Source: Rhizobiales bacterium 64-17
GTDB taxonomy: Bacteria; Pseudomonadota; Alphaproteobacteria; Rhizobiales; Xanthobacteraceae
NCBI GenBank assembly: GCA_001899285.1
Contig: MKWA01000015.1
Coordinates: 78,944 to 142,943, forward strand
Length of the DNA: 64,000 nucleotides
Direction of reading: 5' to 3'
Position 1 is the first letter of the stretch, and every line of letters begins with the position of its first letter. A model generated the notes under the pieces. That model did not search any database. It was given only the letters and a program-made list of their open reading frames with translations, and was not told the origin of the DNA. Below, in pieces: positions 1-64,000 of the stretch. The translations under genes were made by a program, and so were the position numbers.

Positions 1-100
1 GATCGACCCGGCGGTGTGGCGGCAGACCATGCTGATCGAGCATCCGGCCGGGCCGGACGACAGCGCGCCTTTCGCCATCGCCACTTATGTGCGCCGGTAG
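1..100 (+). CDS. folA: Dihydrofolate reductase, C-terminal fragment
   Basis: Only the last 32 codons are inside the window. Read in frame from base 2, they end in TATYVRR and stop at TAG 98-100. The tail contains EHPAGPDDSAPFAIATY, which matches the final beta strands of alphaproteobacterial dihydrofolate reductases, the enzyme that reduces dihydrofolate to tetrahydrofolate. The position directly upstream of hflK agrees with the thyA-folA-hflK-hflC order known in Bradyrhizobium-like genomes. The active site lies outside the window, so the call rests on a short tail plus synteny. Confidence 0.7.
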   Translation, partial: IDPAVWRQTMLIEHPAGPDDSAPFAIATYVRR

Positions 101-212
101 GGCTGCGCAATTGTGGCGAAACGCAGCACAGCGGTTGCGTTGTCACACCGGGGCTGCTCCCCTATAAACCAGCCGACAGTCCGGCGGTTTGGCCGGCGCG
201 GAGAGGATATCG

Positions 213-1358
213 ATGCCGTGGAGTAATCAGGGTGGTGGCGGGCCGTGGGGTTCCGGTCCGAAGGGACCATGGGGCTCCGGACCACAACCATCGGGAGGGT
301 CGACACCGCCTGATCTCGAGGAAATCCTTCGCCGCAGCCAGGATCGCCTGCGCACTGTCCTGCCGGGCGGCAATCTCGGCGGTAAGGGCGTATTGCTGGT
401 GGTGCTCGGCGCGCTGGTTCTGTGGGGCGTCTCCGGCTTCTTCCGCGTCGAACCGGACGAACTCGGCGTGGTACTGCGCTTCGGCAAGCAGGTGCGCGAG
501 GTCCAGCCCGGCCTGAATTACCATCTGCCGTATCCGATCGAGACCGTGCTCACGCCGAAGGCGCTGCGCGTCAACAAGATCGACATCGGCATGCGCGTCG
601 TCGAGGACATGCGCCGCGGCTCCAGCGTGCGCGACGTGCCCGAGGAAAGCCTGATGCTCACCGGCGACGAGAACATCGTCGACGTCGATTTCTCCGTGCT
701 GTGGCGCGTCAAGCCGACCGGCGTCGGCGACTATCTGTTCAACATCCAGAACCCCGAAGGCACGGTGAAGGCGGTCGCGGAAAGCGCGATGCGCGAGGTG
801 GTCGGGCGTTCGGACATCCAGCCGATTCTCACCGGTGCCCGCCAGACCATCGAAACGGCGGTGCAGGATCTGATGCAGAAGACGCTCGACCACTACGGCG
901 CGGGCATCTACGTGCAGCAGGTACAGTTGCAGAAGGTCGATCCGCCCTCGCAGGTGATCGACGCGTTCCGCGACGTGCAGGCGGCGCGCGCCGACCTCGA
1001 ACGCGCGCAGAACGAAGCGCAGACCTATGCCAACCGGGTGGTGCCGGAAGCACGCGGTCGCGTCGCGCAGATCACGCAAGCCGCCGAAGCCTATCGGCAG
1101 CAGACGGTGGCGGAAGCGACCGGCCAGACGGCGCGCTTCCTCTCGATCTATGAACAGTACAAGAAGGCCCCTGACGTGACGCGCCAGCGCATGTATCTTG
1201 AGACGATGGAGCGCGTGCTCGGTACCACTGAGAAGATCATCATCGACTCCACCGGCAATGGCGGCGTGGTGCCGTATCTGCCGCTGAACGAGCTGGCGAA
1301 GCCGCAGGCTCCGGCCGCGCAGCCGCAGCAACAGCAGCGCCAGGGAGGTCGCCCATGA
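213..1358 (+). CDS. hflK: HflK, membrane subunit of the HflKC regulator of FtsH
   Basis: HflK and HflC form a periplasm-facing SPFH/prohibitin complex that surrounds and modulates the membrane protease FtsH. The 381-aa product begins with a Gly/Pro-rich cytoplasmic stretch (MPWSNQGGGGPWGSG). One membrane segment follows near residues 50-70 (VLLVVLGALVLWGVSGFF), then the SPFH domain and a helical Ala/Glu/Arg-rich part, and the protein ends in a Gln/Pro tail. ATG 213 is preferred over the upstream TTG at 189 because GAGAGGAT lies at 201-208 and the MPW start is typical. The stop overlaps the hflC start as ATGA, which indicates translational coupling. No specific regulatory site is evident in the 112 bp after folA apart from a short GC hairpin. 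Confidence 0.95.
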   Translation: MPWSNQGGGGPWGSGPKGPWGSGPQPSGGSTPPDLEEILRRSQDRLRTVLPGGNLGGKGVLLVVLGALVLWGVSGFFRVEPDELGVVLRFGKQVREVQPGLNYHLPYPIETVLTPKALRVNKIDIGMRVVEDMRRGSSVRDVPEESLMLTGDENIVDVDFSVLWRVKPTGVGDYLFNIQNPEGTVKAVAESAMREVVGRSDIQPILTGARQTIETAVQDLMQKTLDHYGAGIYVQQVQLQKVDPPSQVIDAFRDVQAARADLERAQNEAQTYANRVVPEARGRVAQITQAAEAYRQQTVAEATGQTARFLSIYEQYKKAPDVTRQRMYLETMERVLGTTEKIIIDSTGNGGVVPYLPLNELAKPQAPAAQPQQQQRQGGRP

Positions 1359-2281
1359 AACTCGGTGTGACCGGCGGCGTGATCGCCGTCCTGCTGTTTG
1401 CCGCCGTCGTGATCGGCTACAGCTCGTTGTTCTCCGTCTATCAGACGCAGCAGGCGCTGGTGGTGCGGCTGGGTCAGCCGGTGCGCGTCGTCAATGAACC
1501 GGGCCTGCATGTAAAGGCACCGTTCATCGACAACGTCATCACCATCGACCGGCGCATCCTCGATCTCGAAGCGCCGGCGCAGGAAGTGATCGCGTCGGAC
1601 CAGAAGCGTCTCGTGGTCGATGCCTTCGCCCGTTACAAGATCAAGGACGCGTTGCGCTTCTATCAGACCGTGGGATCGATCCCCGGCGCCAATTCGCAGC
1701 TTGCGATCCTGCTCAACTCGGCGCTGCGCCGCGTGCTCGGTGAAGTCACTTTCACCCATGTGGTGCGCGACCAGCGCGCCGACCTGATGAGCCGCATCCG
1801 TGAATCGGTTGACCGCGAAGCCGACAATTACGGCATCAACGTCGTCGACGTACGTATCCGCCGCGCCGATCTCCCGGAGCAGAACAGCCAGGCGGTGTAT
1901 CAGCGGATGCAGACCGAGCGTCAGCGCGAGGCCGCGGAATTCCGCGCCCAGGGCGCGCAGCGTGCCCAGGAAATCCGGTCGCGCGCCGACCGCGAGGTGA
2001 CGGTGCTGATTGCCGATGCGCAATCAAATGGCGAAAAGATCCGCGGCGAGGGTGACTCGCAGCGCAACAAGATCTTCGCCGATGCGTTCAATCAGGATCC
2101 GGACTTCTTCGCGTTCTACCGGTCGATGCAGGCTTATGAAGCGAGCCTGCGGCCGAACGATACGCGGTTGCTGTTGAAGCCGGATACCACCTTCTTCCGC
2201 TACTTCAACGACCCGACCGGCAAAGCCGGCGACAAACCGGCCGGCGATAAAGCGGCGCCGGCAACACCCGCCGTCCGCTAA
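1355..2281 (+). CDS. hflC: HflC, partner subunit of HflK
   Basis: This 308-aa protein has an N-terminal membrane anchor (residues 5-27, GGVIAVLLFAAVVIGYSSLF). An SPFH domain follows (ALVVRLGQPVRVVNEPGLH onward) and then a charged helical region (RTERQREAAEFRAQGAQRAQEIRSR in two parts), which is the normal HflC layout. With HflK it acts on FtsH at the inner membrane. The start ATG is inside the hflK stop (4-bp overlap), so the two subunits are probably made in equal amounts. The C-terminal tail is rich in Ala, Pro and Lys (GDKPAGDKAAPATPAVR), as in related rhizobial proteins. Length and motifs leave little doubt. Confidence 0.95.
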   Translation: MKLGVTGGVIAVLLFAAVVIGYSSLFSVYQTQQALVVRLGQPVRVVNEPGLHVKAPFIDNVITIDRRILDLEAPAQEVIASDQKRLVVDAFARYKIKDALRFYQTVGSIPGANSQLAILLNSALRRVLGEVTFTHVVRDQRADLMSRIRESVDREADNYGINVVDVRIRRADLPEQNSQAVYQRMQTERQREAAEFRAQGAQRAQEIRSRADREVTVLIADAQSNGEKIRGEGDSQRNKIFADAFNQDPDFFAFYRSMQAYEASLRPNDTRLLLKPDTTFFRYFNDPTGKAGDKPAGDKAAPATPAVR

Positions 2282-2307
2282 AGGCCAGAGAACACCAGCG
2301 AGCGCCC

Positions 2308-2493
2308 ATGACCGATTTTCTTGTCGCGCTCGGCCTGGTGCTGGTCATCGAGGGCCTGACATTCGCCGCATTTCCGGCGTCGGCCAAGCGGGCGATGATG
2401 AGCGTGATCGAGACCGCGGAACCGACACTGCGGCTGGTCGGCCTCGGTTGTGCCATCGGCGGTCTGGTCCTGGTCTGGTTCATCCGCGGATAA
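2308..2493 (+). CDS. DUF2065 small membrane protein
   Basis: The 61-aa protein is almost entirely hydrophobic, with two predicted membrane segments (residues 5-22 and about 42-59) separated by a short polar loop with KRAMMSVIE. Size, the opening TDFLVALGLVLVIEG and the position just after hflC match DUF2065 (YjeT-like) proteins, which occur beside hflKC in many proteobacteria and have no established function. It lies 26 bp after hflC and is presumably in the same transcript. Association with the HflKC/FtsH complex is a guess from gene neighbourhood only. Confidence 0.85.
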   Translation: MTDFLVALGLVLVIEGLTFAAFPASAKRAMMSVIETAEPTLRLVGLGCAIGGLVLVWFIRG

Positions 2494-2715
2494 CGACGAG
2501 TTGTCCGGGGTGGGACAGCGGAGTGCTTGAAACCGGTCAGCGGGGCAGGCACTGTCCGAGCGACGCGCGACCGGGCGACGCCGCGCCGAATTGGCCGGTG
2601 GCGCTGCGGTCGCGGACCCCGTGGCTCTCGCTCTGCGTTTCCGTTTCATCGCATTTTCGTCACGCGAACCTATATATCTCCTTCGCTGGAAAATGCCCTA
2701 GGAGGCTCGATATCG

Positions 2716-4281
2716 ATGCGCGTCCGTTCTGGATTCCGGTGCGGTTCTGTCCTGTCTGCTGCGTTTGCGGCTGCCTTGCTGGCGACGTCGATGACGACGC
2801 CTGCCGCGGCGCGCGGCCCCGAGAACATCGCCGACACCGCCGAGCAGGTGATCGATGCGGTGGTCAACATCTCCACCTCGCAGTCGGTCGATCTGCGCGG
2901 CGGTGGCGGCGCGATGCCGCAACTGCCGCCGGGTTCGCCGTTCGAGGAATTCTTCGAGGAATTTTTCAAGAACCGCCGCCAGCAGCAGGGCCCGAACAAC
3001 CGTCAGGGCCAGAACAACGAGAACAACCGCAACGGACCGAACAGCGGCCCCAACGCCGGACCGAATACGGGCCCCGGCGAGCGCGGCGCGCGGCGGGTCA
3101 ATTCGCTCGGCTCGGGCTTCATCATCGATGCGTCCGGCATCGTCGTCACCAACAATCACGTCATCTCCGAAGCGGACGAGGTGACGGTGATCCTCAACGA
3201 CGGCACGCGGCTGAAAGCCGACATTGTGGGCCGCGACAAGAAGACTGACCTCGCGGTGCTGCGCGTGAAGCCGACCAAGCCGCTCAAGGCGGTGAAGTTC
3301 GGCGACAGCGACAAGGTGCGGCTCGGCGAATGGGTGGTGGCGATCGGCAACCCGTTCAGCCTCGGCGGCACGGTGACCGCCGGCATCGTCTCGGCGCGCA
3401 ACCGCGACATCAATTCCGGCCCGTATGACAACTACATTCAGACCGATGCCGCCATCAACCGCGGCAATTCCGGCGGGCCGCTGTTCAACCTTAATGGCGA
3501 TGTGATCGGCATCAACACCGCGATCATTTCGCCGTCCGGCGGCTCGATCGGCATCGGCTTCGCGGTGCCGTCCAAGATCGCCGTCGCGGTGATCGATCAG
3601 TTGCAGAAATACGGCGAGACCCGGCGCGGCTGGCTCGGCGTGCGCATCCAGCAGGTGACCGACGAGATCGCCGACAGCCTCGGCATCAAGCCGGCGCGCG
3701 GCGCGCTGATCGCCGGCATCGACGACAAGGGTCCGGCGAAGCCGGCCGGGATCGAGGCCGGCGACGTGGTGGTCAAGTTCGACGGTCAGGACATCAGGGA
3801 GATGCGCGACCTGCCACGCATCGTCGCCGACACGCCGGTCGGCAAGGATGTCGAGGTCATCGTCATCCGCAAGGGCAAGGAAGAGACCAAGACGGTGAAG
3901 CTCGGCCGCCTCGAGGACGGAGAGAAGGCGCAGCAGGCGTCGCTGACGCCGAAGAAGGACGAGCCGGCGGAGAAATCCGTGACGCAGAAGGCGCTCGGCC
4001 TCAACCTCGCCAACATGTCCGACGATCTGCGCAAGCGCTACAAGATCAAGGATACCATCAAGGGCGTGGTCATCACCGGCGTCGACGCCAATTCGCCGGC
4101 CGCAGGCAAGCGGTTGCAGGCGGGCTTCGTGGTGGTGGAATTGCAACAGCAGGCGGTGTCGACCGCGGCCGACTTCCAGTCGCGCATCGAGCGGCTGAAG
4201 AAGGACGGCAAGAAGACCGCGGTGCTGCTGATCGCCAATCCTGATGGCGACACGCAGTTCGTGGCGTTGAGCCTGAACTGA
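2716..4281 (+). CDS. degP: DegP/HtrA-family periplasmic serine protease
   Basis: This is an envelope quality-control protease and chaperone. The 521-aa precursor has a signal peptide (residues 1-33, ending TPAAARG). The trypsin-like domain carries His148 (TNNHV), Asp178 (KTDLAVL) and Ser252 (RGNSGGPL), and two PDZ domains follow. Between the signal peptide and the protease domain is an Asn/Gly/Pro-rich stretch (about residues 89-120), a low-complexity insert in the LA-loop region. ATG 2716 is chosen because AGGAGG lies at 2699-2704 and the signal peptide begins there; in-frame extension back to 2527 reads as non-coding arginine-rich sequence. The 222-bp gap before it suggests its own promoter, which I could not define. 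Its position after hflKC is conserved in the group. Confidence 0.94.
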   Translation: MRVRSGFRCGSVLSAAFAAALLATSMTTPAAARGPENIADTAEQVIDAVVNISTSQSVDLRGGGGAMPQLPPGSPFEEFFEEFFKNRRQQQGPNNRQGQNNENNRNGPNSGPNAGPNTGPGERGARRVNSLGSGFIIDASGIVVTNNHVISEADEVTVILNDGTRLKADIVGRDKKTDLAVLRVKPTKPLKAVKFGDSDKVRLGEWVVAIGNPFSLGGTVTAGIVSARNRDINSGPYDNYIQTDAAINRGNSGGPLFNLNGDVIGINTAIISPSGGSIGIGFAVPSKIAVAVIDQLQKYGETRRGWLGVRIQQVTDEIADSLGIKPARGALIAGIDDKGPAKPAGIEAGDVVVKFDGQDIREMRDLPRIVADTPVGKDVEVIVIRKGKEETKTVKLGRLEDGEKAQQASLTPKKDEPAEKSVTQKALGLNLANMSDDLRKRYKIKDTIKGVVITGVDANSPAAGKRLQAGFVVVELQQQAVSTAADFQSRIERLKKDGKKTAVLLIANPDGDTQFVALSLN

Positions 4282-4300
4282 GCTGTTGAACCCGAATACG

Positions 4301-4385
4301 GTCATGCGCGGGCTTGACCCGCGCATCCAACCTCTTTTCATTTTGCGTCATACAGGTGGATCACCGGGTCGAGCCCGGCGATGAC
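4301..4385. repeat. Double palindromic intergenic repeat (REP-like)
   Basis: Two palindromes lie head to tail between degP and serB: TCATGCGCGGGCTTGACCCG followed by CGCATCC, then GGATCACCGGGTCGAGCCCG followed by GCGATGAC. Both have the GGGCTTGACCC / GGGTCGAGCCC core with short loops. This is the format of the abundant 'CCGGGCTTGACCCGG' repeats of Bradyrhizobium and relatives. It sits between convergent genes and may end both transcripts, although no long T-run is present. Confidence 0.75.
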
Positions 4386-4418
4386 AAGTGGAAAGACCGT
4401 GTTGCCAGTGCGGCTTTC

Positions 4419-5318
4419 CTACTGTTGCGCCACAAACTCCGCCTTGCGGTATCCCTGCACGAACAACAGCGCGGTGAGATCGGTGTGGTCGATCCGCGCC
4501 GGCGCGGCGGCCGCCACCTTCGGCTTGGCGTGATAGGCGACGCCGAGGCCGGCTTCTGCGATCATGTCCATGTCGTTGGCGCCATCGCCGGTCGCCATGG
4601 TGTCGGCATGCGAGAGGCCGAGTTTGTCGCGCAGCGCGATCAGCGTTTCGAGCTTGCCGGTCTTGCCGAAGATCGGCTCCGCCACGGTGCCGGCAAGGCG
4701 GCCGTCCGGATCGAGCAACAGCCGGTTGGCGCGGCTCTCGTCGAAGCCGATCATCGGCACGATGCGGTCGGTGAAGGCGGTGAAGCCGCCGGTGACGAGG
4801 CAGGTGTGGGTGCCGTTGGCGCGCATGGTCGCGATCAGCGTGCGCGCGCCGGGGGTGAGGCGGATACGGTCGCGGATCACATCGTTCACCACCGACAGCG
4901 GCAGCCCCTTGAGCAGCGCGACGCGCTCGCGCAGTGCCGGCTCGAAGGCGAGTTCGCCACGCATGGCGCGTTCGGTGATCGCCGCCACATGTGCCTTGAC
5001 GCCGACCACATCGGCCAGTTCGTCGATGCACTCCTGGCCGATCATGGTGGAATCCATGTCGGCGAGGAACAGCCGCTTGCGGCGGTGGGCTGCGGGTTGC
5101 ACCACCACATCGACCGGCGCGGCGAGTGCGCCGCGCAGCCGGTCGGCCAGCGCGGTCTCTGTGCCGGTGGCGGTTTCCGCGTTAAAGGGAAGATCGACGG
5201 CTTCGCCCGGCGACAGCCAGTCGGGTGCGCCGGCCTGCGGCAGCGCGGATTGCGCGCGCGCGACAAGCGTTGCATCGAGGGTGCCGGGACGGGCAATGAG
5301 CGTGGCGATGTGGGTCAC
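4419..5318 (-). CDS. serB: Phosphoserine phosphatase
   Basis: SerB dephosphorylates O-phosphoserine in the last step of serine biosynthesis. The 299-aa protein has an N-terminal ACT-like region (about residues 1-80) and a HAD hydrolase domain. The nucleophile motif is [10 protein letters not shown] (DxDST), the serine motif is LVTGGFTAF, the conserved lysine is in GKTGKLE, and the acidic motif is [10 protein letters not shown]. The GTG at 5316-5318 is taken as the start because [12 protein letters not shown] opens the usual SerB N-terminus. A longer open frame continues upstream but is only the complement of miaA. The gene is divergent from miaA with 27 bp between starts, so the two promoters must overlap. 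Confidence 0.93.
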
Positions 5319-5345
5319 GGACAGGATCGCGAAGTGAGAGATGGC

Positions 5346-6257
5346 GTGAACAAGGTGGTGCTTATCGCAGGGCCGACCGCGAGCGGCAAGTCCGCGCTGG
5401 CGCTCGATCTCGCGCGCCGCCATGGCGGCGTCGTCATCAACGCGGATTCCATGCAGGTCTATCGCGACCTGCGCATCATCACCGCGCGACCGACCGTCGC
5501 GGAGGAACAGGCCGCGCCGCACCGGCTCTACGGTCATGTGGATGCGACGGAGAACTATTCGGTCGGTCGCTGGTGTCGCGATGCGATGGCCGAACTCGAT
5601 ACCGCGCGGCTCGCAGGCCGGATGGCGATCGTCATCGGCGGCACCGGGCTTTATTTCAGCGCGCTGACCAGGGGGCTGACCGACATTCCGCCGGTGCCGG
5701 GCGACGTCCGGGCGGCGATGCGGGAGCGGCTGGCGCGCGAAGGCGTCGCCGCGCTCCATGCGGAACTCATGGTGCGCGATCCGGCGGCGGCGGCGCGCAT
5801 CATGCCGCGCGACCAGTCGCGCATCACCCGCGCGTTGGAAGTGCTCACCGCGACCGGCCGTACGCTGACCGACTGGCACACGGAAGGCATGCCGGCCCGG
5901 CTCGACGCGGCCCATACGCCGCGGGTGTTTCTCCGTTGTGAGCGCGAGGCGCTCGTCCAGCGGATCGAGGCGCGGTTCGACGCCATGCTGGCGGCCGGCG
6001 CGCGCGACGAGGTAGCGGCGCTGGCGGCGCGCGGACTCGATCCGATGCTGCCGGCGATGAAGGCGCATGGCGTGCCGTGGCTGATCCGACATCTGCGCGG
6101 GGAGATTTCGCTGGACGAGGCGACAGAGGGCGGCAAGCGCGACACGCGGCGCTACGCCAAGCGGCAGAACACATGGTTTCGCAATCAGCTTCCAGACTGG
6201 CCGCACGTCGCGCCGGAAGACGCGATGGCTGCGCTGGAGCGGCAGCTCAACGGCTAG
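5346..6257 (+). CDS. miaA: tRNA dimethylallyltransferase
   Basis: MiaA transfers a dimethylallyl group to N6 of A37 in tRNAs that read U-initial codons. The 303-aa product carries the P-loop [18 protein letters not shown] near its N-terminus, then [34 protein letters not shown] and the [13 protein letters not shown] motif, all diagnostic. GTG 5346 is the chosen start; a second in-frame GTG is 12 bp upstream at 5334. GAAGTGAGAG precedes 5346 at good spacing. The open frame runs back to 4314 but that part is antisense to serB. The gene converges on the efflux pump gene with only 6 bp between stop codons. Confidence 0.94.
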
Positions 6258-6263
6258 GCGCGA

Positions 6264-9200
6264 TCACTCCGCGGCGATGGCGCTGTGGTCCGCGGCCGGT
6301 TCATGGCGTTCGCGCCGATTGCCGCCTGTCAGCCAGGTCTGGAAGCGGTCGAGGTAAAGGTAGACCACGGGGGTGGTGTAGAGCGTCAGCATCTGGCTGA
6401 CGGCGAGGCCGCCGACCATCGCGTAGCCGAGTGGCTGGCGCAATTCCGAGCCGGTGCCGTGGCCGAGCGCCAGCGGCACGCCGGCCAGCATCGCCGCGGC
6501 GGTGGTCATCAGGATCGGCCGGAACCGGAGCAGGCAGGCTTCGCGGATGGCGTCGTGCGGCGACAGCCCGCGCTCGCGCTCAGCCGACACGGCGAAATCG
6601 ACCAGCATGATGCCGTTCTTCTTGACGATGCCGATCAGCAGGATGATGCCGATGATGCCGATCACCGACAGGTCCATGCCGCCGAGCATCAAAGCGAGCA
6701 GCGCGCCGACGCCGGCGGACGGCAGCGTCGACAGGATCGTCAGCGGCAGGATGAAGCTCTCGTAGAGCATGCCGAGAATGAGATAGACAACGATCAGCGC
6801 GGCGGCAATCAGCGCCGGTTCGCTCGACAACGAACTCTGGAACGCCTGCGCGTTGCCCTGGAACGTGCCGATGATCGACGAGGGCAAGCTGATATCGTGC
6901 GCGGCGTCGTTGATCGCATTGACCGCCTCGCCGAGCGCGACGCCGGAGCGCAGATTGAAAGTCAGCGTCACCGCCGGGAACTGTCCCTGATGCGAAACCG
7001 AAAGCGGCGAGGTCGCGGTCTGGTCGACATCGACCAGCGTCGATAGCGGCACTGTGCCGCCGGTGAGAGGCGACTTCACGTAGAGCTTGTGGATCGTGTC
7101 GAGGTTTTTCTGCTGGTCCGGCAGCACTTCGAGGATAACGAAATAGGATTTCAGCGGCGTGAAGTATTGTGTGATCTGCCGCTGGCCGAAGGCGTCGTTC
7201 AGCGTGTCGTCGATCGCCTGCGCGGAAATGCCGAAGCGCGACGCCTGATCGCGGTTGATCGTGACCTTGAGCTGCGGCGCATTGGCGAGGAGGTCGCTGG
7301 CGACGTCGGAGATCTGCGGCAGCGTCCGCAGCTTTTCCAGCAGCCGGTTCGACCAGGTATTGAGTTCCTCGATGTTGGAATCCTGCAAGGTGTATTGGAA
7401 GCTGGCGCGGGCGATGCGCCCGCCGACGGTGATGTCCTGCGTCGGCTGCAGATAGAGATTGGCGCCGCGCACCTTGGCAAGCTGCGGGCGTAACCGGTCG
7501 ATCACCTGTGAGGAGGTCAGATCGCGCTCGTCGCGCGGTTTCAGGACAATAAAGCCCCGGCCGGTGTTGGCGGTGTTGGCGCCGCCGGTCGAGCCGGTGA
7601 ACGAGGCGTACCCGGCGACATCGGGATCGTTCATCACCACTTTGCCGAGCCGTTGCAGTAGCGCCATCATCTCCTGCGGTGAGGTGTTCTGCGCGCCCTC
7701 GGCGAAGGCGGAGATCATGCCGGTGTCCTGGATCGGGAAGAATCCCTTCGGGATCAGAACGACCAGAACGCCGGTCAGCGCCATGGTGGCGAAGAACACG
7801 CCGAGCGTGATGGCGCGGTGCCGCAGCACGATCTCCAGCGTGCGCGCATAGAAATCGTGAATCGCGTCAAATCCGCGCTCAATGATGCGGTAGAGACGGC
7901 CGTGGTGTCCGGTTTCATGGCGCATGAACCGGGCGCACATCATCGGCGCGAGCGTCAGTGACACGAACGCCGACACCACGATGGCCGCGGTCACGGTCAG
8001 CGCGAATTCGCGGAACAGGCGGCCGATGATGCCGCCCATCAGCAGCAGCGGAATGAACACGGCGATCAGCGAGGCGCTGATCGAGATGACGGTGAAACCG
8101 ATCTCGCCGGAGCCTTTGATGGCGGCGGCGAGCGGTGTCGCGCCGTTCTCGATGTGACGGTGGATGTTCTCGACCACGACGATGGCGTCGTCGACGACGA
8201 AGCCGACTGCGATCGTCAGCGCCATCAGCGACAGGTTGTCCAGCGAAAAGCCCATCAGATACATCAGCGCCGCTGAACCCGCGAGTGCCAGCGGCACGGT
8301 GACGCTCGGGATCACGGTCGCCCAGAAGCTGCGCAGGAACAGCAGGATCACCAGCACGACGAGCCCGATCGTCAGCGCGAGCGTGAACTCCACGTCGGCA
8401 ACCGAGGCGCGGATTGTCACGGTCTTGTCGAGCATGGTCTGGACATGAATCGCCGGCGGAATGCGCGAGGTAAGTTGCGGCAACTGCGCCTTGATCTGAT
8501 CGACGGTGTCGATCACGTTGGCGCCGGGCTGCTTGAACACCGCGACGATGATGCCGGGCTTGTTGTTCTGATACGCGGCGACCGTCTTGTCGACTGGCGC
8601 CAGCACGGCGGTGCCAACATCCCGCACGCGGATCGGCGCGCCGTTGCGATAAGCGATCACCACGTCCTGGAATGCGTCCGCGGTCGTGATCTGGTCGTTG
8701 GTGGCAATGGTGAAGCTCACCTTCGGCGTGTTGATGGTGCCCTTGGCGATATTGGTGGTCGCGCTGACCAGCGAGTTGCGGACCTCCTCAAGGGTGATGC
8801 CGCTCGACGCCAGCTTGGCCGGATCGACCTCGATCCGGATCGACTGGGTGCGGTCGCCGAAGATCGTCACCTGGGCGACGCCGGACACCTGCGAGATCTG
8901 CTGCGCCAGGAACAGGTCGGCATATTCGTTGACAGTGGTGAGCGGCAACGTGTCGGAATTCAACGCCAGGAGCAGAATGGGGGAGTCGGCCGGATTGACC
9001 TTCTTGTAGCTCGGCGGCGCGGTCATGGACTGCGGCAGCGTCTTGCCTGCCGCGGTGATCGCCGCCTGCACGTCCTGTCCGGCGGAATCGATATTCCGGT
9101 TGAGATCGAACTGGATGACGATGGTGGTGGCGCCGAGCGCGCTGGTCGAGGTGAGCTGGCTGATGCCGGGAATTTGCGCGAACTGCCGTTCCAGCGGCGC

Positions 9201-9392
9201 CGCCACCGACGATGCCATGGTTTCCGCGCTCGCGCCCTGCCAGGTCGCGGTGACCTGAATGGTCGGGAAGTCCACCTGCGGCAGCGGGGCGATCGGCAGG
9301 AACGGAAACGCGACCATGCCGACAAACGCCACCGCCGCCATCAATAGAGTGGTGGCGACCGGCCGGCGGATGAAGGGCTCAGAGAGGGTCAC
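6264..9392 (-). CDS. RND multidrug efflux permease, MdtB/MdtC-AcrB type
   Basis: This is an inner-membrane proton-driven pump of the hydrophobe/amphiphile efflux family. At 1042 aa it has the full family length. TM1 is near the N-terminus (ATTLLMAAVAFVGMVAFPFLP), and the porter domain contains PTIQVTATWQGAS and DRTQSIRIEVDP. Helix 4 carries the proton-relay acidic pair in GFVVDDAIVVVENIHRH, and a second TM bundle follows (LTILSTLPSAGVGALLALM, then GIVKKNGIMLVDFA). The start is GTG 9392, which overlaps the adaptor stop (GTGA), so adaptor and pump are coupled with the adaptor gene first. No outer-membrane TolC partner or adjacent regulator is present. Substrates cannot be told from sequence. 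Confidence 0.93.
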   Translation of the reverse strand: MTLSEPFIRRPVATTLLMAAVAFVGMVAFPFLPIAPLPQVDFPTIQVTATWQGASAETMASSVAAPLERQFAQIPGISQLTSTSALGATTIVIQFDLNRNIDSAGQDVQAAITAAGKTLPQSMTAPPSYKKVNPADSPILLLALNSDTLPLTTVNEYADLFLAQQISQVSGVAQVTIFGDRTQSIRIEVDPAKLASSGITLEEVRNSLVSATTNIAKGTINTPKVSFTIATNDQITTADAFQDVVIAYRNGAPIRVRDVGTAVLAPVDKTVAAYQNNKPGIIVAVFKQPGANVIDTVDQIKAQLPQLTSRIPPAIHVQTMLDKTVTIRASVADVEFTLALTIGLVVLVILLFLRSFWATVIPSVTVPLALAGSAALMYLMGFSLDNLSLMALTIAVGFVVDDAIVVVENIHRHIENGATPLAAAIKGSGEIGFTVISISASLIAVFIPLLLMGGIIGRLFREFALTVTAAIVVSAFVSLTLAPMMCARFMRHETGHHGRLYRIIERGFDAIHDFYARTLEIVLRHRAITLGVFFATMALTGVLVVLIPKGFFPIQDTGMISAFAEGAQNTSPQEMMALLQRLGKVVMNDPDVAGYASFTGSTGGANTANTGRGFIVLKPRDERDLTSSQVIDRLRPQLAKVRGANLYLQPTQDITVGGRIARASFQYTLQDSNIEELNTWSNRLLEKLRTLPQISDVASDLLANAPQLKVTINRDQASRFGISAQAIDDTLNDAFGQRQITQYFTPLKSYFVILEVLPDQQKNLDTIHKLYVKSPLTGGTVPLSTLVDVDQTATSPLSVSHQGQFPAVTLTFNLRSGVALGEAVNAINDAAHDISLPSSIIGTFQGNAQAFQSSLSSEPALIAAALIVVYLILGMLYESFILPLTILSTLPSAGVGALLALMLGGMDLSVIGIIGIILLIGIVKKNGIMLVDFAVSAERERGLSPHDAIREACLLRFRPILMTTAAAMLAGVPLALGHGTGSELRQPLGYAMVGGLAVSQMLTLYTTPVVYLYLDRFQTWLTGGNRRERHEPAADHSAIAAE

Positions 9393-10564
9393 GATGCGGT
9401 GCCTGTTTGCGGCGTCTTCACCGTCACGGCGCGGTTGCGTTGCAGCTTGAAGAAACCATCGGTGACGATGCGCTCGCCCGGCTTGAGGCCGGCGTCGATC
9501 ACGGTGATGTTTCCGGCCATGGGTCCGAGCGTGACGGAACGATCCTCCGCTTTGCTGCCTGTTGTGATGACCCAGACATAGACGCCATGCGGGCCGCGCT
9601 GGATCGCGGTGTTGGGAATGGCGACGACGCCGGTGCGGGTGGAGAGCAGGATTCGCGCGTTGACGAACTCGCCCGGCCACAACACGTCATCGGTGTTCGG
9701 GAACGTCGCCTTCAGGCGGATCGTCGCCGTGGTCTGGTCGATGATGTTGTCCACCAGCAGCAACGTCCCCCTGGACAGTTGCCGGCGGTTGTCGCGATCG
9801 AAGGCGAGCACTTCGACCGGCCCGCGTTTCATCGCCGCGCGGACGGTATCGAGGAACTGGGCGGGGAGGGTGAACATCACCGCCGCCGGCTGCGTCTGGG
9901 TGACGATGGCGAGCGGCGTCTGGTCGCTGGCATGGATGATGTTGCCCGGATCGACCTGCCGGACGCCGATGCGTCCGGCGACCGGCGCGCGGATTGTGGT
10001 GTAATCGAGCTGGGTCTGCGCGCTTTCGATCGCCGCGATGTCGGCGGCGATCTGCGCGCGGGTCTGGTCGACCTTCGCCTGCTGCTGATCGACGTTCTGC
10101 TGCGACTCGAAACTTTTCAGCGCCAGCGTCTTGAAGCGTTCGAGGTCTTTTTGCGCGGCGATCAGATTGGCGTCGTCCTGCGCTTTTTTCGCCGTGGCCT
10201 GATCGAGTGCGGCCTGGAACAGCCGTGGATCGATCTTCGCCAGGATCTGGCCGGCGTCCACATGCTGACCTTCCTCAAACAGCACGTCCTGCAGCTTGCC
10301 ATCGACCTGGGAATGGATTGCCACGGTGCGTGACGCCAGCACGCTGCCGAGGCCGTCGGCGAAGATGGGCACGTCCGACGGCTGGGTCGTCACGGCGTCG
10401 ACCTCGAGCGGGGCCGGCGGCGGTGCGGCGTTCGCGTGTACGGCTCCGCGCCGGGCAAAAAAGAAGCCGAGGCCGACGATAGCCAGCATCAGCAGTATGC
10501 TGACGGCGACCTTGAGGCGTGCGGGCCTGCCCGAAGGGGGTTCATGTGGAACTGGATCAGCCAT
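9389..10564 (-). CDS. RND efflux periplasmic adaptor (MdtA/HlyD-like)
   Basis: This membrane fusion protein links the adjacent RND pump to an outer-membrane channel. It has 391 aa: a short cytoplasmic N-terminus, one membrane anchor (residues 19-37, VAVSILLMLAIVGLGFFFA), and a lipoyl-type half motif (SQVDGKLQDVLFEEGQHVDAGQ). An alpha-hairpin of about 90 residues rich in Gln/Ala/Lys (ATAKKAQDDANLIAAQKDLE onward) comes next, then the second lipoyl half (IRAPVAGRIGVRQVDPGN) and beta-barrel domains. It is first in a two-gene operon whose stop overlaps the pump start by 4 bp. The 5' flank faces the ilvB leader region, so two divergent promoters share 10565-10780. Confidence 0.92.
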   Translation of the reverse strand: MADPVPHEPPSGRPARLKVAVSILLMLAIVGLGFFFARRGAVHANAAPPPAPLEVDAVTTQPSDVPIFADGLGSVLASRTVAIHSQVDGKLQDVLFEEGQHVDAGQILAKIDPRLFQAALDQATAKKAQDDANLIAAQKDLERFKTLALKSFESQQNVDQQQAKVDQTRAQIAADIAAIESAQTQLDYTTIRAPVAGRIGVRQVDPGNIIHASDQTPLAIVTQTQPAAVMFTLPAQFLDTVRAAMKRGPVEVLAFDRDNRRQLSRGTLLLVDNIIDQTTATIRLKATFPNTDDVLWPGEFVNARILLSTRTGVVAIPNTAIQRGPHGVYVWVITTGSKAEDRSVTLGPMAGNITVIDAGLKPGERIVTDGFFKLQRNRAVTVKTPQTGTAS

Positions 10565-10731
10565 GGCAGTCCGATGCTCGACATTGCGGACGCGGCAGGT
10601 CCGGGTCGGCGGCCAGCCGCGGCCGGCAGGGATTGTGCCATCGTTTTCCCCTGAGGCGTGTTGTCGCAGTATTTCTATTTGATGAAATCGCCTTAATGTT
10701 CCGGGGCTTGCTGCATTGCCATACGTTTTGC

Positions 10732-10759
10732 TTGACGCCGGACCGGCATGTGCCTAATT
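10732..10759 (+). promoter_or_regulatory. Putative sigma-70 promoter of the ilvB leader transcript
   Basis: TTGACG (10732-10737) and CTAATT (10754-10759) are separated by 16 bp and lie about 30 bp upstream of the leader-peptide ATG at 10790. The -35 is near consensus and the -10 is weak. The placement fits a short leader transcript that covers the peptide and attenuator. The transcription start is not shown by the sequence. Confidence 0.45.
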
Positions 10760-10789
10760 TCCCGCGCAATGATCAATCTAGAGATCGGC

Positions 10790-10846
10790 ATGTCTCGCAA
10801 TATTATTACCGCAACGGTAAGCGCCAGGGTGCTGCAGGGGGTCTGA
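10790..10846 (+). CDS. ilvB leader peptide (attenuation peptide)
   Basis: A short reading frame encodes MSRNIITATVSARVLQGV, 18 aa followed by TGA. Seven of 18 codons are for the branched-chain end products: Ile-Ile at positions 5-6, Val at 10, 14 and 18, and Leu at 15. It lies just upstream of a mutually exclusive hairpin set ending in a T-run and about 100 bp before ilvB. This is the classical arrangement for ribosome-mediated attenuation of a branched-chain amino acid operon: scarcity of charged tRNA(Ile/Val/Leu) stalls the ribosome and favours the antiterminator. It is too short for normal gene callers. A weak purine-rich site (AGAG) precedes the ATG. Confidence 0.85.
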   Translation: MSRNIITATVSARVLQGV

Positions 10847-10897
10847 GAGACCCTGCCTGAAGCATCCGGCGTGCAGGGCCCCGACGGGCCTTTTTTA
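10834..10897 (+). terminator. ilvB transcription attenuator
   Basis: Three competing segments are visible. GCAGGG (10834-10839) can pair with CCCTGC (10851-10856) to form the first hairpin, which spans the leader stop. CCCTGC can instead pair with the second GCAGGG (10873-10878), acting as antiterminator. GGCCC (10877-10881) pairs with GGGCC (10886-10890) around CGAC, and T-run 10891-10896 follows directly, forming an intrinsic terminator. The shared GCAGGG/GGCCC bases make antiterminator and terminator exclusive. Transcription would stop 50 bp before ilvB unless ribosomes stall on the leader peptide. Confidence 0.82.
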
Positions 10898-10946
10898 TTG
10901 GCGAAATGGTCGCCCAGCGGGCGAATGAGTGTGGAAGGACAGAGCG

Positions 10947-12707
10947 ATGTCACGGGAAATGACCGGCGCGGAGATGGTGATCGCGGCGATGGCCGATCAG
11001 GGGGTCGAGCATCTGTTCGGCTATCCGGGCGGCGCGGTGCTGCCGATCTATGACGCCATTTTCCAGCAGCAGCAGGTCCAGCACATCCTCGTCCGCCACG
11101 AGCAGGGCGCGGTGCATGCGGCTGAAGGCTATGCGCGCTCGACCGGCAAGGTCGGCTGCGTGCTCGTCACCTCCGGTCCTGGCGCCACCAATGCGGTGAC
11201 GGGCCTGACCGACGCACTGTGCGACTCGATTCCGCTGGTGGTCATCACCGGGCAGGTGCCGACGCATCTGATCGGCAACGACGCGTTCCAGGAATGCGAC
11301 ACGGTCGGCATCACGAGGCCCTGCACCAAGTACAACTATCTGGTGAAGTCGGTTGACGACCTGCCGCGCATCCTGCACGAGGCATTCCACATCGCCGCCA
11401 GCGGCCGGCCCGGCCCGGTGGTGGTCGATATCCCGAAGGACGTGCAGTTCGCCAAGGGGCTGTATTCGCGGCCGACCGAGTTCGCGCACAAGGGCTACAA
11501 GCCGAAGGTCGATGGCGATCCGGCGCGGATCAAGGCCGCGGTGGAGCTGATGGCGCACGCCAAGCGGCCGGTGTTCTACACCGGCGGCGGCGTGATCAAT
11601 TCCGGTCCGGAAGCGACCAAGCTGCTGCGCGAATTCGTCAAGGAAACCGGTTTCCCGATCACCTCGACGCTGATGGGCCTCGGCGCCTATCCGGCGAGCG
11701 GGCCGCAGTGGCTCGGCATGCTCGGCATGCACGGCACCTACGAAGCCAACATGGCGATGCACGATTGCGACGTGATGATCTGCATCGGCGCGCGCTTCGA
11801 CGACCGCATCACCGGCCGTCTCGACGCGTTCGCGCCCTATGCGCGCAAGATCCACGTCGATATCGATGCCTCGTCGATCAACAAGAACGTCAAGGTCGAT
11901 ATCCCGATCGTCGGCGATTGCGCGCATGTGATGCGCGACATGCTCAAGGTCTGGCGCAGCATGGCGCCGAAGGCTAACGAGAAGGCGCGCAAGGAGTGGC
12001 AGGGCAAGATCGACCGCTGGCGGTCGCGCAAGTCGCTCGCGTATCGTGTGTCGGATAGCATCATCAAGCCGCAATACGCGATCCAGCGGCTCTACGAACT
12101 GACCAAGGACCGTGACACCTACATCACCACGGAAGTGGGCCAGCATCAGATGTGGGCGGCGCAGTTCTACGGCTTCCAGGAGCCGAACCGCTGGATGACG
12201 TCCGGCGGCCTCGGCACCATGGGCTACGGCCTGCCGGCCGCGGTCGGCGTGCAGCTCGCGCATCCGAAGTCGCTGGTGATCGACATCGCCGGCGAGGCGT
12301 CGGTGCTGATGACCATGCAGGAGATTTCGACGGCGGTGCAGTACCGCCTGCCGATCAAGATCTTCATCCTGAACAATCAATACATGGGCATGGTGCGCCA
12401 GTGGCAGGAGTTGCTGCATGGCGGGCGCTATTCGGAAAGCTACAGCGAGGCGCTGCCGGACTTCGTCAAGCTCGCCGAGGCGTATCACGCGGTCGGCATC
12501 CGCTGTGAGAAGCCGGGCGATCTCGACGGTGCGATCAAGGAGATGATCGACGTCAACAAGCCGGTGATCTTCGACTGCGTCGTCGATCAGAAGGAAAACT
12601 GCTTCCCGATGATTCCGTCGGGCCGCGCGCACAACGAGATGATCCTCGGCGACGCCGCCGAGAAGCTCGACGAAGCGATCACCGAAGAAGGAAAGATGCT
12701 GGTGTGA
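10947..12707 (+). CDS. ilvB: Acetolactate synthase, large catalytic subunit
   Basis: This ThDP-, FAD- and Mg-dependent enzyme condenses two pyruvates, or pyruvate and 2-oxobutyrate, in the first common step of valine/leucine/isoleucine synthesis. The 586-aa protein shows the N-terminal ThDP-pyrimidine domain with HLFGYPGGAVLPIYD, the activating Glu in VRHEQGAVHAAEGYAR, the central FAD domain (ARFDDRITGRLDAFAP), and the C-terminal ThDP site (GEASVLMTMQEISTA to ILNNQYMGMVRQW). In the usual GDG motif the middle Asp is Glu here (AGEAS). ATG 10947 is chosen because AAGGA lies 7 bp upstream; an in-frame GTG at 10929 is an alternative. Transcription is probably attenuated by the upstream leader. The regulatory subunit gene follows after a repeat-filled gap. 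Confidence 0.95.
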   Translation: MSREMTGAEMVIAAMADQGVEHLFGYPGGAVLPIYDAIFQQQQVQHILVRHEQGAVHAAEGYARSTGKVGCVLVTSGPGATNAVTGLTDALCDSIPLVVITGQVPTHLIGNDAFQECDTVGITRPCTKYNYLVKSVDDLPRILHEAFHIAASGRPGPVVVDIPKDVQFAKGLYSRPTEFAHKGYKPKVDGDPARIKAAVELMAHAKRPVFYTGGGVINSGPEATKLLREFVKETGFPITSTLMGLGAYPASGPQWLGMLGMHGTYEANMAMHDCDVMICIGARFDDRITGRLDAFAPYARKIHVDIDASSINKNVKVDIPIVGDCAHVMRDMLKVWRSMAPKANEKARKEWQGKIDRWRSRKSLAYRVSDSIIKPQYAIQRLYELTKDRDTYITTEVGQHQMWAAQFYGFQEPNRWMTSGGLGTMGYGLPAAVGVQLAHPKSLVIDIAGEASVLMTMQEISTAVQYRLPIKIFILNNQYMGMVRQWQELLHGGRYSESYSEALPDFVKLAEAYHAVGIRCEKPGDLDGAIKEMIDVNKPVIFDCVVDQKENCFPMIPSGRAHNEMILGDAAEKLDEAITEEGKMLV

Positions 12708-12712
12708 TGATG

Positions 12713-12820
12713 GCCTCATGCTGAGGAGCGCGCAAAGCGCGCGTCTCGAAGCATGAGGCCGCCTCGTCCTTCGAGACGCCCGCCTTCGCTCAGGCTTCGG
12801 CGGGCTCCTCAGGATGAGGC
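12713..12820. repeat. Tandem pair of palindromic repeats between ilvB and ilvN
   Basis: Two related imperfect palindromes lie side by side. The first runs from CCTCATGCTGAGGAGCGCGC to GCGTCTCGAAGCATGAGG. The second is in opposite orientation, from CCTCGTCCTTCGAGACGC to GGGCTCCTCAGGATGAGG. Each can fold into a long stem. The CTGAGGAGC ... CGTCTCGAAG core recurs after ilvC (14586-14723), so this is a dispersed genomic repeat family of the kind frequent in Bradyrhizobium relatives. It fills almost the whole ilvB-ilvN gap and could alter read-through or mRNA stability. Confidence 0.8.
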
Positions 12821-12854
12821 GGATCGGCAGCGATGAATGAAGAGGACCACGACC

Positions 12855-13409
12855 GTGAACGCAAACGTGACGACAAGCACCTCGCACTATCCGAGCGCCC
12901 CGGTGGCGCAGAAGAACGAGACCCACACCCTCTCGGTGCTGGTCGATAACGAGCCGGGCGTGCTGGCGCGGGTGATCGGCCTGTTCTCCGGCCGCGGCTA
13001 CAACATCGAGTCGCTCACGGTGTCGGAAACCGAACACCGGAAGCACTTGTCGCTTATTACCATCGTCACCACCGGCACCCCGATGGTGCTCGAGCAGATC
13101 AAGAACCAGCTCGACCGGCTGGTGCCCGTCCATCGTGTCGTCGACATGACCGCGACCGGCCGCGCCATCGAGCGCGAGCTGGCGATGGTCAAGGTGCGCG
13201 GCAAGGGCGAGGAGCGGGTCGAGGCGCTGCGGCTGGCGGACGCGTTCCGCGCCCGCGTCATCGACGCCTCGACCGAGAGCTTCGTGTTCGAGATCACCGG
13301 CAAGAGCGACAAGGTCGAGCAGTTCGTGACGCTGATGCTGCCGCTCGGCCTGGTCGAGGTGTCCCGGACCGGGATCGCCGCCATCGTCCGCGGCCCGGAC
13401 GGCATGTAA
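12855..13409 (+). CDS. ilvN: Acetolactate synthase, small regulatory subunit
   Basis: The 184-aa subunit binds valine and confers feedback control on IlvB. An N-terminal ACT domain (THTLSVLVDNEPGVLARV, then GLFSGRGYNIESLTV) is followed by the conserved linker (VVDMTATGRAIERELAMVKV) and the C-terminal ACT-like domain (FVFEITGKSDKVEQFV, ending SRTGIAAIVRG). GTG 12855 is preferred because AGAGGA lies 8 bp upstream; an in-frame ATG at 12837 would add six residues but lacks a good ribosome site. The first 25 residues are Thr/Ser/Pro-rich and not part of the ACT fold. The subunit name (IlvN versus IlvH) cannot be decided from sequence. Confidence 0.93.
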   Translation: MNANVTTSTSHYPSAPVAQKNETHTLSVLVDNEPGVLARVIGLFSGRGYNIESLTVSETEHRKHLSLITIVTTGTPMVLEQIKNQLDRLVPVHRVVDMTATGRAIERELAMVKVRGKGEERVEALRLADAFRARVIDASTESFVFEITGKSDKVEQFVTLMLPLGLVEVSRTGIAAIVRGPDGM

Positions 13410-13432
13410 TCGGGGCCAAAATCGCCGGATAA

Positions 13433-14578
<1,146 letters not shown>

Positions 14579-14585
14579 TCTCAGA

Positions 14586-14723
14586 CCTCATCCTGAGGAG
14601 CCTGCCGGAGCGTAAGCGACGGCGGGCGTCTCGAAGGATGAATTAACGTCGTTATCCGGCCTCATGGTTCGAGACGCGTCGCCATTGCCCGAGGGCAATG
14701 ACGCCGCTCCTCACCATGAGGCC
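14586..14723. repeat. Two palindromic repeats downstream of ilvC
   Basis: A first palindrome (14586-14641) begins CCTCATCCTGAGGAGCCTGC and ends GGCGTCTCGAAGGATGA. A second (14658-14723) begins GGCCTCATGGTTCGAGACGC and ends GCTCCTCACCATGAGGCC. They are the same family as the pair between ilvB and ilvN. The inner part of the second has a CATTGCCCGAGGGCAATG stem. They occupy most of the ilvC-to-transporter gap and may act as transcript ends. Confidence 0.78.
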
Positions 14724-14805
14724 GAACTGTTTCCGCTGATTGCTTTCGCGCGGCAAGCCGTTACGTTTGCCGGGACCCGGTGCCGCCGGGTGGGGGATTG
14801 TCCGA

Positions 14806-15621
14806 GTGGTTGCTGCGGTTTCGCTTCAGCACGTCGATATCGTGTTTCGTCTCGCCGGCGGCGGTGAATACCGCGCGGTGAGCGAGGCGTCGCTGGACGT
14901 CGCGGACGGCGAGTTCGTCGCCATCGTCGGGCCGACCGGCTGCGGCAAATCCACGCTGCTCAATGCGGCGGCGGGGCTGCTGGCGCCGGCGACCGGCGAC
15001 GTACGGATTTTCGGCGAGCGGCTTGCGGCGCTCAACCGCCAGGCCGGTTATCTGTTCCAGGCTGATGCGCTGTTTCCCTGGAAGACCGCGCTGGAGAATG
15101 TCGCGATCGGGCTGGAGATCGCCGGCACCGCGCAGACGGAGGCGCGCAGCCGCGCCCGCGACTGGCTCGGCCGCGTCGGACTTGCCAATTTCGGCGACCG
15201 CTATCCGCACATGCTGTCCGGCGGGCAGCGCAAGCGCGTCGGTCTTGCGCAGGTGCTGATCCGCGATCCGAAGATCCTGCTGATGGACGAGCCGTTCGGC
15301 CCGCTTGACGCGCAGACCCGGCAGATCATGGGCAACCAGTTGCTCGATCTGTGGAGCGCCGACCGCAAGGCGGTGCTGTTCGTCACCCACGATCTCGAAG
15401 AGGCGATCGCGTTGTCGGATCGCGTCGTCATCATGTCGGCGGGCCCGGCGGCGCATATCATCGGCGACTGGCGCATTCCGCTGGTGCGGCCGCGCGACAT
15501 CGCCGAGATCAAGCTCGATCCGGCGTTCCACGACATCCACCGCGAAATCTGGGACAAGCTCAAGACCGAGGTGATGAAGGGCTATGTCCGCACCGGCGGT
15601 GGCGCGGGAGGTGATGTATGA
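14806..15621 (+). CDS. ABC transporter ATPase, SsuB/TauB/NitT type
   Basis: This is the cytoplasmic ATPase of an importer for a small organic anion or a pyrimidine-like substrate. The 271-aa protein has Walker A (IVGPTGCGKSTLLNA), a Q-loop (GYLFQADALFPW), signature (LSGGQRKRVGLAQ), Walker B (ILLMDEPFGPLD) and H-loop (VLFVTHDLEEAI). GTG 14806 is used, with GGGGGA about 8 bp upstream. In-frame sequence further upstream overlaps the palindromic repeat and is unlikely to be coding. The permease gene overlaps the stop by 4 bp (ATGA). A binding protein lies 1.4 kb downstream beyond an opposing cupin gene. The substrate cannot be told from the ATPase. Confidence 0.88.
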   Translation: MVAAVSLQHVDIVFRLAGGGEYRAVSEASLDVADGEFVAIVGPTGCGKSTLLNAAAGLLAPATGDVRIFGERLAALNRQAGYLFQADALFPWKTALENVAIGLEIAGTAQTEARSRARDWLGRVGLANFGDRYPHMLSGGQRKRVGLAQVLIRDPKILLMDEPFGPLDAQTRQIMGNQLLDLWSADRKAVLFVTHDLEEAIALSDRVVIMSAGPAAHIIGDWRIPLVRPRDIAEIKLDPAFHDIHREIWDKLKTEVMKGYVRTGGGAGGDV

Positions 15622-16406
15622 GCCGCGTGTCGCTCACCGCGCTGCAGGTGCTGGTCGGCGTCGTCGCCCTGCTGCTGTGGCATCTGTTGAGCACCTATCC
15701 GGTGTTCGGCGTGATGCTGCTGCCGCCGTTCTTCTTCTCCAATCCGGTCGATGTCGCGCAGCGCATCGTCAAATGGTTTGTCGAGGGGACGATCTGGAAA
15801 CATCTGTGGGTGACGCTCACGGAATCCGCGCTGGCCTTCGTGATCGGATCGGTCGGCGGCGTGCTCGTCGGCTTCTGGTTCGCACGCAAGCCGGTGGTTG
15901 CGGCGGTGTTCGATCCCTATGTGAAGATGGCCAATGCACTGCCGCGCGTCGTGCTGGCGCCGATCTTCACGCTGTGGCTCGGGCTTGGCATCTGGTCCAA
16001 GGTCGCGCTCGGCGTGACGCTGGTGTTCTTCATTGTCTTCTTCAACGTCTATCAGGGCGTCAAGGAAGTGAGCCAGACCGTGCTCGCCAATGCGCGCATG
16101 CTCGGGATGAGCGAGCGGCAGTTGATGCGCCATGTCTACTGGCCGTCGGCGCTGTCGTGGATGTTCTCCTCGCTGCACACCTCGGTCGGCTTCGCGGTGG
16201 TCGGTGCGGTGGTGGGCGAATATCTCGGTGCCGCAGCCGGGCTCGGCTACCTGATCCAGCAGGCGGAAGGCACCTTCGACGTCGCCGGCGTGTTCGCCGG
16301 CATGTTCGTGCTGGCTGCGTTCGTGATCGTCATCGACGCCGTGGTGACGCTCGCGGAGACGCGTCTTTTGGTGTGGCGGCCAACCGCGGCCGAGAACCGC
16401 GGCTAG
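15618..16406 (+). CDS. ABC transporter permease, SsuC/TauC type
   Basis: The 262-aa inner-membrane protein has about six membrane segments, including LQVLVGVVALLLWHLLSTYP near the N-terminus and VFAGMFVLAAFVIVIDAVVT near the C-terminus. The BPD_transp_1 coupling loop is recognisable (ANARMLGMSERQLMRHVYWPSA). It is the membrane partner of the overlapping ATPase and presumably of the NMT1-like binding protein at 17044. Family relatives move sulfonates, taurine, nitrate or thiamine precursors; nothing here selects among them. Confidence 0.88.
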   Translation: MSRVSLTALQVLVGVVALLLWHLLSTYPVFGVMLLPPFFFSNPVDVAQRIVKWFVEGTIWKHLWVTLTESALAFVIGSVGGVLVGFWFARKPVVAAVFDPYVKMANALPRVVLAPIFTLWLGLGIWSKVALGVTLVFFIVFFNVYQGVKEVSQTVLANARMLGMSERQLMRHVYWPSALSWMFSSLHTSVGFAVVGAVVGEYLGAAAGLGYLIQQAEGTFDVAGVFAGMFVLAAFVIVIDAVVTLAETRLLVWRPTAAENRG

Positions 16407-16417
16407 CCGCCAGCTCG

Positions 16418-16903
16418 CTATTGCAGCAGGGTCGTGTCGTTCGGCGGCTGCGGCGGCGTCTTGATCGCGATCGCCTTGAACACGCCGCTGGTCGGCTTGG
16501 TGCCGCCGTGCGCGGTGCCTTTCGGAATGATGATGAGGTCGCCGGGCTTCACATCGACTTCCTTGTCGTTGAACCAGATCTTGCCGGTCCCTTCGACGAT
16601 GTACTGAATCTCGTTGGTCTGCGGATGCAGATGCTTCGGCACATTGCCGGCCTGGATCGAGAGCGTCATGCCGTCCGCCGTCACGAAGGTCTTGGAGCGG
16701 AAGCCGGTCGGCGAGGCCGGGCCAAGATCGTCGCCGGCAAGGCTCGGGACGTTGATGATCTGCGGCGCGATGGCGTCGGCAGCCAGCGCGGTGGGCAGGA
16801 AACGGGCGGCGCCGCAGCCGGCGGCAAAAGCCAGAGCGGCGGCCAGCAGCATCGTACGTTTCGACACGGTGCTGGGCGTTTTGTTCGATCCTTGGGACGG
16901 CAT
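16418..16903 (-). CDS. Secreted cupin-domain protein
   Basis: The 161-aa precursor has a twin-basic N-terminus (SKRT) and hydrophobic segment (MLLAAALAFAAGCGAARFL), so it is probably exported or membrane-anchored. The single cupin barrel shows metal-ligand candidates HLHPQTNE with two His and one Glu, and a fourth His in GTAHGG. ATG 16903 is preferred, with AAGGAA just upstream; an open frame extends further but overlaps the divergent promoter. It lies between permease and binding-protein genes on the opposite strand, so a link with the transported compound is possible. Enzymatic role is unknown. Confidence 0.8.
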   Translation of the reverse strand: MPSQGSNKTPSTVSKRTMLLAAALAFAAGCGAARFLPTALAADAIAPQIINVPSLAGDDLGPASPTGFRSKTFVTADGMTLSIQAGNVPKHLHPQTNEIQYIVEGTGKIWFNDKEVDVKPGDLIIIPKGTAHGGTKPTSGVFKAIAIKTPPQPPNDTTLLQ

Positions 16904-17043
16904 GGGCGTTCCTTTCCGGATGACGATCACACGTCCCAACGCTATGCCCGCGCGGGGCGCATGAACAGGGGCTTCCAAACAAGCCTTCTCACGGGGAGGC
17001 CGCTCCAGTATCGTGCGCGCAACGAAAAGCGTGGAGGATACCC

Positions 17044-18054
17044 ATGAAGACCCTGATGCGCCGGCTGGCTCTCTCGCTGGCGGTGGTGGCGGGCATGACC
17101 AGCGCCGCAGTGGCACAATCCAAGGTGACGATCGCCATCGGCGGCGCCGCCTGTCTCTGCTACCTGCCGACCGTGCTGGCGAAGCAACTCGGCGAATACG
17201 ACAAGGCCGGCGTCAATGTCGAACTGGTCGATTTCAAAGGCGGCTCGCAATCGCTGACCGCGGTGATCGGCGGCAGCGCCGACGTCGTCTCCGGTTATTT
17301 CGACCACTGCGTCAATCTTGCCGCCAAGAACCAGGCGCTGCAGGCATTCGTGGTCTATGACCGCTATCCGGGCCTCGCGCTCGTGGTGTCGCCGAAGGAA
17401 ACCACCAACATCAAGTCGGTGAAGGATCTCGCCGGCAAGGCCGTGGGCGTCAGCGCGCCGGGCTCCTCGACCGACTTCTTCCTGAAATATCTGCTGTCGA
17501 AGAACGGCGTCGATCCGAACTCGGTCGGTGTGGTCGGTGTCGGTCTCGGCGCGACGGCGGTGGCGGCGATGGAGCAGGGCAAGGTGCAGGCGGCGGTGCT
17601 GCTCGATCCTGCGGTGACCGTGCTGCAGAACCGCAACAAGGATCTCAAGATCCTCAGCGACACGCGCACCCAGCACGACACGCTGGAGGTGTTCGGCGGT
17701 GAATATCCGGGCGGCGCGCTCTATACCAAGGCGAGCTGGATCGAGGCGCATCCGAAGGAGACGCAGGCACTGGCGACCGCGATCGTCAACACGCTGAAGT
17801 GGATCCACTCGCATACGCCGGAAGAGATCATGGCGAAGATGCCGCCGGAACTGGTCGGCGCCGACAAGGCCGGCTATCTCGCGGCGCTCAAGAACACGAT
17901 CCCGATGTATTCTGAAACCGGCCTGATGGACCCGAAGGGCGCGCAGGCCGTGCTCGCCGTGTTCAGCCAGTCGTCGGCCGAGGTGAAGAACGCGAAGATC
18001 GATCTGTCGAAGACCTACACCAACAAGTTCGTCGAGGCGGCGGGCAAGAAGTAG
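17044..18054 (+). CDS. ABC transporter substrate-binding protein, NMT1/SsuA-like
   Basis: The 336-aa periplasmic protein has a signal peptide ending near residue 24 (MTSAAVAQ) and the NMT1/THI5-type fold. Landmarks are IAIGGAACLCYLPTVLAKQL, FKGGSQSLTAVIGGSADVV, and a paired hinge region KSVKDLAGKAVGVSAPGSS. It presumably delivers substrate to the SsuC-type permease encoded upstream. GGAGG precedes the ATG closely. The two cysteines in ACLCYLP are unusual for a periplasmic binding pocket. Thiamine-precursor, nitrate and sulfonate binding are all possible, and motif reading alone does not separate them. Confidence 0.88.
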   Translation: MKTLMRRLALSLAVVAGMTSAAVAQSKVTIAIGGAACLCYLPTVLAKQLGEYDKAGVNVELVDFKGGSQSLTAVIGGSADVVSGYFDHCVNLAAKNQALQAFVVYDRYPGLALVVSPKETTNIKSVKDLAGKAVGVSAPGSSTDFFLKYLLSKNGVDPNSVGVVGVGLGATAVAAMEQGKVQAAVLLDPAVTVLQNRNKDLKILSDTRTQHDTLEVFGGEYPGGALYTKASWIEAHPKETQALATAIVNTLKWIHSHTPEEIMAKMPPELVGADKAGYLAALKNTIPMYSETGLMDPKGAQAVLAVFSQSSAEVKNAKIDLSKTYTNKFVEAAGKK

Positions 18055-18076
18055 CGGTTTTAACGAACGGAGTGTC

Positions 18077-18110
18077 AACGCGGCGGAGGTCTCTCCGCCG
18101 CGTTTCTGTT
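18077..18110 (+). terminator. Intrinsic terminator after the binding protein gene
   Basis: An 11-bp perfect stem, ACGCGGCGGAG (18078-18088) with CTCCGCCGCGT (18093-18103), closes a GTCT loop and is followed by TTTCTGTT. It lies 23 bp after the binding-protein stop, so it ends that transcript before the pdxY-like gene. Confidence 0.85.
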
Positions 18111-18121
18111 AGAGTGACGCG

Positions 18122-18973
18122 ATGATGCTGCTCTCGATCCAGTCGCATGTGGCCTATGGCCATGTCGGCAATGCCGCCGCCGTATTCCCGTTGCAGCGGC
18201 TCGGTATCGAGGTTCTGCCGGTGCACACGGTGCAGTTCGCGAGCCATGTCGGTTACGGCCCGCCGCAGGGCAGCGTGATGGACGCGGCGGCACTTGGCGC
18301 GGTGATCGACGGGCTCGAAGCGCGTGGCGCGTTGGCGCGTTGCGACGGTGTTCTTAGCGGCTATCTCGGCTCGCCAGCGCTCGGCGCGGTGGTGCTCGAC
18401 GCGGTCGTGCGGGTGCGGCGGCACAATCCGCGCGCGGTCTATTGCTGCGATCCGGTGATCGGCGATATCGACGGCGGCATCTATGTTGCGCCGGAGATTG
18501 TCGCATTCTTTCGCGACTGCGCGATCCCGCAGGCGACGATCGTTACACCCAATGCGTTCGAGCTTGCGGAAATTTCCGGACGGGCGATCGAGACGCTCAA
18601 CGATGCGAAGGCGGCGATCGTGCATCTGCAACGGCAGGGGCCGCGGGTGGTGCTCGCCACCTCGCTGCATCTTGCCGATACGCCAAAGAACATGATGGAC
18701 GTGGTGGTGGCGGACGGCGCTCGCGTGGCGCGCGTGCGAACGCCGTTGCTGCCGGGTGTTCTGCACGGCACCGGCGATCTGATCGCCGCGCTGTTCACCG
18801 CGCATTATCTGCGCACCGGGGTCGCGGAGCGCGCGGCGGAGGCGGCTGTGTCGTCGGTGTATGGCGTGATCGCTCGCACCTTGTCCGAGCGGCGCGCGGA
18901 ATTGGCGCTGGTCGTGGCACAGGACGAGTTCGTTGCGCCGACGCGCGGCTTTATTGCGGAGCCGGTATCATGA
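18122..18973 (+). CDS. pdxY: Pyridoxal kinase, PdxY-like
   Basis: This ribokinase-superfamily enzyme phosphorylates pyridoxal to PLP in the B6 salvage route. The 283-aa protein has the PdxY/PdxK opening (SIQSHVAYGHVGNAAAVFPL), GVLSGYLGSP, YCCDPVIGDIDGGIYV, TPNAFELAEISG and a C-terminal GTGD motif (LHGTGDLIAALF) that supplies the catalytic Asp and anion hole. Length and motif order fit the family. The stop overlaps the following Nudix gene by 4 bp (ATGA), so the pair is co-translated. A PdxK-like hydroxymethylpyrimidine activity is also possible. Confidence 0.88.
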   Translation: MMLLSIQSHVAYGHVGNAAAVFPLQRLGIEVLPVHTVQFASHVGYGPPQGSVMDAAALGAVIDGLEARGALARCDGVLSGYLGSPALGAVVLDAVVRVRRHNPRAVYCCDPVIGDIDGGIYVAPEIVAFFRDCAIPQATIVTPNAFELAEISGRAIETLNDAKAAIVHLQRQGPRVVLATSLHLADTPKNMMDVVVADGARVARVRTPLLPGVLHGTGDLIAALFTAHYLRTGVAERAAEAAVSSVYGVIARTLSERRAELALVVAQDEFVAPTRGFIAEPVS

Positions 18974-19710
18974 ATTTGCGCGTTGCGCAGCCAGGTGGCA
19001 ACGAGGTGAAGGTCGATGCGGTGCGGGCGCTCGATATTGCGCTCGGTGACGTGCCGTGGCGGTTCGAGCGGGAGAAAAACGAAACGATCGCCGCGCATTT
19101 CGCGCGGCTGCGCAAGAGCAAGCCTGCGCTGTGGAATGGGCCGGTCTTGTTGTTCCGCGATTGCGTTCTCGTCGATGGTGTGTTTCGCGCCGAAGCGTTC
19201 CGCACCGACTATGCAAGCTTTCTCGCGTGGCTCGATGGGCTCGACGGCGGCACCGAAACGGCGGCCGGCGTGCGCAACTGCTTCGCTTGCCCGGTGGTGA
19301 AAAGCAGCGACGGCGCATTTCTGTTGGGTGTCATGGCGCCGCACACCGCCAATGCCGGGCAGGTCTATTTTCCGTGCGGCACCCCCGACTTCGACGATCT
19401 GGTCGACGGTCGCGTCGATCTCGACAGCAGCGTGGCCCGCGAATTGCGCGAGGAAACGGGACTCTTGACTGCCGATCTCGCGCCGGCGCCGGGCTGGATC
19501 GTGGTTTCGGACGGGCCGTATGTTGCGCTGCTGCGGCGCTTCCGCTCGGCTTTGTCATCCGATGCCTTGCGCGATAACGTTCGTGCCACGTTGCAGGCGG
19601 AACCGAATCCAGAGTTGAGCGATATCGTCATGGTGCGTGACCGCGCCGGCATTACCAATGCGATGCCACCGTTCGTGCAGGAGTTTTTGAGGCAGATTCT
19701 CGACAGGTGA
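18970..19710 (+). CDS. Nudix-domain protein
   Basis: The 246-aa protein has a distinctive N-terminal half without a recognised domain and a Nudix fold in the C-terminal half. The active helix shows RELREETGLL, the second half of the Nudix box. The upstream Gly and Glu of the consensus GX5EX7 do not align cleanly (GRVDLDSSVA precedes the REL), so the box is partly degenerate. Activity on nucleoside diphosphate derivatives is inferred only from the fold. The start overlaps the pdxY stop and ppk2 starts 3 bp after its stop, so the three genes form one transcript. Confidence 0.78.
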   Translation: MNLRVAQPGGNEVKVDAVRALDIALGDVPWRFEREKNETIAAHFARLRKSKPALWNGPVLLFRDCVLVDGVFRAEAFRTDYASFLAWLDGLDGGTETAAGVRNCFACPVVKSSDGAFLLGVMAPHTANAGQVYFPCGTPDFDDLVDGRVDLDSSVARELREETGLLTADLAPAPGWIVVSDGPYVALLRRFRSALSSDALRDNVRATLQAEPNPELSDIVMVRDRAGITNAMPPFVQEFLRQILDR

Positions 19711-19713
19711 TCG

Positions 19714-20697
19714 ATGGCCAAAAACGACGGCAAAGACGTCAAGCGCGAAAAGAATGAGAAGGGCGACAAGATCGGTAACGGCGCAAATGCGCCGGCCGTG
19801 CCGCTCACAACCATCGCCGATCTGGTCAGGCGGGTGCGTGTCGCGCAACCGGATAAATTCCGCCTCGCCGATGTCGATCCGTCGGACAAGCTCGGCCTCG
19901 AACGCGACAAGGATTTGCTCAAGGAGATTGTCAGCGAAATAGCCCGCAAGCAGGAACTGCTTTACGCCGAAGGCCGGCGCGCGGTGCTGGTGATCCTGCA
20001 AGCGATGGATGCTGGCGGCAAGGATGGCACCATCGAACGCGTGTTCTCCGGCATCAACCCGCAAGGTTGTCAGGTACATTCGTTCAAGGCGCCGAGCGCG
20101 GAGGAGTTGTCGCACGATTTCCTCTGGCGCACGACGGTTGCTTTGCCGCAGCGCGGGCATATCGGCGTGTTCAACCGTTCCTACTATGAGGAAGTGCTGG
20201 TGGTGTGCGTGCATCCGGAGATGCTGGAGCGGCAGGGCATCGATGCCGGTGCTGTCGATAAGAAGTTCTGGGAGGAGCGTTTCGAGTCGATCCGCCGGTT
20301 CGAGCAGCATCTGGCGCGCAATGGCACCACGGTGCTGAAATTCCACCTGCGCATTTCGCCGGAGGAACAGCGCGAGCGGTTTCTCGAACGCCTGCGCAAG
20401 CCGGAGAAGCACTGGAAGTTCTCGCTCGGCGATATCGAGGAGCGCAAACTGTGGGACCGCTACATGGAAGCCTATGAGGCGGCGATCCGTGCCACGTCGA
20501 CGCCCGAGGCCCCGTGGCATGTGGTGCCGGCCGACCGGAAATGGGCTGCGGCCGCGGCGGTGGCCGCGGTGCTGCACGACACCCTGACCCGGATGGACCC
20601 GCGGCCCGGCCCGGTTCCGGCGAGCGCCCGCAAAGCCTACGAAGCGGCGGAGCAGGCGCTGCTGGCTGAAGCGCCGAAAGGCGGATCGAAGGGCTGA
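19714..20697 (+). CDS. ppk2: Polyphosphate kinase 2
   Basis: PPK2 uses polyphosphate to phosphorylate nucleoside mono- or diphosphates. The 327-aa single-domain enzyme has a charged Lys/Asp/Asn-rich N-terminal extension of about 30 residues. Walker A is LQAMDAGGKDGTIERVFSG, Walker B is GHIGVFNRSYYEEVLVV, the lid is RISPEEQRERFLERL, and WKFSLGDIEERKLWDRY follows. One PPK2 domain of about 270 residues is typical of class I or III enzymes. Nucleotide preference cannot be read with certainty. It is the last gene of the pdxY-Nudix-ppk2 group. Confidence 0.92.
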   Translation: MAKNDGKDVKREKNEKGDKIGNGANAPAVPLTTIADLVRRVRVAQPDKFRLADVDPSDKLGLERDKDLLKEIVSEIARKQELLYAEGRRAVLVILQAMDAGGKDGTIERVFSGINPQGCQVHSFKAPSAEELSHDFLWRTTVALPQRGHIGVFNRSYYEEVLVVCVHPEMLERQGIDAGAVDKKFWEERFESIRRFEQHLARNGTTVLKFHLRISPEEQRERFLERLRKPEKHWKFSLGDIEERKLWDRYMEAYEAAIRATSTPEAPWHVVPADRKWAAAAAVAAVLHDTLTRMDPRPGPVPASARKAYEAAEQALLAEAPKGGSKG

Positions 20698-20830
20698 TCC
20701 CATCCCTGGTCATGGACCGCTTGCCAGGGCGGGCCCACCTCCGCTAGAAGGGAGCCCTTGCCGGCCTTTTAACCGCCGATTCACGCTCTTCGACGAGGTT
20801 AGGCCGGTCATGACGAGGGTTTTGACGCAG

Positions 20831-20935
20831 ATGACCACGCGGCACGATATCCGCGCGATCGACCGGGGAGCCGTTCAGGCTCGGCCGGCTGCCGCCCTCA
20901 TTCCGGGTTCGCTGCTGCTCCTTACCTGCCCCTGA
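20831..20935 (+). CDS. leuA leader peptide with a four-leucine control block
   Basis: This 34-codon frame begins MTTRHDIRAIDRGAVQ and ends GSLLLLTCP before TGA 933-935. The codons at 20912-20923 are CTG CTG CTC CTT, four consecutive leucines, and a fifth Leu plus an Ile precede them. It lies about 100 bp upstream of leuA. This is the hallmark of leucine-operon attenuation, in which stalling at Leu codons reports leucyl-tRNA shortage. An in-frame ATG at 20810 could add seven residues. The ribosome site is weak for either start, so the exact N-terminus is uncertain. Confidence 0.8.
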   Translation: MTTRHDIRAIDRGAVQARPAAALIPGSLLLLTCP

Positions 20936-20972
20936 GGGCCGGCCGGGCTGTTTGTGCCTGGGCACTCAGGGG
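20882..20972 (+). promoter_or_regulatory. leuA leader RNA, competing hairpins
   Basis: CCCCTGAG (20929-20936), which spans the leader-peptide stop, is perfectly complementary to CTCAGGGG (20965-20972). Separately, GGCCGGC (20883-20889) can pair with GCCGGCC just after the stop. A ribosome stalled in the Leu block would cover one side and change the pairing. A downstream GC stem with a T-run is not evident. The switch could therefore act through Rho, pausing or translation of leuA instead of an intrinsic terminator. Confidence 0.55.
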
Positions 20973-21039
20973 GTCGAGCGACAACGAAACCCGATGAGCG
21001 CCCCACGATAATGGCGCAAAAGCGAAGGATCCGATTTCC

Positions 21040-22629
21040 ATGACTGCCTCTCCGAAAGCCTCGTCCAACAAAGAACGAGTCGTCATTTTCGACACCACCT
21101 TGCGCGACGGCGAGCAATGTCCCGGCGCGACCATGACCCACGAAGAGAAGCTCGAAGTTGCCGAACTGCTCGACTCGATGGGTGTCGACATCATCGAGGC
21201 CGGCTTTCCGATCGCGTCGGAAGGCGACTTCGCCGCCGTGCACGAGATCGCCAAGCGGTCGAAGAACGCGGTGATCTGTGGTCTCTCGCGCGCGGCACCG
21301 AAGGACATCGACCGTTGCGCGGAAGCGATCAAGCCGGCGAAGCGCCACCGCATCCATACCTTCCTGTCCACCTCGCCGGTGCACATGAAGTACAAGCTCC
21401 AGAAGGAGCCGCACGAGGTCTACGAGATGGTGATCGCGCAGGTCACCCGCGCGCGCAGCCACACCGACGACGTCGAATGGTCGTCGGAGGATGGCACGCG
21501 CACCGAGATCGACTTCCTGTGCCGTTGTGTCGAGGCGGCGATCAATGCCGGTGCGACCACGATCAACATCCCCGACACGGTCGGCTACACCACGCCGGAA
21601 GAGTATTTCAATCTGTTCAAGATGGTGCGCGAGCGCGTGCCGAATTCCGACAAGGCGGTGTTCTCGACCCATTGCCACAACGACCTCGGCATGGCGGTGG
21701 CGAATTCGATGGCCGGCGTCATGGGCGGGGCGCGGCAGATCGAGTGCACCATCAACGGCATCGGTGAGCGCGCCGGCAACGCCGCGCTCGAGGAAGTCGT
21801 CATGGCGATGCAGGTGCGCGGCGACAAGTTCCCGTTCGTCACCGGCATCGACGCCACCATGCTGACCCGCGCCTCGAAGCTCGTTGCCGCGGCGACCTCG
21901 TTCCCGGTGCAGTACAACAAGGCGATCGTCGGCCGGAACGCGTTCGCGCATGAGAGCGGCATCCACCAGGACGGCATGCTCAAGAACGCGCAGACCTACG
22001 AGATCATGACGCCGGAATCGGTCGGCGTGAAACAGACCTCGCTGGTCATGGGTAAGCACTCCGGCCGCCATGCATTCCAGCACAAATTGCAGGAACTGGG
22101 CTACGAACTGTCCGACAACCAGTTGCAGGATGCGTTCGTGCGCTTCAAGGCGCTCGCGGATCGCAAGAAGCAGATCTACGATGAGGATATTGAGGCGCTG
22201 GTCGACGAGGAGATTGCCACCGCGCACGACCGCATCAAGGTACTGTCGTTGACGGTGATCGCCGGAACGATGGGGCCGCAATCGGCGACCTTGTCACTCG
22301 ACATCGACGGTCAGCATGTGACGACGCAATCCACCGGCAATGGCCCGGTGGATGCGATCTTCAATGCGATCCACGCGCTGGTGCCGCATGACGCCAAGCT
22401 CGAACTCTACCAGGTGCATGCAGTGACCGAAGGCACCGACGCGCAGGCGGAAGTATCGGTGCGTCTGTCGGAGAATGGCCGCGCGGTGACGGCGAAGGGC
22501 GCCGATCCGGACACGCTGGTCGCGTCTGCGAAAGCCTATCTCGGCGCGCTCAACAAGCTGACGAGCCGTCGCGTGCGCGAGCAGATTCCCGCCGGTGGAC
22601 GGCGAATCCATTCGACCGACGCAGGCTGA
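21040..22629 (+). CDS. leuA: 2-Isopropylmalate synthase
   Basis: LeuA condenses acetyl-CoA with 2-oxoisovalerate in the first committed step of leucine synthesis. The 529-aa enzyme has the TIM-barrel opening FDTTLRDGEQCPGATM, the metal-binding HCHNDLGMAVANS motif, GIGERAGNAALEEVVMA and HESGIHQDGMLKN. The C-terminal LeuA regulatory domain (about residues 400-520) binds leucine for feedback inhibition. GAAGGAT precedes the ATG at 12-bp spacing, slightly long. The upstream leader peptide suggests leucine-dependent attenuation as well. A terminator follows directly, so the gene is monocistronic. Confidence 0.95.
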   Translation: MTASPKASSNKERVVIFDTTLRDGEQCPGATMTHEEKLEVAELLDSMGVDIIEAGFPIASEGDFAAVHEIAKRSKNAVICGLSRAAPKDIDRCAEAIKPAKRHRIHTFLSTSPVHMKYKLQKEPHEVYEMVIAQVTRARSHTDDVEWSSEDGTRTEIDFLCRCVEAAINAGATTINIPDTVGYTTPEEYFNLFKMVRERVPNSDKAVFSTHCHNDLGMAVANSMAGVMGGARQIECTINGIGERAGNAALEEVVMAMQVRGDKFPFVTGIDATMLTRASKLVAAATSFPVQYNKAIVGRNAFAHESGIHQDGMLKNAQTYEIMTPESVGVKQTSLVMGKHSGRHAFQHKLQELGYELSDNQLQDAFVRFKALADRKKQIYDEDIEALVDEEIATAHDRIKVLSLTVIAGTMGPQSATLSLDIDGQHVTTQSTGNGPVDAIFNAIHALVPHDAKLELYQVHAVTEGTDAQAEVSVRLSENGRAVTAKGADPDTLVASAKAYLGALNKLTSRRVREQIPAGGRRIHSTDAG

Positions 22630-22663
22630 CGACCTGAAGATCAGTGAGCGGGCAAAATGACGC

Positions 22664-22690
22664 ACGGCCGCAGGAAACTGCGGCCGTTTG
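22664..22690 (+). terminator. leuA intrinsic terminator
   Basis: CGGCCGCAG (22665-22673) and CTGCGGCCG (22678-22686) form a perfect 9-bp stem with a GAAA tetraloop, and TTTGCGTT follows. It is 35 bp after the leuA stop. Confidence 0.87.
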
Positions 22691-22845
22691 CGTTCATGCC
22701 CGTATTTTGACGGTCATTCGCCGCATTCTGAACGGCGGTGCATCTACATTGCGGAGAATTAATTGTGACCGAAGCTTAACTTGAGAGCGTGGCATCACGA
22801 CCTTCTACTCATCGCATTCATCTTGTCATGCAGAGGAGAACGTCC

Positions 22846-23493
22846 ATGTTGAAATCTGTTCTGGCTGGTACGACCGCGCTTGCGATCGCCGGTGCCACGT
22901 TCGCTTACGCGCAGCAGCCGCCGCGCGGACCGCGCGGCGATCACTGGCGTCCGTCGGCGGAAGACATCAGCGCCTTCACCGACGCGCGGATCGCCGGCCT
23001 GAAAGCCGGGCTGAAGCTGACCGCGGAGCAGGAGAAGAACTGGCCGGCGGTGGAAACCGCGCTGCGCGATCTCGCCAAGCAACGCGCCGAGCGTGCGCAA
23101 GCACGGGCTAATGCACGGGCTGCGGGACCGAAGGGCGATGCGAAGCCCGGTGACAAAGCCGGCGAGATGAAACGCGATCCGATCGAGCGGCTGCGTCAGC
23201 GTGCCGACCGGATGACGGAGACCGGCACCGCGCTGAAGAAACTCGCCGACGCGGCCGCGCCGCTCTACCAGAGCCTCGACCAAGGCCAGAAACACCGCTT
23301 CATGATGCTGGCGCGGATCGGCATGCGCGGCATGGATCGCGGCATGGAGCGGCATGGCTGGCATCATGGCCGCCACCACGGCGGTCCCGGCTGGCGCCAT
23401 CACGGCCAGCGCGGCATGGGTGGCGATATGGGCCCCGGCATGGGTCCGGATGGCGGCCCGGCCGGTGGTTCCGGCGGCAGCCAGCGGCTCTGA
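22846..23493 (+). CDS. Spy/CpxP-like LTXXQ periplasmic protein with His/Met/Gly-rich tail
   Basis: The 215-aa precursor has a signal peptide (residues 1-23, ending TFAYAQ) and a helical LTXXQ-family domain (LKLTAEQEKNWPAVETALRD). Spy proteins chaperone unfolded envelope proteins; CpxP proteins sense envelope stress. The last 50 residues are very rich in His, Met, Arg and Gly (RHGWHHGRHHGGPGWRHHGQ), which suggests metal binding, perhaps Cu or Ni. ATG 22846 has AGAGGAGA upstream; an in-frame start at 22789 lacks these features. It is flanked by terminators and probably monocistronic. Confidence 0.8.
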   Translation: MLKSVLAGTTALAIAGATFAYAQQPPRGPRGDHWRPSAEDISAFTDARIAGLKAGLKLTAEQEKNWPAVETALRDLAKQRAERAQARANARAAGPKGDAKPGDKAGEMKRDPIERLRQRADRMTETGTALKKLADAAAPLYQSLDQGQKHRFMMLARIGMRGMDRGMERHGWHHGRHHGGPGWRHHGQRGMGGDMGPGMGPDGGPAGGSGGSQRL

Positions 23494-23577
23494 CGGATCG
23501 GAGTGGGCCGCCGGGTCCAAATTTCAGGGTCGCGTCACACTTTTCCCGCGCCGGAATCGCGCCATATCAACTTCCAG

Positions 23578-23607
23578 ATCGCCGGGCTCACGCCCGGCGA
23601 TTTTTTT
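23578..23607 (+). terminator. Intrinsic terminator after the Spy-like gene
   Basis: ATCGCCGGGC (23578-23587) and GCCCGGCGAT (23592-23601) form a perfect 10-bp stem with a TCAC loop. T-run 23601-23607 follows. It is 84 bp after the stop of the Spy-like gene. Confidence 0.92.
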
Positions 23608-23721
23608 GTTTTTCTTCGCTTTTTTCTGGCGAAACAAGCTGTTGGCGAGGGTGCGGCATGCTGGACAGGGCACGGTCGCTTTGCTAAACGACGCCCGCCT
23701 CATGGTTTTCCGCGTGGCTGC

Positions 23722-23772
<51 letters not shown>

Positions 23773-23797
<25 letters not shown>

Positions 23798-23826
23798 ATC
23801 TAGTCAATGACTTAGATTGGTTTGGA
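23773..23826. other. Candidate attL: 3' end of tRNA-Lys plus flank
   Basis: The segment from the T-loop of tRNA-Lys through 29 bp beyond its CCA is repeated, imperfectly, at 36276-36328. By-eye alignment gives about 42 matches over 54 columns with one gap, and the similarity continues past the tRNA end (TCAA..ACTTAG). This is how tRNA-integrating elements leave their attachment sites. No integrase gene is present between the two copies. Confidence 0.5.
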
Positions 23827-24098
23827 CCCTTCATCTCCCCGCACATTTTGCAGCTTCATTCGCGTTTCGAACGTCATGATCGCGATTTCAGCCAGCTTGG
23901 TGTCCCTCTGAGGTCGTGGGCGTCAGAGAGTGCTCTCCACATCAATGCGCGAACTGCGCTTCGAATTCAGCGCGATTAGCGATCGTCGATCCGTTTCCTC
24001 CTCGCCGCGCGCGCCTCATCGAACGCGAGTTGAAGCCGTCGTTGTTTTCCTAAAACCTCGCGAACTGTGACATCCGACATCAGGGCGGACCCAAGAGA

Positions 24099-24126
24099 TT
24101 GACGCACGGTTTTTAAAATGTATCGT
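24099..24126 (+). promoter_or_regulatory. Possible sigma-70 promoter of the ABC operon
   Basis: TTGACG (24099-24104) and TATCGT (24121-24126) are separated by 16 bp and lie 33 bp before the binding-protein ATG. The rest of the 360-bp gap after tRNA-Lys has no gene or clear structure. The -10 match is modest. Confidence 0.35.
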
Positions 24127-24158
24127 TGTCATGACATAGGTCCAAAGGGGAGTTTGTG

Positions 24159-25280
24159 ATGCGCAAGGCCCTCTTTTTGTCCCTCGCTTTCGCGATGCCG
24201 TCGCTGCTGCCCCTTTCAGGGCCGGCACTGGCAGCCGATCCGAGTATCCCTGTCCTCGTTCCGATCACCGGCTTTCTGGCCGTTGAAGGCAAGAGCCAGC
24301 GGAATGGCGCCGTGCTCGCGCTCACTCAGGCGCCGGGCGGGCTGAAGGTGCGGCACGACGTGTCTGACACCGGCACCAGCCCGGAAGTTGCGGTCAATGC
24401 GTTCGAGCGCGCGATTGATGACCGCAACACGGTCGCTGTGGTCGCGCCGATGCTCGGGACGCAGATGCTCGCGTTGTTGCCGGTCGCGCTGCAGGCGAAA
24501 ATGCCGATGCTGACCATGAGCGGAACCGCCGCGATCACGCAGCAGGGCAATCCCTATGTGTTCCGCTTCTTCCCGGACGACCACGTCACCAAGACCGCGC
24601 AGGTGCGGTTCGCGGTGGAGGAACGCAAGATCGCGAAGCCGGCGCTGATCTACCAGACCACGGCCTACGGCCAGAGCGGCCGCGAGGAGATCCTCAAGCT
24701 GCTCAAGGCGCGCAACATCACTCCGGTCTATCAGGATGCGCTCGACGTTTCGCAGAAGGACATGACCGCCGTGCTGGCGAAAGCGCAGGCGGCCGGCGCG
24801 GATTCGCTGCTGGTGCATTTGCACGGCGGCCCGACCGCGCTGCTGCTCAAGGCGGCGTCGACCATGGGTCTGAAGCTGCCGATCATCGCCGGGTCTGGTT
24901 TGTCGCAACCGAGCACGCTCGCGCTGCTCGAACCGGCCGAACTTGCGACGTCCTGCGCGGAAACCGGGTCGAGCCCGATCTCGGCGGAAACGCCGGAGAT
25001 GCAGAAATTCGTCGCCGATTACAGAAAAGCGTTCGATCAGGATCCCGATGCCTTCGCGCTTGGCCAATACGACGGGACGATGATGGCGCTCCAGGCGCTC
25101 GCGGGTGGCGCCAATACGCCGGACAAGATGACCAAGGCGCTTGCATCGACAACCTATAAGGGGCTGGCGATGACCTACAAGAGCAATGGCAAGGGCGATA
25201 TGGCCCATTCCGCCGTGGTCATCTGCTTCGATGGCAAGAGCCGGGTGCCGACGATCGCCAAGCACTACGATGTGAATTGA
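24159..25280 (+). CDS. Branched-chain amino acid-type ABC substrate-binding protein
   Basis: The 373-aa periplasmic protein has a signal peptide ending near residue 26 (SGPALAADP) and the Peripla_BP_6 fold of LivJ/LivK-like receptors. Landmarks are IPVLVPITGFLAVEGKSQRNG, VAVVAPMLGTQMLALLPVA, PYVFRFFPDDHVTKTAQ and DAFALGQYDGTMMALQAL. ATG 24159 is preferred over GTG 24156, with AAAGGGGAG upstream. It is the first gene of an operon in which nearly every junction overlaps, through the iron alcohol dehydrogenase at 32470. The ligand is unknown; such receptors also bind aromatic acids, amides and short peptides. Confidence 0.88.
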   Translation: MRKALFLSLAFAMPSLLPLSGPALAADPSIPVLVPITGFLAVEGKSQRNGAVLALTQAPGGLKVRHDVSDTGTSPEVAVNAFERAIDDRNTVAVVAPMLGTQMLALLPVALQAKMPMLTMSGTAAITQQGNPYVFRFFPDDHVTKTAQVRFAVEERKIAKPALIYQTTAYGQSGREEILKLLKARNITPVYQDALDVSQKDMTAVLAKAQAAGADSLLVHLHGGPTALLLKAASTMGLKLPIIAGSGLSQPSTLALLEPAELATSCAETGSSPISAETPEMQKFVADYRKAFDQDPDAFALGQYDGTMMALQALAGGANTPDKMTKALASTTYKGLAMTYKSNGKGDMAHSAVVICFDGKSRVPTIAKHYDVN

Positions 25281-25287
25281 GCGTACC

Positions 25288-26199
25288 TTGCTCGCGCTGC
25301 AACTGCTGTTCAACGCGATTGCGCTCGGCGCGGCCTATGCTCTGGTCGCGCTCGGCTTCGTGCTGATCCTCAACGCCACCAGCGCGGTGAATTTCGCGCA
25401 GGGTGATCTGGTGATGGTCGGCGGGTTCGGCGCCCTCGCGTTCGGCAGTTTGCTCGGCTTGCCTGGCATCGTTCTGCTCGTGCCGCTGCTGGTGGTGATG
25501 ATCGGCATCGGGTTTCTGCTGGCGTTTGTCGCGTATTTCCCGGTCCGCAAGCGCCCGCCCGATACGGTGTTCATCACCACCATCGCCGCCGGGATCATCA
25601 TGAGCAACGGCGCCAATGCGATCTTTGGTCCGGAGCCGCGTGCAACGCCGTCGCTGGTGTCGTCGGGGGACTGGCAAATCGGCGGTCTGGTCGTGTCCTA
25701 TCAATCGGCGGCCGTGATCATCGTCGCCGCCGCGCTGATTGTCGGACTGCATCTCCTGTTCACGCGCACGCAGATCGGCCGCCGCCTGCGGGCGACGGCA
25801 CAGGATCGTGACGTTGCGGCCAGCATCGGCATCCCCGTCAATCTGATGGTGGCGGCGACCTTCGCCGTTGGTGCGGCGCTCGCCGGCGCTGCCGGGCTGT
25901 TGCTGTCGCGCAACTTCTTCGTCTCGCCGACCGATGGCGCCAACTACATGCTGAAAGCCTATATCGCCGTCACGCTCGGCGGCTGGGGCAGCATTCCCGG
26001 CGCGGTGATCGGTGCGCTCATCATCGCCGCTTTTGAAGTGGCGTTTCCGGCTTTGCCGGCGCTGATCCCCGCGCTTGCGCCCTATGCGGAGGCCTTCACG
26101 CAGGTCTGGTCCACCGTGGTGCTTTACGTGCTGATCCTGTTGATCCTGTGGCAGCGGCCGCAGGGTCTGTTCGGTGAGGCGGTGCGGGCGCGGCCATGA
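25288..26199 (+). CDS. ABC transporter permease, LivH type
   Basis: The 303-aa membrane protein has about eight hydrophobic segments, from LLFNAIALGAAYALVALGFV to VVLYVLILLILWQRPQGLFG, typical of LivH ending in the PQGLFG tail. The ABC coupling motif RRLRATAQDRDVAASIGI is clear. The start is probably TTG 25288, 7 bp after the receptor stop; no in-frame ATG or GTG is close. The stop overlaps the next gene by 4 bp. It works with the fused LivM-LivG protein and LivF downstream. Confidence 0.88.
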   Translation: MLALQLLFNAIALGAAYALVALGFVLILNATSAVNFAQGDLVMVGGFGALAFGSLLGLPGIVLLVPLLVVMIGIGFLLAFVAYFPVRKRPPDTVFITTIAAGIIMSNGANAIFGPEPRATPSLVSSGDWQIGGLVVSYQSAAVIIVAAALIVGLHLLFTRTQIGRRLRATAQDRDVAASIGIPVNLMVAATFAVGAALAGAAGLLLSRNFFVSPTDGANYMLKAYIAVTLGGWGSIPGAVIGALIIAAFEVAFPALPALIPALAPYAEAFTQVWSTVVLYVLILLILWQRPQGLFGEAVRARP

Positions 26200-28052
26200 C
26201 AATGCCCGCCACACCGACGCTGTCGCCATCCGCCGTGCCGGTTCGCCAGCGGCCATCGCCGGCGATGCTCGTGAACGGCATCATCGTCGTTCTGCTCGGG
26301 CTTTATCTGGTCTGGAGCGGGATGGCGGCGGGCAACTATACGCTGCGCGTTTTGTCGATCGCCGGCATCTATGCGCTGCTGGCGATCGGCTATCAATTCA
26401 TCTTCGGTCATGCGGGCGCGCTGGCCTTGAGTCAGGGCACGTTCATGGGTGTGGGCGCCTATGCGTCCGGCATCCTCGCGGTCAACTACGGTGTGCCGTT
26501 CGATCTGGCTTTGCCGATCTCTGTGGGATTGCCGGTGCTGCTCGCGCTGATCGTTGCGGCGCCTGTGCTGCGTCTGGAGACGCATTATTTCGCGCTGGCG
26601 ACGCTCATCATCAGCCAAGTGGTGCTGCTGATCGCGATCGAGTGGATTTCGTTCACAGGTGGCGCCAACGGAATTGGTGGCGTGCCGCCGATCCGGATTT
26701 TTTCGGTGACCATCCCGCCTGGCTGGCCGCTGCTCGCGACCGTCTGGGGTTTTGTTGCGCTCGGCGCGCTGCTGGCGTGGCAGATCGCCCGTGGCCGGCT
26801 TGGGCAGGCGTGGGCTTGTGTGCGCACCGCGCCGTCCGCTGCCGCCGCGATCGGGCTCGACGCATCGCGGCTTCGCCTGACCGCGTTTCTGCTCAGTGCG
26901 GCTTATGCGGGCTTTGCAGGATCGCTTTATGTCCATGCGCTGCGGGTCATCAGCCCGGACGTCCTGTCGTTCCCGATCATCGTGTCGTGCCTGACCATCG
27001 TCGTGGTTGGCTCGCGGCTGCGGCCGGTCGGCGCGCTGCTCGGTGCGTTGCTGATCATTCTGCTGCCGGAATGGTTCCGCGATCTGCGAGATTATTATCT
27101 GCTGGCCTATGGCTGCATCCTGCTGCTGGTGGTGGTGATTGCGCCGGCGGGTCTGCTCGGCACGCTCGAATTGCTGGCCGGGCAGCTTCTCCCGGCGTCG
27201 CCGTCGCCAGCTCCGTCACCGCGACCGCTTGAACCATTGGCTGTGCGCGGAGCAGCGGTGAAGACGTCGGAGGCGGCGGCTGCGCCGGTGCTTGATGTGT
27301 CGCGGCTGTGCTGCAGCTTCGGCGGTGTTCGCGCGGTCGATGATGTGAGCTTGCGGGTCATGGCCGGTGAGGCGCTCGGTCTGATTGGTCCCAACGGGTC
27401 CGGCAAGACCACGCTGGTCAATCTCGTATCCGGGTTCTACGTGCCGGACAGCGGCCGTATCGCTTTGTGCGGCGAGAACATCACCGGCCGTTCTTCTTAT
27501 CGGATTGCCCGTGCTGGCGTCGCCCGCACGTTCCAGACGGTCGCGCTGGTCGAGGATATGACCGCGCTCGACAATGTCTCGATCGCGCGCGACGTCAACC
27601 GCATCGGCTTGGGCGCCGCGTTGCGTGTCGGTCTGCGCGATCCGGTCCAGACGCGGGCGCGTGAGGAGGCGGCGTTCCTGCTCGAGCAGATGGGCGCGGC
27701 CGATGCCATGATGCGGCCCGCCGGCAGCCTGCCTTACGGCGTGCGGCGGCGCGTCGAGATCGCCCGGGCGCTTGCGGTGCAGCCGACGCTGATGCTGCTC
27801 GATGAACCGGCGGCGGGCCTTAACGAGACGGAGCAGTCCGATCTCGCGCAGCGTTTGCGGGCGCTGCTCAAGCAGGGGACGGCTCTGCTGGTGATCGAGC
27901 ACAATATGAGTTTCCTCGCGCCGCTGGTCGATCGCATGGCGTGTCTCGATGCCGGTCGTCTGATCGCCGAGGGAACGCCGCAGCACGTGAAGTCCGATGC
28001 GCGGGTGCTGGAAGCCTATCTCGGCACAGCCTCGGAATTGGTGCCGGCATGA
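26196..28052 (+). CDS. Fused ABC permease-ATPase (LivM-LivG)
   Basis: One 618-aa chain joins two normally separate importer subunits. Residues about 25-330 are a LivM permease with multiple membrane segments (GIYALLAIGYQFIFGHAGALA, GGANGIGGVPPI, AYGCILLLVVVIAPAGLLG). A Pro/Ala/Ser linker (about 335-365) leads to a LivG ATPase with Walker A LIGPNGSGKTTLVNL, RTFQTVALVEDM, the LivG-type signature LPYGVRRRVEIARAL, Walker B LMLLDEPAAGLN and H-loop LLVIEHNMSF. Such fusions are known in rhizobia and fix the 1:1 ratio. Both ends overlap neighbours by ATGA. Confidence 0.9.
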   Translation: MTMPATPTLSPSAVPVRQRPSPAMLVNGIIVVLLGLYLVWSGMAAGNYTLRVLSIAGIYALLAIGYQFIFGHAGALALSQGTFMGVGAYASGILAVNYGVPFDLALPISVGLPVLLALIVAAPVLRLETHYFALATLIISQVVLLIAIEWISFTGGANGIGGVPPIRIFSVTIPPGWPLLATVWGFVALGALLAWQIARGRLGQAWACVRTAPSAAAAIGLDASRLRLTAFLLSAAYAGFAGSLYVHALRVISPDVLSFPIIVSCLTIVVVGSRLRPVGALLGALLIILLPEWFRDLRDYYLLAYGCILLLVVVIAPAGLLGTLELLAGQLLPASPSPAPSPRPLEPLAVRGAAVKTSEAAAAPVLDVSRLCCSFGGVRAVDDVSLRVMAGEALGLIGPNGSGKTTLVNLVSGFYVPDSGRIALCGENITGRSSYRIARAGVARTFQTVALVEDMTALDNVSIARDVNRIGLGAALRVGLRDPVQTRAREEAAFLLEQMGAADAMMRPAGSLPYGVRRRVEIARALAVQPTLMLLDEPAAGLNETEQSDLAQRLRALLKQGTALLVIEHNMSFLAPLVDRMACLDAGRLIAEGTPQHVKSDARVLEAYLGTASELVPA

Positions 28053-28756
28053 ACACGGTCCTCGATATCGAGCAGATCGAGGTGCGTTACGGCGGCGTCA
28101 CGGCGCTGCGCGATGTGTCGCTGAAGGTTGCGCCAGGGCAGGCGGTCGCGCTGCTTGGCGCGAACGGCGCGGGCAAGAGCACGCTGCTCAAGACCGTCAT
28201 CGGTCTGATGCGCGCACGGACTGGCGATGTGCGGTTCGACGGCCGGTCGATTGCCACGTTGCCGCCGCAGCGGCGCGCGCGTCTCGGTGTCGGCTATTGC
28301 CCGGAGGGGCGGCGCACATTCCCCGGCTTGCAGGTGCGCGAGAACCTGATGGTGGCCTGCTGGGAAGGCCGCGCGGAGCGCGAGCGCCGGGTCGAGGAGA
28401 TGTTCTCGCTGTTTCCGGCGCTGCGGCAGAAAGCCGATCATCTGGCCTGGCAACTCAGCGGTGGTCAGCAACAGATGCTGGCCATCGGCCGCAGTCTGAT
28501 GGGCCGGCCGCGCCTACTGCTGCTCGATGAGCCTTCGCTCGGTCTGTCGCCGGTGCTCACCGACGAGGTGATCGGCCGCATCCCGGCGATCAAGCAGACC
28601 GGCACCGCAATCCTGCTGGCCGAACAGAATGCGGCCAAGGCGCTCGCTGTTTGCGACCACGCTTATGTGTTGCAGACCGGCAAGGTCGTGGGGGCGGGGC
28701 CGGCGGGTGAACTGGCGCGTAGCGCCGATGTCAGAAAGGCGTTCCTCGGTGGCTAG
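28049..28756 (+). CDS. livF: ABC transporter ATPase, LivF type
   Basis: The 235-aa second ATPase of the importer has Walker A LLGANGAGKSTLLKTV, Q-loop region VGYCPEGRRTFPGLQV, signature LSGGQQQMLAIGRSL, Walker B LLLLDEPSLGLSP and the LivF-type AILLAEQNAAKAL. ATG 28049 overlaps the upstream stop (ATGA). The predicted GTG start of the following gamma-glutamyltransferase homologue lies inside its last codons. The ligand is unknown, as for the other subunits. Confidence 0.92.
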   Translation: MNTVLDIEQIEVRYGGVTALRDVSLKVAPGQAVALLGANGAGKSTLLKTVIGLMRARTGDVRFDGRSIATLPPQRRARLGVGYCPEGRRTFPGLQVRENLMVACWEGRAERERRVEEMFSLFPALRQKADHLAWQLSGGQQQMLAIGRSLMGRPRLLLLDEPSLGLSPVLTDEVIGRIPAIKQTGTAILLAEQNAAKALAVCDHAYVLQTGKVVGAGPAGELARSADVRKAFLGG

Positions 28757-30317
28757 AGCGTTTTCGAGCGAAGTGGATACCGGTTCGCGCGAAGAAAACG
28801 CGACCCATCAAACATCTCGAGTCGCAGCCGGCAGACAAGCCTCCGGACCGCGTGGCGCGGTTGCCGCGGGTCATCCGCTCGCCGCCAGCGCCGGATTGCG
28901 GATGATCGAGGATGGGGGCGGCGCGCTCGATGCCTGCCTCGCTGCCGCGTTCATGACCTGGGTGCTGATGCCGGATATGTGCGGCCTCGGCGGCGATTTG
29001 TTCGCGCTCTGGTGCGATGGTTACGGCGCCGCCTCGGTGACTGGTGCGGGGCCGTCGCCGGCGCAGTATCCGGGCGCCGGTGACAACCGCGCGGCGCTGG
29101 CGCTCGTGCCCGGCGCGCCGACGGCGCTGACCGCGCTCAAGCCTCATCTGAAATTGCCGCTCGCGCATCTGCTGGCGCCGGCGATCGCGGTTGCCGAGCA
29201 GGGTTTCCTCGCGCATCCGCTGATGATGCGGAAGCTCGCGACCTTGCCGGGCGGCGCATTTCGCGACGATCTGCTGGCAAGCTGGCATTGGGCTGAAGGA
29301 AAGCCGCTGCGCTGGCCGGCCATGGCCGGGACATTGAAGCGGCTCGCGGCTGGCGAAGACCCGAACGATCTGGTGCGCGAGGCGTTGCCGGCCTGGCGCT
29401 CGGCAGGCGCCTTGCTGACGGCGGCCGATCTCGACGCCTATCGCGCGACGATCGAGCAGCCGTTGCGGATGGACGTCGCGGGCTGGCGCTTCTTCGGGCA
29501 CGCCAAGATGAGCCAGTCGGTGGCGACGCTCGGCGCGCTGCTGCGCGCCGGCCCGGATTGGCTGCTCGAACCGGCGAACGGCGCCAATGCGGCGGCGAAG
29601 ACGCATGCGATGATCGAGGCTTACAAAGCCGTTTATGCCGACCTCGCGGATTTCGGCCATGCCAGCGATGCAGATGCGGTGATCGCGCGCTTGCTCGATC
29701 CGGCGCGCGCGCGGGCGGGCCGGGCCGCGTTGGGCCCGGCCGCGAGCGAAGGTTCGCCGATGGCGCGCAACTACGGCGAGACGACGCAGGTCGCCGCGGC
29801 CGACCGTTCGGGCCGCGTGTGTACGTTGATCCACTCGCTCTATCGTCCGTTCGGCGCACGGGCGTTGTGTCGGGAGACCGGATTGATCGCGAACGATCGC
29901 GGCGGATCGTTTACCGACGGCGCGAACGCGCCGGCGCCGCGGCAGCGGCCGCGCCACACGTTGGTCGGCATTGTCGCGCAAGCGCCCGGCGGATTGCGCC
30001 TAGCGCTCGGTACGCCCGCGGCGCAGGCGCAAACGCAGACGACGCTGCAGGTCATCGCTTCATTGATGGCGCGGCCGGATGATCCGCTCGATGCGGTGCT
30101 CGCGCCGCGCTGGGGGTTCATCGGCGGCAAGACGATCGAGGTTGAAGCCGATATGCCGGCGGCAATCCTCGGCGATCTCGCGGCACGCGGCCATCAACTG
30201 GCATTGCGTCCGGCGCGCGACTGGCTGATGGGGTCGGTGTCGCTTGCCTCGGTCCGGGATGGCGTGAGCAGCGCCACCGCCGACGACCGGCGCAACGCGC
30301 TGGCGCTGGCGTTGTAG
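28749..30317 (+). CDS. Gamma-glutamyltransferase family protein
   Basis: This Ntn-hydrolase homologue of about 522 aa belongs to the GGT family, which self-cleaves before a catalytic Thr and hydrolyses or transfers gamma-glutamyl groups. The N-terminal GAVAAGHPLAASAGLRMIEDGG and MCGLGGDLFAL are diagnostic, and the cleavage region is NYGETTQVAAADRSG, with the catalytic Thr expected in ETT. No signal peptide is visible, so it may be cytoplasmic. The start is uncertain. GTG 28749 overlaps livF; GTG 28773 lies inside a dispersed palindromic repeat; ATG 28728 is further inside livF. No start codon exists between the repeat and the conserved region, so repeat-derived codons must be translated whichever start is used. 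Confidence 0.85.
   Translation: MARAFSSEVDTGSREENATHQTSRVAAGRQASGPRGAVAAGHPLAASAGLRMIEDGGGALDACLAAAFMTWVLMPDMCGLGGDLFALWCDGYGAASVTGAGPSPAQYPGAGDNRAALALVPGAPTALTALKPHLKLPLAHLLAPAIAVAEQGFLAHPLMMRKLATLPGGAFRDDLLASWHWAEGKPLRWPAMAGTLKRLAAGEDPNDLVREALPAWRSAGALLTAADLDAYRATIEQPLRMDVAGWRFFGHAKMSQSVATLGALLRAGPDWLLEPANGANAAAKTHAMIEAYKAVYADLADFGHASDADAVIARLLDPARARAGRAALGPAASEGSPMARNYGETTQVAAADRSGRVCTLIHSLYRPFGARALCRETGLIANDRGGSFTDGANAPAPRQRPRHTLVGIVAQAPGGLRLALGTPAAQAQTQTTLQVIASLMARPDDPLDAVLAPRWGFIGGKTIEVEADMPAAILGDLAARGHQLALRPARDWLMGSVSLASVRDGVSSATADDRRNALALAL
28755..28802. repeat. Dispersed palindromic repeat at the 5' end of the GGT gene
   Basis: AGAGCGTTTTCGAGCGAAGT continues with GGATACCGGTTCGCGCGAAG and AAAACGCG. 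The outer arms CGTTTTC/GAAAACG and inner GCGAA/TTCGC make a hairpin. This is the common 'GCGTTTTCGAGCGAAGTGG' element of Bradyrhizobium and Rhodopseudomonas intergenic regions. Here it lies directly after the livF stop and inside the reading frame that enters the GGT gene. Confidence 0.75.
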
Positions 30318-30327
30318 GGCTCCGCTC

Positions 30328-31119
30328 ATGCCCCGCCGCGCCGCCACCGACCTGCTGGACCGCGACAGTCCGATGCCGCTGTTCTTCCAGTTGCGGCAAC
30401 GTCTGCTGGCGCTGGTTGCCGGCTGGGACGTCAATGCACGTTTCCTCACGGACGCCGAGATTGCCTCGCGGTTCGGAATCAGTCGGACGACGGTGCGGCA
30501 GGCCGTCGATGGCCTGGTGCACGAAGGCTTGTTGCGCCGTGCGCGCGGCAGCGGCACCTGGGTTCTGCCGCGTCGTCTGGAGGAAAAGCTCAGTCCCGGC
30601 ATGAATATCCGCAGTCAGTGGCAGGATGCCGGGCTGCCGATGCAGATTTCCGTGCTGAAATTCGAGCGCATTCCGGCCGGCGCCTGGGAGGCCGACATGT
30701 TGCGCATCGAACCGGGCGCGAAGGTGCTCTCGGTCCGTCGTCTGCGCAGCGCGGCCGGCGTCAGCGTCGCGATCGACGACCGCTGTCTGCCGGCCGATGT
30801 CGTGGTCGACTGGACGCCCGCGCATGCGGAGGGCTCGCTGCTGCATCAATTATGGGAACAGCAACCATTGACCGACGGCAATCTCGAGATCGAGGCGGCG
30901 CTGGCCGGGCCTGACGAAATCCGTCACCTCGGCGTGAGCGCCGGCGCGCCGGTGGTGGTGCGCACGCTGCGTTACGCCAATGCCGCGGGCCGGATCGTGC
31001 TCGCGGGCCGATCGGTGCATCGCGCCGACCTGATGCGCTATTCAATCCATATTCCGCTGCGGCGCGATGCGATCGACATCGGCGGAGTTCTGACACCGAA
31101 TCTGAAGGAGCAACGATGA
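30328..31119 (+). CDS. GntR-family regulator, HutC subfamily
   Basis: The 263-aa transcription factor has an N-terminal winged helix (FLTDAEIASRFGISRTTVRQAVDGLVHEGLL) and a C-terminal UTRA ligand-binding domain (about residues 85-250, including VLSVRRLRSAAGVSVAIDDR). UTRA regulators usually respond to a metabolite of the pathway they control. It lies within the operon, 10 bp after the GGT gene and overlapping the next gene by ATGA, so it is produced with the transporter it may regulate. Its operator is not obvious upstream of 24159. It resembles the second HutC regulator at 33876. Confidence 0.9.
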   Translation: MPRRAATDLLDRDSPMPLFFQLRQRLLALVAGWDVNARFLTDAEIASRFGISRTTVRQAVDGLVHEGLLRRARGSGTWVLPRRLEEKLSPGMNIRSQWQDAGLPMQISVLKFERIPAGAWEADMLRIEPGAKVLSVRRLRSAAGVSVAIDDRCLPADVVVDWTPAHAEGSLLHQLWEQQPLTDGNLEIEAALAGPDEIRHLGVSAGAPVVVRTLRYANAAGRIVLAGRSVHRADLMRYSIHIPLRRDAIDIGGVLTPNLKEQR

Positions 31120-31334
31120 GCAGGATCACGGAAGTTCACGGCGACGAGATGCGCGAGCAGGTGATCGACATCGTCATCGACGCGCTCAATCATCAGGGCA
31201 TGCCGCATCTGACGCGCGAGACGGTCCGCACCAACGCGGCGGACCGCAAGGCGTTTCTATCGATGCTCGATGATTGCCGGCCGCTGCCGGTGATCCTCGA
31301 ACTCAAGCACGATGTGCAAAAGGGAACATTCTGA
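31116..31334 (+). CDS. Uncharacterised 72-aa protein
   Basis: I do not recognise this family. The 72-aa product is soluble and mixed in charge (MSRITEVHGDEMREQVIDIV at the start, LELKHDVQKGTF at the end), with helix-rich character and one Cys (DDCRPL). Translational coupling supports it as real: its ATG overlaps the regulator stop (ATGA) and its TGA overlaps the alcohol dehydrogenase start (TGATG). Codon use looks like that of its neighbours. It could be a partner or stability factor for the dehydrogenase, but nothing in the sequence proves it. Confidence 0.68.
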   Translation: MSRITEVHGDEMREQVIDIVIDALNHQGMPHLTRETVRTNAADRKAFLSMLDDCRPLPVILELKHDVQKGTF

Positions 31335-32470
31335 TGGCGATGCCCTGGCTGTTTCTCCATTCGGCGCGGGAAGTCGCGGCGGGTCCTGGTTGCGCATCAC
31401 GGGCGACCGAACATGCGCGCAAACGCGCCTGCCAGCGGCCGGCGATGGTGCTTGATCCGTGGTTCGCAGATTCCGATGCGGCAAAGGCGATCGCGGGCGA
31501 ATTAAAAGAAGCCTGTGGCGCGCCAGCGATGATCGCGGTCCCGGCGGGTGAGCCCGATCTCGACGCGGTGGAGAGCGTGCGGGCCGCGCTCGCCAAGGCC
31601 GATCCCGATCTGATCGTCGTCGTCGGTGGCGGCAGCGCCATGGATACGGCCAAGGTCGCGCGCATGTTGCTGAGCAATCCCGGTCCGGCGGAAAAGATTT
31701 CCGGCCCGGCGGGCGCGCCAATGGTTCCTCATCCGAGCTTGTTTGTCGCGATACCGACCACGGCCGGCACCGGCAGCGAGGTGAGCGAAAGCGCGGTGGT
31801 CTCGGTTCCGGGCACGAACTACAAGATGATCTTCCGCAACCAGGACATGACTCCGCATGTCGCGCTGCTCGATCCGGTGCTCGGCGTCACCGCGCCCGCC
31901 GGTGTGACGGCGGCCTCCGGCCTCGATGCGGTCACCCATGCGGTCGAGGCGTTCTGGTCGAAATTCGCCAATCCCGTCACCGATATGCTGTCGCGTGAGG
32001 CGATGCGGCTGCTGGCGTCAGGTTTGCCGCGCGCCTACAGCCAGCCAGATGATCTGCAAGCGCGCGAGGACTGCCTGATCGGCTCGATGCTGGCGGCGAT
32101 GGCGTTCAACTCCGCCAATCTCGGCCTGGCGCACGCAATCTCCGGCGCGCTCGGCGCGCTGCATCACGTCCCGCATGGTGTCGCCAACGCGCTCGCCTTG
32201 CCGCATGTCTCCGCTTTCAATGAAACGGCGACCGATAAGGCGAAGGAAGTCGGGGCGATGTTCGGTGGCGGCACGGCGTCTTCCGCCATGTTCCGATTGC
32301 GCGCGCAGCTCGGCTTCGACCGCAGCCTGGACGAATGGGTGAAACCCGACGCGCTCGATGCCGTTGCCGCCGGCGCGATGCGCAGCGGCCAGCTTCGCTG
32401 CAATCCGCGTGCGGTGGTCGTTGAGGACGTGCGCGACATGCTCGAGCGTATGCGCACACCGCACGGCTAG
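31334..32470 (+). CDS. Iron-containing alcohol dehydrogenase
   Basis: The 378-aa enzyme belongs to the group III Fe-ADH superfamily, which interconverts alcohols and aldehydes or ketones with NAD(P). The dinucleotide motif is VVVGGGSAMDTAK, then IPTTAGTGSEVSESAVV. The metal site includes D and H residues in SGLDAVTHAVEAF and LAHAISGALGALHHVPHG. It is slightly short for the family but appears complete. The chosen ATG overlaps the upstream stop; the open frame extends to 31274 inside the small gene. It is the last gene of the transporter operon and converges on ridA with 4 bp between stops. Confidence 0.9.
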   Translation: MAMPWLFLHSAREVAAGPGCASRATEHARKRACQRPAMVLDPWFADSDAAKAIAGELKEACGAPAMIAVPAGEPDLDAVESVRAALAKADPDLIVVVGGGSAMDTAKVARMLLSNPGPAEKISGPAGAPMVPHPSLFVAIPTTAGTGSEVSESAVVSVPGTNYKMIFRNQDMTPHVALLDPVLGVTAPAGVTAASGLDAVTHAVEAFWSKFANPVTDMLSREAMRLLASGLPRAYSQPDDLQAREDCLIGSMLAAMAFNSANLGLAHAISGALGALHHVPHGVANALALPHVSAFNETATDKAKEVGAMFGGGTASSAMFRLRAQLGFDRSLDEWVKPDALDAVAAGAMRSGQLRCNPRAVVVEDVRDMLERMRTPHG

Positions 32471-32474
32471 GGCA

Positions 32475-32855
32475 TCAGCGGATTGCGACGCCTTCGATCT
32501 CGACAAGCCAACCCGGATCGGCGAGCGCGCTGACGACGATCAGCGTGCTGGCTGGTTTGTGCGCGCCGAGCGCGGCGCCGCGTGTCTCGCGATAGGCAGC
32601 GATGTCGTCGGCTTTCGTCAGAAAGCTGGTGATCTTGACGAGGTCGCCGATCTCCATGCCGCCCGCTTTCAGCGCGGCTGCCAGATTGGCCCAGGCGAAG
32701 CGGCATTGCTCGGCGATGCCGCTGCCGGCTTTGCCATCCGGTCCGACACCGACCTGGCCGGAAATATGCAGCACCTTGCGGCCTTCGGACAGGACGCCCT
32801 GGCTGTAGGCGAGGCTGGCCGGCGTGCCGGGTGGATTGACGGGTGTGTTGGTCAT
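32475..32855 (-). CDS. RidA/YjgF-family protein
   Basis: RidA proteins hydrolyse reactive enamine or imine intermediates, and divergent members act in specific catabolic routes. The 126-aa product has VLHISGQVGVGPDGKAGSG, CRFAWANLAAALKAGGM, LVKITSFLTKADDIAAYRE and the C-terminal DPGWLVEIEGVAI. The Arg that binds the substrate carboxylate in canonical RidA (PxxRS near the C-terminus) is not evident: the stretch is HKPASTLIVV. A non-canonical subgroup is therefore likely. It begins 4 bp after the di-iron protein stop, on the same strand, so it is probably co-transcribed with it. Confidence 0.88.
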   Translation of the reverse strand: MTNTPVNPPGTPASLAYSQGVLSEGRKVLHISGQVGVGPDGKAGSGIAEQCRFAWANLAAALKAGGMEIGDLVKITSFLTKADDIAAYRETRGAALGAHKPASTLIVVSALADPGWLVEIEGVAIR

Positions 32856-32859
32856 GCCG

Positions 32860-33795
32860 TTACTCCGCCGCCGTCTGCTGGGCGGCCTTGTCGCCCTCGA
32901 TTTCCGGCACCAGCGGGATCGGCACATCATAAGGCGCGACGTCGGCGCGAATGTCGGCAAGCGCGCGGGCGATCACCGCGACTTCCTCGTCGGGGAAGGT
33001 CGCGCCGAGTCCGTATTCGGCGGCAAGCTGGCGGGCGCGGGCACTGCGCTTGCGTTCGTCTTCCGGCAGATTGACCACGGCGTAGACACCGGTGAGCAGG
33101 CTGCCGCGCAGCTTCTTGGAGAATTTCGCGCCGAGCATGGCTTTCTGATCGGCTGACAACGTTTCAAAGAAGCGCCGCATCAGGATGCGGCCGAACTGGA
33201 TATGCCGCGCCTCGTCACGCAGGATCAGCCGGCAGGCATCCTTGATCGCCGGGTGCTGCGCATTCTTGTAGCGGGCGGTCAGCAACTCGCCGGAGAGCTG
33301 CTCGAACAGCGTATTCACCGCCATGCCCGCATAGAACGGCATCGCCTTTTCATCCGCCTCGTCGTGGAATTTGGGGATGATCATCTGGAAATAGTCGCTC
33401 TTCGGCGTCGGCTGATATTCGCCGAGCGCGGCCGCGACGCGGAAGCTCGCCTCGTGATGCCGCAATTCCTCGGCGATGAAATTGACGACGTGCTGCTTCA
33501 CCTCGAACGGCAGATGCTCGAACACCGCCTCGCGGTAGCGTTCCGCGCCATAGGGGGTTGCGCCATGCTCCATCCAGGCGCGCAGGCTCCACCATTCAGC
33601 GCCGGCCTGGCGCACCTCGTCGGGCAATGTTTCCGCGTGGCGCTTGAGCGAATCCCAGTCGATGTCCTTCATCGGATCCCAAGCGAGGGTGCGCGCCTGC
33701 AGACAGAGCTGCCAGATGTCGTCATATTGCAGCTCGGAAACGATAGGGTACGGATTGGGGTTCTGGATGGTCTCTTCCAACATCGAGGCGTCCAT
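32860..33795 (-). CDS. Ferritin-like di-iron protein (possible oxygenase)
   Basis: The 311-aa protein is all-helical with two di-iron motifs: E110-x-x-H113 in FIAEELRHHEAS and E195-x-x-H198 in LILRDEARHIQFG. Candidate glutamates are also present at about 76 and 165/170 (TLFEQLSGELL). This resembles the AurF-like or ribonucleotide reductase-like di-iron oxygenases that oxidise amines or C-H bonds, but the exact family is not certain. ATG 33795 follows GGGAGCG. Neighbours RidA, alcohol and aldehyde dehydrogenase and a receptor-type importer suggest oxidative breakdown of an imported nitrogen compound. A palindromic operator lies 52 bp upstream. Confidence 0.75.
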   Translation of the reverse strand: MDASMLEETIQNPNPYPIVSELQYDDIWQLCLQARTLAWDPMKDIDWDSLKRHAETLPDEVRQAGAEWWSLRAWMEHGATPYGAERYREAVFEHLPFEVKQHVVNFIAEELRHHEASFRVAAALGEYQPTPKSDYFQMIIPKFHDEADEKAMPFYAGMAVNTLFEQLSGELLTARYKNAQHPAIKDACRLILRDEARHIQFGRILMRRFFETLSADQKAMLGAKFSKKLRGSLLTGVYAVVNLPEDERKRSARARQLAAEYGLGATFPDEEVAVIARALADIRADVAPYDVPIPLVPEIEGDKAAQQTAAE

Positions 33796-33846
33796 CTGCG
33801 CGCTCCCTTTTTTGCGGCCGAATGAGGCAGGCTGCTCTATCCTGCG

Positions 33847-33868
33847 CTTGTCTAAGGTATTATACAAG
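33847..33868. promoter_or_regulatory. Candidate HutC/GntR operator between divergent genes
   Basis: CTTGTCTA (33847-33854) and TATACAAG (33861-33868) are inverted arms (CTTGT.TA / TA.ACAAG) in an AT-rich 22-bp block. It lies between the di-iron gene and the HutC regulator, 8 bp from the regulator ATG. It fits an autoregulated operator that controls both directions. GntR/HutC operators commonly have GT..AC-type dyads of this size. Confidence 0.55.
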
Positions 33869-33875
33869 TAGCCCG

Positions 33876-34703
33876 ATGCTCGACCGTACCTCCCATACGC
33901 CGCCTTATCTCCAGCTCGAAGCAATGCTGGCGGCGGAGGCGATCGCCTGGTCGCATCCGGAACAGCCGTTTCATTCGGAACTCGCGCTGGCGGCGCGGTT
34001 CGGCGTCAGCCGAATGACGGCGCGCCGCGCGCTCGACGGTCTGGTAAAACGCAAGCTGCTACGGCGCGAACGCGGGCGCGGCAGCTATGTCACCGGGCTG
34101 CGGCTGGTCGAGGCGTTGAGCCCGACGCTAAACGTCGACCGTAACTGGCGCGCCATGGGGCTCGACGTCGAGACGCGGGTTCTGCATTTTGATCGCCGGC
34201 CGGCGAGCAACGAGGTGGCGGCACGGCTGCAGCTCAAGCGGGGTGCAGGCGTGCTGTATATTCGCCGCGCCCGGCTCGTGTCCGGCGGGCCGGTGGCGCT
34301 CGACGATCGCTGGATTCCGGAACGGATCGCTGATGCGGCGCAATTCGCCGAGGCGGATGCGTCCGGCTCGATCATCAATGCGCTTTGGCGTGCCGGCCCG
34401 CTCGCCCACGCCGATTGGGAGGTCGAGGCGCGCCCAGCCTCGCCGGACGAGGCGGTGCTGCTCGCGGTCGTACCGGGCTCGTCGGTGCTGTCGCGCGCGA
34501 TGCAGTATACCGATGTCGGGGGCGCGGTGGTGGCGATCGGCACCAGCGTGCACCGTGCCGACCGGATGCGCTATGCGCTGCGGCTGCCGCTTTATCCGCC
34601 CGGCAGCACCGAGCCGGCCCATGCGGTGCCGGAGGTTGCGGGTGTCGCGAAGCCGAACAACAGGAAGCGCTCGCTATCCGCTCGCGGAGGGCGAAATGGC
34701 TGA
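33876..34703 (+). CDS. GntR-family regulator, HutC subfamily (second copy)
   Basis: The 275-aa protein has a winged helix (FHSELALAARFGVSRMTARRALDGLVKRKLL) and a UTRA domain (about residues 88-255). It resembles the regulator at 30328 in layout, with a shared region ending in SVHRADLMRY/SVHRADRMRY-type sequence, which suggests duplication. ATG 33876 is selected; an in-frame start at 33822 lies upstream of the palindrome. It is divergent from the di-iron/RidA pair and 102 bp upstream of the aldehyde dehydrogenase gene. Confidence 0.88.
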   Translation: MLDRTSHTPPYLQLEAMLAAEAIAWSHPEQPFHSELALAARFGVSRMTARRALDGLVKRKLLRRERGRGSYVTGLRLVEALSPTLNVDRNWRAMGLDVETRVLHFDRRPASNEVAARLQLKRGAGVLYIRRARLVSGGPVALDDRWIPERIADAAQFAEADASGSIINALWRAGPLAHADWEVEARPASPDEAVLLAVVPGSSVLSRAMQYTDVGGAVVAIGTSVHRADRMRYALRLPLYPPGSTEPAHAVPEVAGVAKPNNRKRSLSARGGRNG

Positions 34704-34805
34704 TAGCATCGGGAGCGCCCGGCTTGCCGACGGCACAGCTTTCTCAATGCGGCCGATCCAACGTGATTCTGAGTCCGATTTCATCCAAAGACCGAGGCGA
34801 TAACA

Positions 34806-36233
34806 ATGTATCCGGACGTTCGTCTTCACATCGCAGGCACCTGGCGCAACACTAGCGAGAGCCTGCCCATCCTCAATCCCGCGACCGGCGCAGAAATCGG
34901 CCGGCATCCGGTGGCGACACGGCAGGATCTGGATGAGGCGCTGGCCGCGGCCGAACGCGGATTCAAGGTATGGCGCGCCGTATCGGTGGTCGATCGCTCC
35001 AAGATCATGCGCAAGGCGGCCAATCTGTTGCGCGAACGAGCGGATGCCATTGCACCTGTCCTGACGCTGGAACAAGGGAAGATTCTGGCTGAATCCCGTG
35101 CGGAGATCATGATTGGCGCCGATGTGATCGACTGGTTCGCGGAGGAGGGACGGCGTGTTTATGGGCGCACCATTCCGTCACGGTCGGACGCGGTTTTGCA
35201 AATCTCCGCGCGGGAGCCGGTCGGTCCGGTCGCGTGCTTCACGCCGTGGAATTTTCCGATCAATCAGGCGGTCAGAAAATTGTCCGCTGCGCTCTGCACG
35301 GGCTGCTCCGTCATCCTGAAGGGGCCGGAGGATACGCCGGCGTCGTGCGGCGAATTGGTGCGGGTATTCCTCGACGCTGGCGTTCCTGGCGACGTCCTGA
35401 GTTATGTTCTGGGCGTGCCGTCGGATATTTCGGAATATCTGATCCCGTCGCCGGTAATCCGGAAAATTTCGTTCACCGGCTCCACGCCGGTCGGTAAGCG
35501 GCTCGCTGCGCTTGCAGGATTGCACATGAAGCGCGCCACCATGGAACTGGGTGGGCATGCGCCGGCGCTCATCTTCAACGATGCCGATATCGAGAGCGCA
35601 GTGTCGATTCTGGTGTCCAACAAATTGCGGTGCGCTGGTCAGGTCTGCGTCTCGCCGACGCGCGTGCTGGTGCAGGATTCCGTCTTTGACGAATTCACCA
35701 CGCGGTTCTCGAAGGCTATCGATGGCGTCAAGGTCGGTAACGGGTTGGAGTCTGGCACGCAAATGGGCCCACTGGTGGCCGAGCGCCGGATGTTCGCGAT
35801 GGAGGAGTTCGTCGGCAATGCCAAGGACCAGGGCGCGGAGGTGATGACCGGAGGCCGGCGGATCGGCAACCAGGGCTTCTTCTATGCGCCGACGGTGCTC
35901 GCCAATGTGCCGACCGGTGCCAAGATCATGAACGAAGAACCGTTCGGGCCGGTGGTGGCGATCAATCGTTTTTCGGACGAGGATGCCGCGGTCAGTGAAG
36001 CGAACCGGCTTCCCTACGGGCTGGCCGCTTATGCCTATACCCGCTCGCTTGAACGGATCAACCGGCTGTCGGCGCAGATCGAAACAGGCATGCTGTCGAT
36101 CAATCATCATGGCCTGGCGCTGCCGGAAGTGCCGTTCGGCGGCGTCAAGGACTCCGGTTATGGCAGCGAGGGAGGGTCAGAGGCTTTGGAAGCGTATCTC
36201 AACATCAAGTTCGTGACGCTGAAAACCATGTAG
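34806..36233 (+). CDS. NAD(P)-dependent aldehyde dehydrogenase (succinate-semialdehyde type)
   Basis: The 475-aa enzyme oxidises an aldehyde to a carboxylate. The coenzyme site is FTPWNFPINQAVRKLSAAL, the Gly motif is FTGSTPVGKRLA, the catalytic base Glu is in MELGGHAPALIF, the nucleophile Cys is in RCAGQVCVSPTRV, and the C-terminal EEPFGPVV and GGVKDSGYGSEGG motifs are present. The sequence style matches the GabD/succinate-semialdehyde class. It probably acts after the alcohol dehydrogenase or di-iron protein of the same region. No terminator is seen after it. Confidence 0.92.
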   Translation: MYPDVRLHIAGTWRNTSESLPILNPATGAEIGRHPVATRQDLDEALAAAERGFKVWRAVSVVDRSKIMRKAANLLRERADAIAPVLTLEQGKILAESRAEIMIGADVIDWFAEEGRRVYGRTIPSRSDAVLQISAREPVGPVACFTPWNFPINQAVRKLSAALCTGCSVILKGPEDTPASCGELVRVFLDAGVPGDVLSYVLGVPSDISEYLIPSPVIRKISFTGSTPVGKRLAALAGLHMKRATMELGGHAPALIFNDADIESAVSILVSNKLRCAGQVCVSPTRVLVQDSVFDEFTTRFSKAIDGVKVGNGLESGTQMGPLVAERRMFAMEEFVGNAKDQGAEVMTGGRRIGNQGFFYAPTVLANVPTGAKIMNEEPFGPVVAINRFSDEDAAVSEANRLPYGLAAYAYTRSLERINRLSAQIETGMLSINHHGLALPEVPFGGVKDSGYGSEGGSEALEAYLNIKFVTLKTM

Positions 36234-36275
36234 CTTATTGTTCCATGGCTTCACCGTGAGGGTTTTTGCCGGATA

Positions 36276-36328
36276 GGTTCAAGCCCTGTGCGCCCGCCAG
36301 TCCAATCAAGCACTTAGCTCGATTTTGA
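36276..36328. other. Degenerate tRNA-Lys 3' end, candidate attR
   Basis: GGTTCAAGCCCTGTGCGCCC GCCA followed by GTCCAATCAAGCACTTAGCT is a diverged copy of the T-loop, acceptor 3' strand, CCA and downstream flank of the tRNA-Lys at 23722. It cannot form a tRNA by itself. It lies in an otherwise featureless 299-bp gap (36234-36532) after the aldehyde dehydrogenase gene. Together with the tRNA gene it brackets 12.5 kb of accessory genes. Confidence 0.55.
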
Positions 36329-36532
36329 TGGCAAGATTGCAAAGCATTTTGCAGTCCTACTATTTTTAACGCCTCTTTCCGTCCATTTGGGCGCTCCGCG
36401 CTCTTCGCAGATTGCCGACCCGACGCATCTGCGCCGACCGGAGGCAGGCGGAAATATAAGGTTCCTTAACGCGACGGCCCTAGATCATAGAGGGCTACAC
36501 TTGGGTACGTCCCGATAGCTGCAGGGTCATCG

Positions 36533-37480
36533 ATGAGAGATGAAGCGGCTCATGCTGCCGCGGCGTTGTCTGATGAGGTCCGCTTGCGTCTCTACGACCG
36601 GGCCCTGACATTCGCTCATATCGGTGCCTGGGAATGTGAGCTCGAGACTGAGCGTTTGACCTGGACTCCGGGCGTCTACGACATTTTCGGTTATCCGTCT
36701 GGTAACCCGCTCCGACGTGCGAATATCGTCGATCTCTATATCGACGAATCGCGGCGCAACATGGAACTCGCTCGTGCCGAGGTTATCCGGACTGGTCGCG
36801 CAGTCACGCTCGACACCGAGATCAGAACGTGGCGCGGCGAAAGCCGCTGGATGCGCCTCTCGATCAACGCGATGGAAGAAAACGGACGGGTCGCGCGAAT
36901 CTTTGGATTCAAACAGGACATCAGCTCCGATCGACGGGCCATGGAGTGCCTGCGGCGGCAAGCCGAAACCGATCCGCTCACAGGACTTGCCAATCGCTCT
37001 GTTTTCCAGGCCCGCTATGGCGAGGTTGTTAGCGATAGCTTGAATCATGGCTTTGCGTCGGCCTTGGTCCTGATTGATCTCGATGGATTCAAGGAACTCA
37101 ACGATACGTTTGGCCATTCGGCGGGTGATGCATGCTTGTGCGAGGTCGCGCAGCGTTTGCGGCGGGCCTTTCACGGTGCTGGCCTGATCGCCCGGCTCGG
37201 CGGCGACGAATTTGCGATCATCTTGCATGTGCCGACAAAGCCTGCCCGGATTGAATATGTCCTGCAGCAGACTGTCCTGGTGTTAAATCACCCACTTTTC
37301 TGGAGCGGTCTTTGCCTTAAGGTTGGGGCCTCGATCGGGGCTGCGCTCGTCAACCGCTCTTATCGTCAGCGGATGACTGAATTGTTCGCTGAGGCCGATA
37401 GCGCGCTCTATGATGCCAAGGCCGCCGGTCGCAACAAGGTTCGTCTATTCCGCGATGAACGGCATAGCCGGGTCGCCTAG
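36533..37480 (+). CDS. PAS-GGDEF diguanylate cyclase
   Basis: The 315-aa cytoplasmic protein makes cyclic di-GMP from two GTP. A PAS fold (about residues 20-130, AHIGAWECELETERLTWTPG) is followed by a GGDEF domain with the active site RLGGDEFAII (GGDEF at 223-227) and DPLTGLANR. The RxxD inhibitory site expected nine residues before GGDEF is absent (HGAG there), so product inhibition through that site is unlikely. No membrane segment is present. It is isolated from its neighbours and converges on the MaoC gene with 73 bp between. The PAS ligand is unknown. Confidence 0.92.
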   Translation: MRDEAAHAAAALSDEVRLRLYDRALTFAHIGAWECELETERLTWTPGVYDIFGYPSGNPLRRANIVDLYIDESRRNMELARAEVIRTGRAVTLDTEIRTWRGESRWMRLSINAMEENGRVARIFGFKQDISSDRRAMECLRRQAETDPLTGLANRSVFQARYGEVVSDSLNHGFASALVLIDLDGFKELNDTFGHSAGDACLCEVAQRLRRAFHGAGLIARLGGDEFAIILHVPTKPARIEYVLQQTVLVLNHPLFWSGLCLKVGASIGAALVNRSYRQRMTELFAEADSALYDAKAAGRNKVRLFRDERHSRVA

Positions 37481-37553
37481 GGATCGCGGCGGCGGCTCGA
37501 AGACGTGCATTGATCCGAGATCGACTGATCTTTTCTTCTATCGGAAGAAATTG

Positions 37554-38009
37554 TCACGCGTAGGCAATCACGATGTTCTGTGCGACCAAGGCCGGCCGCT
37601 CCTGCCCTTCGATTTCAACGGTCGTCTCGTAAACGAAACGATATCCACCATCCACTGGTGTCGCAGACAGCAATCTTTGTCTCGCGCGAATGCGCGATCC
37701 CGCCGGCACGGGGGAAATGAAACGAACTTTGTCCGTACCGTAGTTGATGCCGCGGCTGCGCCGGCGGATCTTGAAAACCGTCTGCGAGAGGAGGGGGAGA
37801 AGCGACAGCGTCAGATAGCCGTGCGCGATGGTTTTACCACCAGGGGCTTCGCGGGCCGCGCGCTCCACATCGACGTGAATCCATTGATGATCGCCGGTCG
37901 CGTCGGCAAAACCGTTGATCCGCTCCTGATCGACAAGAAGCCAATTTCCCACGCCCAGCTCTTGTCCGGCATGAGCGGCCAGTTCGGCGGGGGTGTCGAC
38001 CTCGATCAT
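37554..38009 (-). CDS. MaoC-like dehydratase (R-specific enoyl-CoA hydratase type)
   Basis: The 151-aa hot-dog protein has the hydratase motif FADATGDHQWIHVDVERA, which supplies the catalytic Asp and His, then GKTIAHGYLTLSLLPLL. It probably hydrates an enoyl-CoA to an R-3-hydroxyacyl-CoA, and the sequence is NodN-like. It lies 40 bp downstream of a Bug binding protein on the same strand, as the second gene of a two-gene transcript that starts near the operator at 39118. It may supply the hydration step of the catabolic route encoded by the neighbouring genes. Confidence 0.9.
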   Translation of the reverse strand: MIEVDTPAELAAHAGQELGVGNWLLVDQERINGFADATGDHQWIHVDVERAAREAPGGKTIAHGYLTLSLLPLLSQTVFKIRRRSRGINYGTDKVRFISPVPAGSRIRARQRLLSATPVDGGYRFVYETTVEIEGQERPALVAQNIVIAYA

Positions 38010-38049
38010 GCGATGTCCGGTTTCGCTGAAAATAGACCGCCCCGGCTAT

Positions 38050-39039
38050 TCATTGCAGGGTGGCCCCGGTTTTTCTGATCACGTCTCCATAGACCCTGAT
38101 GTCGCGCATGACCTCCTGCATGACCCGCTCGGGCGTGAAGATTTCCGTGATGAAGCCACGCTTTTCCAGATCGTGGCGGATCTCGGGCCGTTGCAGGATT
38201 TCGTTCACGGCCGCATTTAGTTTCTTGATGATCGGTTCGGGGGTTCCCGCCGGCGCGAACAATCCAGTCCAGGTTGTCGCGTCGAAGCCGGGGAGCGTTT
38301 CCCCGACGGTCGGCACATCGGGCGCCTGTTTGAGCCGATGGCTGCCGGTAACCGCGAGGCCCTTCAGCTTCCCGTCCTTGATCAGGCCGGACACCACGCC
38401 GTAGCCGGCAAACATCATGTTCACCTGCTGGCCCATGACGTCGGTCACGGCCGGCGGCACGCCGCGATAGGGCACATGCACGATCTTCGTTCCCGCCATC
38501 TGGTTGAACAACTCGCCGGAAAGGTGTGTCGATGTGCCGTTGCCGGACGAGGCGAATGTCAGCTCGCCGGGTTTTTGCTTGGCGAGCGCGATAATGTCCT
38601 TGACCGAATTCGCCGGAAACGTCGGATGCACGATGAGGATGTTGAAGTCCCGATAGTGCATGGCGATCGGCGCGAATGACTTGAGCGGATCGTAGCCGAT
38701 CGTCTTGTACAGAAACTGGTTCGAGCCGAGTGGGTTGCCCTGGATCAATAGCGTGTAACCGTCGGCTGGCGACTTCGCCGCCTGCTCGGTGCCGATATTG
38801 CTACCGGCGCCGGGGCGGTTATCGCAGATCACCGGCTGGCCCAGCATCTTGCTGAGATTTTCGGCGACAACCCGCGCGACAATGTCAGCGGCGCCGCCGG
38901 CTAGAAACGGAACGATGATGCGGATCGTCTTCGACGGGTACGGCTCGTCGGTGCTGGACCATGCCGGCGCGGCGTGGCCGAGCATCGGCAACGTCAGCAG
39001 AGATGTCACGACACTGCGACGGGTCGGGCGAACTGGCAT
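38050..39039 (-). CDS. Bug-family (TctC) tripartite tricarboxylate transporter receptor
   Basis: The 329-aa periplasmic receptor has a twin-arginine-like N-terminus (RPTRRSVVTSLLTLPML) and signal peptide. The Bug fold shows YPSKTIRIIVPFLAGGAADIVARV, VICDNRPGAGSNIGTEQAAKSPADGYTL in two parts, and VPYRGVPPAVTDVMGQQVNMMF. Bug proteins bind di- and tricarboxylates or other organic acids for TctAB permeases. ATG 39039 has GGGAGG upstream. It is the first gene of a minus-strand pair with the MaoC gene, and its promoter region contains a TTGTCCGTACAA operator. No tctA or tctB is present in the window. Confidence 0.9.
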   Translation of the reverse strand: MPVRPTRRSVVTSLLTLPMLGHAAPAWSSTDEPYPSKTIRIIVPFLAGGAADIVARVVAENLSKMLGQPVICDNRPGAGSNIGTEQAAKSPADGYTLLIQGNPLGSNQFLYKTIGYDPLKSFAPIAMHYRDFNILIVHPTFPANSVKDIIALAKQKPGELTFASSGNGTSTHLSGELFNQMAGTKIVHVPYRGVPPAVTDVMGQQVNMMFAGYGVVSGLIKDGKLKGLAVTGSHRLKQAPDVPTVGETLPGFDATTWTGLFAPAGTPEPIIKKLNAAVNEILQRPEIRHDLEKRGFITEIFTPERVMQEVMRDIRVYGDVIRKTGATLQ

Positions 39040-39117
39040 GGCGTTTCCTCCCAAGGTCGATGCTTATTTTCGGAGGATCGTAGCCAACTCCGGACAGCCA
39101 TTTCAACGGATATCTGG

Positions 39118-39129
39118 TTGTCCGTACAA
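39118..39129. promoter_or_regulatory. TTGTCCGKACRA operator, site A
   Basis: TTGTCCGTACAA is one mismatch from the perfect palindrome TTGTCCGGACAA. It lies between the divergent Bug/MaoC and acyl-CoA dehydrogenase transcripts. TTGACA (39135-39140), a possible -35 for the rightward transcript, follows closely. A partial second copy, TCCGGACAG, is at 39089-39097. Confidence 0.6.
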
Positions 39130-39201
39130 ATTTCTTGACAACCCTTTGCCCCGCACCCCATCTTGCGGCCACCCACGGATGCAACGGCAGGCGGTCCCGG
39201 A

Positions 39202-40365
39202 ATGTCTCTCGATTTCAATTTTTCGCCGGAACAGGAAGAGTTTCGCGCCTATGTCCGCGACTTCGCCCAGCGGGAAATCGCGCCTTACGTCAAGGAATGG
39301 GATGACGTCGAGCAACTGCCGACGCACGACATCATCCCGAAAATGGGGAAAGCAGGACTGATCGGCCTGGCCGCTCCGAAGGAAATGGGCGGTCACGGCA
39401 AGGACTACATCACGCTCGGCATCTGCATCGAGGAACTTGGCCGCGTCGATACGAGCTGCGCGCTGATCTGCTCCGTCAACAACACCATGGCGACCCTGAT
39501 TCCGGGTTGGGGCGATGATGTCGTCCGCAAGGTGTTCCGCGGCGAAAATCTTTTGTCGATCGCGACCTCGGAAGAGGATGCGGGATCGGACGTCACCAAC
39601 ATGCAGACCGAGGCGGTGGTCGATGGCGACGACTTCCTGATCACCGGCCGCAAGATTCATGTCAGCATCATGCCGGGCGCGACCTATATGGGCGTCACCG
39701 CCTGGGTGAAGGGCGACGGGACCAACAAGCCGCGCATCGCTTTCATCAAGGTGCCCGCCGACGCTCCAGGCATCTCGTGCGAACAGATGGAAGAGATGGG
39801 CGCGCGCGGCCATCAGCTCGGCATCGTTCATTTCAAGAATGTCCGCGTGCCGCAGGCGAACGTGCTGGGCTCGAAAGCCGAGGGAAAGAAGCTGCTTTAT
39901 GCCCGCTGGGGCGTGTCGCGCTGCCTATCGGCGCTCAATGCCATCGGCTCGGCGCAGCAGGTGCTCGATGACACCGTCGCGTTCGTCAAGAAGAAGGTGG
40001 TCTACGGACGGCCGATCGGCATGTATCAGGGCGTCAGCTTTCCGCTGATCGAGCACTATACGCGCATCCAGGCTTGCCGGCTGATGGCCTACAAGGGGTT
40101 ATGGATGAGCGTGGTGGGGCAAAATCCCGCGATGCAGGCGACGATGGCGAAATGGTATTCGGTCACGTCGTCGGTCGATGCCATCACCGCGTGTCTGCAG
40201 ATGTATGGCGCCAACGGTTATCTGAAAGAATGCTCGGTCGAGCGCCGCATGCGCGACACGATGGCGCTGCTGTTCACCGGCGGCACCATCAACATCATGA
40301 AGATCATCGCCATCAAGGAACTGCTGGGCAAGGAGTTTGCCGCCATTCGCGGCGACGGCGGTTGA
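39202..40365 (+). CDS. Acyl-CoA dehydrogenase homologue lacking the catalytic Glu
   Basis: The 387-aa flavoprotein has the full acyl-CoA dehydrogenase fold: N-terminal helices (FSPEQEEFRAYVRDFAQRE), the FAD/substrate motif SIATSEEDAGSDVTNMQ and the C-terminal bundle with VYGRPIGMYQGVSFPL. The usual Y-E-G-T that supplies the base reads T-G-G-T here (Gly360), and the alternative base position used by isovaleryl-CoA dehydrogenase appears to be Ser239. Ordinary alpha-beta dehydrogenation is therefore doubtful. The known 3-sulfinopropionyl-CoA desulfinase of Advenella likewise lacks both bases. The gene heads a plus-strand group with the PrpD-like and SDR genes. ATG 39202 fits the family start. 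Confidence 0.88.
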   Translation: MSLDFNFSPEQEEFRAYVRDFAQREIAPYVKEWDDVEQLPTHDIIPKMGKAGLIGLAAPKEMGGHGKDYITLGICIEELGRVDTSCALICSVNNTMATLIPGWGDDVVRKVFRGENLLSIATSEEDAGSDVTNMQTEAVVDGDDFLITGRKIHVSIMPGATYMGVTAWVKGDGTNKPRIAFIKVPADAPGISCEQMEEMGARGHQLGIVHFKNVRVPQANVLGSKAEGKKLLYARWGVSRCLSALNAIGSAQQVLDDTVAFVKKKVVYGRPIGMYQGVSFPLIEHYTRIQACRLMAYKGLWMSVVGQNPAMQATMAKWYSVTSSVDAITACLQMYGANGYLKECSVERRMRDTMALLFTGGTINIMKIIAIKELLGKEFAAIRGDGG

Positions 40366-40407
40366 GGATTCGCTGCTCGCGCGCAGCGCAAGGAACGGAG
40401 TGCTGTC

Positions 40408-41784
40408 ATGACGCTCGCGGAGCAACTCGCCGATTTTTGTCTTGCCACGAATTTTGACGATCTGCCGCCGGATGTGATCGCCGCGACGAAGCGGATGGCG
40501 GCCGACACGCTGGCCTGCGCCTGGGCAGGAACGACCGCGCCGGGCGTCGAGAACATGCACCGGATGGTGGCCGACGAAGCCGGCCGACCGGATGCCGTGC
40601 TCTGGGGATTTGGCGGCCGGGCGCCGGCCGCTCAGGCCGCGTTTCTCAACGGCGTCAGCGCGGCGGCGCTGGATTTCGACTGCCTGCATCTGGGTGGACT
40701 GGCGCATTCGCCGATCGTCGTAATGCCCGCCGTGATGGCTCTGGCGGAACGCGAGCGGCGCAGCGGCAAAGAATTCCTGGCCGCGTTGGCGCTGGGTGTC
40801 GAACTGCATTGCCGCCTCGGCATGGCGACGACCGATCATTCCGGCTGGTTCTACACCTCGATGCACGGTGTGCTCGCGGCCGCCGCCGCCGCCGCCAAGG
40901 TGCTGCGGCTCGATCGCGACGGAGTGTGCAATGCGATCGGCGCGGCGCTGGCCCAATGCGGCGGCACGCAACAGGCGGCGATCGAGCAGACGCTGATGAA
41001 GCGAACGCAGTCCGCGATCGCGGCCCGCGACGCGGTATTCTCCGCGCTGCTGGCCCGGTACGAGACCAGTGCGCCGCGCGCCGTCTTCGAAGGAAAGTGC
41101 GGCTTCTACGCCATGTATGAGAACGGCGACCCGGCCGTCGTCACGCGCGATCTCGGGCGGCGCTACGAAGTTCTCAACATGACCTTGAAGAAGTTTCCGA
41201 GCTGCGGCTGCAACCATGCGCCGGCGGAAGCGGCCCTGCAGTTGATGCACGAAAACAAGCTCGATGTCTCGCAGGTCAAGGACATCGAAGTGACCATCTC
41301 GCCCTATATGGCGCGGTTGGTCGGCGCCAAATACGATCCGGGCAGCAATCCTCTAGTCGCGGCGCAATTCAGCGCTCAGTATTCGGTTGCCAGCGTGATG
41401 TTGCGCGGCCATCTCGGGCTCGCGGATCTCGAAGCGTCCGCGGCGCGGGATCCGGCGGCGATCAAACTGGCACATGCCGTCAAGGTGCTCATCGACGAGA
41501 GCCAGGAGGGCGCCGGACTGGGGGGTACGGTGTCGTTCACCGCGCCGTCCGGACGGTTGACGCGCACCATCCTCGATCTGCCCGGCAGCCCGGAAAATCC
41601 GATGTCGGATGCCGATCTCACCGCCAAGGCGCTGGACTGCTTCTCGCGTGGCGTTGCGCCGCTGTCGGCGGCGCAGGCGCGGGCCTTGCTCGGCCGTATC
41701 GAAGCGCTGGACCAGCTCGACGACATGTCGGCATTCTGGAGCGGTCTCGCCGGTGTTCCGGCGCAGGAGCGTCGCTCCGCCTGA
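40408..41784 (+). CDS. MmgE/PrpD-family dehydratase or decarboxylase
   Basis: The 458-aa protein belongs to the family of 2-methylcitrate dehydratase (PrpD) and cis-aconitate decarboxylase. It has MAADTLACAWAGTTAPGV, AAFLNGVSAAALDFDCLHLG, HSPIVVMPAVMALAERE, and KKFPSCGCNHAPAEAALQLM with clustered Cys/His. Substrates in this family are tri- or dicarboxylic acids with hydroxyl or double-bond chemistry. It lies 42 bp after the dehydrogenase homologue and 18 bp before an SDR, so the three are one transcript. Reaction and substrate cannot be assigned, but the family fits a tricarboxylate-like intermediate. Confidence 0.88.
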   Translation: MTLAEQLADFCLATNFDDLPPDVIAATKRMAADTLACAWAGTTAPGVENMHRMVADEAGRPDAVLWGFGGRAPAAQAAFLNGVSAAALDFDCLHLGGLAHSPIVVMPAVMALAERERRSGKEFLAALALGVELHCRLGMATTDHSGWFYTSMHGVLAAAAAAAKVLRLDRDGVCNAIGAALAQCGGTQQAAIEQTLMKRTQSAIAARDAVFSALLARYETSAPRAVFEGKCGFYAMYENGDPAVVTRDLGRRYEVLNMTLKKFPSCGCNHAPAEAALQLMHENKLDVSQVKDIEVTISPYMARLVGAKYDPGSNPLVAAQFSAQYSVASVMLRGHLGLADLEASAARDPAAIKLAHAVKVLIDESQEGAGLGGTVSFTAPSGRLTRTILDLPGSPENPMSDADLTAKALDCFSRGVAPLSAAQARALLGRIEALDQLDDMSAFWSGLAGVPAQERRSA

Positions 41785-41802
41785 CAACGGACTCATAGCC
41801 CC

Positions 41803-42585
41803 ATGGATTACGGACTCGACGGAAAGATTGCATGGATCACCGGCGCGGGCGGTGCCCTGGGCGCGTCGATCGCCGGCGCGCTCGCCGCGGAAGGCTGCGT
41901 GACGATCCTGACGGGACGCACGAAGCAATCGCTCGAGCAGACAGCGCGCGTGATCGGAGAGGGTGGCGGCAAACCGGCCGATATCGTTCCGGCGGATCTG
42001 TCGCGGCGCGACGACGTGGATCGGGCGGCGGCGCAGATTCTGCAGCGGCACGGTCGTCTCGACATTCTGGTGAATTCGGTCGCGCTCTCGACGTTCGGCG
42101 ATTTTCTTGAATTGACTGACGACGATTGGGAGACGGTGCTGCAGGCCAAGTTCATGGGTTATATGCGCACGCTTCGCGCTGTCCTGCCGGTGATGGTGAA
42201 GCAGCGCTACGGACGGATCGTCAATATTTCAGGTCGCGGGGGGCGGCAGCCGACGCCGGCGCATCTTCCGGGCTGCAGCGCTAATGCCGCCGTGCATGTG
42301 CTGACCAAAGGTCTCTCTGATATCTATGCGAAGCATAATATCCGCATCAACGCGGTCGCGCCCGGACCGATCGAGAGCGAGCGGTTCGACAAGATAGCGG
42401 CCTCGACGGATGCCGTGACGGCCGGCGATGCGGCGTCGACACGCGCGCCGCACATCGTTCCCCTCGGTCGCAAAGGGTTGCCGCAGGAGATTGCGGATGC
42501 GGTGACGTATCTGCTGTCGGATCGGGCCGGCTATATCACCGGCACGATCCAGGCGGTTGACGGAGGCGGGACGGTTTCGATCTGA
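41803..42585 (+). CDS. SDR-family protein lacking the YxxxK motif
   Basis: The 260-aa protein has an intact Rossmann start (WITGAGGALGASIAGALAAEG), NSVALS in place of NNAG, and the conserved Ser of RIVNISGRGG (Ser143). Where YxxxK should be, the sequence reads LPGCSANAAV: Gly157 for Tyr and Asn161 for Lys. C-terminal elements INAVAPGPIESE and GYITGTIQAVDGGG are normal. Either it uses another catalytic arrangement or it is not an oxidoreductase. It ends the ACAD-PrpD-SDR transcript and converges on the citryl-CoA lyase-like gene with 9 bp between. Confidence 0.87.
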   Translation: MDYGLDGKIAWITGAGGALGASIAGALAAEGCVTILTGRTKQSLEQTARVIGEGGGKPADIVPADLSRRDDVDRAAAQILQRHGRLDILVNSVALSTFGDFLELTDDDWETVLQAKFMGYMRTLRAVLPVMVKQRYGRIVNISGRGGRQPTPAHLPGCSANAAVHVLTKGLSDIYAKHNIRINAVAPGPIESERFDKIAASTDAVTAGDAASTRAPHIVPLGRKGLPQEIADAVTYLLSDRAGYITGTIQAVDGGGTVSI

Positions 42586-42594
42586 AGGCCGGTG

Positions 42595-43380
42595 TTAAGT
42601 CTCCGGCCGGACGTGCCGGGTCGCTTCGGCGTCGATGCGATGCCACACTTCAGCGGCGATCGGCCGATTAGTCTCCTCGACGATGTGGCCGACCAGCCCG
42701 ATCGCGCGGGCGAACACGGCGATGCCTTGGCACATCTGCGGCGTCAATCCGAGTTCGCAACATAACGCCGCGAGGGCGCCGGTCGCATTCACCGGCAGGG
42801 ATTTGCCTGACGCTTTTTCCGCATGCGTTGCGATCAGCGTCATCAGTTCGACATAGCGGCCCTTGAAGCCGTACTCCTCGGCAATCTCGAACAGGCGCGG
42901 TGTGCGTGGATCGATTGGCTTGTGGATCGGATGGCCGATGCCGGGGATCGTGATCTTGCGTGCACGATGATCGGCGACGATTTCGCTGGCGATCCGATCA
43001 AGATCGCCGGGTGCATCGCGGGTCGGCAATGCGGCGAGGAGAATCTTGGCGGCGCCCTGCGTGCTGCCGACGAAAACGCTGCCGAGACCGCACAGACCGG
43101 CGGCGACCGCGGCCTGCATCGCCTCCGGTGCTCCAAGGATGGTCATGCGCGTCGCCAAGGCGCTGGGTGTGATGCCATGCTCGACCAGCGTGACGGCGAT
43201 CGCATTGAAGACGGCGGATTCCGCGGCGCTCGGCAGGCGGCCGGTCAATTCGAGAAACGCGACGTCGCCAAGGTTGAGCTTGCCGAGAATCTGCGACGGC
43301 AAATCCCTGCCGCGCACGGTGATCCGGTCGGCCGTGCTCCACGCCATGTCGGAGCGGATATCGGTTTTTTGCGGGCTCAT
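42595..43380 (-). CDS. Citryl-CoA lyase-like protein (citrate synthase superfamily)
   Basis: The 261-aa protein matches the citrate synthase-type C-terminal domain as found in stand-alone citryl-CoA lyases. It has LGDVAFLELTGRLPSAAE, GSVFVGSTQGAAKILL, the catalytic His region IPGIGHPIHKPIDPRTPRLF, and ATGALAALCCELGLTP. Full citrate synthases are about 430 aa, so the short form indicates lysis of a citryl- or homologous acyl-CoA to acetyl-CoA and a keto acid. It is divergent from the CoA-transferase/aconitase X operon, with operator site B between them. That is consistent with a route that activates an acid with CoA and then cleaves it. Confidence 0.82.
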   Translation of the reverse strand: MSPQKTDIRSDMAWSTADRITVRGRDLPSQILGKLNLGDVAFLELTGRLPSAAESAVFNAIAVTLVEHGITPSALATRMTILGAPEAMQAAVAAGLCGLGSVFVGSTQGAAKILLAALPTRDAPGDLDRIASEIVADHRARKITIPGIGHPIHKPIDPRTPRLFEIAEEYGFKGRYVELMTLIATHAEKASGKSLPVNATGALAALCCELGLTPQMCQGIAVFARAIGLVGHIVEETNRPIAAEVWHRIDAEATRHVRPET

Positions 43381-43425
43381 GCTGGGTCCTCGGCTTGCGG
43401 AGCGCGTGCTAGTCCAGTTATCCTG

Positions 43426-43437
43426 TTGTCCGTACGA
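43426..43437. promoter_or_regulatory. TTGTCCGKACRA operator, site B
   Basis: TTGTCCGTACGA differs at two positions from the palindrome TTGTCCGGACAA. It lies in the 98-bp gap between the divergent citryl-CoA lyase-like and CoA-transferase genes, a position suited to control both. Confidence 0.55.
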
Positions 43438-43478
43438 CTTGCTTGCATTTCCTGTCAAGCGTTACCGCAGGATCGCCG

Positions 43479-44582
43479 ATGACTCCGCTTGCCGGAATTA
43501 AAGTTCTCGATTTCAGCACCTTGCTGCCCGGCCCGCTTGCAACGCTGATGCTGGCGGAAGCCGGCGCTCAGGTGATCAAGATCGAGCGCGAAGCGGCCGG
43601 CGACGAGATGCGTCATCGGCGGCCCGTGCTCGGCGCGGCCAGTGCCAGCTTCGCCATGCTGAATGGCGGCAAGCGCAGTATCGCGATCGATCTGAAGGCA
43701 CCAGGCGCGATCGCGCGATTGACGCCGCTGCTGGCGGTCGCCGATGTTCTGGTCGAACAGTTCCGCCCGGGCGTCATGGTCCGTCTCGGGTTGGGCTACG
43801 ATGCGGTTCGCGCGATCAACCCACGGATCATCTATTGCTCGCTGACCGGCTATGGCCAGCACGGCGACCGCTCGCAACGGGCGGGGCATGACCTCAACTA
43901 TCTGGCCGAGAGCGGCATCACTTCGCTGGTTGTCGGCGCCGACGGTGTGCCGCCATTGCCGCCGGGGCCAATCGCTGATCTTGTCGGCGGCTCCTATCCG
44001 CTGGTGATCAACGTCCTGCTGGCGCTGATGCAGCGCGAGAGAAGCGAGACCGGATGTTTTCTCGATATCGCGATGGCGGACAATCTTGCGCCGCTCGGCT
44101 ATTGGGCGCTGGCGCGCGGGCTGAGTGATGGGTCGTGGCCGCAACCGAATGCCGATGCGATCACCGGCGGGCTGGCGCGTTATCGGCACTATCGGACCAG
44201 AGATGGGCGTTTCATCGCGGTGGGTGCGCTCGAGGAGAAATTCTGGCGCGGCTTCTGCGATCTGATCGAACTGCCGGAGGACGACCGCGACGATCGCGCC
44301 CATCCGGCGAAAACAATCGAAGCGGTGGCCGCGATCATCGCCGGCCAGGATGCGGCTCACTGGCAGCGGCTGTTTGAAGCACGCGACATCTGCTGTTCCG
44401 TGGTGAAAACCATGCAGGAGGCTGCGGCCGGTCTCGCTAACGGCCACCATCGCCTTGCCGCTCAGGGGCAGGCAATGCCCGCTCTGCCTTTGCCGATGGC
44501 GGATGCGGTTCGGCTTCCGGCAGGCACGCGGGACGTTCCGTTGCTGGGCGAGGCGAACGCGCTGCTGGGACAGTCTCCGTGA
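43479..44582 (+). CDS. Family III CoA-transferase (CaiB/BaiF type)
   Basis: The 367-aa enzyme transfers CoA to an organic acid. It begins LAGIKVLDFSTLLPGPLATLMLAEAGA and has KIEREAAGDEMRHRRP, SLTGYGQHGDRSQRAGHDLNYLAESG with the catalytic Asp (GHDLNY), and PPLPPGPIADLVGGSYPL. It is somewhat short for the family (about 400) but complete. ATG 43479 is selected over an upstream in-frame ATG at 43443. The stop overlaps the aconitase X small-subunit start (GTGA). It probably activates the substrate acid ahead of the dehydrogenase homologue or the lyase. Confidence 0.9.
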   Translation: MTPLAGIKVLDFSTLLPGPLATLMLAEAGAQVIKIEREAAGDEMRHRRPVLGAASASFAMLNGGKRSIAIDLKAPGAIARLTPLLAVADVLVEQFRPGVMVRLGLGYDAVRAINPRIIYCSLTGYGQHGDRSQRAGHDLNYLAESGITSLVVGADGVPPLPPGPIADLVGGSYPLVINVLLALMQRERSETGCFLDIAMADNLAPLGYWALARGLSDGSWPQPNADAITGGLARYRHYRTRDGRFIAVGALEEKFWRGFCDLIELPEDDRDDRAHPAKTIEAVAAIIAGQDAAHWQRLFEARDICCSVVKTMQEAAAGLANGHHRLAAQGQAMPALPLPMADAVRLPAGTRDVPLLGEANALLGQSP

Positions 44583-44998
44583 CGACGCTCGTGTTTCAGG
44601 GGGATTGTCTCGTCGAGGGCCGGGTCAGCGGAACGGCTCTGGTCACGGATGCCGATCTGGCGCTCAGTCTGGTCGACGCGGCAACGGGCATCGTCAGACA
44701 GCCGGGACATCCCTTGTTCGGCACATCGGTTGCGGGACGGGTGTTGATTTTCCCGAGCGGAAGCGGGAGCAGCAGCGGCTCCTATCGGTTGCTTCATCTC
44801 GCGGAGCGAAAGACGGCCCCGATCGCCATCATCAATGTGCAAGCCAACGCGGTCGTCACGGCGGGCGCCGTTCTGGGCCAGGTCCCGTTGTTGCACAAAC
44901 TGGCGCCCGATCCGATCCGCACCATCAAGTCGGGTGACACGGTGGACGTGAACGCGACGCCCGGCGTGGTCGTCGTCCGGCGCGACGGTGACGCGTGA
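44579..44998 (+). CDS. Aconitase X, small (swivel) subunit
   Basis: The 139-aa protein is the DUF126-type swivel domain of aconitase X (AcnX). It has LVFQGDCLVEGRVSGTALVTD, GRVLIFPSGSGSSSGSYRLL with the Ser-rich active loop, and AIINVQANAVVTAGAVL. AcnX enzymes dehydrate hydroxy acids, such as cis-3-hydroxy-L-proline in bacteria or mevalonate 5-phosphate in archaea, using an Fe-S cluster held by the large subunit. The GTG start overlaps the CoA-transferase stop, and the GTGA at its end overlaps the large-subunit start, so the three are translated together. Confidence 0.87.
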   Translation: MTTLVFQGDCLVEGRVSGTALVTDADLALSLVDAATGIVRQPGHPLFGTSVAGRVLIFPSGSGSSSGSYRLLHLAERKTAPIAIINVQANAVVTAGAVLGQVPLLHKLAPDPIRTIKSGDTVDVNATPGVVVVRRDGDA

Positions 44999-46218
44999 AT
45001 CTCACGACGCATCAGCAGGAGATGCTCGACGGGACGCAAGGATGGCCTCGCCAGCTCGCAACGCGCATGCTGGTGGCGGTTGGCCGCGCCTATGACGCCG
45101 ATCGGCTCATCCCAGTGCACTCGGTGCATCTGGGGCTGTCCGGGGCTTCCATGGGCGAAGCGGGGATGCGGTTGTTCGAGACGCTCGCAGCGCGCGGCGG
45201 GCGATTTGTCGTGCCGACCACCCTGAACATTCTGTCGATGGATCGCCGGACCGCAGGGGCTTCGGCTCAACTGCGCGATCTGGAAAGCGTCCAGACGCGG
45301 ATCGCGGACGCCTGCCTCGCGATGGGCGCAGCCCCGTCCTTTACCTGTAATCCCTTCCTGCTCGGCGTGACGCCGCAGCGCGACACGTCGGTGGCTTGGA
45401 ACGAATCCGCTACGGCGCCCTATGTCAACGGCATGCTCGGCGCTCGCACCAATCGCGAAGGCGCGACGGCCCTTGCCTCCGCGCTCACCGGCCTCACGGC
45501 GCATTATGGCATGCACATTCCGCGCAACCGGCTCGGCACGCGGCTGATCGTGGTGGACACGCCGGTGCATGGCCCGGACATGTTCAATCTTCTCGGCGGC
45601 GCGGTGGCACGCGCGGCGGAAGCGCATATTCCGGTCATCGAGGGGCTCGATCATACGCCGACGCTCGATGAGATGACGGCGTTCTGCGCGGCATTCGCCG
45701 CGATCTCGCCGCTGCCGATGCTGCACATCGTCGGCGTCACAGCGGAAGCGCCGACGCGAGCAGATGCCATGCTGCCGGGGCATGTTGCGGACGTGATCCG
45801 GATCGATGCCACCACGCTCGCGCAGGAAGCGCGCCGATACGACACCGCCGCCGACACGACGCTCGATGTGGTGGCGATCGGCTGCCCGCATGCCTCGGTT
45901 GCGCAGGTGCGTGAAATCTCGGATTTGCTTGGCGACCGCGTCATCGCCGACACGGTCCGGTTCTGGATTCAGGTCAACCGTGCCTGCGCGGAGGAGGTGG
46001 AGGGTTCGGGGCTGGCGGCAAGGCTTGAACGGCGGAACGTGAGGCTGCTGTCTGACAGTTGTGTTCATGTCGCCTATGACGAAATCCCGGCCGGCCGGAC
46101 GCTGGCAACGAATTCCTTGAAGATCGCCTATCTGACGGCCAGCCATCATGTCAGGGTCCGGCTCGGGTCATTGGCGCAATGTATCGATTCGGCGGTTGCC
46201 GGCCGCTGGCGCGGCTGA
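44995..46218 (+). CDS. Aconitase X, large catalytic subunit
   Basis: The 407-aa protein is the DUF521-type catalytic domain of AcnX: MLDGTQGWPRQLATRMLVAVG, VVPTTLNILSMDRR, VAWNESATAPYVNGMLGARTNREG in two parts, and SLKIAYLTASH. The three cluster-binding cysteines expected are present at C118 (FTCNPF), C297 (GCPHAS) and C356 (SDSCVHVA). It is a split AcnX with its own small subunit, like bacterial type I forms. In this setting the substrate is unlikely to be hydroxyproline, because no proline enzymes are near, so it may define another specificity. GTG 44995 start. Confidence 0.9.
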   Translation: MNLTTHQQEMLDGTQGWPRQLATRMLVAVGRAYDADRLIPVHSVHLGLSGASMGEAGMRLFETLAARGGRFVVPTTLNILSMDRRTAGASAQLRDLESVQTRIADACLAMGAAPSFTCNPFLLGVTPQRDTSVAWNESATAPYVNGMLGARTNREGATALASALTGLTAHYGMHIPRNRLGTRLIVVDTPVHGPDMFNLLGGAVARAAEAHIPVIEGLDHTPTLDEMTAFCAAFAAISPLPMLHIVGVTAEAPTRADAMLPGHVADVIRIDATTLAQEARRYDTAADTTLDVVAIGCPHASVAQVREISDLLGDRVIADTVRFWIQVNRACAEEVEGSGLAARLERRNVRLLSDSCVHVAYDEIPAGRTLATNSLKIAYLTASHHVRVRLGSLAQCIDSAVAGRWRG

Positions 46219-46240
46219 TGGCGGTGGCCGGGACAGGCCC

Positions 46241-46252
46241 TTGTCCGGGGAT
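46241..46252. promoter_or_regulatory. Partial operator upstream of the HutC regulator
   Basis: TTGTCCGGGGAT matches the left half of TTGTCCGGACAA and diverges on the right. It lies 20-90 bp upstream of the possible starts of the regulator. It could be a weak autoregulatory site or chance. Confidence 0.3.
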
Positions 46253-46329
46253 GTTCGGGCTTGAACTTGCCCCGTGGCGACCGATCCCGTATCCACGGAG
46301 AGAACAAGATTTCAACCGGCTGGCGTGAC

Positions 46330-47118
46330 GTGAAAGACAAACTCGGATCTTCGTCTGACGTGGGTTTTACGCCGTTCGAAAGCGCCCAGCCGCGCTATCT
46401 CGCGCTGGCGGAACTGCTGTCCGAGGGCATCCGTTCCGGGCAATATGCGGTCGGAACGCTGCTGCCGACGGAAGCCGAGCTGTGCGACACCTATGACGTC
46501 AGCCGGCACACGGTCCGCGAAGCCATCCGAAAGCTGCGCGATCTCGGGCTCGTCTCCCGGCATCAGGGCGTCGGAACGCGCGTCGAGAACAAGGACATCT
46601 CCGGCCGCTTCGTGCTGTCGCTCGGTTCGATCCCCGACATCTGGCAGTATGTTCAGAACACCCGGCTCGAACCGCTCCGCAAGAAACTGATCAAGGCGGC
46701 GGACGCCGAAATCCCGTTGCCGCCGGTCGGCAACGACGAGCAGTGGTTTCTGACCGAAGGCCTGCGATATGTGGGCGATCAGGAACTCCCGATTTCCCAC
46801 TCGGCCATTCATATCAACGCGGCTTTTCGCGGCATCGCCGAACAGATCGGCCAGAAGCAAGTGCCCATCTTCTCCATGATCGAACGGCGCTACGGCTTGA
46901 AGGTGGTCGCGATCAAACAGGAAATCAGTGCGATCATCATACCGGCCCGCCTCACCAAGCCGCTCAAGGTGAAACCCGACTTCCCGGCATTGTCGATCCT
47001 CCGCCAATACATGACCGCGGACGGAGTCATCGTGGAAGTGGGGCGGACGATCACGCCCGCCGACCGCTTCACCTATTCGATGGATCTCCGGTTCGAATAT
47101 CCGACGGTCAATCGCTGA
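46330..47118 (+). CDS. GntR-family regulator, HutC subfamily (regulon regulator)
   Basis: The protein of about 262 aa has a winged helix (LPTEAELCDTYDVSRHTVREAIRKLRDLGLVSRHQGVGTRV in two parts) and a UTRA effector domain (about residues 95-250, with EISAIIIPARLTKPLKV). The start is unclear: GTG 46330 lacks a strong ribosome site, and the frame is open back to TTG 46261. It lies between the aconitase X genes and the monooxygenase operon. A half operator TTGTCCGG is at 46241 and a perfect site at 47212, so it is the natural candidate for binding TTGTCCGGACAA and controlling all four transcripts of the cluster. Confidence 0.88.
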   Translation: MKDKLGSSSDVGFTPFESAQPRYLALAELLSEGIRSGQYAVGTLLPTEAELCDTYDVSRHTVREAIRKLRDLGLVSRHQGVGTRVENKDISGRFVLSLGSIPDIWQYVQNTRLEPLRKKLIKAADAEIPLPPVGNDEQWFLTEGLRYVGDQELPISHSAIHINAAFRGIAEQIGQKQVPIFSMIERRYGLKVVAIKQEISAIIIPARLTKPLKVKPDFPALSILRQYMTADGVIVEVGRTITPADRFTYSMDLRFEYPTVNR

Positions 47119-47186
47119 ACCGCCGGATCTTCCCCAAAAACTGCAAAATCCGAGGTTGAAAGCCCTCGCCGGGGTCGGGAGGCAGC

Positions 47187-47215
47187 TTGACACCTTTTTC
47201 TGCTTTTCATATTGT
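47187..47215 (+). promoter_or_regulatory. Putative promoter of the monooxygenase operon
   Basis: TTGACA (47187-47192) and TATTGT (47210-47215) are separated by 17 bp. The -10 overlaps the perfect palindrome at 47212-47223, which suits repression by steric block. It lies 55 bp before the first gene. Confidence 0.55.
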
Positions 47216-47223
47216 CCGGACAA
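47212..47223. promoter_or_regulatory. TTGTCCGGACAA operator, site C (perfect palindrome)
   Basis: TTGTCCGGACAA is an exact 12-bp inverted repeat between the HutC regulator and the flavin monooxygenase gene. It overlaps the -10 of the putative promoter. It is the best of the three full sites and defines the motif. Confidence 0.65.
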
Positions 47224-47269
47224 CCGGGAAAACCGGTTAAGGTGCGACGACAAGGGTGGAGCTGGACTG

Positions 47270-48457
47270 ATGAGTGCCCGCACGATCGGAATGGATTTCG
47301 ACTACACGCCGAAACAGCGCGAAATCTATGACCTGGTCGGGGAACTCGGCAAAACGCATTTTGCGCCGCGCGCCGCCGAATACGACGAGAAGGTAGTCAC
47401 GCCCGTCGCGAATATGCGCGATTTCATCGATGCGGGGCTCGCCGGGCTCACCGTCTCCGAGGATCTCGGAGGGCTCGGCAGCGGCGCGATGGGGCGCGAT
47501 CCGCTGCTGTATATCATCGCGATCGAGCAGACGGCGCGCTACTGCATGTCGACGGCCCACTCGCTGCACATTCACTGTCACGGTTCGCACCTCGTCGATC
47601 AGATTTGCAGCCCGGCGCAGCGCAAGAACATTCTCGGCAACGTCGTCGAAAATGGCGCGCTGCTCAATGCGACCGGCAGCGAGCCGGGGCGGACCTCGCG
47701 CGGCCTTTATAATCTCGTCACCGCGGCCGAGCGCGTCGATGGTGGCTATGTCGTCAACGGCACCAAGAATTATGCGTCGCTGGCCGATACGGTCGAATAC
47801 AACGTGATCTTCGCCGGCATCAAAGGAATGTCCCCGACCGAAGGGCATATCGGCCTCTGCATTCCGCGCGGTACGCCGGGGCTGACCCTTGAAGAGGGGT
47901 CCTGGAATCCGATGGGGATGCGCGCGGCGGTGAGCCCGAACATCCTGCTCGACAACTGTTTCGTGCCGGATGACTACGTGATCGGAACGCCCGGCGTTTT
48001 TCCGCGCGATCGCTGGCAGGCGCGGTTCCATCTCGGTTTCGCGGCGCAGTATCTTGGCGGCAGCGAAGGCATCTTCGACTATCTGACCGATTATCTGCCG
48101 AAGCGCGGCACGGCTTCAGACGCTTATGCCCAGCTTCGTCTCGGCGAAATCCGGATCGGTATCGATTCCGTGCGCTGGCTGATCTATCGCGCGGCCTGGC
48201 TCTGGAAGATGCGCCGCATCGAAGAGGCCGAACTGTTCTCGATGACGGCGAAGCATCGTGCCATCGAGAATGCGGTGAACGCCATGGATAAAGGTGCGCA
48301 GATTGCCGGATCGAGCGCATTCCACGCGAAGTCGCCGCTGGCGCGCATGTTCCGCGATCTGCGGGTGCAGACCTTGCACGAAAATCTCGACAAGACCGCG
48401 GCGACGGTCGGCAAGTATCACCTCGGGCAAGAATTCGATACGACCGCGCGCCTCTGA
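47270..48457 (+). CDS. Acyl-CoA dehydrogenase-fold flavin monooxygenase (DszC/SfnC-like)
   Basis: The 395-aa protein has an acyl-CoA dehydrogenase fold (FDYTPKQREIYDLVGELG, NATGSEPGRTSRG, YVVNGTKNYASLADTVEYNV) but no YEGT base. The C-terminal part reads FRDLRVQTLHENLDKTAA, like the R..TLH segment of DszC/SfnC two-component monooxygenases. A flavin reductase gene follows 24 bp downstream, which strongly supports use of reduced FMN or FAD and oxygen. ATG 47270 has GGTGGAG upstream; an upstream extension to 47156 overlaps the promoter. DszC-type enzymes oxygenate sulfur or aromatic carbon. A true dehydrogenase is the alternative. Confidence 0.75.
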   Translation: MSARTIGMDFDYTPKQREIYDLVGELGKTHFAPRAAEYDEKVVTPVANMRDFIDAGLAGLTVSEDLGGLGSGAMGRDPLLYIIAIEQTARYCMSTAHSLHIHCHGSHLVDQICSPAQRKNILGNVVENGALLNATGSEPGRTSRGLYNLVTAAERVDGGYVVNGTKNYASLADTVEYNVIFAGIKGMSPTEGHIGLCIPRGTPGLTLEEGSWNPMGMRAAVSPNILLDNCFVPDDYVIGTPGVFPRDRWQARFHLGFAAQYLGGSEGIFDYLTDYLPKRGTASDAYAQLRLGEIRIGIDSVRWLIYRAAWLWKMRRIEEAELFSMTAKHRAIENAVNAMDKGAQIAGSSAFHAKSPLARMFRDLRVQTLHENLDKTAATVGKYHLGQEFDTTARL

Positions 48458-48481
48458 CCGGGAAGATAGAGGACATTCGTT

Positions 48482-49009
48482 GTGCTGATGACAGCAGAAC
48501 CCAGCAAGACAGTCTCCCACGCGATCAACCAGCGCGATCTGCGCACCGCGCTTGGGCAATTCGCCACCGGCGTCACGACGATCGTCACGCGCGACGCCAC
48601 GGGCGCATTGACCGGACTGACGGCCAACTCGTTTACCTCCGTCTCGCTCGATCCGCCGCTGGTGTTGTGGAGTTTGCGCCGGGCGGCTCGCTCCTACGAG
48701 GCGTTCCGCAACTGCGGCTATTTTGTCATCAATGTTCTTGCGGAGCATCAGGTCTCGGTCGCGCAGCAATTCAGCGCGAGGACCGGGGATCGGTTTTCCG
48801 GCATTTCGTGGACACCGAGTCCAGTCAGCAAACTGCCGATCATCGACAGCGTTGCGGCATGGTTCGAATGCAAGAACCTCAATGTCTATGAGGCGGGCGA
48901 TCATACGATCTTCGTCGGCGAGGTTTGCCGCTTCGCCCATGAGGAGCGCGCGCCGCTGCTGTTCCACGCGGGCGCCTACGCGCAGTCCGATCGTTTCCGT
49001 TTATCCTGA
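48482..49009 (+). CDS. Flavin reductase (HpaC/NtaB-like)
   Basis: The 175-aa split-barrel protein reduces FMN or FAD with NAD(P)H to feed a partner monooxygenase. Landmarks are RTALGQFATGVTTIVTRD, GLTANSFTSVSLDPPLVLWSL, FVINVLAEHQ and GDHTIFVGEVCRF, typical of the family. GTG 48482 is preferred with AGAGGA 8 bp upstream; ATG 48488 is possible. It directly follows the flavin monooxygenase gene and is evidently its reductase component. Confidence 0.92.
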   Translation: MLMTAEPSKTVSHAINQRDLRTALGQFATGVTTIVTRDATGALTGLTANSFTSVSLDPPLVLWSLRRAARSYEAFRNCGYFVINVLAEHQVSVAQQFSARTGDRFSGISWTPSPVSKLPIIDSVAAWFECKNLNVYEAGDHTIFVGEVCRFAHEERAPLLFHAGAYAQSDRFRLS

Positions 49010-49026
49010 GATTGGCGAGGGCTGCG

Positions 49027-50427
49027 GTGCAGGGCGTGACAGAGCTGCATGTTCCCTCGGACACGGATGATCTCGCGCGGCCGTACTGGAACGCGCCGAT
49101 CGAGACGATGCCCGTCGAGCAGATGCGGGAACTACAGCTTCGCAAGCTGAAGCGTCAGGTCGATAGTCTCTATCGTCAGTCGCGGCTTTACCGGCGCAAG
49201 CTGGATGACGCCGGTTTCAAGCCGGGCGATCTGCGCACGATCGACGATCTCGCCGGGATTCCGTTCACCACCAAGCAGGAACTGCGAGCAGGGCAGGAGG
49301 AGTACCCGCCATTCGGCTCGCATCAGGCGGCGCCGATGGAGCGTATCGTGCGCATGACGTCGACGGCGGGAACCACCGGGAAGCCGGTCTTCCAGGGCTA
49401 CACCAAATTCGACATCGCGCAGCGCAACGAAAGCATTTGCCGCGGTCTATGGGGATTCGGCGTGCGGCCGGGCGACCGTGTGATCAACGGCTTTGCATTG
49501 AGCATGTTCAACGCAGGCGTCCCTTTCTGCACCGCGATCGAGCATCTGGGAGCCGTCGACGTCCCGGTCGGCGCGGAGCGGCGTGCCGAAGGATTGTTGA
49601 GCATCGCGCGGGACGTGAAGGCGACGGTGTTCATCGGCACGCCGTCCTTTGCCGCCTATCTGGCGGAAAAGGCGCCCGAGATTCTCGGCATGGAAGCCAA
49701 GGATCTCGGTTTCCGGGTGATCTGCGGCGGCGGCGAATCGGGTTTTGAACTGCCGGCATTCCAGCGCGAAATGGAGCGCGTCTGGGGAACGCGACATGTC
49801 TATGACTGGGCATCGACATCGGATGCGCATCCGAATGTCTTTGCGCATTGCGCGCATCGTTCCGGCAAGCATCAGCTCACGCCGGACCTCGCCCTGGTTC
49901 AGCTCATCGATCCCGCGACCGGCGGACTGAAGGAGATGAGCGAGGGGGCCGAGGGAGAATACATCTTCACTCATCTCGACCGGCAGGCCTGCGCGCTGAT
50001 GCGATATCGCACCGGCGATATCCTGCGCGTCTACACGCAGCCCTGCGCGTGCGGCCGGACCGGATTCCGCATGGATATCATCGGCCGCTCCGACGACATG
50101 CTGATCGTGCGCGGCGTCAACCTGTTCCCGTCGGCGGTGCAATCGGTGATCGGTGGATTTATGCCGAAACTCACCGGCAAGATGCAGATCGTGCTGCGCG
50201 AGAAGGGACCGAAAGTCGAGCCACCGCTTCATGTCAGGGCGGAATGTGCCGCCGGTATCGATCCGGCAAACGAAGCGTCGATGCGCGACGCGATCGAGAA
50301 AGTGATCCGGCGCGATCTCGGTGTCACGACCGCGATCGAGCTTGCTTTGTTCGGAACGTTCGAGCGAACCGCCACCAAAACCAAACTGGTCGTCGTTGAA
50401 CCTGCGGCGAAAGAGTCCGTCTCATGA
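49027..50427 (+). CDS. Phenylacetate-CoA ligase family protein (PaaK-like)
   Basis: The adenylate-forming enzyme of about 466 aa joins CoA to a carboxylic acid. It has YWNAPIETMPVEQMRELQLR, the P-loop RMTSTAGTTGKPVFQGYT, TGDILRVYTQPCACGRTGFRMD in two parts, and the C-terminal hinge GRSDDMLIVRGVNLFPSAVQ typical of PaaK. The start could be TTG 49012 or GTG 49027; the latter has GCGAGGG before it. Two Cys (PCACGRT) resemble the Zn-binding pair found in PaaK homologues. Its 3' end overlaps the rhodanese gene (ATGA). The acid is unknown; it is a second CoA-activation step beside the CoA-transferase. Confidence 0.88.
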   Translation: MQGVTELHVPSDTDDLARPYWNAPIETMPVEQMRELQLRKLKRQVDSLYRQSRLYRRKLDDAGFKPGDLRTIDDLAGIPFTTKQELRAGQEEYPPFGSHQAAPMERIVRMTSTAGTTGKPVFQGYTKFDIAQRNESICRGLWGFGVRPGDRVINGFALSMFNAGVPFCTAIEHLGAVDVPVGAERRAEGLLSIARDVKATVFIGTPSFAAYLAEKAPEILGMEAKDLGFRVICGGGESGFELPAFQREMERVWGTRHVYDWASTSDAHPNVFAHCAHRSGKHQLTPDLALVQLIDPATGGLKEMSEGAEGEYIFTHLDRQACALMRYRTGDILRVYTQPCACGRTGFRMDIIGRSDDMLIVRGVNLFPSAVQSVIGGFMPKLTGKMQIVLREKGPKVEPPLHVRAECAAGIDPANEASMRDAIEKVIRRDLGVTTAIELALFGTFERTATKTKLVVVEPAAKESVS

Positions 50428-51989
50428 AAACGATTGCCGTTCAGGCCCTGATTGATCTGATGCGCTCCGAGACGCCGTATGCGCTGTTCGACGTGCGCGA
50501 GATCGGCGAGGCGGAAGCGGGGCATATTCTCGGGGCGACATTCCTGCCACGGCGGATGATCGAATTTCGGATCGCCGACCTTGTCCCGGTGAGAGCGACA
50601 ACCATCGTCGTCTATGACGAAGGCGGAAAGCGCGCGGAACGCGCCGCCGCGACACTACAGCAGCTCGGCTATACCGATGTCGCGGTGCTCGCGGGCGGAG
50701 CAGCGGCGTGGCGGGAGGCTGGAAAGGCGCTGACAGAGGGCAGCAATGTCCCCAGCAAGCTGTTCGGCGAGCACGTGCACGATCAGGACCACACGCCCAG
50801 CGTCAACGCGACGACATTGCGGGACTGGCAGCGGGACAACGCAAAATTCTTGGTCTGCGATATCCGCACCCCGGAAGAATACGCCCGCTCGCGAATTCCG
50901 GGTGCGTTCAGCACGCCCGGCTTCGATGTCGGGCTGTGCATGCCGGATTTGAAGGACCGCTCCGTTCCGGTGGTGGTGAACTGCGCCGGCCGGACGCGCA
51001 GCATCATCGCCTGCGAGACATTGCGCCATCTCGGCATGGAGAATGTCTATGCGCTCGAAAATGGAACGATGGGTTGGGTGCTGTCGGACGGCACGCTCGA
51101 AAAAGGCGGTGGCCAGGGATTGATCGAACCGAGCGCAGCGGGCCGTGCAGCGGCGCACGGCCGCGCGTTGAAGATGGCTCAATCCGTCGGCGCTGCCTTT
51201 GCCGATCCGGCTCAGATCAGGCGGTGGCTCGCAGAGCGCGATCAAGGCCAGTCGAACGTTTATGTCTTCGATGTCCGCCAGACAGGCGAATACGACAGCG
51301 GCCACATCGACGGCTTCACGATCTTGCCCGGCGCGCTGGCGATTCAGCGGACCGATGAGTTCATGCCGGTGCGGCAGGCGCAGGTCGTGTTCGTTGATGA
51401 CGACGAGACGCGCGCACTGATTGCGGCTTACTGGCTCCGGCGCTCCGGCTTTCCGAAAGTGGCCATCTTGAAGGGCGGTATCGGCGCCTGGACCGATGCT
51501 GGCTTCGGTCTGACCAAGGCGAGGCAACGTCGTGAGCCTCTTGGTCTTGCGGAGGATGGGGCGCAGATCACGCAGGTTCGCGCGCAGGATGCCGCGCAAC
51601 TGATGAACAGCGGCACCAGGATCATTCACGTCGATACCAGCACCGAATTCGCCAAACGTCATCTGGCGGGAGCCTCCTGGCTGCCGCGCGGATGGCTGGA
51701 GGATCGCATCGCCAGCGTGGTGCCTGATCGCAGCCAGTCGCTGCTCGTCACCTGCCGCGACGGACAGCAATCCCTTCTCGCGGCTTCGGCCTTGAAGCGT
51801 CTTGGCTATCGCAATGTCGCGGTGCTGGCGGGGGGAATGGCCGCCGCCGACGGGTTGGCCGTTGAGCAGGGGCCCGATCCTTCGGCCAGCGAGCCCAAGG
51901 ACTTCATCCTGCCGCCTTACGCCAAAGGCGTGGCCGGCATGCAGCGCTATCTCGAATGGGAGACGAAACTGACTCGCGCTCAGACCTAA
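50424..51989 (+). CDS. Four-domain rhodanese, alternating inactive and active domains
   Basis: The 521-aa protein contains four tandem rhodanese folds (about residues 1-105, 122-230, 258-365 and 383-480). The active loops read VYDEGGKR (Asp65), VNCAGRTR (Cys187), VDDDETRA (Asp325) and VTCRDGQQS (Cys444). Domains 2 and 4 keep the sulfur-carrying Cys and domains 1 and 3 have Asp. This repeats the one-inactive, one-active pairing of classic thiosulfate sulfurtransferases twice. No signal peptide is seen. In an operon with a DszC-like monooxygenase it suggests handling of sulfane sulfur, sulfite or thiosulfate released from an organosulfur substrate. Confidence 0.92.
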   Translation: MKTIAVQALIDLMRSETPYALFDVREIGEAEAGHILGATFLPRRMIEFRIADLVPVRATTIVVYDEGGKRAERAAATLQQLGYTDVAVLAGGAAAWREAGKALTEGSNVPSKLFGEHVHDQDHTPSVNATTLRDWQRDNAKFLVCDIRTPEEYARSRIPGAFSTPGFDVGLCMPDLKDRSVPVVVNCAGRTRSIIACETLRHLGMENVYALENGTMGWVLSDGTLEKGGGQGLIEPSAAGRAAAHGRALKMAQSVGAAFADPAQIRRWLAERDQGQSNVYVFDVRQTGEYDSGHIDGFTILPGALAIQRTDEFMPVRQAQVVFVDDDETRALIAAYWLRRSGFPKVAILKGGIGAWTDAGFGLTKARQRREPLGLAEDGAQITQVRAQDAAQLMNSGTRIIHVDTSTEFAKRHLAGASWLPRGWLEDRIASVVPDRSQSLLVTCRDGQQSLLAASALKRLGYRNVAVLAGGMAAADGLAVEQGPDPSASEPKDFILPPYAKGVAGMQRYLEWETKLTRAQT

Positions 51990-52039
51990 CGGAGCGCGGG
52001 CGACGACAAGCAAACAATAAAACAAGCTGGGAGGAAGCA

Positions 52040-53014
52040 ATGATAGGGTCAAGGCTCGCGGGGTTTGTCTTCATCGCCATCTTCGGTTTGTCAGCATCGG
52101 CAGTGCTGGCCAGTGACTATCCGTCGAAGCCGATCAGGCTGATCGCGCCTTATCCCGCGGGAGGAACGACCGACATTCTCGCGCGCGCCATTGGCAATGA
52201 TCTGTCCAAGGTGCTGGGGCAGCCCATCATCGTCGACAATCGCGCGGGCGCCGGTGGACTGGTCGGCCATGACATGGCGGCCAAAGCGGATCCGGACGGC
52301 TACACGCTGGTTCTCGGCAATTCGGCGATGCTGGCGGTGAGCGTCAGCCTTTTCCAGAACATGCCCTATAATCCGGTGAAGGATTTCGCGCCGATCACCG
52401 AAGCGGCCGCGGGCGCGCTGGTGCTCGTCGTCAAGCCGTCGCTGCCAGTCAAGTCCGTGCAGGAGCTGATCGCGCTGGCGAAGGCCAAACCGGACAAGCT
52501 TAACGCCGGATTGTCGGCGATCGGCTCCATGCACCATATGACCACTGATCAAATCCGGGTCAAAACCGGCGTGCAATGGACCAATGTGCCGTACAAGGGC
52601 AGCGCGCCGATGCTGGTCGATCTGCTCAGCGGACAGACCGATTTCGCGTTCGACAATATTCCGTCGGCGCTGCCCTACATCAAGAGCAATCAGCTCCGCG
52701 CCATCGCCGTCAGCAGCCCGACGCGAACGGAATTGCTTCCCGATGTTCCGACGCTGAAGGAATCCGGTTTGCCGGATGTCGAGGCGGTCGCCTGGCACGG
52801 CGTGTTGGCACCCGCGAAGACACCGCGGCCGATCATCGATCGCCTGAACGCTGAAATCGTCAAGATTCTGAAATCGCCGGAGATGAAGAAACGGCTGGCG
52901 AGTCTCGGCCTCGATCCGGTCGCCAACACGCCGGAGGAATTTCAGAAATTCATCGAAAGCGAAAATGTCAAATGGGCGAAGATCGCCAAGGAGACGAACG
53001 CCAAGTCGCAATGA
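52040..53014 (+). CDS. Bug-family (TctC) receptor, second copy
   Basis: The 324-aa periplasmic protein has a signal peptide ending about residue 25 (SASAVLASDYP). The Bug motifs are KPIRLIAPYPAGGTTDILAR, IIVDNRAGAGGLVGHDMAA, KADPDGYTLVLGN and VPYKGSAPMLVDLLSGQTDF. It differs from the receptor at 38050 but is close to the one directly downstream, which suggests tandem duplication. ATG 52040 has GGGAGGAAG before it; a longer frame back to 51956 overlaps the rhodanese gene. It is probably part of the monooxygenase operon and captures an organic acid. Confidence 0.9.
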   Translation: MIGSRLAGFVFIAIFGLSASAVLASDYPSKPIRLIAPYPAGGTTDILARAIGNDLSKVLGQPIIVDNRAGAGGLVGHDMAAKADPDGYTLVLGNSAMLAVSVSLFQNMPYNPVKDFAPITEAAAGALVLVVKPSLPVKSVQELIALAKAKPDKLNAGLSAIGSMHHMTTDQIRVKTGVQWTNVPYKGSAPMLVDLLSGQTDFAFDNIPSALPYIKSNQLRAIAVSSPTRTELLPDVPTLKESGLPDVEAVAWHGVLAPAKTPRPIIDRLNAEIVKILKSPEMKKRLASLGLDPVANTPEEFQKFIESENVKWAKIAKETNAKSQ

Positions 53015-53050
53015 TCCACAAACCTGAAAGCGTGTTCTCGGGAGGATGCG

Positions 53051-54025
53051 ATGTCATTTCCGAAAGTGATCACCGCTCTCATGGTTTCGATCATGATGGC
53101 GATTGCCCAGCCTGCGTGCGCTAACGACAGTTATCCGACGAAACCGGTCAAGCTGGTGGTGCCGTTTCCGCCGGGTGGAACGACCGACATCGTTGCCCGT
53201 ATCCTGGCGCAAAAGCTCGGCGAGGCACTCGGCAAATCATTTGTCGTGGAAAACAAGGCGGGGGCAGGCGGTCTGGTCGGTGCCGACTATGTCGCAAAGT
53301 CCGAAGCGGACGGATACACCTTGTTGCTCGGCAACAGCGGAGCATTGGCGACCGCGTTAAAGCTGGTGCCGTCGGTGCCTTACGATGTGATGCGCGATTT
53401 CACGCCGATCTCGATGATATCGGACGTGACGATCGTGCTTGCCGTGCACCCCTCCGTTCCAGCGAAGAATGTTGCGGAGCTGGTGGCCTATGCCAAGAGC
53501 CAGCCAGGCAAGCTGAACATCGCGATCCCGAGCATCGGGTCGATGCATCACCTGCTGACCGAGATGTTCAAAATGTCGGCTGGCATCAGCGCAGTTTCTG
53601 TTCCGTACAAAGGCAGCGCGCCCGCTGTCGTCGATTTGATGGCCGGACAGGTTCAGATGGATTTCGATAATCTGCCGGCCCTTGCGACCTATGTGGACAG
53701 CGGCAAAGTTCGCGCGCTCGCGGTGGCTAGCGCCGAGCGGTCCGCCTTCCTGCCGAATATCCCGTCGATGAAGGAGGCTGGTTTTCCGGACATCGTCGCG
53801 AGCCCCTGGTTCGCGATGGTGGCGCCGACCGGCACGCCGCGTCCGATCATCCAGAAATTGAACCGTGAGATCGTCAAGATCATGCGATCGGATGATATGA
53901 AGAAGCGCCTGCATGACCAGGGGGCCAATGCGCGCTGGAGCACGCCCGAGGAATGCGGAATGTTCATCCGGACAGAAATCGATCGGTGGGCCGAGGTCGT
54001 CCGCAAGGCTAATCTGAAAATGTAG
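53051..54025 (+). CDS. Bug-family (TctC) receptor, third copy
   Basis: The 324-aa precursor has a signal peptide ending about residue 25 (AIAQPACAND). The same Bug landmarks appear: KPVKLVVPFPPGGTTDIVAR, VVENKAGAGGLVGADYVAK, ADGYTLLLGNSGA and VPYKGSAPAVVDLMAGQVQMD. It is equal in length to its neighbour and starts 36 bp after it, with GGGAGG upstream. The two may differ in ligand. No TctA or TctB membrane genes are nearby, so transport would rely on a permease elsewhere. Confidence 0.9.
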   Translation: MSFPKVITALMVSIMMAIAQPACANDSYPTKPVKLVVPFPPGGTTDIVARILAQKLGEALGKSFVVENKAGAGGLVGADYVAKSEADGYTLLLGNSGALATALKLVPSVPYDVMRDFTPISMISDVTIVLAVHPSVPAKNVAELVAYAKSQPGKLNIAIPSIGSMHHLLTEMFKMSAGISAVSVPYKGSAPAVVDLMAGQVQMDFDNLPALATYVDSGKVRALAVASAERSAFLPNIPSMKEAGFPDIVASPWFAMVAPTGTPRPIIQKLNREIVKIMRSDDMKKRLHDQGANARWSTPEECGMFIRTEIDRWAEVVRKANLKM

Positions 54026-54090
54026 ATGCGGCCGGGCAAAGAGAAAACGGCGGGTGGCAGGCCTGCCGACCGCTGCATGGGAAGGCACGA

Positions 54091-55005
54091 ATGGTTGGAA
54101 TTGTTGCCGGTAAGGTAGCTCTTGTCACGGGCGGCGGTCGCGGTATCGGCCGGGCCATCGCCCTGGAGATGGCGCGCGAAGGCGCGAGCGTCGTCGTTTG
54201 CGATATCGGCGCGGGTCTCGATGGCTCCGGCGGCGATGCCGGTCCGGCACAGGATGTGGTGGCCGAAATCGCCAAGGCAGGCGGCAAGGCGATCGCCTCG
54301 ACGTTGAACATCGTCGAGCCGCAGAACGCGGATGCGATCGTGAAATCCGCGGTCGATGCCTTCGGCAAGGTCGATATCGTCGTGAACAATGCAGGGATTT
54401 TGCGCGATCGCATCTTCCACAAGATGAGCTGGTCGGACTGGTCGGATGTGATCGCCGTGCACCTGCATGGATCGTTCAACATGTGCCGCGCGACCGCCGG
54501 TCTGTTCCGGGATCAGAATGGCGGCGCCTATGTGCACATGACGTCGACCTCCGGGTTGATCGGCAATCTCGGTCAGGCCAATTACATGGCCGCCAAGCTC
54601 GGCATCGTCGGGCTGTCGCGCGGCATTGCGCTCGACATGCAGCGTTACAATGTTCGCTCCAACTGCATCGCGCCGTTCGCCTGGAGCCGCATGATCGGCT
54701 CGATTCCGGCGGAGACGGAGGCGGAAAAGCAGCGGGTCGCGCGACTCCAGCAGATGACGCCGGAAAAGATCGCGCCGCTCGTCGTTTATCTCGGCGCGGA
54801 TGCGGCGAACGGGATTTCCGGTCAGATCTTCTCGGTCCGGAACAACGAGATATTCCTGTTCAACCAGACCCGGCCGATCCGCTCGATCCATCGGTCCGAC
54901 GGCTGGACGCCGGAAAAGCTCGCCGATCAGTTGAAGGGCGCATTCGGTCCCTCGCTTACGCCGCTCGATCGATCAGCGGACGTTTTCGCATGGGATCCGA
55001 TCTGA
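54091..55005 (+). CDS. SDR-family oxidoreductase, hydroxyacyl-CoA dehydrogenase-like
   Basis: The 304-aa enzyme has the full SDR signature: LVTGGGRGIGRAIALEMAREG, NNAGILRDR, catalytic Ser in HMTSTSGLIGNLG, and NYMAAKLGIVGLSRG with Tyr and Lys in YxxxK. The ILRDRIFHKMSW segment and longer C-terminus resemble the dehydrogenase part of peroxisomal-type multifunctional enzyme 2, which oxidises R-3-hydroxyacyl-CoA. This would follow the MaoC hydratase logically. It is the last gene of the operon that starts at 47270, 65 bp after the third Bug gene, and it converges on the GntR gene. Confidence 0.88.
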   Translation: MVGIVAGKVALVTGGGRGIGRAIALEMAREGASVVVCDIGAGLDGSGGDAGPAQDVVAEIAKAGGKAIASTLNIVEPQNADAIVKSAVDAFGKVDIVVNNAGILRDRIFHKMSWSDWSDVIAVHLHGSFNMCRATAGLFRDQNGGAYVHMTSTSGLIGNLGQANYMAAKLGIVGLSRGIALDMQRYNVRSNCIAPFAWSRMIGSIPAETEAEKQRVARLQQMTPEKIAPLVVYLGADAANGISGQIFSVRNNEIFLFNQTRPIRSIHRSDGWTPEKLADQLKGAFGPSLTPLDRSADVFAWDPI

Positions 55006-55034
55006 CGGGTCTTTACCGCTGAAGAGCTTGGCGG

Positions 55035-55679
55035 TTATCGGGCGTTGCTGCGGAGGTAGCTGGCTCTCGCCGCCAGGATGTGAGCTGTCATGACGGCCCG
55101 TGCCCATTCCGGATCCTGGGCGGAAAATGCCGCAATCAGCTCGCGGTGATGAGAGAAACTCCGCATCAGTTCAGCCGCCGTATAACGCTGATACGTTTTC
55201 AGGATGACTGTCATTTCAATCAGCCCTGTCATCAAAGCTGACAGGCGCTTGCTGTTGGCTGCATCGAGAATGATTTTGTGAAACTGGCTATTGAGCTGAG
55301 AAATCCGGTCGAAGTTGATCCGCTTCTTCGTCTCGAGAGTTTGCTCCATCTGATCGGCGAGCGTCGATAAAGTCGCGATTTGAGTTTTTCCGATGCGTTC
55401 GGCGGCGAGCGCGGTGGCAAAGCCTTCGAGCATCGCCCGGAGACGGAAAAGACCCTCGACGTCTTCTTCCCCCCAGCGGGCGACGGTCGCGCGATGGTTG
55501 GATTCGAATTCGATGAGCCCTTCGGAGTTCAGTCGCCGTAGGGCTTCTCGAACCGGGGTTCGGCTGACGCCGATCGATTCGGCCAGTTCGTTTTCTTTTA
55601 GACGGGTGCCGATGCCGAATTCGCCCTGTAAAACCGCCGTGCGAATGACTTCATAGGCTTTGTCCACCGCGCGTGCCAA
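55035..55679 (-). CDS. GntR-family regulator, FCD (FadR) subfamily
   Basis: The 214-aa protein has a winged helix (LKENELAESIGVSRTPVREALRRLNSEGLIEF in two parts) and an FCD effector domain (about residues 75-210), with metal/ligand residues in LNSQFHKIILDAANS and SHHRELIAAF. The start appears to be TTG 55679, overlapping no stop but 1 bp after the livG stop codon, with GGGGGA upstream. It is the last gene of the minus-strand transporter operon. Its operator may be the TGTATACA dyad in front of that operon at 60282. Confidence 0.88.
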   Translation of the reverse strand: MARAVDKAYEVIRTAVLQGEFGIGTRLKENELAESIGVSRTPVREALRRLNSEGLIEFESNHRATVARWGEEDVEGLFRLRAMLEGFATALAAERIGKTQIATLSTLADQMEQTLETKKRINFDRISQLNSQFHKIILDAANSKRLSALMTGLIEMTVILKTYQRYTAAELMRSFSHHRELIAAFSAQDPEWARAVMTAHILAARASYLRSNAR

Positions 55680-55680
55680 A

Positions 55681-56469
55681 TCATCCCCCTTGTGTTGGCG
55701 GGATATTGCCGATCAGATACGCATCAATCAAACGCTTTCGCTCTTGCTCGGATTGCGGGCTTCCTTCGGCGACGATACGTCCGTGATGAAGGACAGCGAC
55801 GCGGGTCGCAGCCGAGACCACCAGTTCGAGATCGTGTTCGATCCAGATCACCGCAACGTTATCGCTTGTCTGAGCGATACCGATGAGGTCGCGCACCAGC
55901 GCCCTTTCATCGTTGGCAAGGCCGGACGCCGGCTCGTCGATCAGCAGCAATTTGGGCGTGCGAACCAACGCTCGGGCGAGATCGACCCGGCGTCGGATTC
56001 CAAGCGGCAGGCCGGCCACTGGCCGGAGAGCGATATCTGCGATCCCGCAGCGCTCAAGCGACGTCAGGGCTTGATGTCGAGCGTCTGCTTCCTCGCGCGA
56101 CGAGGCATATGGGCGTACATAGCGTCGCAACACGCCGCCACGAAACTGGCTGGCTGCTCCGATCAGGACATTTTCGAGAACAGTCATGCTCTCGTTGAGG
56201 TACATATGCTGGAAGGTGCGGCTGATGCCGAGCGAGGCCACGCGATGCGGGGGCATGCCGACAAGCGAGAGGTTATCAAAATCGATGCGGCTGCCGGACG
56301 AGGGTGGATAAAGCCCGCAGATGCAATTGACCAGGGCCGATTTTCCGGCGCCGTTCGGTCCGATCATGCCGACAATTTCGCCGGGATTCAGTGATAGCCC
56401 GATATCGTGAAGAACATGGAGTCCACCGAAGCTCAACGACAGATTCCGGATTTCGAGCAGCGCAGTCAT
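55681..56469 (-). CDS. livG: ABC transporter ATPase, LivG type
   Basis: The 262-aa ATPase has Walker A MIGPNGAGKSALVNCI, SRTFQHMYLNESMTV, LivG-type signature LPLGIRRRVDLARAL, Walker B KLLLIDEPASGL and H-loop VIWIEHDLELV. ATG 56469 overlaps the livF stop (ATGA). It is part of the complete receptor-permease-permease-ATPase-ATPase set at 55681-60214. Because this copy is separate from its LivM, it differs from the fused transporter at 26196. Confidence 0.92.
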   Translation of the reverse strand: MTALLEIRNLSLSFGGLHVLHDIGLSLNPGEIVGMIGPNGAGKSALVNCICGLYPPSSGSRIDFDNLSLVGMPPHRVASLGISRTFQHMYLNESMTVLENVLIGAASQFRGGVLRRYVRPYASSREEADARHQALTSLERCGIADIALRPVAGLPLGIRRRVDLARALVRTPKLLLIDEPASGLANDERALVRDLIGIAQTSDNVAVIWIEHDLELVVSAATRVAVLHHGRIVAEGSPQSEQERKRLIDAYLIGNIPPTQGG

Positions 56470-57158
56470 GTCGATACGTCCTGCAGCCCGAGAACCAGTG
56501 ACCGGATTTCGTCTCTATGGGAGGTGAGATCCGTATCGAAGGTTGCTGCTATCGCGCCGCGCACCATGATGAGCGCGTTTTCAGCGAATCGGTCTATCCA
56601 CTGCGGATCTGCTTCGGCGCAGAGCAAAGTCAGATCGAGCTCGCGACGCAACTGCGCAAGTGTATCGCAGGTCCGCTCGATAATCGGGACGGCGAGGCCG
56701 AGGGTCGGTTCGTCGAGCAGCAGCAGCGACGGCGACCCGGTCAATGCCATGCCAAAAGCCAGCATTTGCTGCTCGCCGCCGGAAAGATTTCCAGCAAGCG
56801 ACGTTCGGCGTTCGGCCAGTCTCGGAAACCAGTGATAGACGTCGTCGACACGAACTCGCCCACGACCGCGCTGGCGATCGGCTGCGGTCAGATTTTCCGC
56901 AACGGTCAACAGAGCGAAGATTTTATTGCGCTCCGGTACCATGGACACCTTATGTCCAGCCGCAACGTCGATCCGGCCGCTCATACGCGCGGAGGTGTCA
57001 AGCGCTCGCGCAATGGCGAGAAGAGTGCTGCTCTTGCCGGCGCCATTGGCGCCGATCAACGCCGTCGCGGTTCCGGGCGCGAGCGAAAAGTTGATGTGGC
57101 GCACCGCAGGAATGCCGCGATAGCTGACAGAGAGATTTTCGACAGTCAGCATCATCAT
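56466..57158 (-). CDS. livF: ABC transporter ATPase, LivF type
   Basis: The 230-aa ATPase has Walker A LIGANGAGKSSTLLAIAR, VSMVPERNKIFALLTV, signature LSGGEQQMLAFGMAL and Walker B LLLLDEPTLGLAV. The family's usual VEQN near the end reads LLCAEADPQWIDRF. Three Met codons in a row (57158, 57155, 57152) make the exact start uncertain; 57158 overlaps the livM stop as ATGA. In the usual operon order livG precedes livF, and here livF comes first. Confidence 0.9.
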   Translation of the reverse strand: MMMLTVENLSVSYRGIPAVRHINFSLAPGTATALIGANGAGKSSTLLAIARALDTSARMSGRIDVAAGHKVSMVPERNKIFALLTVAENLTAADRQRGRGRVRVDDVYHWFPRLAERRTSLAGNLSGGEQQMLAFGMALTGSPSLLLLDEPTLGLAVPIIERTCDTLAQLRRELDLTLLCAEADPQWIDRFAENALIMVRGAIAATFDTDLTSHRDEIRSLVLGLQDVST

Positions 57159-58159
57159 GATGTCCCTGGCCGCCAGCGCCAGATCCAACGCGGGAGACGG
57201 AGCAGGGCAGCCGTCAGCACAATCGCAAGCGCAATGCTTTCGCTGCCGGTGGCGGCTGTCGCGGCATCAATGCCGACAGACCGAAATGTCCATGTCAGTA
57301 TATGGGGAAGAAACGTGATCGCATAAGCACCGGCAATCGCACCCGGAAGCGAGCCAAGACCGCCGAGTGCGACGATCGTGATGTATTTAATCGCCAGATG
57401 GAGATCGAAGTTCGCCGCCTGCACGATGCCGTAGTAATAGCCACCGATCGCGCCACAGATGGAGGTGATAAACGATGTCAGCATGAAGACGCTGACGCGC
57501 GCGCGCAGCAGGGAAATCCCCATCGCAGCCGCCATGGTCGGATGGTCGCGCGCGGTTAGCCAGGCGCGACCGACATGGCTTTGCGTCTGCCATTGAAACA
57601 GTATGTATGTCAGGAATAGCGCTGTTGCTATGACGTACCACCATTGAGCAAAGTCACGGATCGCAAATCCCAGCACTGACGGTACGGGCATCAGAATGCC
57701 GGTCGCGGCAGTGACCTTGACCTCGATGTCGATCAGGATGATCGAGACGACAGCTTGCAGCGCAAACGTGCCGACGGCGAGATAGAGGCCGGAGGTCCGC
57801 AGCGTAATGATCGCGACAAGGCCACCGATAACCAGTCCAGTTATGCCGGCCGCCGCAACGGCTGCGAGAAACGGCCAGCCCATGAGTGTGGCCAGAAGCC
57901 CAGCCGTGAACGCGCCGATGCCGAGAAACGCAGCATGTCCAAGCGACAGCAATCCGGCGGTTCCAGTCAGGACGGTCAGCGCCATGGCCGCGATCGCTGC
58001 CAGCCCGCCGATATTGGCAAACTGGAGACCGAGCTTCCCGAAGACCATGGGTACGCCCAGCAGTGCGACGAGAAAAATGACGACGGGCGCTGCGAATTGC
58101 GTGAACCCGGCAGCCCTCCACCAGCTCGAATCCATGTCGGCCGAGGCTGCCATGATCAA
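57155..58159 (-). CDS. livM: ABC transporter permease, LivM type
   Basis: The 334-aa inner-membrane protein has about nine hydrophobic segments, from FAAPVVIFLVALLGVPMVF to ESIALAIVLTAALLRLPRW. It carries the LivM landmarks GTAGLLSLGHAAFLGIGAF and YITIVALGGLGSLPGAIAG. The coupling helix region is RAWLTARDHPTMAAAMGISLL. The start overlaps the livH stop by 4 bp. It pairs with LivH to form the channel. Confidence 0.9.
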   Translation of the reverse strand: MIMAASADMDSSWWRAAGFTQFAAPVVIFLVALLGVPMVFGKLGLQFANIGGLAAIAAMALTVLTGTAGLLSLGHAAFLGIGAFTAGLLATLMGWPFLAAVAAAGITGLVIGGLVAIITLRTSGLYLAVGTFALQAVVSIILIDIEVKVTAATGILMPVPSVLGFAIRDFAQWWYVIATALFLTYILFQWQTQSHVGRAWLTARDHPTMAAAMGISLLRARVSVFMLTSFITSICGAIGGYYYGIVQAANFDLHLAIKYITIVALGGLGSLPGAIAGAYAITFLPHILTWTFRSVGIDAATAATGSESIALAIVLTAALLRLPRWIWRWRPGTS

Positions 58160-59028
58160 ACCCGCGAAATGTTTTCCGAGCGCCCGGCGAGGCCGGTCGG
58201 CCGAACGATCAGTAGAATCAACAGGCAGATGACAGGGATCACGGGTGTAAACCGCGGCTCACCGAACATGGTCACTAACGTTTCGCATGCAGCAAGCAGA
58301 AATGCGCCGACGATCGCAAATCCGATACTCGTCATCCCGCCGATCAGCGCAGCGACGATGGCGCTGATGCCGATGAACGATCCCTCGATCGAGACCACGG
58401 ATACCGATGCGATCAGCACGCCGGCGAGCGCGGCGAGCATACTTCCAAAAACCCAGGCGGCACATAATGTCGTCTGGACCGGAATGCCGTGCAATCTCGA
58501 TAAGGGGAGGTTGCACGCGATCGCCTGCATATCGATGCCGAGTGCCGAATAGCGCATCAGAATGCCAATGGACGTTAAAGTCATGAACGAAATGCCGATC
58601 ACGGCAATGTTCTGCAGAGGAAGGTTGGCCCCTGCCACAGAGATGGCTCCTGGAAAAAGCGGCAGCCGATAAGTTTGTCCGCCCCAGATCAGGCTCATCA
58701 AACCATTCAGCGCAATGGTCGCGGCGATGGTAACGACAGTCCCAATAAAGTGACCGAAGCGCCCGCCAAGCCGCTCCACAAGAATATACATCACGATGCC
58801 GGCCAATAATGCGACCGCGCATCCTGCCAGAATGGCTTCTATGGTCTGCAAGGGACCGGCCTTTGGCGTCCAGATCGTCACCATCGCATAGGCGGCGAGC
58901 ATTCCTACTTCGCCAACGTGGAACGCAAGGACACGACTGGTTCGGTAAATCAGAACGACGCCCACGGCCATGATGCTGTAGATGCATCCGGTCGCGAGCG
59001 CCGTCAGCAGGTTGCCAAGCCAGGACAT
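58156..59028 (-). CDS. livH: ABC transporter permease, LivH type
   Basis: The 290-aa permease has the LivH pattern: LTALATGCIYSIMAVGVVLIYRTSRVLAFHVGE in two parts, the cytoplasmic loop MRYSALGIDMQAIACNLPLS, and the end LLILLIVRPTGLAGRSE. It begins 7 bp after the receptor stop and overlaps livM. The substrate would be set by the receptor. Confidence 0.9.
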   Translation of the reverse strand: MSWLGNLLTALATGCIYSIMAVGVVLIYRTSRVLAFHVGEVGMLAAYAMVTIWTPKAGPLQTIEAILAGCAVALLAGIVMYILVERLGGRFGHFIGTVVTIAATIALNGLMSLIWGGQTYRLPLFPGAISVAGANLPLQNIAVIGISFMTLTSIGILMRYSALGIDMQAIACNLPLSRLHGIPVQTTLCAAWVFGSMLAALAGVLIASVSVVSIEGSFIGISAIVAALIGGMTSIGFAIVGAFLLAACETLVTMFGEPRFTPVIPVICLLILLIVRPTGLAGRSENISRV

Positions 59029-59035
59029 GCCCGCC

Positions 59036-60214
59036 TCAGAATTTGGGGAGGGTGCTGCTGTAGTTCCGCCAACCTTTCAGCGGCACCATCGCGTCTTTGG
59101 CGCGATCATAGTGGACCAGCATGTAGGTGGTTGGACCGTAATGATCGTCCTTGGAGAATTGGATCGGTGCGCCGGTTAATCCGCCCATGTCCAGCTTGGT
59201 ATTGTTGAGCGCCTGCTGGAATTTTTCCGATGTACAGGGAGACGCGCACCGCTTGATGACATCTTCCATCAGCATACCAAGCGCCCAGCCGCCTGAATGG
59301 ACCTGAATCCACTCCTTGATGCCAGCGGCTTTTGCGGCATTTGCCAGCGCCGTTACCTGTGGCCCTTCGCCGTAACCCTGGCTGACGAAGCGCGTATAGC
59401 TCCACATGTCGATTTTTGGCGCAGCTTTGGCGACTTCGCGCACCGCGTCGTCGCCGGTTCCTGCTTCCATGGAGATCGCCGCACCTTCGTAACCGGCGGC
59501 GGCAAGCGCCGGTGTCATGGCAATCAGACGGCTGCGCCCGAGTACCAGCAGAACAACATCGGGCTTGAGCGAGACGATCCGCTCAGCGATGGCACGAAAG
59601 TCGCGCGTGGGAATCGGAAACATCACTGATTCCGCTTTCTCAAAACCCTTGGCCTTGGCTGCCGCGATCGCGCCCTTGCAGGAAACGATACCGCCCGGCG
59701 ATTCAAAGCTCGTGCAGACGAAGGTTTTACCTTTCGGCGCGGCATCGCGCGCAAGCTCGCCGCCGATATAACCGGCCAGGTCAAAGACGATACCGGTCGC
59801 GTAGGCATTGGCTTTTGCGGGCGGCAATACCAGTCCGATATTGGACGGATAGCCTGCCACGACCGGCACGCTGTTGCGTTCCATGGCCGCGTAAACGCCG
59901 GCCTGAACCGTCGACAGTGGCAGGCCGATGATGGCGATCGATCCGGCGGCGATCATTTCCTGCGCGGTCGCGACGGCACGTGCGGTATCGATACCAGTAT
60001 CTCGCACGTCGATTTCGATCTTGCGCCCATTGACCCCGCCGGCCTTGTTGAGCCGGTCGATATACAGGTTGAAGCCCTCAAGCGATGGCTTGGAAATGTC
60101 CTGCGTCGGGCCCGATGTATCAGTGAGATAGCCGAGTTTGATCGTTTCCGCGTCTGCGCCGCTGATGCTTGCGCACAGGATCGCCGCCGCGATTATTCCG
60201 CAGGTCTTGTTCAT
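59036..60214 (-). CDS. Branched-chain amino acid-type ABC receptor
   Basis: The 392-aa periplasmic receptor has a signal peptide ending about residue 22 (SISGADAET) and the Peripla_BP_6 fold, shown by IKLGYLTDTSGPTQDISKPS, NKAGGVNGRKIEIDVRDTGID and AIIGLPLSTVQAGVYAAMER. It is the first gene of the operon. Its closest function class is amide/amino acid or aromatic acid binding; the neighbouring molybdenum hydroxylase would suit an N-heterocycle or purine-like ligand, which is inference. GGGAGGAAATTCG precedes ATG 60214. Confidence 0.9.
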   Translation of the reverse strand: MNKTCGIIAAAILCASISGADAETIKLGYLTDTSGPTQDISKPSLEGFNLYIDRLNKAGGVNGRKIEIDVRDTGIDTARAVATAQEMIAAGSIAIIGLPLSTVQAGVYAAMERNSVPVVAGYPSNIGLVLPPAKANAYATGIVFDLAGYIGGELARDAAPKGKTFVCTSFESPGGIVSCKGAIAAAKAKGFEKAESVMFPIPTRDFRAIAERIVSLKPDVVLLVLGRSRLIAMTPALAAAGYEGAAISMEAGTGDDAVREVAKAAPKIDMWSYTRFVSQGYGEGPQVTALANAAKAAGIKEWIQVHSGGWALGMLMEDVIKRCASPCTSEKFQQALNNTKLDMGGLTGAPIQFSKDDHYGPTTYMLVHYDRAKDAMVPLKGWRNYSSTLPKF

Positions 60215-60281
60215 CGAATTTCCTCCCTGATGTTTTGCGCGTCACAGGACCGGCCGGGAGTGTAGCGGGGTCATCACAAAA

Positions 60282-60351
60282 TGTATACAAATTCGGACTA
60301 CCGCAGCGTAAAATAGCGATTTTACCGCAAATGTCCGCTAATAAGGTATAC
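60282..60351. promoter_or_regulatory. TATAC-containing dyads upstream of the transporter operon
   Basis: The 138-bp gap between the receptor gene and the hydroxylase small subunit contains TGTATACA (60282-60289, perfect palindrome), GTATAC (60346-60351), and a GTAAAAT/ATTTTAC hairpin (60308-60325). TGTATACA-type dyads are common FCD-GntR operators, and the operon ends with such a regulator. Confidence 0.45.
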
Positions 60352-60352
60352 T

Positions 60353-60850
60353 TTACGCGCCGGATTTCGCCGCGGCGACCTCCTTGATGGCCTCGACGAT
60401 GCCTTTGTAACCGGTGCAGCGACACAAATGACCGGTGAGCATTTCGCGGATCTCCGCTTCAGTCGGCGCCGGGTGTTCGGCCAGAAACTGTGTGCAGGAC
60501 ATCAGAATGCCAGGTGTGCAGAAGCCGCACTGGAGTGCGTGATGTTTCTTGAAGGCCGCTTGTAGCGCAGTCAATTCGTCCGGCGATGCCGCGAGGCCCT
60601 CGACGGTTCGGATATCCATGCCGTCAACCTGAATCGCAAAAATCATGCAGGCACGGACCGCGCGCCCGTCGATAAGCACGGTACACGCCCCGCAAATCCC
60701 GTGTTCGCAACCCACATGCGTGCCATAGGCTCGCAGAACGTGCCGCAGAAAGTCAGCGAGCTGCATGCGCGGGCTGGCAAGACCTTCGCGCGCAACACCA
60801 TTTAGTGTAACGCGCACGGGGATGCTGGCGTCGCAGGCCACTTCAAACAC
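60353..60850 (-). CDS. Molybdenum hydroxylase, 2Fe-2S small subunit
   Basis: The 165-aa subunit carries two [2Fe-2S] clusters. The plant-type site is GTHVGCEHGICGACTVLIDG and the C-terminal site is LQCGFCTPGILM with HLCRCTGYKGIV. It passes electrons from the Mo site to FAD, as in CoxS, XdhA or quinoline oxidoreductase. GTG 60850 with a strong GGAGGGAG site is the start, overlapping the FAD-subunit stop. Gene order is large-FAD-small on the minus strand. Confidence 0.92.
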   Translation of the reverse strand: MFEVACDASIPVRVTLNGVAREGLASPRMQLADFLRHVLRAYGTHVGCEHGICGACTVLIDGRAVRACMIFAIQVDGMDIRTVEGLAASPDELTALQAAFKKHHALQCGFCTPGILMSCTQFLAEHPAPTEAEIREMLTGHLCRCTGYKGIVEAIKEVAAAKSGA

Positions 60851-61718
60851 GGCTGGCTCCCTCCTGGGCCCGGCGGATCGCCGCATCGAACACCCTTCTG
60901 GCAAATATGCCGGCGAGATGGGTGCGATACTCCGCGCTCGCCTGCATGTCGGATATCGGTTCGATGGAACGTCGCGCCCGATCCATGATCTCCTCGGCCA
61001 CACCGTCGGATGGTTTGTCTCCGATAAGCTGTGACGTATCGATCAGGATCGGTCGTTCACCGACCCCGGCAAGGCCGACGCGAATCGAAGTGATGTTGCC
61101 TGGGGCATCCAGCGAAACCTGCGCCGCCGCGGCGACAATCGCATAGTCTCCGCCGCGGATGGCGAATTCATCAAAGGCGCAGCCGGATCGGGCGGGGGCA
61201 CTCGGCCACAGCGTCGCAACGACCATCTCGTCCTCGCGGCGAGCGGTGGTAAGGGTCGACACCAGAAAATCGTCGGCAGCGACAATTCTTGTGCCGCGTT
61301 TCGATCGCAACTCAACCGCACCATCGGAAACCAGAAGCGCCAGCGGAAGCTCCGCGCTCGGATCAGCGTGGGCGATCGATCCGCAGATCGTACCGCGGTT
61401 TCGCGTCTGGAAATGTCCGACATGCGGCAGCGCTTCTTTAATCAGAGGAGTTGCGTTGAGGTCGGTGTGGCGCAGTGCGTCGCTTTGACGAACGGTGGCG
61501 CCCACGCGGATTCCTGTACGATCCTTCTCGATGCTGTTCGCGCCGGCGATCCGGTTGATGTCGACCAGCACCTTCGGCGCAACGAGACGCATGTTGAGCA
61601 TGGCGCCCAGTGATTGGCCGCCGGCGATAATGCGTCCGGCGCTTCCGTGCTCGCCGAGCGCGGCAACAGCTTCCGCGATGGACAGGGGACGGACATAGGC
61701 AAACGGCGCGGGTTTCAC
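60843..61718 (-). CDS. Molybdenum hydroxylase, FAD-binding subunit
   Basis: The 291-aa CoxM-like subunit has FAD motifs AGRIIAGGQSLGAMLNMRL and RNRGTICGSIAHADPSAELPLALL in two parts, and the C-terminal CO_deh_flav_C domain (SIRVGLAGVGERPILID). GTG 61718 is chosen because GGAGG lies close upstream and it overlaps the large-subunit stop (GTGA); GTG 61739 is in frame too. It links the Fe-S subunit to the terminal acceptor. Confidence 0.9.
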   Translation of the reverse strand: MKPAPFAYVRPLSIAEAVAALGEHGSAGRIIAGGQSLGAMLNMRLVAPKVLVDINRIAGANSIEKDRTGIRVGATVRQSDALRHTDLNATPLIKEALPHVGHFQTRNRGTICGSIAHADPSAELPLALLVSDGAVELRSKRGTRIVAADDFLVSTLTTARREDEMVVATLWPSAPARSGCAFDEFAIRGGDYAIVAAAAQVSLDAPGNITSIRVGLAGVGERPILIDTSQLIGDKPSDGVAEEIMDRARRSIEPISDMQASAEYRTHLAGIFARRVFDAAIRRAQEGASRV

Positions 61719-64000
61719 GATCTGCCTCCGCCGAGCCACGCCCGCAGCTTCGTCAGAATGCCGGTGTCTGCCGATCCGCCCAAATCCTTCGTGAAACGCG
61801 CGAAAAACTGAGCGATCAATAACTTGGTTGCGCCAGAAATCAGTCGATGGCCGAGGCTTGCGACACGCCCACCGACTGCGGCCGAATAACTGTATTGGAT
61901 CGTCGTCTTGCCGTCGTCGGCGGGCGTCAACGTCACCAGGGCTGTCCCGCTGCCGAAACCGAGATCGCCGGTCGCGTGACCCGCGAGACGGAAGCTTTCC
62001 GGCGCCTTGAGATCCTTGAGTTGAACGCGCGCATCATAGGCGCCGCCAATTCCGGCAATGCTGATGGCGATCCGCGCGCTATAGCTATGCTGGCCGTGAT
62101 CCTGAAGCGTTTCGCAGCCGGGTATCGCGTTTTGCAGGGCGTTAGGATCGAGCAGACGCGCCCATACGACGTCCGGCGGCGCTTGCACGACAACCAAGCC
62201 TTTGCCTTCGACTTTGCGGCCCGCCATGGCATCGGGTGCGTCGGCCGGCCGTTGCATGGCCTCGACTGGAGCCTCGCTTTTGCCGTGCATCGCATTCCAC
62301 ACCCGTGCAGGGGTGAGCGGCAGGCTGACGTCGCGGCCGATCGCGTCGGCCACGGCATTGGCGATGGCTGCGGGCGCGATCATCGAGCAGCCGTCGCCCA
62401 TGCCTTTTGCGCCCAGACGATTGGCTTTGGTGGGCGAGCAGATGTGATCGATATTGACGTCCGGCATCTCGGCCGCGGTTGGGCACAGATAGTCAGCAAA
62501 AGTCGATGACAGCAGAACCCCCTGCGGATCGTAGGCGAGCTGCTCGAATAGCGCCGCACCGACGCCATGAGCGAGGCCGCCCCAGATCTGACCCTTCACC
62601 ATGGCCGGGTTAAGCTGATTACCGATGTCGTGGACACTGCCGTATTTGCGGATATGAACGCGGCCGCTGTCGCGGTCGACCTCGACCGCGACGACATCAC
62701 AGAGAAAAGCATAGGTCAGCGACGAGCGGATGCGATCTGCTTGATCCGGCCCCGTCAGGCTCAGCGGTGAAAATACCGCCACCTCGCGGATTCCGGCTGG
62801 CACGCCGGCGGGTAACGCGACAGCATTCCAGTGCGTTTGTGCAGCCAGGCGTCGAATGGGGATCGAAATATTCCGGCCGTCGGTTGTCGACGCATGACCA
62901 TTGGCAAGTTGAATCTTGTCCGGCGATGCGTCGAGCGCCTCGGCGGCCAGCAGCTTGAGCTTTTGTCCGACATTCTCGGCAGCGATTTTCACGGCCGATG
63001 TGACCGCGACGGAAAAGCGGTTGGCATAGTTGCCGGACGTGATCGACCAGCCGTCGGTCAGTGTGTCGAGCTCGGTGATAACCTCGATGCTGGCCGGATC
63101 AACGCCAAGTTCATCGGCAGCCACCTGGGCAACGACGGTGGCGTGGCCCTGGCCATTGGGCGTGCTGCCGACATTGACGACAATCGATCCCATCGGGTCG
63201 ATCGTCAGCGTGGCCGACGCGGCACCGCCGGATTTCGGCGATCCCTTTGCGCGCTCTTCGGCCGTCAATGCGGCATTGATGTAGCCCATATTCGAGCCGG
63301 ACGTTTCGACCGCGGCGCCAATCCCGATCCCGAATAGCCGGCCTTCAGCCCGCGCCGTGTCGCGCTCTTTCAGCAGTTCGGCATAGCCGGCTGCGTTCAT
63401 CGCGAGAGCGAGTGTGTTGTGATAGTTGCCGCTGTCGAGCAGGGAGCCCGACGGGCAATCGTAGGGAAATTCGTCAGAACGGATGAAATTCCGCATGCGG
63501 ATATCGGCCTTGTCGATGCCGAGCTTGTCCGCAGCGACATCCATCAATCGCTCAAGCGGATAGAAATATTGCGGGGCTCCGAAGCCGCGGTTGAGACCGG
63601 TCGGGACTTGATTGGTAACCACGGCGGCGTTTTCGACCGCAATATGCCGCACGCGGTAGGGGCCATTGAGCGTACCGTGCATTCGGTAGAGTGAAGCCGG
63701 TTCCGGCGCCCGCATATAAGCGCCGACATTCTCGGTCTGCCGTAACCGCAACCCGAGCAATTCGCCGCCATCACTGAACGCGCCTTCGATATCGGTCAGC
63801 CGGTCCGTGGCACTGGAAGACGCGGCAAGATGCTCGAGCCTGTCCTCGATCCATTTCACGGGAACGCCGAGTTTCCGCGACACCACGGCCATCAGGACGA
63901 TATAGGGGAAAACGCCCTGTTTGATGCCGAAGCTGCCGCCGCTGGCGGGTGGTGAGATCAGACGCAGACGCTGGCTCGGCACACCAAGCGCCGCAGACAT
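61715..64000 (-). CDS. Molybdenum hydroxylase large subunit fused to a CoxG-like domain (5' end outside window)
   Basis: At least 761 aa are present and the N-terminus is beyond the window edge. The molybdopterin-binding part has PASGGSFGIKQGVFPYIVL, GLNRGFGAPQYFYPLERLMD, NGQGHATVVAQVAADELG and LGAKGMGDGCSMIAPAAIAN. The catalytic Glu usually found in KGxGE is Asp here (codon 62393-62395). CoxL-type CODHs have a Cys active loop (AYRCSFR); this has NRGFGA, so it is not a CO dehydrogenase. After about residue 580 a CoxG/SRPBCC domain follows (EGKGLVVVQAPPDVVWARLLDPNALQNAIPGCE in two parts, ending WLGGGRS). CoxG is normally a separate membrane-recruiting maturation factor. Confidence 0.88.
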   Translation of the reverse strand: MSAALGVPSQRLRLISPPASGGSFGIKQGVFPYIVLMAVVSRKLGVPVKWIEDRLEHLAASSSATDRLTDIEGAFSDGGELLGLRLRQTENVGAYMRAPEPASLYRMHGTLNGPYRVRHIAVENAAVVTNQVPTGLNRGFGAPQYFYPLERLMDVAADKLGIDKADIRMRNFIRSDEFPYDCPSGSLLDSGNYHNTLALAMNAAGYAELLKERDTARAEGRLFGIGIGAAVETSGSNMGYINAALTAEERAKGSPKSGGAASATLTIDPMGSIVVNVGSTPNGQGHATVVAQVAADELGVDPASIEVITELDTLTDGWSITSGNYANRFSVAVTSAVKIAAENVGQKLKLLAAEALDASPDKIQLANGHASTTDGRNISIPIRRLAAQTHWNAVALPAGVPAGIREVAVFSPLSLTGPDQADRIRSSLTYAFLCDVVAVEVDRDSGRVHIRKYGSVHDIGNQLNPAMVKGQIWGGLAHGVGAALFEQLAYDPQGVLLSSTFADYLCPTAAEMPDVNIDHICSPTKANRLGAKGMGDGCSMIAPAAIANAVADAIGRDVSLPLTPARVWNAMHGKSEAPVEAMQRPADAPDAMAGRKVEGKGLVVVQAPPDVVWARLLDPNALQNAIPGCETLQDHGQHSYSARIAISIAGIGGAYDARVQLKDLKAPESFRLAGHATGDLGFGSGTALVTLTPADDGKTTIQYSYSAAVGGRVASLGHRLISGATKLLIAQFFARFTKDLGGSADTGILTKLRAWLGGGRS

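Follow-up and report, generated by a model that had tools for sequence, protein, structure and literature searches.

A conserved catabolic gene set, possibly for a sulfur-containing carboxylic acid, in a Pseudolabrys-type genome

The window analysed here, a stretch of 64,000 nucleotides assigned to a Pseudolabrys-type genome, carries between positions 37554 and 55005 a cluster whose core recurs in four other loci, which supports the proposal of the first-pass annotation that these genes form one conserved catabolic set. The set is rare, and it occurs in this alphaproteobacterium as well as in several betaproteobacteria. From its gene content it may serve the breakdown of a sulfur-containing carboxylic acid, as a form of the oxygenase-based organosulfur routes that depends on CoA, a reading to which we tentatively assign a probability of roughly 0.42.

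Gene content and conservation of the core

The inventory first reported for this interval is real, with domains located by Pfam and NCBIfam as follows (core and peripheral refer to recurrence in the other loci).

37554-38009, minus strand: MaoC (Pfam); peripheral
38050-39054, minus: TctC/Bug receptor, bugA (Pfam); peripheral
39202-40365, plus: ACAD1, acyl-CoA dehydrogenase (ACAD) fold without the usual catalytic Glu (TGG) (Pfam); core
40408-41784, plus: MmgE/PrpD-family protein (Pfam); core
41803-42585, plus: SDR1 dehydrogenase (Pfam); core
42595-43458, minus: citryl-CoA-lyase-like protein, ccl, catalytic Asp replaced by Thr (NCBIfam); peripheral
43479-44582, plus: family III CoA-transferase, cat3 (Pfam); peripheral
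44579-44998, plus: AcnX small (swivel) subunit with catalytic Ser (Pfam); in three of four other core loci
44995-46218, plus: AcnX large subunit with type-II three-Cys site C118, C297, C356 (Pfam); in three of four other core loci
46261-47118, plus: GntR/UTRA regulator (Pfam)
47291-48457, plus: DszC/MsuC-type (group D) flavin-dependent monooxygenase, the second ACAD-fold protein (C-terminal motif); core
48482-49009, plus: flavin reductase, presumably working with the monooxygenase (Pfam/NCBIfam)
49012-50427, plus: PaaK-like AMP-forming CoA ligase (Pfam/NCBIfam); core
50424-51989, plus: four-domain rhodanese (four Rhodanese matches); core
51956-53014, plus: TctC/Bug receptor (Pfam/NCBIfam)
53051-54025, plus: TctC/Bug receptor, with relatives of 46-53% in the four other core loci
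54091-55005, plus: SDR2 (Pfam/NCBIfam); peripheral
55035-55679, minus: GntR/FCD regulator at the right edge (Pfam/NCBIfam)

The ligase, ACAD1, monooxygenase, rhodanese, PrpD protein, SDR1 and a receptor are common to the window, G585, G790 and G1085 (Burkholderiales) and a Variovorax plasmid, while the split AcnX is present in G585, G790 and G1085 and absent from Variovorax SRS16. By a count of eight markers the window, G790 and G1085 have 8 each and G585 and Variovorax SRS16 7 each; at least two markers were found in none of 25 comparison loci (17-20 kb), which came from other homologues and are not a random sample. Such recurrence goes beyond chance. The related loci were located via the DszC-like gene, which at an identity of at least 56% is found in eight loci (window included), five with the set and three without (G1194, Verticiella and P. 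typographi). Nine of the 12 loci from one homologue search were dropped as too distant (22-25% identity), and among 10 plasmid records the neighbourhoods of Variovorax SRS16, K84 and B. multivorans were followed up. Identities in the four other core loci are 59-66% for ACAD1, 62-68% for the ligase and 64-69% for the monooxygenase; the flavin reductase has relatives of 36-44% in three of the four and was not found within the 20 kb fetched for G585. For eight of nine genes no two loci are closer to each other than G790 and G1085, and SDR1 lies directly 3' of prpD in both as well as in the window and G585. The regulator differs, being GntR/UTRA in the window and IclR in the four other core loci.

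A search of 10 other genomes of the same genus and 187 other genomes of the family turned up no ACAD1. Relatives of ACAD1, the ligase, the monooxygenase and the rhodanese are carried on plasmids of the soil isolates Variovorax sp. SRS16 and PBL-E5. The distribution is patchy; the system is probably mobile and has probably spread horizontally.

Receptors of the TctC type are weak evidence both for the cluster and for a tricarboxylate substrate because the genome has 77 TctC matches. Of its four TctA permeases none is in the window, one lying 1.6 kb past the left end and about 39 kb from the cluster, and the argument for a tricarboxylate from the receptors was set aside.

The monooxygenase, the rhodanese and the sulfur link

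A TLHxxLD motif, taken from an alignment of MsuC, is present at the C-terminus of the monooxygenase, and its His is invariant in all 10 rows aligned. Against the organosulfur reading, a Glu follows this His in seven of the 10 aligned sequences, at the place where the single dehydrogenase compared has its Glu. With the last 58 residues as query the top PDB match, a weak one (E 0.0075), was the methanesulfinate monooxygenase MsuC, and one acyl-CoA dehydrogenase followed at E 0.22. At full length the protein scores higher with acyl-CoA dehydrogenases than with DszC or SfnB, a second point against that reading, and its partial match to the DszC profile NF043015 reaches 75 bits against a cut-off of 850. 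The flavin reductase expected as partner of a group D enzyme adjoins it in the window.

Two-component flavin monooxygenases act in several organosulfur pathways, such as the 4S route for dibenzothiophene. Others degrade dimethyl sulfide via Dms1-3, SfnG, MsuC and SsuD (PMC13352529). The window cluster has in common with such routes the DszC/MsuC-type monooxygenase and flavin reductase, and three related loci also have a DszA/NtaA-like LLM monooxygenase; clusters of the window type differ in adding the CoA ligase, the base-less ACAD and carbon-skeleton enzymes. All five full clusters lack an LLM gene, and three of the six loci that have the DszC-like gene without ligase and ACAD1 carry one, a pattern that is only a hint because it is not significant (Fisher's test, about P = 0.12). 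In the remaining three (G1194, G1161 and the B. multivorans plasmid) LLM, ligase and ACAD1 are all missing.

The rhodanese has one Cys in domain 2 (CAGRTR) and a second in domain 4. Ten plasmid neighbourhoods of its family were picked for spread from 68 records, one being without annotation; with Variovorax excluded, a thiol dioxygenase, tau, ssu, metC, CysB or LLM gene was seen in seven of nine annotated loci, and the two others that were opened showed no sulfur gene. In P. typographi all three rhodanese stretches hold a sulfur-type gene by BLAST label, one via a 29% LLM match only. The family thus sits mostly beside organosulfur genes and a sulfur-containing substrate is therefore favoured, in support of the sulfur link first suggested for the cluster. 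Among the cluster genes themselves no sulfite-, sulfonate- or thiol-specific enzyme is annotated by Pfam or NCBIfam, the rhodanese excepted. Six PF00174 (sulfite-oxidase-type) proteins are encoded in the genome and none on the window's contig, an observation that is uninformative here.

The substrate could instead be a sulfur-free aromatic, alicyclic or branched acid, with the DszC-like enzyme hydroxylating carbon, ACAD1 acting as an unusual or decarboxylating dehydrogenase (compare benzylmalonyl-CoA dehydrogenase) and the rhodanese being accessory. This would fit the PaaK-like ligase, thiolases, MaoC, SDR2 and ChsH2-type protein found near the core genes of Variovorax or G1085, the Rieske oxygenase and glyoxalase-fold protein of the distant variant G1161, and the decarboxylating ACAD with a GGG motif described in PMC8360864. 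The presence of the rhodanese in all five core loci, given the neighbourhoods of its family, and a monooxygenase C-terminal motif nearest to MsuC speak against a sulfur-free acid, which we regard as somewhat unlikely.

ACAD1 and the carbon-skeleton enzymes

That ACAD1 is a base-less acyl-CoA dehydrogenase homologue was borne out, the usual Glu being absent and the YEG motif replaced by TGG in all five core loci. A second Variovorax copy (43%) has SGG at this position. At what we take to be the location of the alternative Glu of isovaleryl-CoA-dehydrogenase-type enzymes, the five ACAD1 rows have Ser or Thr. According to PMC8360864, ACADs without the YEG Glu carry out desulfination or decarboxylating oxidation, the desulfinase motif being AGG, and butyrobetainyl-CoA and pimelyl-CoA dehydrogenases also lack this Glu. 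Because these dehydrogenases share it, the absence is neither specific to desulfinases nor proof that ACAD1 is not a dehydrogenase.

Among the closest known systems is the 3-sulfinopropionyl-CoA desulfinase route of Advenella mimigardefordensis (PMC5373536), with which the window cluster has TctC receptors, CoA activation and an ACAD without the YEG Glu in common. The cluster might be a relative of 3-mercaptopropionate or dithiodipropionate degradation, in which ACAD1 is the desulfinase and the other genes process the product. TGG does resemble the AGG of the desulfinase (PMC8360864), and acd of Advenella is flanked by a family III acyl-CoA transferase and TctC receptors. However, ACAD1 scores 164 bits with the 3-sulfinopropanoyl-CoA desulfinase family NF042439, far below its cut-off of 600, and higher (216) with acryloyl-CoA reductase, so that membership of this family was rejected and the desulfinase assignment of the first-pass annotation is not upheld. 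In addition, a thiol dioxygenase adjoins acd in Advenella, whereas Pfam and NCBIfam detected none among the cluster genes; the CoA-transferase is not core; and the monooxygenase, ligase, PrpD, SDR, AcnX and rhodanese are extra to the Advenella route. Such a relationship is distinctly improbable.

CoA activation, as first proposed, is supported and would rest with the ligase, which is core and scores 232 bits with the PaaK profile TIGR02155, below its cut-off of 646; the second activating enzyme first proposed, the family III CoA-transferase, has relatives of 34-37% in three of the four other core loci and none in G585. The PrpD protein has as its nearest solved relative, by sequence match only, the iminodisuccinate (IDS) epimerase 2hp3 of the MmgE/PrpD family (E 1.3e-37). 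An Asp is kept in seven of eight rows and two His and a Lys in all eight; we assume these to be its catalytic residues. The AcnX is of type II, with C118, C297, C356, K376 and the Ser in all four two-subunit pairs. It has the family, the catalytic Ser and Lys and the three-Cys site in common with proline-specific AcnX, but the Trp35 and Asp203 of the latter (PMC8184944) are not kept in the window protein, and hydroxyproline catabolism was rejected for it. Two plasmid AcnX neighbourhoods that were opened contain 4-hydroxyproline epimerase or proline racemase genes, and the window cluster has none such. For the bacterial AcnX types IIc-IIf no function is known (PMC8184944).

The lyase homologue scores 344 bits with PRK06224.1-5 (cut-off 193) and keeps the PGxGH of citryl-CoA lyase (6hxp), but has NATGA for NVDGA, the catalytic Asp being Thr; of 17 relatives aligned only three, at 27-30% identity, have the Asp. 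Since this Asp of the solved enzyme is absent, the suggested cleavage to acetyl-CoA and a keto acid is unproven. The homologue is also missing from the four other core loci and was excluded from the conserved set; of the combination first singled out, AcnX, PrpD and rhodanese recur in G585, G790 and G1085 and the lyase does not. SDR2, which presumably resembles MFE-2-type dehydrogenases, has a 61% relative in G1085 and one of 58% in G265, there adjoining a lyase homologue. None of the other loci matches the window MaoC, the MaoC-domain proteins of G1085 and Variovorax being different ones. Neither the second SDR nor MaoC is retained as a member of the set; maoC, bugA, ccl, cat3 and sdr2 are all peripheral.

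That at least two unrelated operons lie adjacent by chance would agree with the two GntR regulators, the opposite strand of lyase and MaoC, the non-conserved periphery and the pairing, in G265 and Pseudosulfitobacter, of lyase and SDR2 homologues within another set of genes, but is highly improbable, and for the core disfavoured, as the ACAD1/PrpD/SDR1/AcnX half and the DszC-like/PaaK/rhodanese half recur together in G585, G790, G1085 and, minus AcnX, Variovorax.

A proposed pathway and its significance

From the observed genes, motifs and conservation we infer the following substrate class, step order and reactions for the organosulfur reading. Import of the acid would be helped by the Bug receptors, and the PaaK-like ligase would convert it to its CoA ester. 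With reduced flavin from the flavin reductase, the DszC/MsuC-type monooxygenase may oxygenate the sulfur to a sulfoxide, sulfone or sulfinate. ACAD1 could then break the oxidised acyl-CoA at its C-S bond through an elimination, for which no proton-abstracting Glu would be required, and the rhodanese would take the released sulfane sulfur. The leftover hydroxy or unsaturated acid may be dehydrated, rehydrated and oxidised by PrpD, AcnX and SDR1, with a final cleavage that would be locus-specific, by the lyase homologue in the window, a thiolase and ChsH2-type partner in G1085 and a thiolase in Variovorax. Biotin, lipoate, thiophene carboxylate and 2-succinocysteine are substrates that we assume to be candidates.

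A stricter version is doubtful: the CoA ester would undergo S-oxygenation and C-S cleavage by the base-less ACAD homologue in place of a possible LLM (DszA-like) step of related clusters, and the split AcnX, hydrating or dehydrating an acyclic acid, would be the first bacterial type-II AcnX with an organosulfur role. As the first-pass annotation had stated, no described pathway with such a gene set was found in the open literature among the matches listed, which included papers on AcnX and one on archaeal isoprenoids.

The cluster would offer a small gene set, open to testing, for a route of organic-acid breakdown, probably of organosulfur acids, that has not been described before. It may link in one process three little-understood groups, namely bacterial AcnX of type II, ACADs that lack the usual Glu and four-domain rhodaneses, and Variovorax sp. 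SRS16 and PBL-E5 are named isolates in which the system can be tested.

Setting and shared gene set

Family profile searches recovered every gene family that the first-pass annotation had named in the cluster at 37554-55005, each in its proposed place. The lyase-like gene, itself on the - strand, interrupts a series of + strand genes; at the left end of the cluster, maoC and a receptor gene diverge from the rest. GC content in 2-kb bins across the cluster region (36-56 kb) was 0.58-0.66, against 0.58-0.69 across the entire window, without a sharp break. The genome containing the window is 4.6 Mb, and its host was taken to be a Pseudolabrys-type alphaproteobacterium because a Pseudolabrys MAG record (L003) holds a 100% match to the query gene and matches of 95-100% to the remaining cluster genes. 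This genome has 77 matches to TctC receptors as against only four to TctA permeases. Elsewhere in the window, a gamma-glutamyltranspeptidase-family gene (28629-30317) adjoins Liv-type transporter genes, and a molybdenum hydroxylase set (60353-64000, - strand; 2Fe-2S, FAD and MoCo subunits, the large subunit with a C-terminal CoxG domain) adjoins a Liv-type ABC transporter (55681-60214).

Much of the cluster was matched in three Burkholderiales genomes (G585, G790 and G1085) and on a plasmid of Variovorax sp. SRS16.

Identity (%) to the window proteins, in the order G585 / G790 / G1085 / Variovorax SRS16
ACAD1 (acyl-CoA dehydrogenase fold): 63/66/66/59
PaaK-like CoA ligase: 68/62/63/63
DszC-like protein: 69/64/66/65
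Rhodanese: 49/45/47/36
PrpD: 49/40/42/46
SDR1: 50/47/49/48
TctC/Bug receptor bugC: 53/48/46/50
Flavin reductase: none/42/44/36
AcnX large: 43/40/43/none
AcnX small: 41/39/41/none
CoA-transferase: none/34/37/34

SDR2 has a good match in G1085 only (61%). Neither the lyase nor the window's maoC is matched at any of these four loci, and the proposal that AcnX, PrpD and a citryl-CoA lyase form a conserved set thus fails on the lyase. The order ACAD1-rhodanese-DszC-like-reductase-ligase is found in G1085 and G790, and in G585 minus the reductase; in G1085 and G585 prpD-sdr1-acnX makes up a second run, which in G790 is broken into prpD-sdr1 and acnX. Nine genes were compared between loci, and G790 and G1085 were the closest pair in all but the rhodanese (G585-G1085, by one point). 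An IclR regulator is present at all four loci (52-56% identical to the G585 copy) and not in the window. None of 25 comparison loci, retrieved for other homologues and so not a random sample, carried at least two of eight markers.

Distribution and the rhodanese link

When GTDB contigs were searched with the DszC-like protein, 12 loci matched. Nine of them are only 22-25% identical; the other three are the Pseudolabrys MAG itself and loci in Pseudomonas typographi (57%) and Verticiella sediminum (64%). Plasmid records gave ten matches including Variovorax sp. SRS16 and PBL-E5 (both 65.5%). In genome searches the DszC-like protein was matched in 1/297 genomes of the window's order (its own), 3/399 of Verticiella's order (Verticiella counted in), 1/5 of G585's family (G585 itself) and 6/268 of G790's family, including G790 and Verticiella, two of the six being only 36% identical. 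With ACAD1 (E <= 1e-100), only the window's own genome was recovered among 398 in the phylum and 198 in the family, and ten other same-genus genomes in the searched sample had no match. Because so few genomes match either protein, the system is rare and patchy. Three further loci with a DszC-like gene (56-64% range) lack the full set: G1194 has matches to the rhodanese and reductase and none to PrpD, AcnX or the ligase, Verticiella has the rhodanese and PrpD, and P. typographi has PrpD. A variant locus in G1161 (L092) combines a DszC-like protein (35%), flavin reductases, a rhodanese, an SDR and PrpD with a Rieske oxygenase and a glyoxalase-fold protein.

Four-domain rhodaneses of the window's type were matched in 68 plasmid records. 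Ten neighbourhoods besides Variovorax were inspected, nine with annotation and one without; thiol dioxygenase, taurine, sulfonate, metC, CysB or LLM (DszA/NtaA-like monooxygenase) genes lie beside the rhodanese in seven of the nine, and are absent in the other two. The P. typographi genome has six such rhodanese matches, three within 25 kb, amid differing organosulfur-type gene sets (L064, L065, L066). BLAST found thiol dioxygenase, LLM or Ssu relatives in each of three 20 kb stretches holding five of the six, the sole one in the L066 stretch being an LLM match at 29%. The Cys of the domain-2 CAGRTR loop is present in all eight aligned rhodaneses, and that of domain 4 is confined to the copies of the window, G585, G790 and G1085. 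On a Marinobacter sp. M3C plasmid (L097) a four-domain rhodanese lies near PrpD, CaiB, ACAD, MaoC and CoA ester lyase genes; this is possibly a further variant, its PrpD being only 26% identical to the window's.

AcnX, PrpD and the lyase homologue

The three cluster Cys, Glu, Lys and Ser base of type II AcnX are kept in 4/4 pairs. A hydroxyproline role for the window AcnX was rejected, as the hydroxyproline residues named in PMC8184944 are not kept; the same paper describes bacterial types IIc-IIf as without the landmark residue of either known function. The nearest relatives of PrpD are IDS-epimerase and Bacillus structures named IRG1. The catalytic Asp is missing in 14 of 17 aligned relatives in the lyase homologue's group. 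In G265 (L061) and Pseudosulfitobacter (L102) the lyase homologue adjoins an SDR, and both loci also hold a PaaK-like ligase, acyl-CoA carboxylase, HMG-CoA-lyase-like protein and ACADs, the carboxylase and HMG-CoA-lyase-like genes being annotated as such in Pseudosulfitobacter and identified by eye in G265. This is a shared, separate gene set, different from the window cluster.

Candidate reactions and a proposed C-S cleavage step

A literature search found no account of this gene combination in open-access sources (subscription journals fell mostly outside its scope), in keeping with the first-pass annotation, which knew of no described pathway with it. The components are of known kinds and their assembly is, as far as we have seen, undescribed.

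Over its whole length the DszC-like protein scores nearer acyl-CoA dehydrogenases. The top match of its C-terminal 58 residues is MsuC (6u76), a weak one (E 0.0075) with TLHxxLD common to both, followed by an acyl-CoA dehydrogenase (0.22) and p-hydroxyphenylacetate hydroxylase (0.68). The motif His is invariant across the aligned sequences, and is followed in 7/10 of them by a Glu that aligns with the Glu of the one acyl-CoA dehydrogenase compared, because of which the protein may act as a dehydrogenase.

ACAD1 does lack the usual catalytic base, as the first-pass annotation had claimed: TGG replaces the YEG motif in all five full clusters, SGG does so in a second copy from Variovorax, and the other known base position is Ser or Thr. 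Published variants at the YEG site include, in PMC8360864, a desulfinase (AGG) and the benzylmalonyl-CoA (GGG), isovaleryl-CoA (GAG), butyrobetainyl-CoA (SGG) and pimelyl-CoA (YGG) dehydrogenases, joined by long-chain dehydrogenases in PMC11659651. Since these include both a desulfinase and several dehydrogenases, sulfur elimination, decarboxylating oxidation and ordinary oxidation are all possible reactions for ACAD1; gene context favours sulfur elimination.

At six of the loci compared, a DszC-like gene (34-64%) occurs with neither the ligase nor a good ACAD1 match. Three of these have an LLM gene (P. typographi, Verticiella and the K84 plasmid, whose LLM proteins are 50-64% alike), and the B. 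multivorans plasmid, G1161 and G1194 have none; within the stretches read, the LLM gene occurs in 0/5 loci with both ligase and ACAD1. This pattern (Fisher P about 0.12) is a hint only, and is one reason for placing ACAD1 and the ligase at the proposed C-S cleavage step.
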